From Styela clava (taxonomy: Eukaryota > Chordata > Ascidiacea > Stolidobranchia > Styelidae), in NCBI RefSeq assembly GCF_964204865.1, contig NC_135251.1:9610001-9674000 (forward strand): a stretch of 64,000 nucleotides of DNA, written 5' to 3'. The notes beneath the pieces are model-generated. The model saw nothing but the letters and a program-made list of their open reading frames with translations. It did no database searches and was not told the origin of the DNA. The first letter of the stretch is position 1. The number at the start of each line of letters is the position of its first letter. Below, one piece after another: positions 1 through 64,000 of this stretch. A program made the position numbers and the translations under genes.

Positions 1-1359
1 TTATAGAAGATGGTAGGATTTCCAACGACGATAATAAATTAGGCAACGGCAACGGCGATAACAAATTAGCAAGATCGCAAAAAATATAATCGGGCAATAT
101 ATTCACACATTATTATGTTCGAGGATTGCCGCGGCATTTTAGAGAAGTAATGCTTCCACCTTGTCGTAAGTCGACGCAACCGCGAGTTGCCATTAACACA
201 ATTAAATTTACATAGAAAGACATTGTTGAAATTCGTTAAAATTCTGTTGTGTTTTGTTTTATTGCTTCTTCCTACAGAGTACGGTTGCAATAGTACGCAC
301 CTTGAGTCCGCAAAGGTTTTTGCCGTTGAGAAAATAGTCCGCGACCAAAAAAGGTTGGGAAACGCTGGTCTAAATGTAGCAACAATTTTATAACATTCCT
401 AATGTATTCATAATCTGATTTGGGTGAATAATCCTGTCTCCCATATTGCAAAATTTAATATCATATTTAACTGAAAGTTTTCGTTTAATTAATAGACAGA
501 TTTTATTTAAAACTCTATGTTTGGATTGGAAATATTATTTGCCATATTTCACAGCTAGTTGGCACATTACATGCAGCCCGAACCCACAGGAGTGCAGTGT
601 ACAAGATTTATATGCTGCAATGAGTAAGGGTTCTCTTCCGACTGAAAAAACAAGTTATTGACCTTGAGCTTATTTATTGAAATTCTGCAAATCATTTTTT
701 TACCTCAATCACTTTGTCATTTTGCGCAATTTGTATCAAATTCAAACGACATATTTTATAATTTATTTGACAACTATTGGATATCCAGTTAGGTACCAGT
801 TGGATGGATTAAAATTAGCTATTTGCCCTGGGTTTTGTTCAATTTTCAATAATATTTACGATTAGGGATATAGGGTATTAACAAGCAGCCATTTGCAATG
901 GAAATTAGGAGTTTTCAATTTGCTCAATACTCTATTTCTTAGAAGCTCGAGGTTGTAGGCTATCATGCTTTACCACTAAAATTCCTGGCTCGAAACAAAT
1001 ATGAAAATTATTGAGTTACCCGTTTGAGGTAATTATTGAGAGTACAAAATTATTTTTCCAGCTATGTCTGTTGTGTATGTCTATGGTTGTTTTTCTCAGA
1101 GGGTTCCTAAGTTTTGTATTTTGTGTATATGCACATTTAAAGCATATGTCTATATTTATTGAATCAGACTTTTGAGACATGATTGACTTACTCAGGAAGG
1201 AAAGAAATCGATGACGGTATAAAATTGGCACAACTTCATATTGATGAAGCATTAAGATTTTTAAAATGTATTTTTTTGTGGATTTTATGACTAATATACT
1301 TGCACCTAATATTTGCTTGTTCATTGGCAACATTATTGGAGGCGCCGAATGAAGCGGTA
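1..1359. other. Left flank, no recognisable gene
   Basis: AT-rich sequence with only short ORFs (up to about 105 codons) that show no domain I recognise. No U3-like motif or terminal repeat was seen. From about 1360 the sequence begins to resemble the AT-rich flank of the U3 units (compare 62850-62930). Confidence 0.5.
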
Positions 1360-1530
1360 TCTTTTCTTTGCGTATCTGTGCCGAATAGGGGAAATATATA
1401 TTTTTACATTTTGAATTTAATGAATTTCAAAATTACAAAACGAATATCTTTGAATCGAAATTCCATTTGAAATAACCATAAATAGGTGCATGTCAACATA
1501 AATCACAGAACATTTTTCAAGTTTGGCGTC

Positions 1531-1585
1531 AAAATCATACTTTTAGGGATCATATAAAAAGTCTGCATCTTGGCCGTGATTCTTA
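1531..1585 (+). pseudogene. U3 snoRNA 5' fragment
   Basis: Begins AAAATCATACTTTTAGGGAT, matching the U3 5' end and start of box A, preceded by a PSE-like CCATAAATAGGTGCATG at the usual distance. Box A is disrupted (ATCATATAAAAAGTCTGCATC) and after GGCCGTGAT the sequence jumps to material resembling the U3 3' flank. Boxes C', B, C and D are absent. Confidence 0.7.
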
Positions 1586-1923
1586 TTAAACGAGTAATTG
1601 GCGAGCATGTGAAAAAAATAAACAGAATGAGTTTAGTTTTGGTTTCAAGGCCATACGTCCAGGCACAAATTCTACAGTTTGTACCTAGGCCGTTGCTTTA
1701 AATACTTGTGGCATTGTAACATCTTTGAGGTTCGTATTCATACATAACGGACCAACTCTTTTCCTCGTCTAAGTAAGGCGCCCATGCGAAAAATAGATGG
1801 CTTCTTTAATTTAATCCACTCATATTGATTTTCAAAATGAAAAAAGAATATTATCGAATCAAGAGTTCATGTTGAAATAACCATAAATAGGAGCATGACA
1901 ACAACAATCACAAGAGGATTTTG

Positions 1924-1998
1924 GAGATTGAACTTTGAGTGATCTTAGTCGTTGAGTCAGTATCTTAATTGTTACTCAAACGTGCTCCTGTCGGTGGG
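1924..1998 (+). ncRNA. Short U3-like module (type B), old variant
   Basis: PSE-like CCATAAATAGGAGCATGAC lies upstream. The body starts GAGATTGAAC and keeps GTGATCTTAGTCGTTGAG and the block CCTGTCGGTGGG, homologous to type B modules described at 14502. It lacks the downstream segment containing the candidate 3' box. Probably a relic. Confidence 0.5.
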
Positions 1999-2433
1999 TT
2001 TATTCCCTGTGTATTCTCATTTGCTGAGAATAAACGATGTTTCCTCATGTTATGTGATCAGTGAAAACTCGGATAAAATCTATAAAACACATGGCAATTT
2101 ACCAACTCTCGATCTCAGTCTGTATATTAGATAAGACAAGTATGTATCTTGGTTGTTGCTTTGAAGACTTGATTTCGCAACAACGATATAACACTTTATA
2201 TATATTGTTTGTAATCTGGGCTGTTGTATCCGACTCCAGAATCGAGTTTTGTTAATTGAAACAGCAAACCTAGCACCTACCCCAGACCCGAATTGACAAC
2301 GTTTCGACACCGACTCCCGTCCCACTCTATACAAATACAATAAATTTGTCCGATTCCAAGATTTCCTATTAAAATACCCATAAATGGTAGCACGACAACA
2401 ATAATTACAAAGCGTGATTCGTAACTTCGCTGC

Positions 2434-2634
2434 AAGAGCATACTTTTAAGGATCATTTCTATAGTGTGTATCTTGGCCGTAACTTGACGGTTTCGTAACC
2501 GCGTTGAAGCTACGAGGCCTTCGTCCCTGAGCGCGAGGTTGTCCTTTTTGTGGGTTTTGTATCCACGTTAAGGCAATGGTGAGCGTTCCGCATGTGATCT
2601 CACTGCGGAAGGGTAGAAGGTAGTCTGAGCGGTT
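2434..2634 (+). ncRNA. U3: U3 snoRNA copy, hinge shortened
   Basis: Starts AAGAGCATAC and has box A (GGATCATTTCTATAGTGTGT), box B CTGAGCGCGAGG (changed), box C TGGTGAGCGTTCC and box D GTCTGAGCGG. About nine bases are missing in the hinge between GGCCGTAAC and TTGACGG, and C' (CGTTGAAGC) is degraded. A PSE-like CCATAAATGGTAGCACGAC lies about 56 bases upstream. Likely a diverged, possibly inactive copy. Confidence 0.8.
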
Positions 2635-3078
2635 CATCAAGTATATCTCTCTTCTCCATTTGGGGAAATCCCACTTAGTTGTGAAGTTTTATTAAACGAG
2701 ACAGGACGGGCAGTGTAGTCTTACTTCGTCAGAATAAACGATGTCTGTCTATTAATGTTATGCAACTTGAGAGTACAAAATTGAAGAGAAAAATACATAG
2801 GATATGTTCAACTTTGGTTTTAAGATTATACATTCAGATACAAATTCCGACGTTTGTATTTAAAACGGTGCTTTAGCTTCTTGTGGCATCGAAACATCTC
2901 CGACTTTTACTATGGCCCACATGGTGAAATATATATTCAAACTTCTAGAGATTTAATGCACTCATATGGATTTTCAAATCACATTTAGGATATTTTTAAA
3001 TCAAGATTTTATGTTGAAATAACCATAAATACAAACATCACAACAACAATCACAATAGGTTATTTAAAACACCGCCGC

Positions 3079-3153
3079 AAGATTGTACTTCAAGTGACTT
3101 TGGTCGTTGAGTCAGTAACTTGATTGTTACTCAACCGCGATCATGTCGGTGGG
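3079..3153 (+). ncRNA. Short U3-like module (type B)
   Basis: Starts AAGATTGTACTTCAAGTGAC with PSE-like CCATAAATACAAACATCAC 56 bases upstream. Keeps the GTAAC...GTTAC hairpin and GCGATCATGTCGGTGGG. Followed by CCTCACTTACAGGTGAAATT and the AAAGAGATG candidate 3' box, so it is the full-length type. Confidence 0.6.
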
Positions 3154-3983
3154 TTTATTCGCTGTATATTCTTAATATAATAGGAAGCCTCACTTACAGG
3201 TGAAATTGAAAGAGATGCAGCCGGAGGGTGTAAACTCATTTGCTCCGAATTGAGGCTGTTTTCTCTTGTTATATGATTAGCGTAGATTCGGATAAAATAA
3301 CCGGATAGACTCATAGAGTAATTTCATTTGCTAAGAATAAGCGTTTTTTCTTTGTGTTAATCTGTTTCCGAGTACTCAAATAAAATTAAAAAAAAAACAT
3401 ATAAATTGACCAACTCTCGATTTCAATCTGTAACCTATAATAGTAAGATAGGTATGTATCTAGGTACCTGCATTGACACATGAGAGGCAATATTTGTGAA
3501 CAGAGCTGTGGCATCCGGCTGTAAAAACGACGTTTGTAAAAATAGCGAACCTGGTTCCGAACCCAGATTCAAATTCACAACGTTTTAACACCGACTCCTG
3601 TCCCCCGTCGCAATATATATAAATACAATGAATTTAATGTGTAATTCGCGAGCGAATGAAAAAAAAAAACAGGATTAGTTTAATTTTGGTTTTAAGTCCA
3701 TACGTTCAGGCACAAATTCCAAAGTTTGTACCTAGGCCGTTGCTTTAAATACTTGTGGCATCGTAACATCATTGAGCTTCGTGTTCCTGCATTTGGGACC
3801 GCGTCTTTTCTTCGTCTAAGTAAGGCCCCCATGCGAAAAATAGATGGCTTCTTCAATTTAATCCACTCATATGGATTTTCAAAATGAAAAACGAATATTA
3901 TCGGATTAAGAGTTCATATTAAAATAACCATAAATAGGAGCATGACAACAACAATCACAAAAGGATTTTCGAAAAACTACTGC

Positions 3984-4053
3984 AAGATTGTACTTCGAGT
4001 GATCTTAAGAGACAGTAACCTAATTGTTACTCAAACGTGATCATGTCGGTGGG
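3984..4053 (+). ncRNA. Short U3-like module (type B), shortened
   Basis: Starts AAGATTGTACTTCGAGTGAT but has lost most of the GTCGTTGAGT block, so the body is about 70 bases. PSE-like CCATAAATAGGAGCATGAC lies upstream. The segment with the candidate 3' box is absent. Likely decayed. Confidence 0.45.
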
Positions 4054-4260
4054 TTTATTCCATGTGTATTCTCATTTACTGGAAATAAACGGTGTTTCCT
4101 ATTGTTATGTGATTAGTGAAAACTCGGATAAAATTTAATCCACTCATATGGATTTTCAAAATGAAAAACGAATATTGTCGAATCAAGAGTTCATGTTGAA
4201 ATAACCATAAATAGGAGCATGACAACAACAATTACAATAGGATTTTCGAAATCGCACTGT

Positions 4261-4335
4261 GAGATTGAACATTGAGTGATCTTAGTCGTCGGGTCAGTAA
4301 CTTGATTGTTACTCAAGCGTGCTAATGTCGGTGGG
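4261..4335 (+). ncRNA. Short U3-like module (type B), old variant
   Basis: Body starts GAGATTGAAC after a PSE-like CCATAAATAGGAGCATGAC. The GTAAC/GTTAC inner stem is kept, while the outer stem (GTCGG against TCAAG) no longer pairs. Resembles the module at 1924, consistent with local duplication of about 2.3 kb. Confidence 0.45.
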
Positions 4336-4768
4336 TTTATTCCCTGTGTATTCTCACTTGCTGGGAATAAACGATGTTTCCCCTTGTTATGTGTTAGTGA
4401 AAACTCGGATAAAATCTATAAAACACATGGCAATTGACCAACTCTCGATTTCAGTCTGTATACTAATAGATAGACAGGTATGTATTATTGGTTGTTGCTT
4501 TAAAGACTTGATTTTGCAACAACGATATAACACTTTGGATGCATTGTTTGTAATCTGGGCTGTTGTATCCGGCTCCAGAATCGAGTTTTGTTAAAATAGC
4601 AAACCTAGCACCTACCCCAGACCCGAATTGACAACGTTTCGACACCGACTCCCGTCCCACTCTATACAAATACAATAAATTTGTCTGATTCCAAGATTTT
4701 TTTTTAAAAAACCCATAAATGGTAGCACGACAACAATAATTACAAAGCGTGTTTCGTAACTTTGCTGC

Positions 4769-5033
4769 AAGATTATACTTTTAGGGATCATTTCTATAGT
4801 GTGTATCTGATGTATGTAATAAATTCTACAAGAAAGCAAAAAAAAAATTCTACAGTGTGCATCTTGGCCGTAACGACAACAACTTAACGGTTTCGTAACC
4901 GCGATGATGCTACGAGGCCTTCGTCCCTGAGCGTGAAGTCGTCTCTGTTGTGGGTTTTGTACTCACGCAAAGGCAGTGATAAGAGTTCCGCATGTGGTTT
5001 CACTGGGGAAGGGAAGAATGTGATCTGAGCGGT
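4769..5033 (+). pseudogene. U3 snoRNA copy broken by a 39-bp insertion after box A
   Basis: Has AAGATTATAC, box A, a C' box (GCGATGATGC), box B CTGAGCGTGAAG and box D ATCTGAGCGG. The RNA is interrupted after box A by an A-tailed insertion flanked by a 17-base duplication of TTCTATAGTGTGTATCT. Box C reads TGATAAGAGTTCC rather than TGATGAGCGTTCC. Mature RNA would be about 265 nt instead of about 210, so it is unlikely to be functional. Confidence 0.8.
4809..4847 (+). mobile_element. Tiny A-tailed insertion with 17-bp target duplication
   Basis: A 39-base insertion ending in ten A residues, flanked by TTCTATAGTGTGTATCT (4792-4808) and TTCTACAGTGTGCATCT (4848-4864), 15 of 17 identical. The A-tail plus long target duplication is the signature of LINE-mediated target-primed reverse transcription. 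The inserted sequence is too short to identify its source. Confidence 0.6.
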
Positions 5034-5465
5034 GCCTCGAGTATATCTCTCTTCTCTATTTGATGAAATCCTTCTTAGTCGTAAAGTTGTACTGAACGAT
5101 ATAAGACGGGCAGTGTACTTACTTTGTCAGAATAAACGCTGTATAATATTGTTATGCGACTTGAGAGTACAAAAATATAAAAAAAAACAGAGTTTGTTCA
5201 ATTTTGCTTTCGAGATCATACATTCAGGTATGAATTTTGAAGTTCGTACCTAAGACAGTGCTCTAACTACTTGTGGCATTGCAACGACTTCGACTTTCAC
5301 TAGGGCGCACATGCAAAATATATATTTAAACTTTTAGAATTAATGCACTCCTATTTATTTTCAAAATACAATAGGAATATTTTTCAACCGAGAGTGCATG
5401 TTGAAATAACCATAAATACAAACATCACAACAACAATCACAATAGGTTTTTCAAAAAACCGCCGC

Positions 5466-5540
5466 AAAATTGTGCTTCAAGTGATCTTGGACGTTGAGTC
5501 AGTAACTTGAATGTTTCTCAACCGTGATCATGTCGTTGTG
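5466..5540 (+). ncRNA. Short U3-like module (type B), diverged
   Basis: Starts AAAATTGTGCTTCAAGTGAT. PSE-like CCATAAATACAAACATCAC lies upstream. First unit, reading left to right, in which the inverted-repeat MITE follows module B. Confidence 0.5.
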
Positions 5541-5651
5541 TCTATTCGCTGTATATTCTCGATACAAAAAGGAAGCTTCACTTACGCGTAAAATTGAAAG
5601 AGCTGCAGCCGGAGGATGTAAACTCATTTGCTGGGAATGAACGCTGTTTCC

Positions 5652-5760
5652 CCGGAACTCCAGAATTCTGTGCACTAAGATGGCGCACAGCTTGAACATA
5701 GTAAGTGAACCAGGTAAGGGTTGGGGTTGTGCGTCATCTTGGTGCACATACTTCGGGAGC
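5652..5760. mobile_element. 109-bp inverted-repeat MITE inside the long unit (representative copy)
   Basis: The left arm GTGCACTAAGATGGCGCACA and right arm (here GTGCGTCATCTTGGTGCAC; GTGCGCCATCTTGGTGCAC in most units) are near-perfect inverted repeats. Imperfect complementarity continues outward (CTCCAGAAGT against ACTTCGGGAG). The insertion is bordered by CGCTGTTTCC and CGCCGTTTCC, a likely 8-10 bp target duplication. Units at 2040, 3255, 4095 and 4375 have the empty site (for example GATGTTTCCTCATGTTATG). All long units after this one carry it; short units keep only the right arm. Confidence 0.65.
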
Positions 5761-5920
5761 GCCGTTTCCGCTTGTTATATGATAAGCGAGAACTCGGATA
5801 AAATCTAAAACACACATGAAAATTGACCAACTCTTCGATTCCAGTATGTATATTAATAGATAGGCAGGTATGTATCTTGGTTGTTTCTTTAAAGACTTGA
5901 ACTCGCAACTGCGATAAACA

Positions 5921-5928
5921 CTTTAGAT
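5921..5928. repeat. Left target-site duplication of the hAT element
   Basis: CTTTAGAT immediately before CAGCGATTCTTAAACT, repeated exactly at 12856-12863. Uninterrupted units carry a single CTTTAGATGG at this point. Confidence 0.9.
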
Positions 5929-6378
5929 CAGCGATTCTTAAACTGGGGGGCGCGCGGAAGGTAAGTCAGGGGGGGGGGGGGGTGTGAACTGTCAAATGCA
6001 AAACAAGCTATAAATAGTGAAATTACGACGAACAACGAATCCAACAACGCTTCCGAAGAATAATTTTATTAACTCGCAGTTTCAGCCACCTCCTGGCGGT
6101 CACTCGTATGCTACGCATTGCAGTACTACCCGCAATCACGACCGGTTTTTCGTGGCTGTGTCACCAACGTGGCTCTGCGGTGGCACTATCTCACATTTAC
6201 GACATAATTACATTCAACTTCAAAAGTGGACACGCCTCACTCCCACCCATCCCGTCTGACTGCGGCTATCCTTGTGACGCAATATTACCACGGAGATGAC
6301 TGGCCTGGTACGCTTAAGTCTAAACAAGCGTAGCTCATTAGATATCGATATACGGATTATTTAGTCGTAAGACACAAG

Positions 6379-6985
6379 ATGAGTTCAAAAAAAAGAAAGT
6401 TCGACAGCCGTTATCTTCAATATGGATTTACTGATGCGACGAAAAATGGTCAGGTCGTAGCAAAATGCGTCATATAACTCCAAAGCTTGAGTAATGACGC
6501 TCTGAGGCCAAGTCGGCTGCAGTGTCATTTTCGAACCAAACACAGTTCTCTTAAGAACAAGCCGTTGGCTTTCTTCCAGACCAGAGAAGAGTCTTTCAAG
6601 AAAATGAAGATTGTGGGTGAAGAGAGCTTTCGCCAATACCCATCTGCTGAAGTAGTTGAAGCGTCTTACGAGATAGCTAATATGATTGCTCGTGCAAAGA
6701 AACCCCACAATATTGGTGAAACCTTGATCAAACCATGCATGCTAAAACCAGCCAGCCTTTTGTTGGGAGAGAAAAAGATCAAAAAGCTAGCGAATATTTC
6801 TCTATCCGATTCCACGATGAAAACGCGCAGAATTGCAGGTTATCGAAAAGATACATTCATCACCTTGTTTCGCCATCCAATGTGATGAGACAACTGATTT
6901 AACCCAATTGTCTCAGCTGATGGTCAACGTCCGTTTTATCGGATCTACAAGCATTGAAGAGGAAATGTTGTTTTGCAAACCCCTT
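6379..6985 (+). pseudogene. hAT transposase, N-terminal half (broken)
   Basis: ATG at 6379 opens MSSKKRKFDSRYLQYGF; an in-frame TAA lies at 6475-6477 where the BED zinc-finger region is expected. The frame resumes with LSNDALRPSRLQCHFRTKH (the CxxH..H-like end of a BED finger) and runs to 6885. Around 6830-6845 the frame shifts, after which FAIQCDETTDLTQLSQLMVN appears; DETTD is the usual surrounding of the first catalytic aspartate in ZBED5-type hAT enzymes. The nested element then interrupts the protein just after FCKPL. Family assignment is from memory of ZBED5/SCAND3-like proteins. Confidence 0.88.
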
Positions 6986-7092
6986 CCCAGATAGCACAAC
7001 TACGTCGGAACAACCATGGCCGAACGTTGTTCGAACCACCGGCCCAATAATGGCGAACAACCATGTTCCAGCGAAGATTTGGCCGCTGGGCC

Positions 7093-7298
7093 AACGTCGG
7101 TCCTTTCGCTGTAATGCAACCGTGGCAAATGATCGGGCCAACGTAGGCGATACGTTGTAACACAATCGTGAAATATGGCCGGTCCAACGTTGGCGATACG
7201 TTGTAACACAATCGTGACATATGGCGGGGCCTACGTAGGTGACACGTTGTAATACAATCGTGGCACATGGTCGGGCCAAGTTAGGCGATGTGTTGTAC
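7093..7298. repeat. 46-48 bp subterminal minisatellite of the nested element
   Basis: About four and a half tandem copies of a unit containing ACGTAGGCGATACGTTGTAA and CACAATCGTG, starting at 7093, 7141, 7187, 7233 and 7279. Related palindromic bits (CGTTGGCCCAACG) occur near the other end at 11508-11522, so these may be transposase-binding subterminal repeats. Confidence 0.7.
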
Positions 7299-9316
7299 AG
7301 ACAGGGTATGGATCTATACTACATAGAAATTTCCCACTAATCTAACATTATTTATATAATAAAAAACAAAAGATAACAAAATGTCTTTATTTTACAAATA
7401 TGTATACATGTAATAAAATTAATCGGAGTTCGTTGCCAGATCATCCATAGCTGAAAAATATAAAAATTCTGTGTTAAATTGCAGTATTAGCAAATTACAG
7501 CACCAGAGTTCAAAGCCTAGTCTGAATAACTGCATCCCAACAAATTTTCAGAGTAGGAATCTTAAGCCAAGTTTCTGCAGTCGCAAATGTGTGAGTGAAG
7601 CTTACATTGACAAGACAATAATAATTGAGAAATACAGAAATTCTTGATTCCGCAAGGGGGGCGTAGACAATGTTTTGATGGGAATATTTGTTGGAGGGAA
7701 TAATGATGATTTGAGATTTTATCTGACTAAAATGTCTTCAAATATTCCTTGTTGAAATTCATCTATATTATTAGAAACATCATGCACCATGATTAGTCTA
7801 TTTGTTTAATAGATTTACAATAAATTTATTTGTAACTTCATCATTTGCTGTTGTGCTAGGGGGCTTATATTCTTTACGCTTCAATCTTAATTAAGGTTTT
7901 GTTTTCACTCCAGATTGTCAGATTCTATTTAATCAATTTTTGTTCATTTCCCGTATGAATTATCTTAAGCTGATTTGGAGTCAAAATAATCTTATACTTA
8001 TAAAATAGAAGAGGGTAGAGCAGAGAAAGATGGTGGTACAATATGATAAACATATTACATACGTACCTTTAATAGCAGAAACTAAGGGCGTCCCACTCAC
8101 TCCTTATCCACCGCGTCCTGCACAGTTGAAAGAGCGGGAGAGTAAATTTGTTATAACTGAGCTCATGATTCTCCAATCCAGTCTTTCTCGGAGCAACCTC
8201 CAAGACTTGACAAATATCTTATCTGGAATGAGTAAATAAGCCCAATTATAAGAATACATCTAATGAAAAGGTTTCCATCCGTTGCAAAAGCTCTATGTTA
8301 AATTATCGCGAGTATCTACTCTAAAATATACACATATGTGTTTTGTCCACATCCCATTCGTATAAAAGTGAACAATTTTAATATTGCAATCAGATCGTAT
8401 TAAGACATTTAAATAACCTTCCTTGAACACGAAGCGAAAATATTGGGCATATTGTATTTCATACATAAATTCGAAGCGCTTCATGCAGTCAAAAACAAAA
8501 CGACAAAAAATAAAAGGCACTCAATAAGATGAGACCCAGCAAGGGTATTTTCACCTATTTTACTTTCATGTTCTGTTTAGCTTTCCAATTAATTATGGAG
8601 TAATCTGCAATATTTTAACATTGTACTAAAACTACACAAATATTCTGAATCTCAGAGATTTTTACATCGTGGTCTTCATACGATGGCATGTGTTACCGGT
8701 CAGCGAACTCTTAAATTAATTTTGCTTGCCCACTGGCCGCTGGGGTAAAAAGGTTGGGAACCACTGAACTAAACAGTTAAGTACAAGTACAACCACGTTG
8801 CACTAATGCCCCGCAAACTTACAGTCGATTTTCATCAGAATGATTGAATAGAATAAATTGATTTTTAATGTTTTCTCGTTGTGGGGTCACAAGTATCTGT
8901 AGTCTGTGATTTTACAAAAATTGGGGTCGCGGAAAAAAAAGTTTGGGAACCACTGCCGTAAAGTGTATGTAATCAGCCTATAAAAGTATTCAACTCACGA
9001 GCGATTTTTTCATCCTTGAATGTTTTCTGGATCAAAATGTAATCAGACAATGAATTGACAATGAATTTCATCAATTCCTTTATGTCCGAGTCCACACTAT
9101 AATCAGTGGAAAGTTGCAGATGCCGTAGCTTGTAGCATAAGAGTTTCTACCGCCTGTCCCAACAATTTTTCCATGGACTGGATTGGAGCATGGCTTGATC
9201 TCTGAAAATCAAGTTAGTGTTACACCATATATAGTACATGATTGTCTTTCAGATGATAAACGTGAACGAATGGCCTATACTAATTACCAGAATATAAATT
9301 TTTCATTAATATTAGT
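7299..9316. other. Interior of nested element, no gene recognised
   Basis: AT-rich, with short ORFs only (for example 69 codons at 8030-8239) and no recognisable domain. Two hAT-type ends in the same orientation, TTGGGAACCACTG at about 8753-8765 and 8943-8955, suggest older MITE insertions whose other ends I could not find. Confidence 0.4.
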
Positions 9317-9783
9317 TACCGTATTTTCCGGCGAATAAGTCTACCCGGCGAATAAGACGAGGCCTGTTTTTAAGCCTGAAAAAATGGGTTTTTGCATATA
9401 ACCGGCCGATGAGTCGGGGTAGTAAAATCGCATCAACGTCGGGAATCTCAAATTACCATGCAATGCCTTTCGAGCGGTTGCCGCGTTTGCGCATTGGTTA
9501 AAATAGCCTATGACTTTTTTTTATAGCGTAATATTCAGTCCATATATGATAATCACAGCATTGAAATTTCAGATTCACAGCACGAGAATGTCGATTTAAT
9601 TAAACTAACCTGATGAGGACGTGGGGGATGCTATCGCCGAAGGTATTTTATTGTCCGGGTTCAATAATAGGGCAACAAAAAAATGAAAATGATCATACTC
9701 GCCTAATAAGACGACCCCCCCCCCGAAAATCAGGCTAAAAATTTGGGTCTAGAAAAGCGACTTATTCGCCGGAAAATACAGTA
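9317..9783. mobile_element. MITE with TA-flanked 26-bp terminal inverted repeats
   Basis: Left end TACCGTATTTTCCGGCGAAT and right end, read on the other strand, TACTGTATTTTCCGGCGAAT, continuing AAGTC in both, with one mismatch. The TA at each end is compatible with a Tc1/mariner-type target. Internal copies of GCGAATAAGACGA and a 10-C run make it internally repetitive. No coding capacity. Confidence 0.75.
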
Positions 9784-10790
9784 TTAACCACATGATGTTG
9801 TACTAGGTAATTATTCAACCGATATATCTAGCTATTGTGCAATATTTTATGGCACAGGTATGCAAGGAGCTACTATCAAACTATGAAACAAAAGCACCTG
9901 TTTTGGCATTGTCCGCATTGAAACATTGAGATACTTGAAATGACACAGTGTATGATTGCGTGAAAGAGGGAATTGAAGCAGGTGAATTTTCCAGTCCATT
10001 GTCATAGGGCCTATTATAAAAATGGTATATATCATTAAACTTACAATGGTAATATTGACACTTGACAGAATATCTAATCGGTAATAATTATTTAGAACCG
10101 GGAAAAAAATGGATATTACACAAAATATGTCCAAATATTTGTAAAGGATGTGTCGTACAATACTTCATGCTTTTAGAGTCGCTGGGCATTGCACAGTTGC
10201 ATGCACATTCGGCAGTCATTGTACAGAGATGGGCTTCCCCCCAATCGCCCGAATCTTTTTTGCTAGCGGTCTACTTTCCAATTCACTTTAAAATATAATA
10301 ACACTTAATTAAGGTTGGTTGGGTAAGATTACATAGCATACATACTGAAAATAAATCATATTAATATATATGATTACCCAATATAATTCTATTGAATTTT
10401 AAAACAAAATAGATATTATTCAAAAATCAGTAATTTATTTCTCAACAAAGCTGAAAATATGAAATAGAGCAGGGTTGGATAAAGTTCTCGGACCTCGGAC
10501 AAAAATTGAAAAAAAATTTAAAGTGTTACAAAAACAAAAAGGGAAAACAATAATCCTTGAGCTATTTTTTACCCAAAAACATCAAATTTTAGTTTCAGTT
10601 TGATTGTGGCAATTGTTAAAACATATTTTAGATTTCAGCCAATTGAGATCTGTATTTAGATTTGTTGAAATTCATCAGACAGAAGGTTCACAAATGTACA
10701 ACTATTCAGATTACTGGATTAAGTCGTTCAACGGGTTGGATTTGGGCTGCGGAAATGTTTGCACTTATACAAATAAAGTAAATATAAAAA
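9784..10790. other. Interior of nested element, no gene recognised
   Basis: AT-rich sequence. ORFs of 63-95 codons are present on both strands, with no recognisable domain and overlapping one another. Nothing supportable. Confidence 0.35.
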
Positions 10791-10821
10791 ATTAGGCTAT
10801 ATCCAGGGATGAAGGACCAAT

Positions 10822-11180
10822 ACCGGTATCGGTACTCGATAACGAATACTGGTAAATAAGAGATGGCAACCTCAGAAAGTTTAACAAAAAAATGTGCCAA
10901 AAGACCAAGTACGGTAACGTACTGTACGGTACCTCATCTCGTTCTGTCGTTACCAGTACCGGTACCTATGGTGTCCAGGATAAATATGTAACTTTTACCG
11001 GTATCTACCATAGGTACCGGTACTCGATAACGAATACTGGTAAATGAGAGATGGCAACCTAAAAAAGTTTAACAAAAAAATGCCAAAAGACCAAGCACGG
11101 TACCGTACCTCATCTCGTTCTGCCGTTACCGGTACCTACGGTGTCCAGGGATAAATATGTAACTTTTACCCGTATGGTAC
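10822..11180. repeat. Two tandem copies of a 188-bp GGTACC-rich repeat
   Basis: GGTACTCGATAACGAATACT occurs at 10831 and again at 11019, followed in both copies by GAGATGGCAACCT, a TTTAACAAAAAAATG run, GGTACCTCATCTCGTTCTG and GGTGTCCAGG. Many short palindromes based on ACCGGTACC occur. A shorter relative with TACCGGTACC lies in the insertion at 14607-15027. Confidence 0.75.
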
Positions 11181-11540
11181 CCTATCACCCTTATGAACCG
11201 TGACCTGACAACGCACTTAGAGTACCGGTACCATGAGATTAACTTACACGGTTACAACTAGGCTATCTCTACTTTCGCCATTCTACTATGAAAGCATAAA
11301 AAGTTCAATGTCACTGTCCCATCCACGGCAAAAACCTCGTAACAGGCTATCGATTACGAGTACCGCCAAAATGAATGGCGACCTCATGTGCTATATTCGA
11401 ATCGCGCGCGCATTTCTTCGCATAATGGCGTGTTTCGTTGAAGGCCAATCATGGCCTTACCATGGTAAATGGTTGTAAAACTGCGTACAACGGTTGCCGG
11501 CGGATTATAACGTTGGCCCAACGTAGTTGTGCTATCTGGG

Positions 11541-12697
11541 TTGAAACCACCACCAAAGCGGAAGATGTGTTCGAAGCTGTTGCTGCGTATTTTGACAGCA
11601 ACGCCATCACATGGGAGAACCTTGTGGGAATATGCACTAATGTGGCCCCTGCAATGCTCGGGTCACGAAGTGGATTTGTTAGCAGGATGAAGCAGAGAAG
11701 CCCCAACGCAATCGGAACTCACTGTGTAATTCACAGGGAAACTCTGGCATCCAGGACCATGCCTCCTACATTGGATGACAAGCTTGCTGTTGTCATACGA
11801 ATTGTTAACTTCGTCAAACCAACACCAGTCAAATCGAGGTTGTTTGCCAGGTTGTGCAAGAATATGGATTCTGATCATGAGGCTCTTCTGTTTCACACGC
11901 CGGTTCGATGGCTGTCAAAAGGCAATATGTTATCTCGCGTTTATGAGATGAGGGAGGAAGTGAAGCTATTCCTCGAAGCGCAGGGAAAACAGGACCTCCT
12001 GCTGTCATTCGCGTCAGACAGTTTTCAACTTTGGTTGGCATACCTTGTTTACAGTTTTGAAGCCCTGAATCTTCTCTATAGATAATTACAATGCAATAAT
12101 ACCAGCCGAATAGATCACTACGATGCCATACATACGTTCATAGCGAAACTTGGGCTATGGCTTCGTCGAGTTGAAATGGGAAACGCGGCATCATTTCCTA
12201 CCCTCGACGCTGCCCTCGATAAAAACAAGGCAGATCTGGAGGGCAAAAAGACTGAAGTGGAAGCCCATCTCCAGCTATTGAAGCAGGAATTCGAGCGGTA
12301 TTTTCCAGACCTGGCTAACACTGAACTACCAGATTGGAAAATGACCAGGGATCATTTTCGTCTCGATGAAGCCATTGTGCCTGACGCTTTGCAGGATGAA
12401 TTCTTGTAGATGAAGTGCAACTCCATTGCAAAAGATGACTTCGAATCAATGCCTCTTAACGATTTTTGGGTGAAATACATGGGCGTGTATAAAAATGTTG
12501 GTAAAGTGGCTTTGCGTACTCTAACACCATTTTCTGCCACTTATCTATGTGAAAGTGGCTTCTCTGCACTTGTGAGTATCAAAACAAATGCTCGTAACAA
12601 ACTCGACTGTGAAGCCGACCTTCGATGTGCATTGTCCACTACGAAACCCAGAATCAAACTCCTGGTTTTCAAAAAACAGCTACATCCTTCCCATTAA
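11541..12697 (+). pseudogene. hAT transposase, C-terminal half (broken)
   Basis: One reading frame from 11541 to the TAA at 12695 with two in-frame stops, TAA at 12083-12085 and TAG at 12407-12409, and no frameshift. CTNVAPAMLGSRSG corresponds to the CTDGAPAM block of ZBED5-like enzymes, with the expected acidic D replaced by N. THCVIHRETLAS and VRWLSKGNMLSRV follow. The end (DFESMPLNDFWVKYMGVYKN, then LCESGFSALVSIK..RNKL..EADLRCALS) is the hAT C-terminal dimerisation region. Enzymatically dead. Confidence 0.92.
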
Positions 12698-12855
12698 TCA
12701 CAACTAGGAAATAAACGTTCATTTAACATTTTTTGACTAGATCACAACTAGAAATTAAACGTTCATTTAACATTTATTGACTTTTTTCGGAGGGGGGGCG
12801 TGAGTTTTTATTAAACTTCCAAGGGGGGCGCAGCCAAAAAAGTTTAAGACCCCTG

Positions 12856-12863
12856 CTTTAGAT
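12856..12863. repeat. Right target-site duplication of the hAT element
   Basis: CTTTAGAT directly after ...GACCCCTG; the U3 unit then continues normally as GGTTGTGATCAGAGCTGTTG. Confidence 0.9.
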
Positions 12864-13041
12864 GGTTGTGATCAGAGCTGTTGCATCCGGCTTTAAAGTC
12901 GACTTTTGTAAAAACAGGAAATCTAGCTCCTACCCCAGACTCAAATTCACAACGTTTCCACACCGACTCCAGTTCTGCCGCCCGTCCCATTTATACAAAT
13001 AAAATAACTTTGTCTGATGCCAGGATTGCCTATAAAAATAC

Positions 13042-13063
13042 CCATAAATGGTAGCACGAAAAC
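13042..13063 (+). promoter_or_regulatory. PSE-like element of U3 (representative)
   Basis: CCATAAATGGTAGCACGAAA at -56 to about -35 of the U3 start. The same block stands at this distance before nearly every U3 copy, and relatives of it (CCATAAATAGGAGCATGAC, CCATAAATACAAACATCAC) precede type B modules. Position and lack of a TATA box at -25 fit a Pol II snRNA-type proximal sequence element. Copies at 23275, 26695 and 28029 have one base fewer between PSE and start. The element was found by comparing copies; species-specific consensus unknown. Confidence 0.65.
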
Positions 13064-13097
13064 AAAATTCACAAAGCGTGTTTTGTAGCTTCACTGC

Positions 13098-13307
13098 AAG
13101 ATCATACTTTTAGGGGTCATTTCTATAGTGTGTATCTAGGCCGTAACGTCAATAACTTGACAGTTTCCCAACGGCGATGAATCTACGAGGCCTTCGTCCC
13201 TGAGCGTGAAGTCGTCTTTGTTGTGGGTTTTGTATCCACGCAAAGGCAATGGTGAGCGTTCCGCATGTGGTCTCACTGCGGAAGGGAAGAAGGTGGTCTG
13301 AGCGGTT
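13098..13307 (+). ncRNA. U3: U3 small nucleolar RNA gene (box C/D), reference description
   Basis: U3 base-pairs with the pre-rRNA 5' ETS and 18S region in the nucleolar SSU processome and directs early 18S cleavages. The 210-nt copy starts AAGATCATACTTTTAGG, close to vertebrate U3 (AAGACTATACTTTCAGG, recalled). In typical copies box A is about nt 16-38 (ATCATTTCTATAGTGTGT), C' nt 78-86 (GCGATGATG), box B nt 103-114 (CTGAGCGTGAAG), box C nt 153-164 (TGATGAGCGTTC) and box D nt 201-204 (CTGA). TTCCGC and GCGGAA form the stem between C and D, and GTGG/CCAC forms the stem between B and C. In this copy C' is altered (GCGATGAATC), box C reads TGGTGAGCGTTC and box A has GGGGTCATTT. Whether this copy is expressed is unknown. 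Confidence 0.92.
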
Positions 13308-13361
13308 CATCAAGTATATATCTCTTCTCCATTTGGGGAAATCCTCCTTAGTTGTGAAATT

Positions 13362-13376
13362 GTAGTAAACGAGACA
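13362..13376 (+). promoter_or_regulatory. Candidate snRNA 3' box (representative)
   Basis: GTAGTAAACGAGACA resembles the Integrator-dependent 3' box (GTTTN0-3AAARNNAGA) and is conserved after nearly every U3 copy; module B has the related TTAAAAGAGATG at the homologous position. It lies about 55 bases after the expected RNA 3' end, further than the usual 9-19, so the call is tentative. Confidence 0.3.
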
Positions 13377-13856
13377 GGACGGGCAGTGTAGTCTTACCTC
13401 GTCAGAGGTAAGGGTTCGGGTTGTGCGCCATCTTGGTGCACATACTTCGGGAGCGCCGTTTCCGCTTGTTATATTATACGCGAGAACTCGGATAAAATTT
13501 AAAACACGCATGAAAATTGAAGAACTCTTCGATTCCAGTATGTATATCAATAGATAGGCAGGTATGTATCTTGGTTGTTGCTTTAGAGACTTGAACTTGC
13601 AACTGCGATAAACACTTTAGATGGTTGTGATCAGAACTGTTGCATCCGGCTTTAAAATCGACGTTTGTGAAAACAAGAAATCTAGCTCCTACCCCAGACT
13701 CAAATTCACAACGTTTCCACGCCGACTCCCGTTCTGTCTTCCGTCCCATTTATACAAATAAAATAACTTTGTCTGATGCCAAGATTGCCTATAAAAATAC
13801 CCATAAATGGTAGCACGAAAACAAAATTCACAAAGCGTGTTTTGTAGCTTCACTGC

Positions 13857-14066
13857 AAGATCATACTTTTAGGGATCATTTCTATAGTGTGTATCTAGTC
13901 CGTAACGTCAACAACTTTACAGTTTCGCAACCGCGATGATTCTGCGAGGCCTTCGTCCCTCAGCGTGAATCCGTCTTTGCTGTGGGTTTTGTATCCACGC
14001 AAAGGCAATGATGAGCGTTCCGCGTGTGGTCTCACTGCGGAAGGGAAGAAGGTGGTCTGAGCGGTT
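13857..14066 (+). ncRNA. U3: U3 snoRNA copy, box B changed
   Basis: Boxes A, C' (GCGATGATTC), C (TGATGAGCGTTCC) and D (CTGA) are present, but box B reads CTCAGCGTGAAT. Separated from the preceding copy by a short unit (759 bp). Confidence 0.88.
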
Positions 14067-14445
14067 CATCAAGTATATCTCTCTTCTCCGTTTGGGGAAA
14101 TCCTCCTTAGTTGTGAAATTGTAGTAAACGAAACAGGACGGGCAGTGTAGTCTTATCTCGTCAGAATGAACGCTGTCTATTATTGTTATGCAACTTGTAC
14201 AAAATTAAAAAAAAAAACACATAGAGTTTGTTCAATTTTGCTTTCGAGATCATACATTCAGGTATAAATTTTGAAGTTTGTACCTAAGACAGTGCTTTAA
14301 CTACTTGTGGCATTGCAACATCTTCGACTTTTGCTATGGCGCACATGCGAATATGTAAATTTAAACCTCTAGAATTTATTGCACTTATAAAGATTTACAA
14401 AATACGATTAGTATATTTTTAAATCAGGAGTTTATGTTGAAATGA

Positions 14446-14467
14446 CCATAAATACAAACATCACAAC
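14446..14467 (+). promoter_or_regulatory. PSE-like element of module B (representative)
   Basis: CCATAAATACAAACATCACA, again exactly 56 bases before the module start at 14502. A T-run followed by A-run (GGTTTTTTAAAAC) sits at about -20 to -10, too close to the start for a normal U6-type TATA box. Confidence 0.55.
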
Positions 14468-14501
14468 AACAATCACAATAGGTTTTTTAAAACACCGCCG
14501 C

Positions 14502-14576
14502 AAGATTGTACATCAAGTGATCTTGGTCGTTGAGTCAGTAACCTGACTGTTACTCAACCGCGGTCATGTCGGTGGG
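14502..14576 (+). ncRNA. Short U3-like RNA module (type B), reference description
   Basis: Homologous to U3 at both ends. It has a PSE-like motif at -56; its first 20 bases (AAGATTGTACATCAAGTGAT) align with the U3 5' end; the middle CAACCGCGATCATG aligns with the U3 hinge/C' stretch GCAACCGCGATGATG. It then jumps from C' to sequence matching the U3 3' flank, skipping boxes B and C; CATGTCGGTGGG may be a remnant around box D. Box A is not recognisable. A hairpin is possible: GTTGA..GTAAC / GTTAC TCAAC with a 4-base bulge and 6-base loop. End (about +75) is inferred from alignment to U3. Could be a deletion pseudogene or a distinct small RNA. Confidence 0.6.
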
Positions 14577-14606
14577 TTTATTCGCAGTATATTCTCAATA
14601 CAAGAG

Positions 14607-15027
14607 AGCTACGCACAAATATATGGACACGTTAGACCAGAGCCAATCAGTCTTTACCGGTACCTTTGACGCTACCGGTACCCTCAAAAAAGTTCTGAAT
14701 TTCCAGTAGCAAGAATTTTGCAGAATCAAAACGTACAGCCAGTCATGACACTGACTAAAATCCGTGTTCCCATGGATAAAAAATAATACAGCAAAATTTT
14801 AGACGAAATATCAAATTTCATAGAATTCACGCAAAATTTTGAAATAAATAAAAGTAATATCCTTCTAGCGAAGAAATTAATCTTTAACCACTGAAAATTT
14901 CAAAGCAATTGGTCCAGTATTCGAAGAGAAAAGCGATTTTTTAAAAACGTGTCAAAGAACAAGAACAAGAACAACAACAACAACAACATAATATTGAAAC
15001 GATCGTTATGGCCACTGAACGTGTCCA
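14607..15027. mobile_element. 421-bp insertion in a long unit, 7-bp target duplication
   Basis: The unit sequence ...CAATACAAGAG is interrupted and resumes at ACAAGAGGAAGC, so ACAAGAG is duplicated (14600-14606 and 15028-15034). TGGACACGTT at 14624 and its complement AACGTGTCCA at the right end form a short inverted repeat, although the left copy is 17 bases inside. Contains TACCGGTACC motifs shared with 10822-11180. It explains the 1768-bp spacing between the U3 copies at 13857 and 15625. Family unknown; non-coding. Confidence 0.7.
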
Positions 15028-15624
15028 ACAAGAGGAAGCTTCACTTACGCGTGAAATTAAAAGAGATGAAGCCGGAGGATGTAAACTCATTTGCTGGATA
15101 TGAACGCTGTTTCCCCGGAACTCCAGAAGTCTGTGCACTAAGATGGCGCACAGATTGAACATAGTAAGTGAACCAGGTAAGGGTTTGGGTTGTGCGCCAT
15201 CTTGGTGCACATACTTCGGGAGCGCCATTTCCGCTTGTTATATGATAAGCGAGAACTCGGATAAAATCTAAAACACACATGAAAATTGACGAACTCTTCG
15301 ATTCCAGTATGTATATTCATAGATAGGCAGGTATGTATCTTGGTTGTTGCTTTAGAGACTTGAACTTGCAACTGCGATAAACACTTTAGATAGTTGTGAT
15401 CAGAGCTGTTGCATCCGGCTTTAAAATCGACGTTTGTGAAAACAAGAAATCTAGCTCCTACCCCAGACTCAAATTCACAACGTTTCCACGAAGACTCCCG
15501 TTCTGTCTTCCGTCCCATTTATACAAATAAAATAACTTTGTCTGATGCCAAGATTGCCTATAAAAATACCCATAAATGGTAGCACGAAAACAAAATTCAC
15601 AAAGCGTGTTTTGTAGCTTCACTG

Positions 15625-15834
15625 CAAGATCATACTTTTAGGGATCATTTCTATAGTGTGTATCTTGTCCGTAACGTCAACAACTTTACAGTTTTGCAAC
15701 CGCGATGATTCTGCGAGGCCTTCGTCCCTGAGCGTGAAGTCGTCTTTGTTGTGGGTTTTGTATCCACGCAAAGGCAATGATGAGCGTTCCGCATGTGGTC
15801 TCACTGCGCAAGGGAAGAAGGTGGTCTCAGCGGT
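15625..15834 (+). ncRNA. U3 snoRNA copy with box D changed to CTCA
   Basis: All other boxes are recognisable, but box D reads GTCTCAGCGG instead of GTCTGAGCGG, and the C-D stem has GCGCAA for GCGGAA. Loss of the CUGA core should prevent the box C/D snoRNP from forming, so probably a pseudogene. Confidence 0.8.
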
Positions 15835-16384
15835 TCATCAAGTATATCTCTCTTCTCCATTTGGGGAAATCCTCCTTAGTTGTGAAATTGTAGTAAACGA
15901 GACAGGACGGGCAGTGTAGTCTTACCTCGTCAGAGGTAAGGGTTCGGTTTGTGCGCCATATTGGTGCACATACTTCGGGAGCGCCGTTTCCGCTTGTTAT
16001 ATGATAAGCGAGAACTCGGATAAAATCTAAAACACACATGAAAATTGACGAAACCTTCGATTACAGTATGTATATTAATAGATAGGCAGGTATGTATCTT
16101 GGTTGTTGCTTTAGAGACTTGAACTTGCAACTGCGATAAACACTTTAGATGGTTGTGATCAGAGCTGTTGCATCCGGCTTTAAAATCGACTTTTGTGAAG
16201 ACAGGAAATCTAGCTCCTACCCCAGACTCAAATTCACAACGTTTCCACACCGACTCCCGTTCTGTCTCCCGTCCCATTTATACAAATACAATAAATTTGT
16301 CTGATGCCAGGATTGCCTATAAAAATACCCATAAATGGTAGCACGAAAACAAAATTCACAAAGCGTGTTTTGTAGCTTCTCTGC

Positions 16385-16513
16385 AAGATCATACATTTAG
16401 GTATCATTTCTATAGTGTGTAACTAGGCCGTAACGTCAATACCTTGACAGTTTCGCAACCGCGATGATGCTACGAGCCCTTCGTCCCTGAACGTGAAGTC
16501 GTCTTTGTTGTTG
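16385..16513 (+). pseudogene. U3 copy lacking boxes C and D
   Basis: The 5' end, box A (AGGTATCATTTCTATAG), C' and box B (CTGAACGTGAAG, changed) are present. After GTCGTCTTTGTTG the sequence jumps to TTGTTCATCAAGTAT, the normal 3' flank; about 80 bases with boxes C and D are gone. Confidence 0.85.
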
Positions 16514-17064
16514 TTCATCAAGTATATCTCTCTTCTCCATTTGGGGAAATCCTCCTTAGTTGTGAAATTGTAGTAAACGAGACAGGACGGGCAGTGTAGT
16601 CTTACCTCGTCAGAGGTAAGGGTTCGGGTTGTGCGCCATTTTGGTGCACATACTTCGGGAGCGCCGTTTCCGCTTGTTATATGATAAGCGAGAACTCGGA
16701 TAAAATCTAAAACACACATGAAAATTGACGAACCCTTCGATTCCAGTATGTATATTAATAGATAGGCAGGTATGTATCTTGGTTGTTGCTTTAGAGATTT
16801 GAACTCGCAACTGCGATAAACACTTTAGATGGTTGTGATCAGAGCTGTTGCATCCGGCTTTAAAATCGACTTTTGGGGAAACAGGAAATCTAGCTCCTAC
16901 CCCAGACTCAAATTCACAACGTTTCCACACCGACTCCCGTTCTGTCTCCCGTCCCATTTATACGAATGAAATAACTTTGTCTGATGCCAGGATTGCCTAT
17001 AAAAATACCCATAAATGGTAGCACGAAAACAAAATTCACAAAGCGTGTTTTGTAGCTTCACTGC

Positions 17065-17274
17065 AAGATCATACTTTTAGGGATCATTTCTATAGTGTGT
17101 ATCTAGGCCGTAACGCAAATAACTTGACAGTTTCGCAACCGCGATGATGCTACGAGGCCTTCGTCCCTGAGTGTGAAGCCGCCTTTGTTGTGGGTTTTGT
17201 ATCCACGCAAAGGCAATGATGAGCGTTCCGCATGTGGTCTCACTGCGGAAGGGAAGAAGGTGGTCTGAGCGGTT
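17065..17274 (+). ncRNA. U3: U3 snoRNA copy
   Basis: 210 nt. Boxes A, C', C and D are intact; box B is CTGAGTGTGAAG (one change). It begins the first 4.87-kb higher-order repeat. Confidence 0.9.
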
Positions 17275-17451
17275 CATCAAGTATATATCTCTTCTCCATT
17301 TGGGGAAATCCTCCTTAGTTGTAAAATTGTAGTAAACAAGACAGGACGGGCAGTGTAGTCTTACCTCGTCAGAATAAACGCTGTCTATTATTGTTATGCA
17401 ACTTGTACGAAATTGAAAAAAAAAACACAGAGTTTGTTCAATTTTGCTTTC

Positions 17452-17500
17452 GAGATCATACATTCAGGTATAAATTTTGAAGTTTGTACCTTGGACAGTG
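17452..17500 (+). pseudogene. Module C: decayed U3 5' domain (representative)
   Basis: GAGATCATACATTCAGGTAT followed by AAATTTTGAAGTTTGTACCT aligns with the U3 start AAGATCATACTTTTAGGGAT and with GTGTGTATCTAGG. The version at 1655-1700 is clearer, with CTACAGTTTGTACCTAGG CCGTT against U3 CTATAGTGTGTATCTAGG CCGTA. A weak PSE-like stretch lies upstream. Present once in each long unit and absent from short units. Confidence 0.55.
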
Positions 17501-17707
17501 CTTTAACTACTTGTGGCATTGCAACATCTTCGACTTTTGCTATGGCGCACATGCGAATATATAAATTTAAATCTCTAGAATTTAATGCACTTATAAAGAT
17601 TTTCAAAATACAATTAGGATATTTTTAAATCAAGATTTTATGTTGAAATGACCATAAATACAAACATCACAACAACAATTACAATAGGTTTTTTAAAACA
17701 ACGCCGC

Positions 17708-17782
17708 AAGATTGTACTTCAAGTGACTTTGGTCGTTGAGTCATTAACCTGACTGTTACACAACCGCGATCATGTCGGTGGA
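17708..17782 (+). ncRNA. Short U3-like module (type B)
   Basis: Starts AAGATTGTACTTCAAGTGAC; the outer stem is weakened (ACAAC for TCAAC) and the end reads GTCGGTGGATT. This is the common later variant, here called B2. Confidence 0.58.
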
Positions 17783-18076
17783 TTTATTCGCAGTATATTC
17801 TCAATACAAGAGGAAGCTTCACTTACGCGTGAAATTAAAAGAGATGCAGCCGGAGGATGTAAACTCATTTTCTGGGAATGAACGCTGTTTCCCCGGAACT
17901 CCAGAAGTCTGTGCACTAAGATGGCGCACAGCTTGACCATAGTAAGTGAACCAGGTAAGGGTTCGAGTTGTGCGCCATCTTGGTGCACATACTTTGGGAG
18001 CGCCGTTTCCGCTTGTTATATGATAAGCGAGACTCGGATAAAATCTGAAACACACATGAAAATTGACGAACTCTTC

Positions 18077-18165
18077 GATTCCAGTATGTATATTAATAGA
18101 TAGGCAGGTATGTATCTTGGTTGTTGCTTTAGAGACTTGAACTTGCAACTGCGATAAACACTTTA
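18077..18165 (+). pseudogene. Module D: decayed U3 5' half (representative)
   Basis: GTATGTATCTTGGTTGTTGC, ACTTGAACTTGCAACTGCGA and TAAAC follow the order of U3 GTGTGTATCTTGGCCGTAAC, ACTTGACAGTTTCGCAACCGCGATGA. The older version at 4480-4535 (ACTTGATTTTGCAACAACGA) supports the match. Present in both long and short units, about 325 bases before each U3 start. Confidence 0.5.
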
Positions 18166-18402
18166 GATGGTTGTGATCAGAGCTGTTGCATACGGCTTTA
18201 AAATCGACTTTTGTGAAAACAGGAAATCTAGCTCCTACCCCAGACTCAAATTCACAACGTTTCCACACCGACTCCCGTTCTGTCTCCCGTCCCATTTATA
18301 CAAATAAAATAACTTTGTCTGATGCCATGTTTGCCTATAAAAATACCCATAAATGGTAGCACAAAAACAAAATTCACAAAGCGTGTTTTGTAGCTTCACT
18401 GC

Positions 18403-18612
18403 AAGATCATACTTTTAGGGATCATTTCTATAGTGTGTATCTAAGCCGTAACGTAAATAACTTGACAGTTTCGCAACCGCGATGATGCTACGAGGCCTTT
18501 GTCCCTGAGCGTGAAGTCGTCTTTGTTGTGGGTTTTGTATCCACGCAAAGGCAATGATGAGCGTTCCGCATGTGGTCTCACTGCGGAAGGGAAGAAGGTG
18601 GTCTGAGCGGTT
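18403..18612 (+). ncRNA. U3: U3 snoRNA copy, all boxes intact
   Basis: Boxes A, C' (GCGATGATGC), B (CTGAGCGTGAAG), C (TGATGAGCGTTCC) and D (CTGA) and both stems are intact. A good candidate for an active gene. Confidence 0.92.
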
Positions 18613-19044
18613 CATCAAGTATATCTCTCTTCTCCATTTGGGGAAATCCTCCTTAGTTGTGAAATTGTAGTAAACGAGACAGGACGGGCAGTGTAGTCTT
18701 ACCTCGTCAGAAAAACGCTGTCTATTATTGTTATGCAACTTGTACGAAATTGAAAAAAAAAACACAGGGTTTGTTCAATTTTGCTTTCGAGATCATACAT
18801 TCAGGTATAAATTTTGAAGTTTGTACCTGGGACAGTGCTTTAACTACTTGTGGCATTGCACCATCTTCGACTTTTGCTATGGCGCACATGCAAATATATA
18901 AATTTAAACCTCTAGAATTTAATGCACTTATAAAGATTTTCAAAATACAATTAGGATATTTTTAAATCAAGATTTTATGTTGAAATGACCATAAATACAA
19001 ACATCACAACAACAATCACAATAGGATTTTTAAAACAACGCCGC

Positions 19045-19119
19045 AAGGTAGTACTTCAAGTGACTTTAGTCGTTGAGTCAGTAACCTGACTGTTACACAA
19101 CCGCGATCATGTCGGTGGA
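19045..19119 (+). ncRNA. Short U3-like module (type B2)
   Basis: Start changed to AAGGTAGTAC; otherwise as at 17708. Confidence 0.52.
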
Positions 19120-19739
19120 TTTATTCGCAGTATATTCTCAATACAAGAGGAAGCTTCACTTACGCGTGAAATTAAAAGAGATACAGCCGGAGGATGTAAA
19201 CTCATTTGCTGGGAATGAACGCTGTTTCCCCGGAACTCCAGAAGTCTGTGCACTAAGATGGCGCACAGCTTGAACATAGTAAGTGAACCAGGTAAGGGTT
19301 CGAGTTGTGCGCCATCCTGGTGTACATACTTCGGGAGCGCCGTTTCCGCTTGTTATATGATAAGCGAGACTCGGATAAAATCTGAAACACACATGAAAAT
19401 TGACGAACTCTTCGATTCCAGTATGTATATTAATAGATAGGCAGGTATGTATCTTGGTTGTTGCTTTAGAGACTTGAACTTGCAACTGCGATAAACACTT
19501 TAGAGGGTTGTGATCAGAGCTGTTGCATACGGCTTTAAAATCGACTTTTGTAAAAACAGGAAATCTAGCTCCTACCCCAGACTCAAATTCACAACGTTTC
19601 CACACCGACTCCCGTTCTGTCTCCCGTCCCATTTATACAAATAAAATAACTTTGTCTGATGCCAAGATTGCCTATAAAAATACCCATAAATGGTAGCACG
19701 AAAACAAAATTCACAAAGCGTGTTTTGTAGCTTCACTGC

Positions 19740-19949
19740 AAGATCATACTTTTAGGGATCATTTCTATAGTGTGTATATTGTCCGTAACGTCAACAACTC
19801 TACAGTTTTGCAACCGCGATGATTCTGCGAGGCCTTCGTCCCTGAGCGTGAAGTCGTCTTTGTTGTGGGTTTTGTATCCACGCAAAGGCAATGATGAGCG
19901 TTCCGCATGTGGTCTCACTGCGGAAGGGAAGAAGGTGGTCTCAGCGGTT
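19740..19949 (+). ncRNA. U3 copy with box D CTCA
   Basis: First of three consecutive short units with the same box D change; C' is GCGATGATTC and box A ends GTGTGTATATTG. Confidence 0.8.
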
Positions 19950-20498
19950 CATCAAGTATATCTCTCTTCTTCATTTGGGGAAATCCTCCTTAGTTGTGAA
20001 ATTGTAGTAAACGAGACAGGACGGGCAGTGTAGTCTTACCTCGTCAGAGGTAAGGGTTCGGGTTGTGCGCCATCTTGGTGCACATACTTCGGGAGCGCCG
20101 TTTCCGCTTGTTATATGATAAGCGAGAACTCGGATAAAATCTAAAACACACATGAAAATTGACGAACCCTTCGATTCCAGTATGTATATTAATAGATAGG
20201 CAGGTATGTATCTTGGTTGTTGCTTTAGAGACTTGAACTTGCAACTGCGATAAACACTTTAGAGGGTTGTGATCAGAGCTGTTGCATACGGCTTTAAAAT
20301 CGACTTTTGTAAAAACAGGAAATCTAGCTCCTACCCCAGACTCAAATTCACAACGTTTCCACACCGACTCCCGTTCTGTCTCCCGTCCCATTTATACAAA
20401 TAAAATAACTTTGTCTGATGCCAAGATTGCCTATAAAAATACCCATAAATGGTAGCACGAAAACAAAATTCACAAAGCGTGTTTTGTAGCTTCACTGC

Positions 20499-20708
20499 AA
20501 GATCATACTTTTAGGGATCATTTCTATAGTGTGTATCTTGTCCGTAACGTCAACAACTTTACAGTTTTGCAACCGCGATGATTCTGCGAGGCCTTCGTCC
20601 CTGAGCGTGAAGTCGTCTTTGTTGTGGGTTTTGTATCCACGCAAAGGCAATGATGAGCGTTCCGCATGTGGTCTCACTGCGGAAGGGAAGAAGGTGGTCT
20701 CAGCGGTT
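20499..20708 (+). ncRNA. U3 copy with box D CTCA
   Basis: Exactly 759 bases after the previous copy; GTCTCAGCGG at the D position, the remaining boxes intact. Confidence 0.8.
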
Positions 20709-21257
20709 CAACAAGTATATCTCTCTTCTCCATTTGGGGAAATCCTCCTTAGTTGTGAAATTGTAGTAAACGAGACAGGACGGGCAGTGTAGTCTTACCT
20801 CGTCAGAGGTAAGGGTTCGGGTTGTGCGCCATCTTGGTGCACATACTTCGGGAGCGCCGTTTCCGCTTGTTATATGATAAGCGAGAACTCGGATAAAATC
20901 TAAAACACACATGAAAATTGACGAACCCTTCGATTCCAGTATGTATATTAATAGATAGGCAGGTATGTATCTTGGTTGTTGCTTTAGAGATTTGAACTCG
21001 CAACTGCGATAAACACTTTAGATGGTTGTGATCAGAGCTGTTGCATCCGGCTTTAAAATCGACTTTTGGGGAAACAGGAAATCTAGCTCCTACCCCAGAC
21101 TCAAATTCACAACGTTTCCACACCGACTCCCGTTCTGTCTCCCGTCCCATTTATACAAATGAAATAACTTTGTCTGATGCCAGGATTGCCTATAAAAATA
21201 CCCATAAATGGTAGCACGAAAACAAAATTCACAAAGCGTGTTTTGTAGCTTCACTGC

Positions 21258-21467
21258 AAGATCATACTTTTAGGGATCATTTCTATAGTGTGTATATTGT
21301 CCGTAACGTCAACAACTTTACAGTTTTGCAACCGCGATGATTCTGCGAGGCCTTCGTCCCTGAGCGTGAAGTCGTCTTTGTTGTGGGTTTTGTATCCACG
21401 CAAAGGCAATGATGAGCGTTCCGCATGTGGTCTCACTGCGGAAGGGAAGAAGGTGGTCTCAGCGGTT
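21258..21467 (+). ncRNA. U3 copy with box D CTCA
   Basis: Third of the 759-bp run; same CTCA box D. Confidence 0.8.
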
Positions 21468-22016
21468 CATCAAGTATATCTCTCTTCTTCATTTGGGGAA
21501 ATCCTCCTTAGTTGTGAAATTGTAGTAAACGAGACAGGACGGGCAGTGTAGTCTTACCTCGTCAGAGGTAAGGGTTCGGGTTGTGCGCCATCTTGGTGCA
21601 CATACTTCGGGAGCGCCGTTTCCGCTTGTTATATGATAAGCGAGAACTCGGATAAAATCTAAAACACACATGAAAATTGACGAACCCTTCGATTCCAGTA
21701 TGTATATTAATAGATAGGCAGGTATGTATCTTGGTTGTTGCTTTAGAGACTTGAACTTGCAACTGCGATAATCACTTTAGATGGTTGTGATCAGAGCTGT
21801 TGCATCCGGCTTTAAAATCGACTTTTGTGAAGACAGGAAATCTAGCTCCTGCCCCAGACTCAAATTCACAACATTTCCACACCGACTCCCGTTCTGTCTC
21901 CCGTCCCATTTATACAAATATAATAAATTTTTCTGATGCCAGGATTGCCTATAAAAATACCCATAAATGGTAGCACGAAAACAAAATTCACAAAGCGTGT
22001 TTTGTAGCTTCTCTGC

Positions 22017-22147
22017 AAGATCATACATTTAGGCATCATTTCTATAGTGTGTAACTAGGCCGTAACGTCAGTACCTTGACAGTTTCGCAACCGCGATGAT
22101 GCTACGAGCCCTTCGTCCCTGAGCGTGAAGTCGTCTTTGTTGTGGTT
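22017..22147 (+). pseudogene. U3 copy lacking boxes C and D
   Basis: Box A changed (AGGCATCATTTCTATAG); the jump is from CTTTGTTGTG directly to GTTCATCAAG. Confidence 0.85.
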
Positions 22148-22580
22148 CATCAAGTATATCTCTCTTCTCCATTTGGGGAAATCCTCCTTAGTTGTGAAAT
22201 TGTAGTAAACAAGACAGGACGGGCAGTGTAGTCTTACCTCGTCAGAATAAACGCTGTCTATTATTGTTATGCAACTTGTACGAAATTGAAAAAAAAAACA
22301 CAGAGTTTGTTCAATTTTGCTTTCGAGATCATACATTCAGGTATAAATTTTGAAGTTTGTACCTTGGACAGTGCTTTAACTACTTGTGGCATTGCAACAT
22401 CTTCGACTTTTGCTATGGCGCACATGCGAATATATAAATTTAAATCTCTAGAATTTAATGCACTTATAAAGATTTTCAAAATACAATTAGGATATTTTTA
22501 AATCAAGATTTTATGTTGAAATGACCATAAATACAAACATCACAACAACAATTACAATAGGTTTTTTAAAACAACGCCGC

Positions 22581-22655
22581 AAGATTGTACTTCAAGTGAC
22601 TTTGGTCGTTGAGTCAGTAACCTGACTGTTACACAACCGCGATCATGTCGGTGGA
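22581..22655 (+). ncRNA. Short U3-like module (type B2)
   Basis: Same as the module at 17708, 4873 bases earlier. Confidence 0.57.
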
Positions 22656-23274
22656 TTTATTCGCAGTATATTCTCAATACAAGAGGAAGCTTCACTTACG
22701 CGTGAAATTAAAAGAGATGCAGCCGGAGGATGTAAGCTCATTTTCTGGTAATGAACGCTGTTTCCCCGGAACTCCAGAAGTCTGTGCACTAAGATGGCGC
22801 ACAGCTTGACCATAGTAAGTGAACCAGGTAAGGGTTCGAGTTGTGCGCCATCTTGGTGCACATACTTCGGGAGCGCCGTTTCCGCTTGTTATATGATAAG
22901 CGAGACTCGGATAAAATCTGAAACACACATGAAAATTGACGAACTCTTCGATTCCAGTATGTATATCAATAGATAGGCAGGTATGTATCTTGGTTGTTGC
23001 TTTAGAGACTTGAACTTGCAACTGCGATAAACACTTTAGATGGTTGTGACCAGAGCTGTTGCATACGGCTTTAAAATCGACTTTTGTAAAAACAGGAAAT
23101 CTAGCTCCTACCCCAGACTCAAATTCACAACGTTTCCACATCGACTCCCTTTCTGTCTCCCGTCCCATTTATACAAATAAAATAACTTTGTCTGATGCCA
23201 GGATTGCCTATAAAAATACCCATAAATGGTAGCACGAAAACAAAATTCACAAACGTGTTTTGTAGCTTCACTGC

Positions 23275-23484
23275 AAGATCATACTTTTAGGGATCATTTC
23301 TATAGTGTGTATCTAAGCCGTAACGTAAATAACTTGACAGTTTCGCAACCGCGATGATGCTACGAGGCCTTTGTCCCTGAGCGTGAAGTGGTCTTTGTTG
23401 TGGGTTTTGTATCCACGCAAAGGCAATGATGAGCGTTCCGCATGTGGTCTCACTGCGGAAGGGAAGAAGGTGGTCTGAGCGGTT
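23275..23484 (+). ncRNA. U3: U3 snoRNA copy
   Basis: All boxes intact; GTGAAGTGGTC after box B. PSE-to-start distance is shorter by one base (CACAAACGTG). Confidence 0.9.
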
Positions 23485-23915
23485 CATCAAGTATATCTCT
23501 CTTCTCCATTTGGGGAAATCCTACTTAGTTGTGAAATTGTAGTAAACGAGACAGGACGGGCAGTGTAGTCTTACCTCGTCAGAAAAACGCTGTCTATTAT
23601 TGTTATGCAACTTGTACGAAATTGAAAAAAAAACACAGGGTTTGTTCAATTTTGCTTTCGAGATCATACATTCAGGTATAAATTTTGAAGTTTGTACCTG
23701 GGACAGTGCTTTAACTACTTGTGGCATTGCACCATCTTCGACTTTTGCTATGGCGCACATGCGAATATATAAATTTAAACCTCTAGAATTTAATGCACTT
23801 ATAAAGATTTTCAAAATACAATTAGGATATTTTTAAATCAAGATTTTATGTTGAAATGACCATAAATACAAACATCACAACAACAATCACAATAGGATTT
23901 TTAAAACAACGCCGC

Positions 23916-23990
23916 AAGATTGTACTCCAAGTGACTTTAGTCGTTGAGTCAGTAACCTGACTGTTACACAACCGCGATCATGTCGGTGGA
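23916..23990 (+). ncRNA. Short U3-like module (type B2)
   Basis: Starts AAGATTGTACTCCAAGTGAC. Confidence 0.57.
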
Positions 23991-24610
23991 TTTATTCGCA
24001 GTATATTCTCAATACAAGAGGAAGCTTCACTTACGCGTGAAATTAAAAGAGATACAGCCGGAGGATGTAAACTCATTTGCTGGGAATGAACGCTGTTTCC
24101 CCGGAACTCCAGAAGTCTGTGCACTAAGATGGCGCACAGCTTGAACATAGTAAGTGAACCAGGTAAGGGTTCGAGTTGTGCGCCATCCTGGTGCACATAC
24201 TTCGGGAGCGCCGTTTCCGCTTGTTATATGATAAGCGAGACTCGGATAAAATCTGAAACACACATGAAAATTGACGAACTCTTCGATTCCAGTATGTATA
24301 TTAATAGATAGGCAGGTATGTATCTTGGTTGTTGCTTTAGAGACTTGAACTTGCAACTGCGATAAACACTTTAGAGGGTTGTGATCAGAGCTGTTGCATA
24401 CGGCTTTAAAATCGACTTTTGTAAAAACAGGAAATCTAGCTCCTACCCCAGACTCAAATTCACAACGTTTCCACACCGACTCCCGTTCTGTCTCCCGTCC
24501 CATTTATACAAATAAAATAACTTTGTCTGATGCCAAGATTGTCTATAAAAATACCCATAAATGGTAGCACGAAAACAAAATTCACAAAGCGTGTTTTGTA
24601 GATTCACTGC

Positions 24611-24820
24611 AAGATCATACTTTTAGGGATCATTTCTATAGTGTGTATCTTTTCCGTAACGTCAACAACTTTACAGTTTTGCAACCGCGATGATTCTGCG
24701 AGGCCTTCGTCCCTGAGCGTGAAGTCGTTTTTGTTGTGGGTTTTGTATCCACGCAAAGGCAATGATGAGCGTTCCGCATGTGGTCTCACTGCGGAAGGGA
24801 AGAAGGTGGTCTCAGCGGTT
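24611..24820 (+). ncRNA. U3 copy with box D CTCA
   Basis: Counterpart of the copy at 19740 in the next higher-order repeat; promoter has GATTCACTGC for GCTTCACTGC. Confidence 0.8.
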
Positions 24821-25369
24821 CATCAAGTATATCTCTCTTCTCCATTTGGGGAAATCCTCCTTAGTTGTGAAATTGTAGTAAACGAGACAGGACGGGCAGT
24901 GTAGTCTTACCTCGTCAGAGGTAAGGGTTCGGGTTGTGCGCCATCTTGGTGCACATACTTCGGGAGCGCCGTTTCCGCTTGTTATATGATAAGCGAGAAC
25001 TCGGATAAAATCTAAAACACACATGAAAATTGACGAACCCTTCGATTCCAGTATGTATATTAATAGATAGGCAGGTATGTATCTTGGTTGTTGCTTTAGA
25101 GATTTGAACTCGCAACTGCGATAAACACTTTAGATGGTTGTGATCAGAGCTGTTTCATCCGGCTTTAAAATCGACTTTTGGGGAAACAGGAAATCTAGCT
25201 CCTACCCCAGACTCAAATTCACAACGTTTCCACACCGACTCCCGTTCTGTCTCCCGTCCCATTTATACAAATGAAATAACTTTGTCTGATGCCAGGATTG
25301 CCTATAAAAATACCCATAAATGGTAGCACGAAAACAAAATTCACCAAGCGTGTTTTGTAGCTTCACTGC

Positions 25370-25579
25370 AAGATCATACTTTTAGGGATCATTTCTATAG
25401 TGTGTATCTAGGCCGTAACGCAAATAACTTGACAGTTTCGCAACCGCGATGATGCTACGAGGCCTTCGTCCCTGAGTGTGAAGCCGCCTTTGTTGTGGGT
25501 TTTGTATCCACGCAAAGGCAATGATGAGCGTTCCGCATGTGGTCTCACTGCGGAAGGGAAGAAGGTGGTCTGAGCGGTT
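25370..25579 (+). ncRNA. U3: U3 snoRNA copy
   Basis: Same box B change (CTGAGTGTGAAG) as at 17065. The downstream flank lost about 13 bases (CTGTCTATCTTGTACG). Confidence 0.9.
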
Positions 25580-26000
25580 CATCAAGTATATATCTCTTCT
25601 CCATTTGGGGAAATCCTCCTTAGTTGTGAAATTGTAGTAAACAAGACAGGACGGGCAGTGTAGTCTTACCTCGTCAGAATAAACGCTGTCTATCTTGTAC
25701 GAAATTGAAAAAAAAAAACACAGAGTTTGTTCAATTTTGCTTTCGAGATCATACATTCAGGTATAAATTTTGAAGTTTGTACCTTGGACAGTGCTTTAAC
25801 TACTTGTGGCATTGCAACATCTTCAACTTTTGCTATGGCGCACATGCGAATATATAAATTTAAATCTCTAGAATTTAATGCACTTATAAAGATTTTCAAA
25901 ATACAATTAGGATATTTTTAAATCAAGATTTTATGTTGAAATGACCATAAATACAAACATCACAACAACAATTACAATAGGTTTTTTAAAACAACGCCGC

Positions 26001-26075
26001 AAGATTGTACTTCAAGTGACTCTGGTCGTTGAGTCAGTAACCTGACTGTTACACAACCGCGATCATGTCGGTGGA
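26001..26075 (+). ncRNA. Short U3-like module (type B2)
   Basis: AAGATTGTACTTCAAGTGAC with CTCTGG for CTTTGG. Confidence 0.57.
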
Positions 26076-26694
26076 TTTATTCGCAGTATATTCTCAATAC
26101 AAGAGGAAGCTTCACTTACGCGTGAAATTAAAAGAAATGCAGCCGGAGGATGTAAACTCATTTTCTGGGAATGAACGCTGTTTCCCCGGAACTCCAGAAG
26201 TCTGTGCACTAAGATGGCGCACAGCTTGACCATAGTAAGTGAACCAGGTAAGGGTTCGAGTTGTGCGCCATCTTGGTGCACATACTTCGGGAGCGCCGTT
26301 TCCGCTTGTTATATGATAAGCGAGACTCGGATAAAATCTGAAACACACATGAAAATTGACGAACTCTTCGATTCCAGTATGTATATTAATAGATAGGCAG
26401 GTATGTATCTTGGTTGTTGCTTTAGAGACTTGAACTTGCAACTGCGATAAACACTTTAGATGGTTGTGATCAGAGCTGTTGCATACGGCTTTAAAATCGA
26501 CTTTTGTAAAAACAGGAAATCTAGCTCCTACCCCAGACTCAAATTCACAACGTTTCCACACCGACTCCCGTTCTGTCTCCCGTCCCATTTATACAAATAA
26601 AATAACTTTGTCTGATGCCAGGATTGCCTAAAAAAATACCCATAAATGGTAGCACGAAAACAAAATTCACAAACGTGTTTTGTAGCTTCACTGC

Positions 26695-26904
26695 AAGATC
26701 ATACTTTTAGGGATCATTTCTATAGTGTGTATCTAAGCCGTAACGTAAATAACTTGGCAGTTTCGCAACCGCGATGATGCTACGAGGCCTTTGTCCCTGA
26801 GCGTGAAGTCGTCTTTGTTGTGGGTTTTGTATCCACGCAAAGGCAATGATGAGCGTTCCGCATGTGGTCTCACTGCGGAAGGGAAAAAGGTGGTCTGAGC
26901 GGTT
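26695..26904 (+). ncRNA. U3: U3 snoRNA copy
   Basis: Boxes intact; CTTGGCAG in the hinge and GGGAAAAAGG before box D. PSE distance is one base short. Confidence 0.9.
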
Positions 26905-27335
26905 CATCAAGTATATCTCTCTTCTCCATTTGGGGAAATCCTCCTTAGTTGTGAAATTGTAGTAAACGAGACAGGACGGGCAGTGTAGTCTTACCTCGTC
27001 AGAAAAACGCTGTCTATTATTGTTATGCAACTTGTACGAAATTGAAAAAAAAACACAGGGTTTGTTCAATTTTGCTTTCGAGATCATACATTCAGGTATA
27101 AATTTTGAAGTTTGTACCTGGGACAGTGCTTTAACTACTTGTGGCATTGCACCATCTTCGACTTTTGCTATGGCGCACATGCGAATATATATATTTAAAC
27201 CTCTAGAATTTAATGCACTTATAAAGATTTTCAAAATACAATTAGGATATTTTTAAATCAAGATTTTATGTTGAAATGACCATAAATACAAACATCACAA
27301 CAACAATCACAATAGGATTTTTAAAACAACGCCGC

Positions 27336-27410
27336 AAGATTGTACTTCAAGTGACTTTAGTCGTTGAGTCAGTAACCTGACTGTTACACAACCGCGATCA
27401 TGTCGGTGGA
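27336..27410 (+). ncRNA. Short U3-like module (type B2)
   Basis: AAGATTGTACTTCAAGTGAC, GTCGGTGGATT end. Confidence 0.57.
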
Positions 27411-28028
27411 TTTATTCGCAGTATATTCTCAATACAAGAGGAAGCTTCACTTACGCGTGAAATTAAAAGAGATGCAGCCGGAGGATGTAAACTCATTTGC
27501 TGGGAATGAACGCTGTTTCCCCGGAACTCCAGAAGTCTGTGCACTAAGATGGCGCACAGCTTGAACATAGTAAGTGAACCAGGTGGGGTTCGAGTTGTGC
27601 GCCATCCTGGTGCACATACTTCGGGAGTGCCGTTTCCGCTTGTTATATGATAAGCGAGACTCGGATAAAATCTGAAACACACATGAAAATTGACGAACTC
27701 TTCGATTCCAGTATGTATATTAATAGATAGGCAGGTATGTATCTTGGTTGTTGCTTTAGAGACTTGAACTTGCAACTGCGATAAACACTTTAGAGGGTTG
27801 TGATCAGAGCTGTTGCATACGGCTTTAAAATCGACTTTTGTAAAAACAGGAAATCTAGCTCCTACCCCAGACTCAAATTCACAACGTTTCCACACCGACT
27901 CCCGTTCTGTCTCCCGTCCCATTTATACAAATAAAATAACTTTGTCTGATGCCAGGATTGCCTATAAAAATACCCATGAATGGTAGCACGAAAACAAAAT
28001 TCACAAACGTGTTTTGTAGCTTCACTGC

Positions 28029-28238
28029 AAGATCATACTTTTAGGGATCATTTCTATAGTGTGTATCTAGGCCGTAACGTAAATAACTTGACAGTTTCGC
28101 AACCGCGATGATGCTACGGGGCCTTCGTCCCTGAGCGTGAAGTCGTCTTTGTTGTAGGTTTTGTATCCACGCAAAGGCAATGATGAGCGTTCCGCATGTG
28201 GTCTCACTGCGGAAGGGAAGAAGGTGGTCTGAGCGGTT
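28029..28238 (+). ncRNA. U3: U3 snoRNA copy, PSE changed
   Basis: Boxes intact; the B-C stem reads TGTAGGTTTTGTATCCACG (weakened). PSE is CCATGAATGG and one base closer to the start. Confidence 0.88.
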
Positions 28239-28671
28239 CATCAAGTATATCTCTCTTCTTCATTTGGGGAAATCCTCCTTAGTTGTGAAATTGTAGTAAA
28301 CGAGACAGGACGGGCAGTGTAGTCTTACCTCGTCAGAATAAACGCTGTCTATTATTGTTATGCAACTTGTACGAAATTGAAAAAAAAAACACAGGGTTTG
28401 TTCAATTTTTCTTTCGAGATCATACATTCAGGTATAAATTTTGAAGTTTGTACCTGGGACAGTGCTTTAACTACTTGTGGCATTGCAACATCTTCGACTT
28501 TTGCTATGGCGCACATGCGAATATATAAACTTAAACCTCTAGAATTTAATGCACTTATAAAGATTTTCAAAATACAATTAGGATATTTTTAAATCAAGAT
28601 TTTATGTTGAAATGACCATAAATACAAACATCACAACAACAGTCACAAAAGGTTTTTTAAAACAACGCCGC

Positions 28672-28746
28672 AAGATTGTACTTCAAGTGACTTTGGTCGT
28701 TGAGTCAGTAACCTGACTGTTACACAACCGCGATCATGTCGGTGGA
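28672..28746 (+). ncRNA. Short U3-like module (type B2)
   Basis: Body as at 17708; the PSE region has ACAACAACAGTCACAAAAGG. Confidence 0.57.
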
Positions 28747-29369
28747 TTTATTCGCAGTATATTCTCAATACAAGAGGAAGCTTCACTTACGCGTGAAATT
28801 AAAAGAGATGCAGCCGAAGGATGTAAACTCATTTGCTGGGAATGAACGCTGTTTTCCCGGAACTCCAGAAGTCTGTGCACTAAGATGGCGCACAGCTTGA
28901 ACATAGTAAGTGAACCAGGTAAGGGTTCGGGTTGTGCGCCATCTTGGTGCACATACTTCGGGAGCGCCGTTTCCGCTTGTTATATGATGAGCGAGAACTC
29001 GGATTAAATCTAAAACACACATGAAAATTGACGAACCCTCGATTCCAGTATGTATATTAATAGATAGGCAGGTATGTATCTTGGTTGTTGCTTTAGAGAC
29101 TTGAACTCGCAACTGCGATAAATAAACACTTTAGATGGTTGTGATCAGAGCTGTTGCATCCGGCTTTAAAATCGACTTTTGTGAAACAGGAAATCTAGCT
29201 CCTACCCCAGACTCAAATTCACAACGTTTCCACGCCGACTCCCGTTCTGTCTCCCGTCCAATTTATACAAATAAAATAACTTTGTCTGATGCCAGGATTG
29301 CCTATAAAAATACCCATAAATGGTAGCACGAAAACGAAATTCACAAAGCGTGTTTTGTAGCGTCACTGC

Positions 29370-29579
29370 AAGATCATACTTTTAGGGATCATTTCTATAA
29401 TGTGTATCTAGGCCGTAACGTAAACAACTTGACAGTTTCGCAACCGCGATGATGCTACGAGGCCTTCGTCCCTGAGCGTGAAGCCATCTTTGTTGTGGGT
29501 TTTGTATCCACGCAAAGTCAATGGTGAGCGTTCCGCATGTGATCTCACTGCGGAAGGGAAGAAAGTGGTCTGAGCGGTT
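29370..29579 (+). ncRNA. U3: U3 snoRNA copy, boxes A and C changed
   Basis: Box A reads TTTCTATAATGTGTATC and box C TGGTGAGCGTTCC; box D is intact. Confidence 0.87.
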
Positions 29580-30012
29580 CATCAAGTATATCTCTCTTCT
29601 CCATTTGGGGAAATCCTCTTTAGTTGTGAAATTGTAGTAAACGAGACAGGACGGGCAGTGTAGTCTTACCTCGTCAGAATAAACGCTGTCTATTATTGTT
29701 ATGCAACTTGTACGAAATTGAAAAAAAAAACACAGGGTTTGTTCAATTTTGCTTTCGAGATCATACATTCAGGTATAAATTCTGAAGTTTGTACCTAGGA
29801 CAGTGCTTTAACTACTTGTGGCATTGCAACATCTTTGACTTTTGCTATGGCGCATATGCGAATATATAAATTTAAACCTCTAGAATTTAATCCACTTATA
29901 AAGATTTTCAAAATACAATTAGGATATTTTTAAATCAAGATTTTATGTTGAAATGACCATAAATACAAACATCACAACAACAATCACAATAGGTTTTTTA
30001 AAACAACGCCGC

Positions 30013-30087
30013 AAGATTGTACTTCAAGTGACTTTGGTCGTTGAGTCAGTAACCTGACTGTTACACAACCGCGATCATGTCGGTGGA
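30013..30087 (+). ncRNA. Short U3-like module (type B2)
   Basis: Standard B2 body. Confidence 0.57.
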
Positions 30088-30708
30088 TTTATTCGCAGTA
30101 TATTCTCAATACAAGAGGAAGCTTCACTTTCGCGTGAAATTAAAAGAGATGCCGCCGAAGGATGTAAACTCATTTGCTGGGAATGAACGCTGTTTTCCCG
30201 GAACTCCAGAAGTCTGTGCACTAAGATGGCGCACAGCTTGACCATAGTAAGTGAACCAGGTAAAGGTTCGAGTTGTGCGCCATCTTGGTGCACATACTTC
30301 GGGAGCGCCGTTTCCGCTTGTTATATGATAAGCGAGAACTCGGTTAAAATCTAAAACACACATGAAAATTGACGAACTCTTCGATTCCAGTATATATATT
30401 AATAGATAGGCAGGTATGTATCTTGGTTGTTGTTTTAGAGACTTGAACTTGCAACTGCGATAAACACTTTAGATGGTTGTGATCAGAGCTGTTGCATCCG
30501 GCTTTAAAATCGACTTTTGTGAAAACAAGAAATCTAGCTCCTACCCCAGACTCAAATTCACAACGTTTCCACGCCGACTCCCGTTCTGTCTCCCGTCCCA
30601 TTTATACAAATAAAATAACTTTGTCTGATGCCAGGATTGCCTATAAAAATACCCATAAATGGTAGCACGAAAACGAAATTCACAAAGCGTGTTTTGTAGC
30701 GTCACTGC

Positions 30709-30918
30709 AAGATCATACTTTTAGGGATCATTTCTATAGTGTGTATCTAGGCCGTAACGTAAATAACATGACAGTTTCGCAACCGCGATGATGCCACGAG
30801 GCCTTCGTCCCTGAGCGTGAAGTCGTCTTCGTTGTGGGTTTTGTATCCACGCAAAGGCAATGATGAGCGTTCCGCATGTGGTCTCACTGCGGAAGGGAAG
30901 AAGGTGGTCTGAGCGGTT
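30709..30918 (+). ncRNA. U3: U3 snoRNA copy, all main boxes intact
   Basis: C' followed by GATGATGCCACG; boxes A, B, C and D intact. First monomer of dimer 1. Confidence 0.9.
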
Positions 30919-31352
30919 CATCAAGTATATCTCTCTTCTCCATTTGGGGAAATCCTCCTTAGTTGTGAAATTGTAGTAAACGAGACAGGACGGGCAGTGT
31001 AGTCTTACCTCGTCAGAATAAACGCTGTCTATTATTGTTATGCAACTTGTACGAAATTGAAAAAAAAACACATAGAGTTTGTTCAATTTTGCTTTCGAGA
31101 TCATACAATCAGGTATAAATTTTGAAGTTTGTATCTAAGACAGTGCTTTAACTACTTGTGGCATTGCAACATTTTTGACTTTTGCTATGGCGCACATGCG
31201 AATATATAAATTTAAACCTCTAGAATTTAATGCACTTATAAAGATTTACAAAATACAATTAGGATATTTTTAAATCAAGATTTTATGTTGAAATGACCAT
31301 AAATACAAACATCACAACAACAATCACAATAGGTTTTTTAAAACAACGCCGC

Positions 31353-31427
31353 AAGATTGTACTTCAAGTGAATTTGGTCGTTGAGTCAGTAACCTGACTG
31401 TTACACAACCGCGATCATGTCGGTGGA
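31353..31427 (+). ncRNA. Short U3-like module (type B2)
   Basis: AGTGAATTTGG instead of AGTGACTTTGG. Confidence 0.56.
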
Positions 31428-32046
31428 TTTATTCGCAGTATATTCTCAATACAAGAGGAAGCTTCACTTACGCGTGAAGTTAAAAGAGATGCAGCGGAGG
31501 ATGTAAACTCATTTGCTGGGAATGAACGCTGTATTCCCGGAACTCCAGAAGTCTTTGCACTAAGATGGCGCACAGCTTGAACATAGTAAGTGAACCAGGT
31601 AAGGGTTCGGGTTGAGCGCCATCTTGGTGCACATACTTCGGGAGCACCGTTTCCGCTTGTTATATGATAAGCAAGAACTCGAATAAAATCTAAAACACAC
31701 ATGAAAATTGACGAACCCTTCGATTCCAGTATGTATATTAATAGATAGGCAGGTATGTATCTTGGTTGTTGCTTCAGACACTTGAACTCGCTCTGCGATA
31801 AACACTTTAGATGATTGTGATCAGAGCTGTTGCATCCGGCTTTAAAATCGACTTTTGGGAAAACAGGAAATCTAGCTCCTACCCCAGACTCTAATTCACA
31901 ACGTTCCCACACCGACTCCCGTTCTGTCTCCCGTCCCATTTATACAAATAAAATAACTTTGTCTGATGCCAGGATTGCCTATAAAAATACCCATAAATGG
32001 TAGCACAAAAACAAAATTCACAAAGCGTGTTTTGTAGCTTCACTCC

Positions 32047-32256
32047 AAGATCATACTTTTAGGGATCATTTCTATAGTGTGTATCTAGGCCGTAACGTAA
32101 ATAACTTGACAGTTTCGCAACCGCGATGATGCCACGAGGCCTTCGTCCCTGAGCGTGGAGTCGTCTTCGTTGTAGGTTTTGTATCCACGCAAAGGCAATG
32201 ATGAGCGTTCCGCATGTGGTCTCACTGCGGAAGGGAAGAAGGTGGTCTGAGCGGTT
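32047..32256 (+). ncRNA. U3: U3 snoRNA copy, box B changed
   Basis: Box B reads CTGAGCGTGGAG; start context is CACTCCAAGATC. Boxes C and D intact. Second monomer of dimer 1. Confidence 0.88.
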
Positions 32257-32691
32257 CATCAAGTACTTCTCTCTTCTCCATTTGGGGAAATTCTCCTTAG
32301 TTGTGAAATTGTAGTAAACGAGACAGGACGGGCAGTGTAGTCTTACCTCGTCAGAATAAACGCTGTCTATTATTGTTATGCAACTTGTACGAAATTGAAA
32401 AAAAAAACACATAGAGTTTGTTCAATTTTGCTTTCGAGATCATACATTCAGGTATGAATTTTGAAGTTTGTACCTAGGACAGTGCTTTAACTACTTGTGG
32501 CATTGCAACATCTTTGACTTTTGCTATGGCGCACATGCGAATATATAAATTTAAACCTCTAGAATTTAATGCACTTATAAAGATTTTCAAAATACAATTA
32601 GGATATTTTTAAATCAAGATTTTATGTTGAAATGACCTTAAATACAAACATCACAACAACAATCACAATAGGTTTTTTAAAACAACGCCGC

Positions 32692-32766
32692 AAGATTGTA
32701 CTTCAAGTGACTTTGGTCGTTGAGTCAGTAACCTGACTGTTACACAACCGCGATCATGTCGGTGGA
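32692..32766 (+). ncRNA. Short U3-like module (type B2)
   Basis: Standard body; PSE reads CCTTAAATACAAACATC (one change). Confidence 0.55.
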
Positions 32767-33387
32767 TTTATTCGCAGTATATTCTCAATACAAGAGGAAG
32801 CTTCACTTTCGCGTGAAATTAAAAGAGATGCCGCCGAAGGATGTAAACTCATTTGCTGGGAATGAACGCTGTTTTCCCGGAACTCCAGAAGTCTGTGCAC
32901 TAAGATGGCGCACAGCTTGACCATAGTAAGTGAACCAGGTAAAGGTTCGAGTTGTGCGCCATCTTGGTGCACATACTTCGGGAGCGCCGTTTCCGCTTGT
33001 TATATGATAAGCGAGAACTCGGTTAAAATCTAAAACACACATGAAAATTGACGAACTCTTCGATTCCAGTATATATATTAATAGATAGGCAGGTATGTAT
33101 CTTGGTTGTTGTTTTAGAGACTTGAACTTGCAACTGCGATAAACACTTTAGATGGTTGTGATCAGAGCTGTTGCATCCGGCTTTAAAATCGACTTTTGTG
33201 AAAACAAGAAATCTAGCTCCTACCCCAGACTCAAATTCACAACGTTTCCACGCCGACTCCCGTTCTGTCTCCCGTCCCATTTATACAAATAAAATAACTT
33301 TGTCTGATGCCAGGATTGCCTATAAAAATACCCATAAATGGTAGCACGAAAACGAAATTCACAAAGCGTGTTTTGTAGCGTCACTGC

Positions 33388-33597
33388 AAGATCATACTTT
33401 TAGGGATCATTTCTATAGTGTGTATCTAGGCCGTAACGTAAATAACATGACAGTTTCGCAACCGCGATGATGCCACGAGGCCTTCGTCCCTGAGCGTGAA
33501 GTCGTCTTCGTTGTGGGTTTTGTATCCACGCAAAGGCAATGATGAGCGTTCCGCATGTGGTCTCACTGCGGAAGGGAAGAAGGTGGTCTGAGCGGTT
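33388..33597 (+). ncRNA. U3: U3 snoRNA copy, main boxes intact
   Basis: Counterpart of 30709 in dimer 2; no difference seen in the RNA. Confidence 0.9.
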
Positions 33598-34031
33598 CAT
33601 CAAGTATATCTCTCTTCTCCATTTGGGGAAATCCTCCTTAGTTGTGAAATTGTAGTAAACGAGACAGGACGGGCAGTGTAGTCTTACCTCGTCAGAATAA
33701 ACGCTGTCTATTATTGTTATGCAACTTGTACGAAATTGAAAAAAAAACACATAGAGTTTGTTCAATTTTGCTTTCGAGATCATACATTCAGGTATAAATT
33801 TTGAAGTTTGTATCTAGGACAGTGCTTTAACTACTTGTGGCATTGCAACATCTTTGACTTTTGCTATGGCGCACATGCGAATATATAAATTTAAACCTCT
33901 AGAATTTAATGCACTTATAAAGATTTACAAAATACAATTAGGATATTTTTAAATCAAGATTTTATGTTGAAATGACCATAAATACAAACATCACAACAAC
34001 AATCACAATAGGTTTTTTAAAACAACGCCGC

Positions 34032-34106
34032 AAGATTGTACTTCAAGTGAATTTGGTCGTTGAGTCAGTAACCTGACTGTTACACAACCGCGATCATGTC
34101 GGTGGA
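34032..34106 (+). ncRNA. Short U3-like module (type B2)
   Basis: AGTGAATTTGG variant. Confidence 0.56.
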
Positions 34107-34726
34107 TTTATTCGCAGTATATTCTCAATACAAGAGGAAGCTTCACTTACGCGTGAAGTTAAAAGAGATGCAGCGGAGGATGTAAACTCATTTGCTGGGA
34201 ATGAACGCTGTATTCCCGGAACTCCAGAAGTCTTTGCACTAAGATGGCGAACAGCTTGAACATAGTAAGTGAACCAGGTAAGGGTTCGGGTTGAGCGCCA
34301 TCTTGGTGCACATACTTCGGGAGCACCGTTTCCGCTTGTTATATGATAAGCAAGAACTCGGATAAAATCTAAAACACACATGAAAATTGACGAACCCTTC
34401 GATTCCAGTATGTATATTAATAGATAGGCAGGTATGTATCTTGGTTGTTGCTTCAGACACTTGAACTCGCTCTGCGATAAACACTTTAGATGATTGTGAT
34501 CAGAGCTGTTGCATCCGGCTTTAAAATCGACTTTTGGGAAAACAGGAAATCTAGCTCCTACCCCAGACTCTAATTCACAACGTTCCCACACCGACTCCCG
34601 TTCTGTCTCCCGTCCCATTTATACAAATAAAATAACTTTGTCTGATGCCAGGATTGCCTATTAAAAATACCCATAAATGGTAGCACGAAAACAAAATTCA
34701 CAAAGCGTGTTTTGTAGCTTCACTCC

Positions 34727-34936
34727 AAGATCATACTTTTAGGGATCATTTCTATAGTGTGTATCTAGGCCGTAACGTAAATAACTTGACAGTTTCGCAA
34801 CCGCGATGATGCTACGAGGCCTTCGTCCCTGAGCGTGAAGTCGTCTTCGTTGTAGGTTTTGTATCCACGCAAAGGCAATGATGAGCGTTCCGCATGTGGT
34901 CTCACTGCGGAATGGAAGATGGTGGTCTGAGCGGTT
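34727..34936 (+). ncRNA. U3: U3 snoRNA copy
   Basis: Boxes intact; GCGGAATGGAAGATGG before box D. Confidence 0.89.
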
Positions 34937-35373
34937 CATCAAGTACTTCTCTCTTCTCCATTTGGGGAAATCCTCCTTTAGTTGTGAAATTGTAGTAAAC
35001 GAGACAGGACGGGCAGTGTAGTCTTACCTCGTCAGAATAAACGCTGTCTATTATTGTTATGCAACTTGTACGAAATTGAAAAAAAAAACACATAGAGTTT
35101 GTTCAATTTTGCTTTCGAGATCATACATTCAGGTATGAATTTTGAAGTTTGTACCTAGGACAGTGCTTTAACTACTTGTGGCATTGCAACATCTTTGACT
35201 TTTGCTATGGCGCACATGCGAATATATAAATTTAAACCTCTAGAATTTAATGCACTTAAAAAAAATTTTCAAAATACAATTAGGATATTTTTAAATCAAG
35301 ATTTTATGTTGAAATGACCTTAAATACAAACATCACAACAACAATCACAATAGGTTTTTTAAAACAACGCCGC

Positions 35374-35448
35374 AAGATTGTACTTCAAGTGAATTTGGTC
35401 GTTGAGTCAGTAACCTGACTGTTACACAACCGCGATCATGTCGGTGGA
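35374..35448 (+). ncRNA. Short U3-like module (type B2)
   Basis: AGTGAATTTGG variant; PSE CCTTAAATAC. Confidence 0.55.
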
Positions 35449-36069
35449 TTTATTCGCAGTATATTCTCAATACAAGAGGAAGCTTCACTTTCGCGTGAAA
35501 TTAAAAGAGATGCCGCCGAAGGATGTAAACTCATTTGCTGGGAATGAACGCTGTTTTCCCGGAACTCCAGAAGTCTGTGCACTAAGATGGCGCACAGCTT
35601 GACCATAGTAAGTGAACCAGGTAAAGGTTCGAGTTGTGCGCCATCTTGGTGCACATACTTCGGGAGCGCCGTTTCCGCTTGTTATATGATAAGCGAGAAC
35701 TCGGTTAAAATCTAAAACACACATGAAAATTGACGAACTCTTCGATTCCAGTATATATATTAATAGATAGGCAGGTATGTATCTTGGTTGTTGTTTTAGA
35801 GACTTGAACTTGCAACTGCGATAAACACTTTAGATGGTTGTGATCAGAGCTGTTGCATCCGGCTTTAAAATCGACTTTTGTGAAAACAAGAAATCTAGCT
35901 CCTACCCCAGACTCAAATTCACAACGTTTCCACGCCGACTCCCGTTCTGTCTCCCGTCCCATTTATACAAATAAAATAACTTTGTCTGATGCCAGGATTG
36001 CCTATAAAAATACCCATAAATGGTAGCACGAAAACGAAATTCACAAAGCGTGTTTTGTAGCGTCACTGC

Positions 36070-36279
36070 AAGATCATACTTTTAGGGATCATTTCTATAG
36101 TGTGTATCTAGGCCGTAACGTAAATAACATGACAGTTTCGCAACCGCGATGATGCCACGAGGCCTTCGTCCCTGAGCGTGAAGTCGTCTTCGTTGTGGGT
36201 TTTGTATCCACGCAAAGGCAATGATGAGCGTTCCGCATGTGGTCTCACTGCGGAAGGGAAGAAGGTGGTCTGAGCGGTT
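36070..36279 (+). ncRNA. U3: U3 snoRNA copy, main boxes intact
   Basis: Counterpart of 30709 in dimer 3. Confidence 0.9.
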
Positions 36280-36713
36280 CATCAAGTATATCTCTCTTCT
36301 CCATTTGGGGAAATCCTCCTTAGTTGTGAAATTGTAGTAAACGAGACAGGACGGGCAGTGTAGTCTTACCTCGTCAGAATAAACGCTGTCTATTATTGTT
36401 ATGCAACTTGTACGAAATTGAAAAAAAAACACATAGAGTTTGTTCAATTTTGCTTTCGAGATCATACATTCAGGTATAAATTTTGAAGTTTGTATCTAGG
36501 ACAGTGCTTTAACTACTTGTGGCATTGCAACATCTTTGACTTTTGCTATGGCGCACATGCGAATATATAAATTTAAACCTCTAGAATTTAATGCACTTAT
36601 AAAGATTTACAAAATACAATTAGGAAATTTTTAAATCAAGATTTTATGTTGAAATGACCATAAATACAAACATCACAACAACAATCACAATAGGTTTTTT
36701 AAAACAACGCCGC

Positions 36714-36788
36714 AAGATTGTACTTCAAGTGAATTTGGTCGTTGAGTCAGTAACCTGACTGTTACACAACCGCGATCATGTCGGTGGA
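36714..36788 (+). ncRNA. Short U3-like module (type B2)
   Basis: AGTGAATTTGG variant. Confidence 0.56.
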
Positions 36789-37407
36789 TTTATTCGCAGT
36801 ATATTCTCAATACAAGAGGAAGCTTCACTTACGCGTGAAGTTAAAAGAGATGCAGCGGAGGATGTAAACTCATTTGCTGGGAATGAACGCTGTATTCCCG
36901 GAACTCCAGAAGTCTTTGCACTAAGATGGCGAACAGCTTGAACATAGTAAGTGAACCTGGTAAGGGTTCGGGTTGAGCGCCATCTTGGTGCACATACTTC
37001 GGGAGCACCGTTTCCGCTTGTTATATGATAAGCAAGAACTCGGATAAAATCTAAAACACACATGAAAATTGACGAACCCTTCGATTCCAGTATGTATATT
37101 AATAGATAGGCAGGTATGTATCTTGGTTGTTGCTTCAGACACTTGAACTCGCTCTGCGATAAACACTTTAGATGATTGTGATCAGAGCTGTTGCATCCGG
37201 CTTTAAAATCGACTTTTGGGAAAACAGGAAATCTAGCTCCTACCCCAGACTCTAATTCACAACGTTCCCACACCGACTCCCGTTCTGTCTCCCGTCCCAT
37301 TTATACAAATAAAATAACTTTGTCTGATGCCAGGATTGCCTATAAAAATACCCATAAATGGTAGCACGAAAACAAAATTCACAAAGCGTGTTTTGTAGCT
37401 TCACTCC

Positions 37408-37617
37408 AAGATCATACTTTTAGGGATCATTTCTATAGTGTGTATCTAGGCCGTAACGTAAATAACTTGACAGTTTCGCAACCGCGATGATGCTACGAGG
37501 CCTTCGTCCCTGAGCGTGAAGTCGTCTTCGTTGTAGGTTTTGTATCCACGCAAAGGCAATGATGAGCGTTCCGCATGTGGTCTCACTGCGGAAGGGAAGA
37601 AGGTGGTCTGAGCGGTT
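37408..37617 (+). ncRNA. U3: U3 snoRNA copy, all boxes intact
   Basis: Counterpart of 34727 with an undamaged C-D stem (GCGGAAGGGAAGAAGG). Confidence 0.9.
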
Positions 37618-38053
37618 CATCAAGTACTTCTCTCTTCTCCATTTGGGGAAATCCTCCTTTAGTTGTGAAATTGTAGTAAACGAGACAGGACGGGCAGTGT
37701 AGTCTTACCTCGTCAGAATAAACGCTGTCTATTATTGTTATGCAACTTGTACGAAATTGAAAAAAAAAACACATAGAGTTTGTTCAATTTTGCTTTCGAG
37801 ATCATACATTCAGGTATGAATTTTGAAGTTTGTACCTAGGACAGTGCTTTAACTACTTGTGGCATTGCAACATCTTTGACTTTTGCTATGGCGCACATGC
37901 GAATATATAAATTTAAACCTCTAGAATTTAATGCACTTATAAAGATTTTCAAAATACAATTAGGATATTTTTAAATCAAGATTTTATGTTGAAATGACCT
38001 TAAATACAAACATCACAACAACAATCACAATAGGTTTTTTAAAACAACGCCGC

Positions 38054-38128
38054 AAGATTGTACTTCAAGTGAATTTGGTCGTTGAGTCAGTAACCTGACT
38101 GTTACACAACCGCGATCATGTCGGTGGA
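38054..38128 (+). ncRNA. Short U3-like module (type B2)
   Basis: AGTGAATTTGG variant; PSE CCTTAAATAC. Confidence 0.55.
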
Positions 38129-38749
38129 TTTATTCGCAGTATATTCTCAATACAAGAGGAAGCTTCACTTACGCGTGAAATTAAAAGAGATGCAGCCGGA
38201 GGATGTAAACTCATTTGCTGGGAATGAACGCTGTATTCCCGGAACTCCAGAAGTCTTTGCACTAAGATGGCGCACAGCTTGAACATAGTAAGTGAACCAG
38301 GTAAGGGTTCGGGTTGTGCGCCATCTTGGTGCACATACTTCGGGAGCGCCGTTTCCGCTTGTTATATGATAAGCAAGAACTCGGATGAAATCTAAAACAC
38401 ACATGAAAATTGACGAACCCTTCGATTCCAGTATGTATATTAATAGATAGGCAGGTATGTATCTTGGTTGTTGCTTTAGACACTTGAACTCGCTACTGCG
38501 ATAAACACTTTAGATGGTTGTGATCAGAGCTGTTGCATCCGGCTTTAAAATCGACTTTTGTGAAAACAGGATATCTAGCTCCTAACCCAGACTCAAATTC
38601 ACAACTTTTCCACGCCGACTCCCGTTCAGTCTCCCGTCCCATTTATACAAATAAAATAACTTTGTCTGATGCCAGGATTGCCTATAAAAATACCCATAAA
38701 TGGTAGCACGAAAACAAAATTCACAAAGCGTGTTTTGTAGCTTCACTGC

Positions 38750-38959
38750 AAGATCATACTTTTAGGGATCATTTCTATAGTGTGTATCTAGGCCGTAACG
38801 TAAATAACTTGACAGTTTCGCAACCGCGATGATGCTACGAGGCCTTCGTCCCTGAGCGTGAAGTCGTCTTCGTTGTGGGTTTTGTAGCCACGCAAAGGCA
38901 ATGATGAGCGTTCCGCATGTGGTCTCACTGCGGAAGGGAAGAAGGTGGTCTGAGCGGTT
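38750..38959 (+). ncRNA. U3: U3 snoRNA copy, boxes intact
   Basis: All boxes present; B-C stem base changed (TTTTGTAGCCACGC). Opens the first 5.56-kb repeat. Confidence 0.9.
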
Positions 38960-39508
38960 CATGAAGTATATCTCTCTTCTCCATTTGGGGAAATCCTCCT
39001 TAGTTGTGAAATTGTAGTAAACGAGACAGGACGGGCAGTGTAGTCTTACCTCGTCAGAGATAAGGGTTCGGGTTGTGCGCCATCTTGGTGCACATACGTC
39101 GGAAGCGCCGTTTCCGGTCGTTATATGATAAGCGAGAACTCGGATAAAATCTAAAACACACATGAAAATTCACGAACCCTTCGATTCTAGTATGTATATT
39201 AATAGATAGGCAGGTATGTATCTTGGTTGTTGCTTTATAGACTTGAACTCGCAACTGCGATAAACACTTTAAATGGTTGTGATCAGAGCTGTTGCATCCG
39301 GCTTTAGAATCGACTTTTGTGAAAACAGGAAATCTAGCTCCTACCCCAGACTCAAATTCACAACGTTTCCACACCGACTCCCGTTCCGTCTCCCGTCCCA
39401 TTTATACAAATAAAATAACTTTGTCTGATGCCAGGATTGCCTATAAAAATACCCATAAATGGTAGCACAAAAACGAAATTCACAAAGCGTGTTTTGTAGC
39501 TTCACTGC

Positions 39509-39639
39509 AAGATCATACTTTTAGGCATCATTTCTATAGTGTGTATCTAGCTCGTAACGTCAATAACTTGACAGTTTCGCAACCGCGATGATGCTACGAG
39601 CCCTTCGTCCCTGAGCGTCAAGTGGTCTTTGTTGTGGTT
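39509..39639 (+). pseudogene. U3 copy lacking boxes C and D
   Basis: Box A AGGCATCATTTCTATAG; box B CTGAGCGTCAAG; jump from TTTGTTGTG to GTTCATCAAG. Confidence 0.85.
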
Positions 39640-40070
39640 CATCAAGTAAATCTCTCTTCTCCGTTTGGGGAAATACTTCTCAGTTGTGAAGTTGTAGGAA
39701 ACGAGACAGGACTGGCAGTGTAATCTTATCTCGTCAGAATGAACGCTGTCTATTATTGTTATGCAACTTGTAAAAAATTAAAAAAAAACACAGAGTTTGT
39801 TCAATTTTGCTTTCGAGATCATACATTCAGGTATAAATTTGGAAGTTTGTACCTAAGACAGTGCTTTAACTACTTGTGGCATTGCAACATCTTCGACTTT
39901 TGCTATGGCGCACATGTGAATATATAAATTTAAACCTCTAGAATTTATTGCACTTATAAAGATTTCCAAAATACGATTAGGATATTTTTAAATCAAGAGT
40001 TTATGTTGAAATGACCATAAATATAAACATCACAACAACAATCACAATAGGTTTTTTAAAACACCGCCGC

Positions 40071-40145
40071 AAGATTGTACATCAAGTGATCTTGGTCGTT
40101 GAGTCAGTAACCTGACTGTTACTCAACCGCGATCATGTCGGTGGG
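40071..40145 (+). ncRNA. Short U3-like module (type B1, stem intact)
   Basis: AAGATTGTACATCAAGTGAT and ACTCAACC: the 10-bp bulged hairpin can form completely, as in the copy at 14502. PSE CCATAAATATAAACATCAC. Confidence 0.6.
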
Positions 40146-40766
40146 TTTATTCGCAGTATATTCTCAATACAAGAGGAAGCTATACTTACGCGTGAAATTA
40201 AAAGAGATGAAGCCGGAGGATGTAAACTCATTTGCTGGATATGAACGCTGTTTCCCCGGAACTCCAGTAGTCTGTGCACTAAGATGGCGCACAGCTTGAA
40301 CATAATAAGTGAACTAGGTAAGGGTTCGGGTTGTGCGCCATCTTGGTGCACATACGTCGGGAGCGCCGTTTCCGCTTGTTATATGATAAGCGAGAACTCG
40401 GATAAAATCTAAAACACACATGAAAATTGACGAACTCTTCGATTCCAGTATGTATATTAATAGATAGGCAGGTATGTATGTTGGTTGTTGCTTTAGAGAC
40501 TTGAACTTGCAACTGCGATAAACACTTTAGATGGTTGAGATCAGAGCTGTTGCATCCGGCTTTAAAATCGACTTTTGTGAAAACAGGAAATCTAGCTCCT
40601 ACCCCAGACTCAAATTCACAACTTTTCCACGCCGACTTCTGTTCTGTCTCCCGTCCCATTTATACAAATAAAATAACTTTGTCTGATGCCAGGATTGCCT
40701 ATAAAAATACCCATAAATGGTAGCACGAAAGCAAAATTCACAAAGCGTGTTTTGTAGCTTCACTGC

Positions 40767-40976
40767 AAGATCATACTTTTAGGTGTCATTTCTATAGTGT
40801 GTATCTAGGCCGTAACGTAAATAACTTGACAGTTTCGCAACCGCGATGATGCTACGAGGCCTTCGTCCCTGAGCGTGAAGTCGTCTTCGTTGTGGGTTTT
40901 GTATCCACGCAAAGGCAATGACGAGTGTTCCGCATGTGGTCTCACTGCGGAAGGGAAGAAGGTGGTCTGAGCGGTT
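40767..40976 (+). ncRNA. U3: U3 snoRNA copy, boxes A and C changed
   Basis: Box A AGGTGTCATTTC; box C TGACGAGTGTTCC (two changes from TGATGAGCGTTCC). Box D intact. Possibly weakened. Confidence 0.85.
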
Positions 40977-41524
40977 CATCAAGTATATCTCTCTTCTCCA
41001 TTTGGGGAAATCCTCCTTAGTTGTGAAATTGTAGTGAATGAGACAGGACCGTCAGTGTAGTCTTACCTCGTCAGAGATAAGGGTTCGGGTTGTGCGCCAT
41101 CTTGGTGCACATACTTCGGGAGCGCCGTTTCGGCTCGTTATATGATAAGCGAGAACTCGGATAAAATCTAAAACACACATGAAAATTGACGAACCCTTCG
41201 ATTCCAGTATGTATATTAATAGATAGGCAGGTATGTATCTTGGTTGTTGCTTTATAGACTTGAACTCGCAACTGCGATAAACACTTCAGATGGTTGTGAT
41301 CAGAGCTGTTGCATCCGGCTTTAAAATCGACTTTTGTGAAAACAGGAAATCTAGCTCCAACCCCAGACTCAAATTCACAACTTTTCCACGCCGACTTCTG
41401 TTCTGTCTCCCGTCCCATTTATACAAATAAAATACCTTTGTCTGATGCCAGGATTGCCTATAAAAATACCCATAAATGGTAGCACGAAAGCAAAATTCAC
41501 AAAGCGTGTTTTGTAGCTTCACTG

Positions 41525-41734
41525 CAAGATCATACTTTTAGGGATCATTTCTATAGTGTGTATCTAGGCCGTAACGTAAACAACTTGACAGTTTCGCAAC
41601 CGCGATGATGCTACGAGGCCTTCGTCCCTGAGCGTGAAGTCGTCTTCGTTGTGGGTTTTGTATCCACGCAAAGGCAATGACGAGCGTTCCGCATGTGGTC
41701 TCACTGCGGAAGGGAAGAAGGTGGTCTGAGCGGT
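41525..41734 (+). ncRNA. U3: U3 snoRNA copy, box C TGACGA
   Basis: One change in box C (TGACGAGCGTTCC); all other boxes intact. Confidence 0.87.
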
Positions 41735-42284
41735 TCATCAAGTATATCTCTCTTCTCCATTTGGGGAAATCCTCCTTAGTTGTGAAATTGTAGTAAACGA
41801 GACAGGACCGTCAGTGTAGTCTTACCTCGTCAGAGATAAGGGTTCGGGTTGTGCGCCATCTTGGTGCACATACTTCGGGAGCGCCGTTTCGGCTCGTTAT
41901 ATGATAAGCGAGAACTCGGATAAAATCTAAAACACACATGAAAATTGACGAACCCTTCGATTCCAGTATGTATATTAATAGATAGGCAGGTATGTATCTT
42001 GGTTGTTGCTTTATAGACTTGAACTCGCAACTGCGATAAACACTTCAGATGGTTGTGATCAGAGCTGTTGCATCCGGCTTTAAAATCGACTTTTGGGAAA
42101 ACAGGAAATCTAGCTCCTACCCCAGACTCTAATTCACAACGTTCCCACACCGACTCCCGTTCTGTCTCCTGTCCCATTTATACAAATAAAATAACTTTGT
42201 CTGATACCAGAATTGCCTATAAAAATACCCATAAATGGTAGCACGAAAACAAAATTCACAAAGCGTGTTTTGCAGCTTCACTGC

Positions 42285-42494
42285 AAGATCATACTTTTAG
42301 GGATCATTTCTATAGTGTGTATCTAGGCCGTAACGTAAATAACTTGACAGTTTCGCAACCGCGATGATGCTACGAGGCCTTCGTCCCTGAGCGTGAAGTC
42401 GTCTTCGTTGTGGGTTTTGTATCCACGCAAAGGCAATGATGAGCGTTCCGCATGTGGTCTCACTGCGGAAGGGAAGAAGGTGGTCTGAGCGGTT
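42285..42494 (+). ncRNA. U3: U3 snoRNA copy, all boxes intact
   Basis: No damaged box seen; promoter has TTTTGCAGC for TTTTGTAGC. Confidence 0.91.
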
Positions 42495-43043
42495 CATGAA
42501 GTATATCTCTCTTCTCCATTTGGGGAAATCCTCCTTAGTTGTGAAATTGTAGTAAACGAGACAGGACGGGCAGTGTAGTCTTACCTCGTCAGAGATAAGG
42601 GTTCGGGTTGTGCGCCATCTTGGTGCACATACGTCGGAAGCGCCGTTTCCGGTCGTTATATGATAAGCGAGAACTCGGATAAAATCTAAAACACACATGA
42701 AAATTCACGAACCCTTCGATTCTAGTATGTATATTAATAGATAGGCAGGTATGTATCTTGGTTGTTGCTTTATAGACTTGAACTCGCAACTGCGATAAAC
42801 ACTTTAAATGGTTGTGATCAGAGCTGTTGCATCCGGCTTTAGAATCGACTTTTGTGAAAACAGGAAATCTAGCTCCTACCCCAGACTCAAATTCACAACG
42901 TTTCCACACCGACTCCCGTTCCGTCTCCCGTCCCATTTATACAAATAAAATAACTTTGTCTGATGCCAGGATTGCCTATAAAAATACCCATAAATGGTAG
43001 CACAAAAACAAAATTCACAAAGCGTGTTTTGTAGCTTCACTGC

Positions 43044-43176
43044 AAGATCATACTTTTAGGCATCTTTTATATAGTGTGTATCTAGCTCGTAACGTCAATA
43101 ACTTGACAGTTTCGCAACCGCGATGATGCTACGAGCCCCTTCGTCCCTGAGCGTGAAGTCGTCTTTGTTATGGTTC
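43044..43176 (+). pseudogene. U3 copy lacking boxes C and D
   Basis: Box A AGGCATCTTTTATATAG (further damaged); jump from TTTGTTATG to GTTCATCAAG. Confidence 0.85.
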
Positions 43177-43614
43177 ATCAAGTAAATCTCTCTTCTCCAT
43201 TTGGGGAAATCCTTCTCAGTTATGAAGTTGTAGGAAACGAGACAGAACGGGCAGTGTAGTCTTACCTCGTCAGAATAAACGCTGTCTATTATTGTTATGC
43301 AACTTGTACGAAATTGAAAAAAAAAATACATAGAGTTTGTTCAATTTTGCTTACGAGATCATACATTCAGGTATAAATTTTGAAGTTTGTACCTAGAACA
43401 GTGCTTTAACTACTTGTGGCATTGCAACATCTTTGACTTTTGCTATGGCGCACATGCGAATATATAAATTTAAACCTCTAGAATTTAATGCACTTATAAA
43501 TAAAGATTTTCAAAATACAATTAGGATATTTTTAAATCAAGATTTTATGTTGAAATGACCATAAATACAAACATCACAACAACAATCACATTAGGTTTTT
43601 TAAAACAACGCCGC

Positions 43615-43689
43615 AAGATTGTACTTCAAGTGAATTTGGTCGTTGAGTCAGTAACCTGACTGTTACACAACCGCGATCATGTCGGTGGA
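43615..43689 (+). ncRNA. Short U3-like module (type B2)
   Basis: AGTGAATTTGG variant. Confidence 0.56.
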
Positions 43690-44310
43690 TTTATTCGCAG
43701 TATATTCTCAAAACAAGAGGAAGCTTCACTTACGCGTGAAATTAAAAGAGATGCAGCCGGAGGATGTAAACTCATTTGCTGGGAATGAACGATGTATTCC
43801 CGGAACTCCAGAAGTCTTTGCACTAAGATGGCGCACAGCTTGAACATAGTAAGTGAACCAGGTAAGGGTTCGGGTTGTGCGCCATCTTGGTGCACATACT
43901 TCGGGAGCGCCGTTTCCGCTTGTTATATGATAAGCAAGAACTCGGATAAAATCTAAAACACACATGAAAATTGACGAACCCTTCGATTCCAGTATGTATA
44001 TTAATAGATAGGCAGGTATGTATCTTGGTTGTTGCTTTAGACACTTGAACTCGCTACTGCGATAAACACTTTAGATGGTTGTGATCAGAGCTGTTGCATC
44101 CGGCTTTAAAATCTACTTTTGTGAAAACATGAAATCTAGCTCCTAACCCAGACTCAAATTCACAACTTTTCCACGCCGACTCCCGTTCTGTCTCCCGTCC
44201 CATTTATACAAATAAAATAACTTTGTCTGATGCCAGGATTGCCTATAAAAATACCCATAAATGGTAGCACGAAAACAAAATTCACAAAGCGTGTTTTGTA
44301 GCTTCGCTGC

Positions 44311-44520
44311 AAGATCATACTTTTAAGGATCATTTCTATAGTGTGTTTCTAGGCCGTAACGTAAATGACTTGACAGTTTCGCAACCGCGATGATGCTACG
44401 AGGCCTTCGTCCCTGAGCGTGAAGTCGTCTTCGTTGTGGGTTTTGTATCCACGCAAAGGCAATGATGAGCGTTCCGCATGTGGTCTCACTGCGGAAGGGA
44501 AGAAGGTGGTCTGAGCGGTT
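44311..44520 (+). ncRNA. U3: U3 snoRNA copy
   Basis: Box A TTAAGGATCATTTCTATAG and GTGTTTCTAGG; boxes B, C and D intact. Confidence 0.88.
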
Positions 44521-45069
44521 CATGAAGTATATCTCTCTTCTCCGTTTGGGGAAATCCTCCTTAGTTGTGAAATTGTAGTAAACGAGACAGGACGGGCAGT
44601 GTAGTCTTACCTCGTCAGAGATAAGGGTTCGGGTTGTGCGCCATCTTGGTGCACATACGTCGGGAGCGCCGTTTCCGGTCGTTATATGATAAGCGAGAAC
44701 TCGGATAAAATCTAAAACACACATGAAAATTGACGAACCCTTCGATTCTAGTATGTATATTAATAGATAGGCAGGTATGTATCTTAGTTGTTGCTTTATA
44801 GACTTGAACTCGCAACTGCGATAAACACTTTAAATGGTTGTGATCAGAGCTGTTGCATCCGGCTTTAAAATCGACTTTTGGGAAAACAGGAAATCTAGCT
44901 CCTACCCCAGACTCAAATTCACAACGTTTCCACACCGACTCCCGTTCCGTCTCCCGTCCCATTTATACAAATAAAATAACTTTGTCTGATGCCAGGATTG
45001 CCTATAAAAATACCCATAAATGGTAGCACAAAAACAAAATTCACAAAGCGTGTTTTGTAGCTTCACTGC

Positions 45070-45201
45070 AAGATCATACTTTTAGGCATCTTTTATATAG
45101 TGTGTATCTAGCTCGTAACGTCAATAACTTGACAGTTTCGCAACCGCGTTGATGCTACGAGCCCCTTCGTCCCTGAGCGTGAAGTCGTCTTTGTTATGGT
45201 T
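45070..45201 (+). pseudogene. U3 copy lacking boxes C and D
   Basis: C' changed (GCGTTGATGC); jump from TTTGTTATG to GTTCATCAAG. Confidence 0.85.
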
Positions 45202-45636
45202 CATCAAGTAAATCTCTCTTCTCCATTTGGGGAAATCCTTCTCAGTTGTGAAGTTGTAGGAAACGAGACAGGACGGGCAGTGTAGTCTTATCTCGTCAGA
45301 ATGAACGCTGTCTATTATTGTTATGCAACTTGTAAAAAATTGAAAAAAAAACACATAGAGTTTGTTCAATTTTACTTTCGAGATCATACATTCAGGTATA
45401 AATTTTGAAGTTTGTACCTAAGACAGTGCTTTAACTACTTGTGGCATTGCAACATCTTCGACTTTTGCTATGGCGCACATGTGAATATATACATTTAAAC
45501 CTCTAGAATTTATTGCACTTATAAAGATTTCCAAAATAAGATTAGGATATTTTAAAATCAAGAGTTTATGTTGAAATGACCATAAATATAAACATCACAA
45601 CAACAATCACAATAGGTTTTTTAAAAACACCGCCGC

Positions 45637-45711
45637 AAGATTGTACATCAAGTGATCTTGGTCGTTGAGTCAGTAACCTGACTGTTACTCAACCGCGATC
45701 AGGTCGGTGGG
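45637..45711 (+). ncRNA. Short U3-like module (type B1)
   Basis: Stem intact; end reads GATCAGGTCGGTGGG. One extra A in the promoter (TTTTTTAAAAAC). Confidence 0.58.
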
Positions 45712-46332
45712 TTTATTCGCAGTATATTCTCAATACAAGAGGAAGCTATACTTACGCGTGAAATTAAAAGAGATGAAGCCGGAGGATGTAAACTCATTTG
45801 CTGGATATGAACGCTGTTTCCCCGGAACTCCAGTAGTCTGTGCACTAAGATGGCGCACAGCTTGAACATAATAAGTGAACTAGGTAAGGGTTCGGGTTGT
45901 GCGCCATCTTGGTGCACATACGTCGGGAGCGCCGTTTCCGCTTGTTATATGATAAGCGAGAACTCGGATAAAATCTAAAACACACATGAAAATTGACGAA
46001 CTCTTCGATTCCAGTATGTATATTAATAGATAGGCAGGTATGTATGTTGGTTGTTGCTTTAGAGACTTGAACTTGCAACTGCGATAAACACTTTAGATGG
46101 TTGAGATCAGAGCTGTTGCATCCGGCTTTAAAATCGACTTTTGTGAAAACAGGAAATCTAGCTCCTACCCCAGACTCAAATTCACAACTTTTCCACGCCG
46201 ACTTCTGTTCTGTCTCCCGTCCCATTTATACAAATAAAATAACTTTGTCTGATGCCAGGATTGCCTATAAAAATACCCATAAATGGTAGCACGAAAGCAA
46301 AATTCACAAAGCGTGTTTTGTAGCTTCACTGC

Positions 46333-46542
46333 AAGATCATACTTTTAGGTGTCATTTCTATAGTGTGTATCTAGGCCGTAACGTAAATAACTTGACAGTT
46401 TCGCAACCGCGATGATGCTACGAGGCCTTCGTCCCTGAGCGTGAAGTCGTCTTCGTTGTGGGTTTTGTATCCACGCAAAGGCAATGACGAGTGTTCCGCA
46501 TGTGGTCTCACTGCGGAAGGGAAGAAGGTGGTCTGAGCGGTT
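46333..46542 (+). ncRNA. U3: U3 snoRNA copy, boxes A and C changed
   Basis: Duplicate of the copy at 40767 with the same TGACGAGTGTTCC. Confidence 0.85.
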
Positions 46543-47091
46543 CATCAAGTATATCTCTCTTCTCCATTTGGGGAAATCCTCCTTAGTTGTGAAATTGTAG
46601 TGAATGAGACAGGACCGTCAGTGTAGTCTTACCTCGTCAGAGATAAGGGTTCGGGTTGTGCGCCATCTTGGTGCACATACTTCGGGAGCGCCGTTTCGGC
46701 TCGTTATATGATAAGCGAGAACTCGGATAAAATCTAAAACACACATGAAAATTGACGAACCCTTCGATTCCAGTATGTATATTAATAGATAGGCAGGTAT
46801 GTATCTTGGTTGTTGCTTTATAGACTTGAACTCGCAACTGCGATAAACACTTCAGATGGTTGTGATCAGAGCTGTTGCATCCGGCTTTAAAATCGACTTT
46901 TGTGAAAACAGGAAATCTAGCTCCAACCCCAGACTCAAATTCACAACTTTTCCACGCCGACTTCTGTTCTGTCTCCCGTCCCATTTATACAAATAAAATA
47001 CCTTTGTCTGATGCCAGGATTGCCTATAAAAATACCCATAAATGGTAGCACGAAAGCAAAATTCACAAAGCGTGTTTTGTAGCTTCACTGC

Positions 47092-47301
47092 AAGATCATA
47101 CTTTTAGGGATCATTTCTATAGTGTGTATCTAGGCCGTAACGTAAACAACTTGACAGTTTCGCAACCGCGATGATGCTACGAGGCCTTCGTCCCTGAGCG
47201 TGAAGTCGTCTTCGTTGTGGGTTTTGTATCCACGCAAAGGCAATGACGAGCGTTCCGCATGTGGTCTCACTGCGGAAGGGAAGAAGGTGGTCTGAGCGGT
47301 T
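47092..47301 (+). ncRNA. U3: U3 snoRNA copy, box C TGACGA
   Basis: Duplicate of the copy at 41525. Confidence 0.87.
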
Positions 47302-47850
47302 CATCAAGTATATCTCTCTTCTCCATTTGGGGAAATCCTCCTTAGTTGTGAAATTGTAGTAAACGAGACAGGACCGTCAGTGTAGTCTTACCTCGTCAGA
47401 GATAAGGGTTCGGGTTGTGCGCCATCTTGGTGCACATACTTCGGGAGCGCCGTTTCGGCTCGTTATATGATAAGCGAGAACTCGGATAAAATCTAAAACA
47501 CACATGAAAATTGACGAACCCTTCGATTCCAGTATGTATATTAATAGATAGGCAGGTATGTATCTTGGTTGTTGCTTTATAGACTTGAACTCGCAACTGC
47601 GATAAACACTTCAGATGGTTGTGATCAGAGCTGTTGCATCCGGCTTTAAAATCGACTTTTGGGAAAACAGGAAATCTAGCTCCTACCCCAGACTCTAATT
47701 CACAACGTTCCCACACCGACTCCCGTTCTGTCTCCCGTCCCATTTATACAAATAAAATAACTTTGTCTGATACCAGAATTGCCTATAAAAATACCCATAA
47801 ATGGTAGCACGAAAACAAAATTCACAAAGCGTGTTTTGCAGCTTCACTGC

Positions 47851-48060
47851 AAGATCATACTTTTAGGGATCATTTCTATAGTGTGTATCTAGGCCGTAAC
47901 GTAAATAACTTGACAGTTTCGCAACCGCGATGATGCTACGAGGCCTTCGTCCCTGAGCGTGAAGTCGTCTTCGTTGTGGGTTTTGTATCCACGCAAAGGC
48001 AATGATGAGCGTTCCGCATGTGGTCTCACTGCGGAAGGGAAGAAGGTGGTCTGAGCGGTT
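47851..48060 (+). ncRNA. U3: U3 snoRNA copy, all boxes intact
   Basis: Duplicate of the copy at 42285. Confidence 0.91.
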
Positions 48061-48609
48061 CATGAAGTATATCTCTCTTCTCCATTTGGGGAAATCCTCC
48101 TTAGTTGTGAAATTGTAGTAAACGAGACAGGACGGGCAGTGTAGTCTTACCTCGTCAGAGATAAGGGTTCGGGTTGTGCGCCATCTTGGTGCACATACGT
48201 CGGAAGCGCCGTTTCCGGTCGTTATATGATAAGCGAGAACTCGGATAAAATCTAAAACACACATGAAAATTCACGAACCCTTCGATTCTAGTATGTATAT
48301 TAATAGATAGGCAGGTATGTATCTTGGTTGTTGCTTTATAGACTTGAACTCGCAACTGCGATAAACACTTTAAATGGTTGTGATCAGAGCTGTTGCATCC
48401 GGCTTTAGAATCGACTTTTGTGAAAACAGGAAATCTAGCTCCTACCCCAGACTCAAATTCACAACGTTTCCACACCGACTCCCGTTCCGTCTCCCGTCCC
48501 ATTTATACAAATAAAATAACTTTGTCTGATGCCAGGATTGCCTATAAAAATACCCATAAATGGTAGCACAAAAACAAAATTCACAAAGCGTGTTTTGTAG
48601 CTCCACTGC

Positions 48610-48741
48610 AAGATCATACTTTTAGGCATCTTTTATATAGTGTGTATCTAGCTCGTAACGTCAATAACTTGACAGTTTCGCAACCGCGATGATGCTACGA
48701 GCCCCTTCGTCCCTGAGCGTGAAGTCGTCTTTGTTATGGTT
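48610..48741 (+). pseudogene. U3 copy lacking boxes C and D
   Basis: Duplicate of the copy at 43044; promoter has CTCCACTGC. Confidence 0.85.
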
Positions 48742-49176
48742 CATCAAGTAAATCTCTCTTCTCCATTTGGGGAAATCCTTCTCAGTTATGAAGTTGTAGG
48801 AAACGAGACAGAACGGGCAGTGTAGTCTTACCTCGTCAGAATAAACGCTGTCTATTATTGTTATGCAACTTGTACGAAATTGAAAAAAAAAATACATAGA
48901 GTTTGTTCAATTTTGCTTACGAGATCATACATTCAGGTATAAATTTTGAAGTTTGTACCTAGAACAGTGCTTTAACTACTTGTGGCATTGCAACATCTTT
49001 GACTTTTGCTATGGCGCACATGCGAATATATAAATTTAAACCTCTAGAATTTAATGCACTTATAAAGATTTTCAAAATACAATTAGGATATTTTTAAATC
49101 AAGATTTTATGTTGAAATGACCATAAATACAAACATCACAACAACAATCACATTAGGTTTTTTAAAACAACGCCGC

Positions 49177-49251
49177 AAGATTGTACTTCAAGTGAATTTG
49201 GTCGTTGAGTCAGTAACCTGACTGTTACACAACCGCGATCATGTCGGTGGA
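49177..49251 (+). ncRNA. Short U3-like module (type B2)
   Basis: Duplicate of the module at 43615. Confidence 0.56.
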
Positions 49252-49872
49252 TTTATTCGCAGTATATTCTCAAAACAAGAGGAAGCTTCACTTACGCGTG
49301 AAATTAAAAGAGATGCAGCCGGAGGATGTAAACTCATTTGCTGGGAATGAACGCTGTATTCCCGGAACTCCAGAAGTCTTTGCACTAAGATGGCGCACAG
49401 CTTGAACATAGTAAGTGAACCAGGTAAGGGTTCGGGTTGTGCGCCATCTTGGTGCACATACTTCGGGAGCGCCGTTTCCGCTTGTTATATGATAAGCAAG
49501 AACTCGGATAAAATCTAAAACACACATGAAAATTGACGAACCCTTCGATTCCAGTATGTATATTAATAGATAGGCAGGTATGTATCTTGGTTGTTGCTTT
49601 AGACACTTGAACTCGCTACTGCGATAAACACTTTAGATGGTTGTGATCAGAGCTGTTGCATCCGGCTTTAAAATCGACTTTTGTGAAAACATGAAATCTA
49701 GCTCCTAACCCAGACTCAAATTCACAACTTTTCCACGCCGACTCCCGTTCTGTCTCCCGTCCCATTTATACAAATAAAATAACTTTGTCTGATGCCAGGA
49801 TTGCCTATAAAAATACCCATAAATGGTAGCACGAAAACAAAATTCACAAAGCGTGTTTTGTAGCTTCGCTGC

Positions 49873-50082
49873 AAGATCATACTTTTAAGGATCATTTCTA
49901 TAGTGTGTTTCTAGGCCGTAACGTAAATGACTTGACAGTTTCGCAACCGCGATGATGCTACGAGGCCTTCGTCCCTGAGCGTGAAGTCGTCTTCGTTGTG
50001 GGTTTTGTATCCACGCAAAGGCAATGATGAGCGTTCCGCATGTGGTCTCACTGCGGAAGGGAAGAAGGTGGTCTGAGCGGTT
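49873..50082 (+). ncRNA. U3: U3 snoRNA copy
   Basis: Duplicate of the copy at 44311. Confidence 0.88.
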
Positions 50083-50631
50083 CATGAAGTATATCTCTCT
50101 TCTCCGTTTGGGGAAATCCTCCTTAGTTGTGAAATTGTAGTAAACGAGACAGGACGGGCAGTGTAGTCTTACCTCGTCAGAGATAAGGGTTCGGGTTGTG
50201 CGCCATCTTGGTGCACATACGTCGGGAGCGCCGTTTCCGGTCGTTATATGATAAGCGAGAACTCGGATAAAATCTAAAACACACATGAAAATTGACGAAC
50301 CCTTCGATTCTAGTATGTATATTAATAGATAGGCAGGTATGTATCTTAGTTGTTGCTTTATAGACTTGAACTCGCAACTGCGATAAACACTTTAAATGGT
50401 TGTGATCAGAGCTGTTGCATCCGGCTTTAAAATCGACTTTTGGGAAAACAGGAAATCTAGCTCCTACCCCAGACTCAAATTCACAACGTTTCCACACCGA
50501 CTCCCGTTCCGTCTCCCGTCCCATTTATACAAATAAAATAACTTTGTCTGATGCCAGGATTGCCTATAAAAATACCCATAAATGGTAGCACAAAAACAAA
50601 ATTCACAAAGCGTGTTTTGTAGCTTCACTGC

Positions 50632-50763
50632 AAGATCATACTTTTAGGCATCTTTTATATAGTGTGTATCTAGCTCGTAACGTCAATAACTTGACAGTTT
50701 CGCAGCCGCGTTGGTGCTACGAGCCCCTTCGTCCCTGAGCGTGAAGTCGTCTTTGTTATGGTT
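50632..50763 (+). pseudogene. U3 copy lacking boxes C and D
   Basis: C' further damaged (GCGTTGGTGC) compared with the copy at 45070. Confidence 0.85.
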
Positions 50764-51199
50764 CATCAAGTAAATCTCTCTTCTCCATTTGGGGAAATCC
50801 TTCTCAGTTGTGAAGTTGTAGGAAACGAGACAGGACGGGCAGTGTAGTCTTATCTCGTCAGAATGAACGCTGTCTATTATTGTTATGCAACTTGTAAAAA
50901 ATTGAAAAAAAAAACACATAGAGTTTGTTCAATTTTACTTTCGAGATCATACATTCAGGTATAAATTTTGAAGTTTGTACCTAAGACAGTGCTTTAACTA
51001 CTTGTGGCATTGCAACATCTTCGACTTTTGCTATGGCGCACATGTGAATATATACATTTAAACCTCTAGAATTTATTGCACTTATAAAGATTTCCAAAAT
51101 AAGATTAGGATATTTTAAAATCAAGAGTTTATGTTGAAATGACCATAAATATAAACATCACAACAACAATCACAATAGGTTTTTTAAAAACACCGCCGC

Positions 51200-51274
51200 A
51201 AGATTGTACATCAAGTGATCTTGGTCGTTGAGTCAGTAACCTGACTGTTACTCAACCGCGATCAGGTCGGTGGG
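51200..51274 (+). ncRNA. Short U3-like module (type B1)
   Basis: Duplicate of the module at 45637, including GATCAGGTCGG. Confidence 0.58.
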
Positions 51275-51894
51275 TTTATTCGCAGTATATTCTCAATACA
51301 AGAGGAAGCTATACTTACGCGTGAAATTAAAAGAGATGAAGCCGGAGGATGTAAACTCATTTGCTGGATATGAACGCTGTTTCCCCGGAACTCCAGTAGT
51401 CTGTGCACTAAGATGGCGCACAGCTTGAACATAGTAAGTGAACTAGGTAAGGGTTCGGGTTGTGCGCCATCTTGGTGCACATACTTCGGGAGCGCCGTTT
51501 CCGCTTGTTATATGATAAGCGAGAACTCGGATAAAATCTAAAACACACATGAAAATTGACGAACTATTCGATTCCAGTATGTATATTAATAGATAGGCAG
51601 GTATGTATGTTGGTTGTTGCTTTAGAGACTTGAACTTGCAACTGCGATAAACACTTTAGATGGTTGAGATCAGAGCTGTTGCATCCGGCTTTAAAATCGA
51701 CTTTTGTGAAAACAGGAAATCTAGCTCCTACCCCAGACTCAAATTCACAACTTTTCCACGCCGACTCCCGTTCTGTCTCCCGTCCAATTTATACAAATAA
51801 AATAACTTTGTCTGATGCCAGGATTGCCTATAAAAATACCCATAAATGGTAGCACGAAAACAAAATTCACAAAGCGTGTTTTGTAGCTTCACTG

Positions 51895-52104
51895 CAAGAT
51901 CATACTTTTAGGGATCATTTCTATAGTGTGTATCTAGGCCGTAACGTAAATAACTTGACAGTTTCGCAACCGCGATGATGCTACGAGGCCTTCGTCCCTG
52001 AGCGTGAAGTCGACTTCGTTGTGGGTTTTGTATCCACGCAAAGGCAATGATGAGCGTTCCGCATGTGGTCTCACTGCGGAAGGGAAGAAGGTGGTCTGAG
52101 CGGT
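51895..52104 (+). ncRNA. U3: U3 snoRNA copy, all boxes intact
   Basis: Boxes intact; GTGAAGTCGACTTCG after box B creates a short palindrome. Confidence 0.9.
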
Positions 52105-52654
52105 TCATCAAGTATATCTCTCTTCTCCATTTGGGGAAATCCTCCTTAGTTGTGAAATTGTAGTAAACGAGACAGGACGGGCAGTGTAGTCTCACCTCGT
52201 CAGAGATAAGGGTTCGGGTTGTGCGCCATCTTGGTGCACATACTTCGGGAGCGCCGTTTCCGCTCGTTATATGATAAGCGAGAACTCGGATAAAATCTAA
52301 AACACACATGAAAATTGACGAACCCTTCGATTCCAGTATGTATATTAATAGATAGGCAGGTATGTATCTTAGTTGTTGCTTTATAGACATGAACTCGCAA
52401 CTGCGATAAACACTTCAGATGGTTGTGATCAGAGCTGTTGCATCCGGCTTTAAAATCGACTTTTGGGAAAACAGGAAATCTAGCTCCTACCCCAGACTCT
52501 AATTCACAACGTTCCCACACCGACTCCCGTTCTGTCTCCCGTCCCATTTATACGAATAAAATAACTTTGTCTGATACCAGGATTGCCTATAAAAATACCC
52601 ATAAATGGTAGCACGAAAACAAAATTCACAAAGCGTGTTTTGTAGCTTCACTGC

Positions 52655-52864
52655 AAGATCATACTTATAGGGATCATTTCTATAGTGTGTATCTAGGCCG
52701 TAACGTAAATTACTTGACAGTTTCGCAACCGCGATGATGCTACGAGGCCTTCGTCCCTGAGCGTGAAGTCGTCTTCGTTGTGGGTTTTGTATCCACGCAA
52801 AGCCAATGATGAGCGTTCCGCATGTGGTCTCACTGCGGAAGGGAAGAAGGTGGTCTGAGCGGTT
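52655..52864 (+). ncRNA. U3: U3 snoRNA copy
   Basis: ACTTATAGGGATC near the 5' end; boxes B, C and D intact. Confidence 0.9.
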
Positions 52865-53299
52865 CATCAAGTATATCTCTCTTCTCCATTTGGGGAAATC
52901 CTCCTTAGTTGTGAAATTGTAGTAAACGAGACAGGACGGGCAGTGTAATCTTATCTCGTCAGAATAAACGCTGTCTATTATTGTTATGCAACTTGTACGA
53001 AATTGAAAAAAAAACAACATAGAGTTTGTTCAATTTTGCTTTCGAGATCATACATTCAGGTATAAATTTTGAAGTTTGTACCTAGGACAGTGCTTTAACT
53101 ACTTGTGGCATTGCAACATCTTTGACTTTTGCTATGGCGCACATGCGAATATATAAATTTAAACCTCTAGAATTTAATGCACTTATAAAGATTTTCAAAA
53201 TACAATTAGGATATTTTTAAATCAAGATTTTATGTTGAAATGACCATAAATACAAACATCACAACAACAATCACAATAGGTTTTTTAAAACAACGCCGC

Positions 53300-53374
53300 A
53301 AGATTGTACTTCAAGTGACTTTGGTCGTTGAGTCAGTAACCTGACTGTTACACAATTGCGATCATGTCGGTGGA
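53300..53374 (+). ncRNA. Short U3-like module (type B2)
   Basis: ACAATTGCGATC for ACAACCGCGATC. Confidence 0.55.
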
Positions 53375-53996
53375 TTTATTCGCAGTATATTCTCTATACA
53401 AGAGGAAGTTTCACTTACGCGTGAAATTAAAAGAGATGCAGCCGGAGGATGTAAACTCATTTGCTGGGAATGAACGCTGTTTTCCCGGAACTCCAGAAGT
53501 CTGTGCACTAAGATGGCGCACAGCTTGAACATAGTAAGTGAACCAGGTAAGGGTTCGGGTTGTGCGCCATCTTGGTGCACATACTTCGGGAGCGCCTTTT
53601 CCGCTTGTTATATGATAAGCGAGAACTCGGATAAAATCTAAAACACACATGAAAATTGACGAACCCTTCGATTCCAGTATGTATATTAATATATAGGCAG
53701 GTATGTATCTTGGTTGTTGCTTTATAGACTTGAACTCGCAACTGCAATAAACACTTAAAGATGGTTGTGATCAGAGCTGTTGCATCCGGCTTTAAAATCG
53801 ACTTTTGGGAAAACAGCAAATCTAGCTCCTACCCCAAACTCTAATTCACAACGTTCCCACACCGACTCCCGTTCTGTCTCCCGTCCCATTTATATAAATA
53901 AAATAACTTTGTCTGATGCCAGGATTGCCTATAAAAATACCCATAAATGGTAGCACGAAAACAAAATTCACAAAGCGTGTTTTGTAGCTTCACTTC

Positions 53997-54098
53997 AAGA
54001 TCATACTTTTAGGGATCATTTCTATAGTGTGTATCTAGTCCGTAACGTCAACAACTTTACAGTTTCGCAACCGCGATCATGTCGGTGGATTTATTCGC
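53997..54098 (+). pseudogene. Chimera of U3 5' half and module B
   Basis: A U3 promoter and 5' domain (AAGATCATACTTTTAGGG to TTTCGCAACCGCGAT) continue directly into the B sequence CATGTCGGTGGATTTATTCG. The switch lies in the about 10 bases, CAACCGCGAT, that U3 and B share, as expected for recombination or slippage between them. Boxes B, C and D of U3 are lost. Confidence 0.85.
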
Positions 54099-54333
54099 AG
54101 TATATTCTCAATACAAGAGGAAGCTTCACTTACGCGTGAAATTAAAAGAGATGAAGCCAGAGGATGTGAACTCACGACCTCTATGGGTGGTAAACTTCAT
54201 TTCAAGCATCGTGTCACATATTTAAATACCCACTTAAAATTGCTTCCCAATTTGCTGGAAAGCCAAGAAACTGTATGTCCGTATGTTTGTATCCCATTGT
54301 AATTACAAATTCTGCAAATTGATTTATTGTTTT

Positions 54334-57300
54334 TTAGATTATATTATCATCAGTTGGGGCCAGGTATTTGTTTTGTATGTCCAGTTTGATTTTTGTTCCA
54401 ATTATAATCTTCTTTAAGAGTACGAAGCATTTAGTTACTGCTATCTGGTGTGGGCCATCATAACTGTTATGAAATATTTGTTTTCTATTGATTATTACGG
54501 GGGTACGTAGTACGTCGCTAATGAAGTTTACAATTTTTCCAATATAGTAGTTAGTTTTATTGCAGTGTAGAATAAGATGCTTCGTGTTGTCTGAAGGGGA
54601 TTTACAGAATTTGCATTTTAGTAATTTTAACACACCGGTTTGGTCGTATCTTAATGACATTCCCCTCATGCGGTCGCTGAAAATGTATCCTTCACGAACT
54701 ATGCGGTAGGATAGTATTCGTTCCGCATTCGTGAACTTGTTTCTCGAGGTATTACTAACGAGCTGAACTTCTTCCCAGTTTATGGTTGGTGTCTGTTGGT
54801 CTTGTTCAGATGCTTTGCTCTTGAGCTTCTGATAAAGGTCTTTGTGTCTTGCCGTAACCCAATCATCGCGTGTGAAGTCTATTTTACGGAAGAGGTCTAG
54901 CATTTGCCTCCATGTTACGGGGGTTATGTAACTGTGTGGCATCGAGTTGCTATAAAGACTTGGATTAATTTCCTTGATTCTAGACCCCAGTGAATATAGT
55001 CCTTCTATATGCCAAAATTGATTGAGGTTTTCATCTCTCACGAAAGCTTTCAATCTTTCGACTTGACAGGCCTCCACCTTTGATTTGACATCAACCATTC
55101 CGATACCCCCACTCGCCACTGCAAGTTGAAGGCGTTTTCTATTTATCACCTCTATTTTTGCGGGATACCATAACAATTTATGGAGTGCGCTTTCAATTAA
55201 TTTAATATTCCTTGAGGAGATGGTCTTGGTCCGCGCGTGGAATGTGATGATTGTTAAAGAGTTGATTGCCGTTATTTTGCCATACCAAGTCAGATGTCTT
55301 GGTTTCAATGAATTTAAAGTCCGGGTTAGTAATCTAATTATATCTTCCCACATTTTTCCAATGGTTTAAGGCCAAAATGTATTCCAAGTGTTTTACAGTC
55401 CGGTTTTATATATTGGTGGTATGAAGATTTTGATATCGAGTTGAGAGCTATTTTGGTGATGCATAGTATTTCCGTTTTTTCTTTGTTGATTTGTTGTCCG
55501 GCTGCTTGTTTGAAATTTTCTAACTCCACAAAGATTTTTGAGATGGATATTTGGTCTCTAACCGCAAAAGTAATGTCGTCTGCATATTGATCTATTTTAT
55601 GCTCGTATGCGCCAAGTTTTATTCCTTTTATTTGCGAGTTTGCCTGGATCGATCTTGCGAGTGGTTCGACCGTTAAACTATATAACAGCATACTTGAAGG
55701 ACATCCCTGTCGTATGCCGCGTCGAATAGTTATTGGGTTAGTTAGACGGCCATTCACATCTATACGGCTATATATGTCCGTATACATACTTTTTATGGTG
55801 TTAAATGTCTTGCATCCCAATCCTACGTGTTGCAAGACCTTAAATACAAAGCTGTGATTCACATTGTCGAAGGCTTTAAGATTGTCTATCATTATCAGAG
55901 CACCTGGGGTGTTTTTTTTTTGACAGTGTTTGAAAATGGCGTCTACGTTGTAATTAATGTCAGCTATGTTTCTTGACTTGATTGAACATTTTTGGGAGGG
56001 GCTTATAATTTGGTCCATAACAGGTTCCAGACGATTTACTATAATTTTTGATAGGATTTTGTAGTCTGTATTTAAAGTTGTGATAGGGCGCCAGTTTTTT
56101 AGATTTGATTGATCATTCTTTTTATATAAAAGTTTTACTTTTGCGATTGAGGCAGATTTTGATAGGGGCCGAAAGAGAAAATATTGTTTATAAATTGGAT
56201 TGGATTGGAGTAAATTGGATCCGTATGGTGTCCCAAAAAGTAACGTAAGACTCCTTTCCTAGGCCGTCCATCCCAGGCGATCGGTTGTCTAACATCTGCT
56301 TGATAGCATGCAGAATCTCAGTACTATTCACGTGTTCTTCTAGACGGATGTTGTCTTGCTCTGAGATTTGCGTTGTTTCCATGAGAGAGAGGGAGTATTG
56401 TTGGTAGTACTCGGATGTCAGATGTTCCTCACCCCACAGATTTGTGTAGAAGTCTTCTACCATCTTTATGATCTCTTCCTCTTTGGTGGTTGTCCGGTTG
56501 TTTGGTGATCCCAGTTTAGTTATGGTGGTTTCTTTAGCTCTCTTCTTTATTCTGGCAAAAAAAGTTCTTGTTGGCCTTTCGTTCTCCTCAAGCGTTTCCA
56601 TATTTGCCATCAAGATGTCCAAATTGTTTTGTTCTTCATATATAGTTTTTAGCTGCGATTTTAGGTTTTCTATTTTTAAAGTATTTTCTTTTTTCCCTTC
56701 ATTTATCAGTTTTTCCAAATTTTCCGTAGTTGAGCCAGATTGTTTCGTTTATCATTTGCAGCGATTTTGGAGTAAGCCATTGTAATTTTCTTGATCCTAT
56801 TCTTTGCATAGTCCCACCAGAATTGTAGTGATTCAAAGTTTTCGATTTCATTCAGGGCGGATTTATAGGTGTTTTTGATTACTCTGACGTATGTTTGATC
56901 GTTATACAACCGGACGTTATTTCGCCACACGCTTTTTCCCCACCGGATTTTTTGAGCTTGTTTTAGTATTATCTGGGGGCACAACAGGTGATCTGACACT
57001 GTGTTCATTGTATGGGATATTTCTGAGACCATATGATCCAAGTTTTTCGAGTTATAGATGTGGTCGATACGTCTTTCCTGCGATCCGGTAAGGTGCGTAA
57101 AAATTTGTTTTTTGGGGTATTTTCTTCTATATGTGTCGACAATGTGGTTTTCCTGGATGAACTTTTTTAGAATTTTTTCCGGCGGCCGAAGTTTAAAATT
57201 TCTGGGGATTAGAACATCAATTGGCTCAAGCACAAAGTTAAAATCGCCTACCACTATTATGTCATATGTGTCTATGTAATTCTTTAACGTTACTACCAGT

Positions 57301-57671
57301 TTTTCACAAAATTTCGTTTTTTTAGGACCGTTTTGGGCTGGGGCATATACGTTGAAAATTGTTATTGTTTGGCGGTCGATATTAATTTCTACGCTATCCA
57401 AGCGATGTTGGATATGTATGGCGTAGGTGGTTGGAAAAATAGTGTTTTCAGATTTAATCATAATGAGGGTCCCTTGCTTGAAAGTCGTATGGCATTTGTC
57501 CAATTTATCCAGCGTATTCATAAATATGTTATATCCTAGTGCTTCCGCCCATTGTGTGACCAATAATTTGTCTATCTTGCACACCTCTTGCACGCACAGG
57601 ACATTTGGCCTCTCGTGACCGATATAATTTCTTAGATCATTCAATCGGTGTTGGACACCGTTTGAATTCAA
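54334..57671 (-). pseudogene. LINE ORF2: endonuclease and reverse transcriptase, with frameshifts
   Basis: The endonuclease (57671-56706) starts near LNSNGVQHRL and has the APE signatures VQEV (E at about residue 29), GDFNF (142-146), RRIDHIY (200-206) and SDH (226-228). A second frame (56718-56188) has the RT N-terminal NRSPGMDG. A third (about 56100-55338) has NWRPITTLN, motif A MIDNLKAFD, RRGIRQGCPSS and catalytic YADD. The last frame (55353-54334) has a GGIGMVD thumb-like block and a C-terminal CKFC...HLILHC zinc-like motif. Frames change near 56710, 56190-56110 and 55345 (in an A-run). There is no in-frame ATG before the endonuclease. Active-site residues survive, but the gene is broken. 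Confidence 0.87.
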
Positions 57672-57958
57672 GGATATTAAGTCTTTTTATGCATATAGGA
57701 TCATGTAAGTAAGAAAGAGTTTTGTAGTTATATGGTACGTTGATACCAACGTTTAATACCAACGGACAGGCACGACCTGAAAGATTGGCATAGCACTATA
57801 CCAGCTTCGGTTCAAACATGGCACGTATTTTGGGAGTGGTGTACGGTATGCTGTAGCCTAACCTTTGTGGTAAATAAATATAGAACACTATTTATAAATT
57901 TTATCAGAGTACTTTTTTCAGATGTTTCTTACTTTTTGTTATAACTGATTTTTATAAC
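57672..57958. other. LINE spacer between ORF1 and ORF2
   Basis: AT-rich, no coding potential seen. An ATG CAT AAA AAG on the minus strand just before ORF2 is one base out of frame with it. Confidence 0.5.
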
Positions 57959-59451
57959 TCACAGTTTTGTTGTCGATCCCTTTTTCTTTTTCCCGATAGA
58001 TTTCTCTTTTATGGTGCGAGTAGCTGATAACGATGAACCTGATGACGATGTGTCTTCTCTATTTTTCTTATTGTTATGGTCATCATTTTCCATGTCGGTT
58101 CTAGATATGTCCAAATTTAGCCTACTTGGCAGGGGCATGTTGTTTCCCAAATCTGCCGGCGCTGATGTAGTCTCCAGTGACGAGTCGCTGAACACTGAGG
58201 GCAGTGTTGTGTCTCTAGATTCAAAATTTTGGACAAGGACCTTCACGTACTCATTTCCTCTAGGGGGCGCATGAAAGGGTGTGTTTCCAATTGTTGATGT
58301 GGGCTTTAGACGCGTGGATGTTTTCGGCTTTGATTTCGGAATTTGTGGTGGAGTTGATATCGGACTGATTGGGTTGCCCGTGTCCTCACATTCCGACCAA
58401 TTATTGATTTCAATTGAGTCAGTGCCCGAGGATGAAAAATCCTGTGTGTCCACATTTGTCCTGTTTCGGTCCCAGCGAGTTGTATGGTTGTTCCTTTTTG
58501 TGTCATTGTGTTAAGAGAGACTTCCAAATTTTCGTTATCTGATTTGTTTGCGTTTTGTGTTGTGTCTTTCGGTGTATTGACCGGTATTTTTTCGAAAGTG
58601 AGTGTCGTCTTCTTTGTCTTTTCGTCCGATTTTTCTGCCATGTTGTTGCTTGTGGGCGTGTTTGTCTCGCTTTGGGTTGCGTCCGAAACGAGATGCTGGA
58701 CAGCTCGTTCATGTTGAGCTCTTCTCATATGTTTTGGGATCGCCCATGTTGCCACACCTTGTAGGTTCGGGAAGTCCTTTTCTCTTTCATCGCAGTGCTT
58801 TCGAATGTGTTCAGGTTTCTTACAGTGCCTACACACCGGCTCATTCTCACAATTCGTGAAAACGTGGCCGGTCTGCAGGCATCGGCCACAAGTAGGGAGA
58901 TATAATTCCCTCGGTAAAAAGGTTTTGCATCGAATGCCCTCCATGATGACAAAGTCGGGCAACCGATCCTTCTTAAATTCTTCCATGAGAAAAGAAGTAT
59001 AACCGTTATATACATCCGTGCCCCGATGATAGTTCCTGCTGGCACTTTTTATCTTTCCGCAGCCCAGATTGTGTATTATGGCTGAGGCTTTTGCCAAACT
59101 CGTCTCGGGCGGTATGCTTCGGATCGGTGCTTTGGTTGGCAGCGAGACCTCTATCGTGATGTTCTCCGCACGAATGATTCCGCCTCTTTCATGCAGGAAA
59201 TCACCTCGCACACTTGACTCCGGGTCTTCCAAAGCTGCAAAAGATAAGATCCACAAATCTTTCCTTTCTTTGTATAATGCCCTGATATGCTCGCAATATT
59301 TCTGATTGGTAGTGTCCTTCTTTAATATGTCCATCAGTCTGGAAAAATCCAATTCTTGCTCTGATTTTAGAAATAAGATCCTTGGTCTTGTAGTGGTTGG
59401 TGTATTGATTGTACTCCGAGGTATTGTGGACGCAGCTGCAAAGTATGCCAT
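57959..59451 (-). pseudogene. LINE ORF1: nucleic-acid-binding protein with two CCHC knuckles
   Basis: ORF1 proteins bind LINE RNA and form the retrotransposition particle. From the ATG at 59451 (MAYFAAASTIPR) the first frame carries two CX2CX4HX4C knuckles in tandem, C188-C191-H196-C201 and C207-C210-H215-C220. A low-complexity Ser/Thr/Asn/Lys-rich tail follows. A frameshift near 58460-58490 moves the sequence to a second frame (VDTQDFSSSGTDSIEINN...) that runs to 57959, giving about 490 residues overall. The tail is lysine-rich and disordered-looking. Confidence 0.8.
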
Positions 59452-59934
59452 GTTTCTATATAGTCCGAAATGTGCTAATAAAGAAGCTTTCCTTTTCTGA
59501 TTTATAGTCCGAAAACACTCAAAATGACTCTCAAATATATGTTATAAGCTGACGAAGAGGCCCTATGCGATAACGCGGCGGGAGGGCCTCCCCCAAACTA
59601 AACTGACGGGAGCGGGGTTTTGATGCCCAAAACGACTCCAGCTGTCTGCTGTCCAGGTAAGCGCGCGAGGACAGCTTACCTTAATAAAACAGCCAATAAT
59701 ATGCGATGCGATGACGTTAGGAGTCAAGCGAAGGCGCTGCATTTGCGGTAATTATTTGAGTTTCAGAGCCTCGGTGCTGCTTCGACACCTTAAAAGTTTC
59801 ACGAGGATTAGACTGAATCCAATTACTAGCCAATATAAAATTTTTGTGTATGATGGCCGGAGCCGCTGATTGGTCACTGTGACAAACAGAACCTCTATCA
59901 CACAATACTACCACATTTTTCATAACCCCACGTC

Positions 59935-59946
59935 AAGATCATACTA
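59935..59946 (+). pseudogene. U3 5'-end scrap
   Basis: AAGATCATAC after TTTTTCATAACCCCACGTC, with the PSE mostly deleted (CTACCACA then TTTTTCATAA). Nothing of U3 follows. Very short; the flank similarity supports it. Confidence 0.4.
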
Positions 59947-60060
59947 TAAATAATGCTCCCTCCAAATTTACGACGAAATACATTTTTAATCAGACTGCCG
60001 TATATGATAGTTGGTTACTGTGACGAACAGAACTTCTACTAGAGCGAATCTGGGTCTCAT

Positions 60061-60465
60061 GTAGTTTCGTACCTAACATACTTTTGGTGGGCGTAGAATA
60101 ACAATATTTGCATGTGTCAATCCTAACCCCCACCTGACTACGCCATTCAAAAATTACGCCTCTACGACGTCACAGTGACGTAATGGAGCCCCTTAAACAA
60201 TACGAACTGTCATCCGAGACGATCGACTATTTCTCTCGTTTTTTCGTCGCGACGATCCAATATGAGAGAGATCGCTGACGTTATTAAGTTCCTTATCGTC
60301 GGGGCTGATGACATTTCGGGTGATCGTACGTATATTTGGCAAGCTCTATGACGTGATGGTGATGTCGTAGTGACGTAATTTTAGAATGACATAGTCAGGT
60401 GGGGGTTAGGATGTATATGTCAAAAAATGCTACGCCCACTAGAAGTGTGTTAGGTACGAAACTAC
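60061..60465. mobile_element. Foldback/MITE element with long inverted repeats
   Basis: Left arm GTAGTTTCGTACCTAACATA, with GTGGGCGTAG and CCTAACCCCCACCTGACTA further in, mirrors the right arm TAGTCAGGTGGGGGTTAGGA, CTACGCCCAC and GTTAGGTACGAAACTAC. Arms are roughly 110-130 bases and imperfect; similarity may extend a few bases beyond the limits given. No clear target duplication. Non-coding. Confidence 0.8.
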
Positions 60466-60529
60466 ACGATACCCCCTTCTTCCTGGGCAATGGGCATTGA
60501 AGTAGTTTTTCCTAGTTTGGCTGCCCCCT

Positions 60530-60598
60530 AACGTAGAAGCAATGATGAACGTTCAGCCGGTGATATACCTAGCGGAAGGGAGAGGTGGTCTGAGCGGT
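60530..60598 (+). pseudogene. U3 3' half
   Basis: Box C AATGATGAACGTTC and box D GGTCTGAGCGG with GCGGAAGGG between them; no boxes A, C' or B. Its 5' part was lost, with the foldback element ending about 65 bases upstream. Confidence 0.75.
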
Positions 60599-60970
60599 TA
60601 TTAACTGCATTTCTGAATTATATAAAACGTCGAAGAGCTTTCTTCACAGTCACAATTTGCATCCTGACTTCCTAGACTTTGTTGGTCATCTCAAAAAGCG
60701 TTCTGTGTGCGTGTCATTTGATGGGCCATTTCCCACTTTGGTTGTAATATTTTAAAACAGCGATTAAACTATAATTCATTTTACATGATTATAGATTTTA
60801 TGTACTAGGCCAATAAGCTCTTACATCTTACAAGAAAATAAATTTTTATGTAGGTGGCGGGAGCCGATAATTGGTTGCTGTGACCAACCGAACCTCTACT
60901 ATAGCCCATCTCAATTTTACCACAAATGGGAGCATGACAACATAATTCACAAAGCGTTTTTCATCGCTCT

Positions 60971-61177
60971 GAGATCGTAATTTTTGGAACGTTTTTATAG
61001 TGTGTATCTTGGTCGTCACGTCAGCGAGTAGACGGTTTCGCAACCTCGACGATGAGACCGGGCTTTCTTTCATGGGCGTGGAATCGTTTCTACGGCGGGT
61101 AATTTCTTTTGTGGAGGCAGTGGTGAGCGTTCCGAGTTCTTTTTACCAGAGGATGGGGAGGAGGTGGTCCTATCGGT
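60971..61177 (+). pseudogene. Diverged U3 copy, box D lost
   Basis: Starts GAGATCGTAATTTTTGG; GTTTTTATAGTGTGTATC corresponds to box A and TGGTGAGCGTTCC to box C. C' is GACGATGAG, box B ATGGGCGTGGAA, and the D position reads GGTCCTATCGG. PSE-like CCACAAATGGGAGCATGAC lies upstream. Confidence 0.75.
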
Positions 61178-61541
61178 GTCTCCATTGTGATTTTTCTATT
61201 ATTAGTTATGTATTGCCAGCACATGTTTACTGGCGTGATCTGATAGCTTCTATCATAGAAGTTTGAATCGTACATACGGCCAATCAATTACAGGTATTCG
61301 TCAACACGATATAAACGTATATTAAGAAAACTGTGCTAAACATTACGGTCCATTAGCTTCATTTATGGTAAATTTAAAATGGCAAGGAGCTTCTTCCACA
61401 TCCCATATTTAGATTAGAAAGCGTTACATTTCATAATTGGTTACTGTGGCAAAGAGAACCACTGATCGTGTGTATTTTAATACTACCACAAATGGGAGCA
61501 TGACAACAAAATTCACGAAGCATTTTTCATAACTGCACCTC

Positions 61542-61693
61542 AAGGTCGTACTTCCAGGTATCATTTCTATAGCGTGTATCTTGGCCGTTTCGTCAGCGGT
61601 TTGACTGTTTCATGGGTGATCCCCTTTGTGAAGCCAATGGTGAGCGTTAGGCTGATGATTTCACCAACGGATGGGAAGGCGGAGGTCTGAGCA
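61542..61693 (+). pseudogene. Diverged U3 copy, internally shortened
   Basis: AAGGTCGTACTTCCAGG, box A ATCATTTCTATAGCGTGT, box C TGGTGAGCGTTAGG and box D GTCTGAGCAG. C' and box B are mostly missing (GTTTCATGGGTGATCCC), giving about 150 nt. Confidence 0.75.
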
Positions 61694-62122
61694 GTATCTT
61701 AATTATGATTCTTCCGTCATTGGTTGAAGACTTGGCGGTGTTGCCACTGTTTGATTAAAATTAATAGACTCATTAGACGTAATCAGGGCTAAGAATACGT
61801 GAAATTTTTACTAAACTCGAAATACGAGCCTGTTTGTGAAAATACCGATGCTGATTTTGACTGTTTACTAGGCCATTTAAAAAGCGCATCTGATTTAAAT
61901 TCCGGATTTTAGTTCAAAAAAATTTGAATCCAACTATTGCCGTCGACTCCAAGTAAGACGTAACATTTAAGGAAATTTGGGTTTAAAAACGTAAGCGCAA
62001 TGTACCCATATATTTTGATCAAACACAACACAGGTTGTTTCCAAACAATAAAAAAGAGCAAAATAACCATAAAGAGGAGCATGGCGACATAAATTGCAAA
62101 GCATTTTTCAAAGCATCACTGC

Positions 62123-62334
62123 AGGATCATACTTTTAGGGGTCGTTTCTATAGTGTGTATCTTGGCCGTAGCGTTAACGACCTGACAGTTCCGCAACCGT
62201 GATGATGCGGTGAATCTTCCGTACCTGAGCGAGAAACGGTCTCCACCGTGGGATATTATCCCTTTGTGCAGACGATGTTGAGCGTTCCGCTGATTGTGTT
62301 ACTGACGGGAGGGAAGAGGGTGATCTGATTGGTT
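62123..62334 (+). ncRNA. U3: Diverged U3 snoRNA copy, nearly complete
   Basis: AGGATCATACTTTTAGGGGT, box A GTCGTTTCTATAGTGTGT, C' GTGATGATGC, box B CTGAGCGAGAAA, box C TGTTGAGCGTTCC and box D ATCTGATTGG with CTGA kept. PSE-like CCATAAAGAGGAGCATGGC lies 56 bases upstream. About 212 nt. Box B and C changes argue for decay, but it is the most complete right-hand copy. Confidence 0.8.
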
Positions 62335-63024
62335 CCTAATCTATATTGCACCTCCGCTCGATAGGAATGCTCAGTCGTTCTGTCTGTCTGTCCGGATTAA
62401 TATTCCGTTTCCATGACAGCAGCGAAAAAAGCGCCGATCGTAAAACAGTCGTAATTTTCTCATATTTTTTCGCTATTTACTGGTCAACCAATTGAAATTT
62501 GGAGGTTGCCCCCTGTCGAAAAATATACTCTTTCGAACAAATCGTTGTTCATTTCGATAGTCTATAACCTGAAGAAGCCTTAGTAGTTTTAGTGAACCTT
62601 TTTTATTATTATTAGCCACAGCATAACTTTTGCGTGAGGAAACCGATGGAACGAACAGCGACCGGTATGAACAGTTTCAGTACAATTCTCTAACAAATTA
62701 GCTATTTATTACAATCGAGACTGTTGAGTAGGATAGATTTGCACCCGCCTTCCAAATCTTAGTTCTATTGAAGGCGAAAACTTGCAAACAAGTGGGATCA
62801 TTAACACGATATTATAAGTAAGCATCCTTACATTTGGGACGATATGTTTTCTTCGCCTATATATGGCGCTTTGGCGAAATATATATTTTACTTATCAAAT
62901 TAAATGCACTCACATGAATACTAAAATACGATTCGAATATTTTTAATTGAAAAGTTCATGTTAAAATAACCATAAATAGGAGCATGACAACAAATATCAC
63001 AAAGCGTGTTTCGTAGTTTCGCTG

Positions 63025-63238
63025 CAAGATCTTTTAGTGATTTAGTGATCTCTCCATATTGTGTATCTTGGTCGGAACGTCAACTACGTGAAAGTTTCGA
63101 GACCGTGATGATATGGCAATGCTTGTTTTCCTGAGCGTGGAATCGTGCTCACCCTCGATTGCAATCCCCATGTGATTGAATAATTAGCGTTCCGCGTGCG
63201 GTCTCACTAGCGGAAGAAAAGCATGCGGTCTGAGCAGT
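63025..63238 (+). ncRNA. Diverged U3 snoRNA copy, 5' end and box C damaged
   Basis: PSE-like CCATAAATAGGAGCATGAC; AAGATCTTTTAGTG at the start (CATAC deleted); box A weak (CTCTCCATATTGTGTATC). C' GTGATGATATGG, box B CTGAGCGTGGAA; box C replaced by ATAATTAGCGTTCC; box D GTCTGAGCAG. The C-D stem TTCCGC/GCGGAA is intact. Probably a pseudogene. Confidence 0.72.
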
Positions 63239-64000
63239 TGGGAAATTTTTATTTATTCGGGCACTCGAAGCAGGCGAGTCGGGGAATAGAACCTATTTTG
63301 CTAAAGGTAAAGGCTCTAGCTTGATGTTAATTAACTCTGTATAGTGTCATTAACATTGGACTTTAGGATTACGCATCTATAGTCAAATTCGAAGGTATTA
63401 AACTACACTGTTGCTTTAAACACTTGGCGGTGTTGCCGCTGTTTTAATTCATTAGATAGATTCATTAGTCAGGGCTATTGAGAACGAGGAATATTCACTC
63501 GAATTGAAATATGAGCCTGTTTGTAAAATGACCGAAGCTGAATTCGACTCTTTGCTATGGCTCTAATATCCGAGCCATTCAAAAAGCGACCTTTATTCAG
63601 ATTTCGGACTTAAGTTTTGTTGAAAAGGCCCAATTTTCCTTAAAGATCACATTCTATAAATTTTCTTGCTAGGAAGCATTCGGTGTGTTGTTTTTAATAT
63701 TCTGAACTATAACAAAAATTAAAATAAAAAATAACCCATAATTTACTCTAAGATCATACTTTTATTAATCAATTTTGAATTGCGTACTGTTCACTGTTGC
63801 GTTAAACAAAATACTATATCTATGAATGCAGCTTTAGAGCAGTAGTCAACACAAAGCGAACTCAATTAGATATATGTTTGTGTTTATTTATCTTAGGAAA
63901 ATACAGCATTTGATACCACCGTGCAATTCTTGTATCGTTTAGATTTTAGAATATCACAATTAGGCATTGTTTCATAAATAATTAGTAATTATTATTTGCA
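63239..64000. other. Right flank, no recognisable gene
   Basis: AT-rich. ATTACGCATCTATAGTCAAA and GTTGCTTTAAACACTTGGC near 63365-63430 resemble module C and its flank, so a decayed U3 relic may lie here. Beyond about 63500 nothing is recognised. Confidence 0.4.

What the first reader, a model, noticed from the sequence alone, without database searches (positions are those of the whole stretch)
13098..54173. A U3 snoRNA gene array organised as satellite-like higher-order repeats
The sequence shows 39 U3 loci in one orientation within 41 kb, built from two unit lengths (about 1338 and 759 bp) that are themselves amplified with longer periods. Tandem U1, U2 and 5S arrays are well known, and human U3 occurs as a few dispersed or inverted-repeat copies, but I know of no U3 array with alpha-satellite-like multi-level periodicity. 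About 26 copies keep boxes C and D, so the array may be the main U3 source in this animal.
Basis: partly seen in the sequence, partly recalled or inferred. Interest (0 to 1): 0.92.

Follow-up and report, generated by a model that had tools for sequence, protein, structure and literature searches.

The report
Tandem U3 gene array, satellite-like structure
Nearly all recognisable copies of the gene for U3, a small RNA needed to make ribosomes, sit in one stretch of this animal's genome, mostly in a 41-kilobase tandem array amplified in nested blocks the way satellite DNA is, with about half of the full-length copies looking fully intact and the rest damaged.

Summary
Units are L (~1338 bp) and S (759 bp). 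Monomers average 95.9% identity; higher-order copies reach 99.3-100% (~5,566 bp x2) and 97.9-99.9% (~2,680 bp x3). Genome-wide, 42 of 45 U3 5'-domain matches lie in this window.

New here: L is a dimer, a U3 gene plus a dead U3 relic, and predates S, which arose by one deletion ending at a hairpin's centre. Old decayed U3 units flank the array. All 39 copies have a PSE-like element at -56/-57, shared with dispersed U3 genes and resembling that of U1. The same genome holds tandem U2 and HOR-like U1 clusters.

"Main U3 source" is plausible, unproven: 20 of 31 full-length copies keep exact boxes C and D, 14 all five boxes; within the array the U3 body is no more conserved than spacer. No paper on a U3 higher-order array turned up in narrow searches. 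New variant of a known kind.

The parts
13098..54174 (+). core U3 array: 38 units (15 L, 6 tL, 16 S, 1 tS) plus a terminal hybrid U3 stub at 53997
   Evidence: cmscan; unit blastn; unit lengths and alignment
28029..29369 (+). representative L unit (1341 bp): U3 gene (1-209), spacer, degenerate PSE (~586), dead U3 relic (alignable to ~710), hairpin (~835-936), PSE of the next gene (~1285-1301)
41526..42284 (+). representative S unit (759 bp): L unit minus ~579 bp; junction in the same place in all 17 S-type units, with a one-base G/A difference between two groups
22017..23274 (+). representative tL unit: U3 with a 79-bp internal deletion (about nt 128-206) removing boxes C and D; 7 such units (6 tL, 1 tS)
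   Evidence: boundaries read in three units
40767..51895 (+). higher-order repeat, ~5,566 bp x2 (S S S tL S tL); corresponding monomers 99.29-100% identical
30709..38749 (+). higher-order repeat, ~2,680 bp dimer of L units x3; corresponding monomers 97.9-99.85% identical
26695..26903 (+). best-scoring array U3 gene (130.7 bits), boxes A, C', B, C, D exact
26639..26655 (+). PSE-like promoter element of that gene, CCCATAAATGGTAGCAC at -56; exact in 38 of 39 array copies and in both left-edge copies
53997..54174 (+). terminal hybrid: U3 nt 1-85 continuing into the relic half of an L unit; marks the 3' end of the array
1418..5928 (+). old left-flank units: decayed U3 copies at 2434 and 4769, and relics following PSE-like elements at 1476, 1881, 3928, 4205 (relics not seen by Rfam)
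60533..63238 (+). old right-flank units: U3 copies 60971, 62123 and sub-threshold 61542, 63026, each with a PSE-like element 51-56 bp upstream
54334..59541 (-). non-LTR retrotransposon ORF pieces (RT and endonuclease by Pfam; a CCHC-like piece by eye) between the array end and the right-flank U3 units

Best explanation
This is the animal's principal cluster of U3 snoRNA genes, a tandem array in which each unit carries its own RNA polymerase II snRNA-type promoter element (PSE, at about -57) and one U3 gene. It evolves like a satellite, by birth and death through repeated unequal exchange. Steps: (1) an old PSE-U3 unit was duplicated locally, leaving decayed units on both flanks; (2) one half of a pair died, and the dimer (live U3 + dead U3) became the L unit; (3) a ~579-bp deletion ending at the centre of a hairpin made the S unit, once; (4) a 79-bp deletion inside one U3 made a defective gene, which was then copied along with its neighbours; (5) multi-unit blocks were duplicated recently, giving the 2.7- and 5.6-kb higher-order repeats. 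About 14-20 copies should still be able to make normal U3; the others are tolerated passengers. The anatomy behind steps 2-5 is shown by the sequence; unequal exchange as the process, transcription, and the array being the main U3 supply are inferred.
For: 42 Rfam U3 hits on one strand. 42 of 45 genome-wide U3 5'-domain matches lie in the window, reversed-pattern control 0. All 83 reported spacer matches are at this locus (40 of 1581 candidates scored). PSE-like 17-mer exact in 38 of 39 array copies and both left-edge copies. A matching element is the one upstream block conserved across the nine U3 genes compared, dispersed ones included; a similar element stands at about -56 in 4 of 4 U1 genes looked at by eye. 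Edge copies 2434 and 4769 keep 23/23 and 22/23 PSE-block bases where upstream sequence is 81-82% identical. 14 of 31 full-length copies keep all five boxes. The box B-box C hairpin folds better than at least 98% of 200 shuffles in 7 of 7 sequences tried (array, edge and dispersed; z -2.3 to -5.5), and 20 of 64 consensus pairs show a two-sided change (no shuffled control run). L predates S: left-flank units contain the L-only segment at 86-88%. All 17 S-type junctions coincide. L relic against the array U3 gene scores 80, shuffle maximum 37 of 1000. Corresponding higher-order monomers 99.29-100% and 97.9-99.85%. The longest near-invariant run of columns (42) lies in the 3' part of U3, just above the permutation 95th percentile of 40, though those columns hold only the 31 full-length copies.
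Against: No transcription data. Inside the array, U3 diversity (3.90%) is not below spacer diversity (2.68-4.11%) over 31 full-length copies. Of 56 distinct substitutions, 26 hit 106 paired sites and 30 hit 103 unpaired sites; 17 of the 26 break pairs. The 33-column near-invariant run holding the PSE is within the permutation range. The U3 PSE pattern, at up to 6 mismatches, was found before 1 of 4 dispersed U2 genes; the others resemble it only by eye. 11 of 31 full-length copies have a changed box C or D. Three dispersed U3 genes could suffice.
Confidence: 0.68

Rival explanations
1. Mostly silent U3-derived satellite: the array is a pseudogene satellite seeded by a U3 gene, and U3 RNA comes mainly from the three dispersed genes.
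For: U3 no more conserved than spacer within the array; 17 of 26 distinct changes at paired sites break the pair; a copy lacking boxes C and D amplified to 7; the relic-bearing segment is present in all 21 L-type units (the relic itself tested in one); dispersed copies score as high on Rfam (126.4-130.6 bits).
Against: 14 of 31 copies keep all five boxes. The PSE-like element is exact in 38 of 39 array copies, and edge copies keep 23/23 and 22/23 bases beside 81-82% identical sequence. The array lineage kept its hairpin through sequence turnover. Two of the three dispersed genes have a changed box C (TGAAGA, TGAGGA; read by eye), so they are not plainly better genes.
Confidence: 0.24
2. Assembly artefact: the copy number or the higher-order order is created by mis-assembly of a smaller cluster.
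For: No reads available; two near-identical ~5.57-kb blocks lie side by side.
Against: Longest exact repeat is 2,033 bp, shorter than typical long reads (the read type is not known here); 24 distinct U3 sequences among 31 full-length copies; no N in the window.
Confidence: 0.05
3. The repeats are copies of a mobile element that captured a U3 gene.
For: A LINE abuts the array; an inverted self-match (hairpin) was reported in 19 of 21 L-type units.
Against: All 83 spacer matches reported genome-wide lie in this one locus; units are head-to-tail in one orientation; deletion junctions are shared by descent.
Confidence: 0.03

Closest known systems
Tandem snRNA gene arrays, e.g. human RNU2 (recalled), and the U2 array of this same genome (C6)
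   Same: Short RNA gene plus spacer, one orientation in the listed part, amplified in tandem at one locus.
   Different: In the listed part the U2 array is very regular (mostly 1,169 bp; units not aligned here); the U3 array has ~4% divergence between units, two unit lengths, nested higher-order repeats, embedded dead copies and many defective genes. The three U2 array copies viewed show no clear PSE by eye.
U1 clusters of this same genome (C5)
   Same: Recurring offsets of 6,653, 12,012 and 4,365 bp between gene places, so possibly HOR too.
   Different: Spread over several sub-clusters and both strands across ~2.2 Mb; not aligned here.
Alpha-satellite higher-order repeats (recalled)
   Same: Diverged monomers, near-identical multi-monomer blocks, old decayed monomers at the edges.
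   Different: A gene-bearing array, only 41 kb; centromere position not known here.
Multi-copy U3 genes: Euglena gracilis (at least 14, PMC2784804), Entamoeba histolytica (5, PMC3542256), king crabs ('massively proliferated', PMC8086120), human U3 copies (recalled)
   Same: U3 present in many copies.
   Different: Euglena copies are stand-alone or linked to tRNA or U5 genes; Entamoeba copies are intergenic; the crab passage gives no arrangement. No tandem or higher-order U3 array appeared in the passages read.

Membership tests
U3 snoRNA (RF00012) | Covariance-model score above gathering (34 bits) | tested here: met
   38 of 39 array copies; 31 at 109.9-130.7 bits; 50632 is below threshold
U3 snoRNA (RF00012) | Boxes A, C', B, C, D intact | tested here: inconclusive
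   met in 14 of 31 full-length copies (all five exact); C and D exact in 20 of 31; the 7 deletion copies lack C and D
U3 snoRNA (RF00012) | Own Pol II snRNA-type promoter (PSE) | tested here: met
   element at -56/-57 in all 39 copies, one with a single change; same core in dispersed U3, similar in U1 (by eye); weaker for U2 (pattern in 1 of 4). Named PSE from recall and position; function not tested
U3 snoRNA (RF00012) | Transcribed, capped, bound by U3-55K and 15.5K proteins, needed for 18S processing | not testable with these tools
   no RNA or protein data
Higher-order-repeat satellite | Multi-monomer blocks much more alike than neighbouring monomers | tested here: met
   99.29-100% and 97.9-99.85% against 95.9% for all pairs
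Higher-order-repeat satellite | Edges older and more decayed than the core | tested here: met
   against one core unit, left-flank pieces match at 68-88% (plus one 40-bp piece at 97.5%) and right-flank pieces at 74-81%
Higher-order-repeat satellite | Non-genic, long (100 kb to Mb), heterochromatic or centromeric | tested here: not met
   41 kb and gene-bearing; chromatin state and centromere position not testable. Hence 'satellite-like', not filed as a satellite
Homogeneous tandem gene array (concerted evolution) | Units nearly identical throughout | tested here: not met
   minimum pair identity 93.8%, mean 95.9%

The most novel reading that the evidence does not exclude
A gene array caught turning into a satellite while still in use, in which the promoter element is the part kept across all copies: PSE elements stay intact in front of truncated and decayed U3 bodies because an array of PSEs itself has a job, such as gathering SNAPc and snRNA-locus bodies, with the U3 RNA needed from only some copies.
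Probability: 0.08. Interest if true: 0.75.

Novelty: new variant of a known kind. Interest (0 to 1): 0.5.

Why it matters
If transcribed, an essential ribosome-assembly RNA would come mainly from a locus that behaves like a satellite, with live, damaged and dead copies interleaved. That gives an ordered series (flank relics, L dimer, S deletion, 79-bp deletion, higher-order blocks) for asking how gene arrays keep enough good copies while unequal exchange spreads bad ones. The U2 and U1 clusters of the same genome provide built-in comparisons.

Tried and rejected
Mobile-element origin: rejected, all 83 reported spacer matches are at this locus. Protein-coding spacer: two of the antisense spacer ORFs listed were scanned and had no Pfam match. 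The Rfam MIR844 and MIR6457 matches are far below their gathering scores and are taken as plain hairpins. PSE selection inside the array alone: not supported by the column-permutation test, so the PSE argument rests on the edge copies and the dispersed paralogs. Naming the organism: not achieved. COX1 found nothing in the held assembly, the 18S search failed, let-7 is present (so a bilaterian by recalled distribution), and bantam is uninformative (nothing rang anywhere). One search aligned two minus-strand genes without reversing them and is superseded. The box slices were off by one and are superseded; its edge identities and its count of distinct U3 sequences do not depend on those slices.

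Literature: the searches were narrow. ('U3 snoRNA' with 'higher-order repeat') 0 papers; ('U3 snoRNA genes' with 'tandem') 5; ('SNORD3', 'tandem repeats', 'satellite') 1; ('copies of U3', 'snoRNA', 'genome') 4; broader. Read: passages and section 15 of PMC2784804; passages of PMC8086120, PMC3542256 and PMC5006418. Everything else was seen only as search listings. Most papers of subscription journals, where older U3 gene work would be, are not in the library.
Full report
Observation. Rfam's U3 model (RF00012) gives 42 hits above gathering in the 64-kb window, all on the + strand. Thirty-eight lie in 13098-54173, 31 of them full length at 109.9-130.7 bits. The 39 are 31 full-length copies, 7 copies with a 79-bp internal deletion, and one hybrid stub at 53997. 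The window is C2:9610001-9674000 of a 376.6-Mb assembly in 379 contigs.

Units. The array has 15 L units (1325-1343 bp; one of 1769 bp carries an insertion), 6 tL (1258-1267 bp), 16 S (759 bp) and 1 tS (680 bp). S equals L without about 579 bp; the junction is in the same place in all 17 S-type units, with a one-base G/A difference between two groups, so it most likely arose once. The breakpoint lies at the centre of a hairpin (predicted -71.5 kcal/mol for 131 nt in the unit at 28029); an inverted self-match there was reported in 19 of 21 L-type units. The 't' deletion removes about nt 128-206 of U3, with boxes C and D; blastn shows the gap in all seven copies, and the three copies whose boundaries were read agree.

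L is a dimer. The segment present in L but absent from S holds a decayed PSE and a dead U3: in the unit at 28029 its alignment to the array gene plus upstream region scores 80, against a maximum of 37 in 1000 dinucleotide shuffles. Against the C2:9598416 gene it scores 74 (maximum 39). Against the C2:13993224 gene the score is only 40, which 2 of 1000 shuffles reach, and Rfam reports no U3 there at E up to 1. The segment is present in all 21 L-type units. Relics in the left flank after PSE-like elements at 1881, 3928 and 4205 share the loss of the box A region with the L relic and score 61-78 against shuffle maxima of 35-37, though Rfam sees none of them. The left-flank copies 2434 and 4769 carry the L-only segment at 86-88%, so L is older than S. 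The stub at 53997 runs from U3 nt 1-85 into the relic half of an L unit, with overlap, which is what exchange between a live gene and a relic would leave.

Higher-order structure. Over 38 units the mean pairwise identity is 95.9% (minimum 93.8%) and between neighbours 96.2%. The six monomers of 40767-46332 match those of 46333-51895 at 100, 99.87, 99.87, 99.84, 100 and 99.29%. The L dimers at 30709, 33388 and 36070 match at 99.4-99.85% for the first monomer and 97.9-99.4% for the second. Exact-repeat offsets peak at about 5,566 and 2,680 bp; the longest exact repeat is 2,033 bp. Between 17065 and 28028 the near-identical pairs are at mixed offsets (4,872, 8,292, 8,305, 4,112 bp), a scrambled pattern and not a clean repeat.

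Flanks. Old U3 units lie on both sides. Left: 2434 and 4769 plus relics. Right: 60971 and 62123 plus sub-threshold copies at 61542 and 63026, where PSE-like elements had pointed to a start; the same kind of pointer at four left-flank places gave no Rfam hit. An inverted U3 gene at C2:9598416-9598624, 11.4 kb before the window start, is homologous to the right-flank unit around 60971 over ~690 bp at 73%. A LINE (RT and endonuclease pieces) lies between the array end and the right-flank units.

Rest of the genome. A 40-nt U3 5'-domain pattern with up to 3 mismatches finds 45 places, 42 of them in the window (39 in the array), with 0 in the reversed-pattern control. The other three are C2:9598416, C2:13993224 and C9:8770689, at 64-75% identity to the three array copies compared. 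By eye in the alignment, box D is GTCTGA in all three and box C is TGATGA in the first, TGAGGA in the second and TGAAGA in the third. The Rfam search scored only 61 of 3729 candidates, so more divergent copies could exist. The spacer matches only at this locus, 83 of 83 reported, 40 of 1581 candidates scored.

Function, for. A 17-base element, CCCATAAATGGTAGCAC, lies at -56/-57 of all 39 array copies, with one change in one copy. A matching element is the one upstream block conserved across the nine array, edge and dispersed U3 genes compared. A similar element stands at about -56 before 4 of 4 U1 genes, by eye. For U2 the case is weaker: the U3 element, with up to 6 mismatches, is found before 1 of 4 dispersed genes, and the rest share only a CACCATAA-like start by eye. 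I call it the PSE from general knowledge. Edge copies keep 23/23 and 22/23 of its bases beside 81-82% identical upstream sequence. The hairpin between boxes B and C folds better than at least 98% of 200 shuffles in 7 of 7 sequences tried, with intervals chosen by me, and 20 of 64 consensus pairs show at least one two-sided change (no shuffled control).

Function, against. Within the array the U3 body (3.90% diversity) is not more conserved than the spacer (2.68-4.11%). Of 56 distinct substitutions, 26 fall on 106 paired sites and 30 on 103 unpaired sites, and 17 of the 26 break the pair. PSE windows are among the most uniform 17-mers (8 of the top 13 of 737 windows, which overlap one another), but the 33-column run containing the PSE is within the permutation range; the longest run, 42 columns in the 3' part of U3, just passes the 95th percentile of 40, on columns that hold only 31 copies. 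Boxes C and D are both exact in 20 of 31, and all five boxes in 14 of 31 (11 distinct sequences). So selection on single copies looks weak, as expected for an array, and activity is not proven.

Comparison. The same genome has a U2 array (238 pattern matches genome-wide; the listed places are on C6, mostly 1,169 bp apart) and U1 clusters on C5 whose places repeat at 6,653, 12,012 and 4,365 bp (42 of 5897 candidates scored). Tandem snRNA-type clusters are thus a habit of this genome, and U1 may share the higher-order habit. In print, multi-copy U3 is described in Euglena (PMC2784804, passages and one section read), Entamoeba (PMC3542256, passages) and king crabs (PMC8086120, passages). No U3 higher-order array was found (and the others listed), within a library that lacks most subscription journals.

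Verdict. Real, correctly described in its main lines, and richer than described: a dimer-based, satellite-like U3 gene array with live, damaged and dead copies. It is a new variant of a known kind (tandem snRNA-type gene array). Whether it supplies most U3 needs RNA data.

Noticed in passing
G000 C6:17529495 onward (outside window; L018-L021): Tandem U2 snRNA array, listed places mostly 1,169 bp apart, 238 genome-wide pattern matches. The C6 places listed score 140.8-153.6 bits against 171-178.7 for the four best U2 genes elsewhere (three further ones elsewhere score 133.9-135.8); three array copies viewed differ in several positions and in the 3' part, without a clear PSE by eye.
   Followed up: partly
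G000 C5:2.50-4.66 Mb (outside window): U1 snRNA clusters with repeated offsets (6,653, 12,012, 4,365 bp), suggesting higher-order repeats there too.
   Followed up: no
L010:7444-9012 (C2:9607444-9609012): A 522-aa uninterrupted ORF that resembles arginyl-tRNA-protein transferase ATE1 by eye (no search run), possibly a retrocopy, about 1 kb before the window.
   Followed up: no
54334-59541 (-): Non-LTR retrotransposon ORF pieces abutting the 3' end of the array.
   Followed up: partly
14606-15028: Insertion of ~420 bp, with a short AAGAAC repeat, inside the L unit at 13857; origin not searched.
   Followed up: no
L unit ~835-936, e.g. 28861-28966: Strong hairpin, reported as an inverted self-match in 19 of 21 L-type units, with AAGATGGCGC-like motifs on both arms (YY1-like, recalled); the S-unit deletion ends at its centre.
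   Followed up: partly
7134-7297: 46-bp tandem repeat, 3.6 copies.
   Followed up: no
11426-12085 (+): 219-aa ORF that looks like a hAT/ZBED-type transposase piece by eye; no Pfam match.
   Followed up: partly
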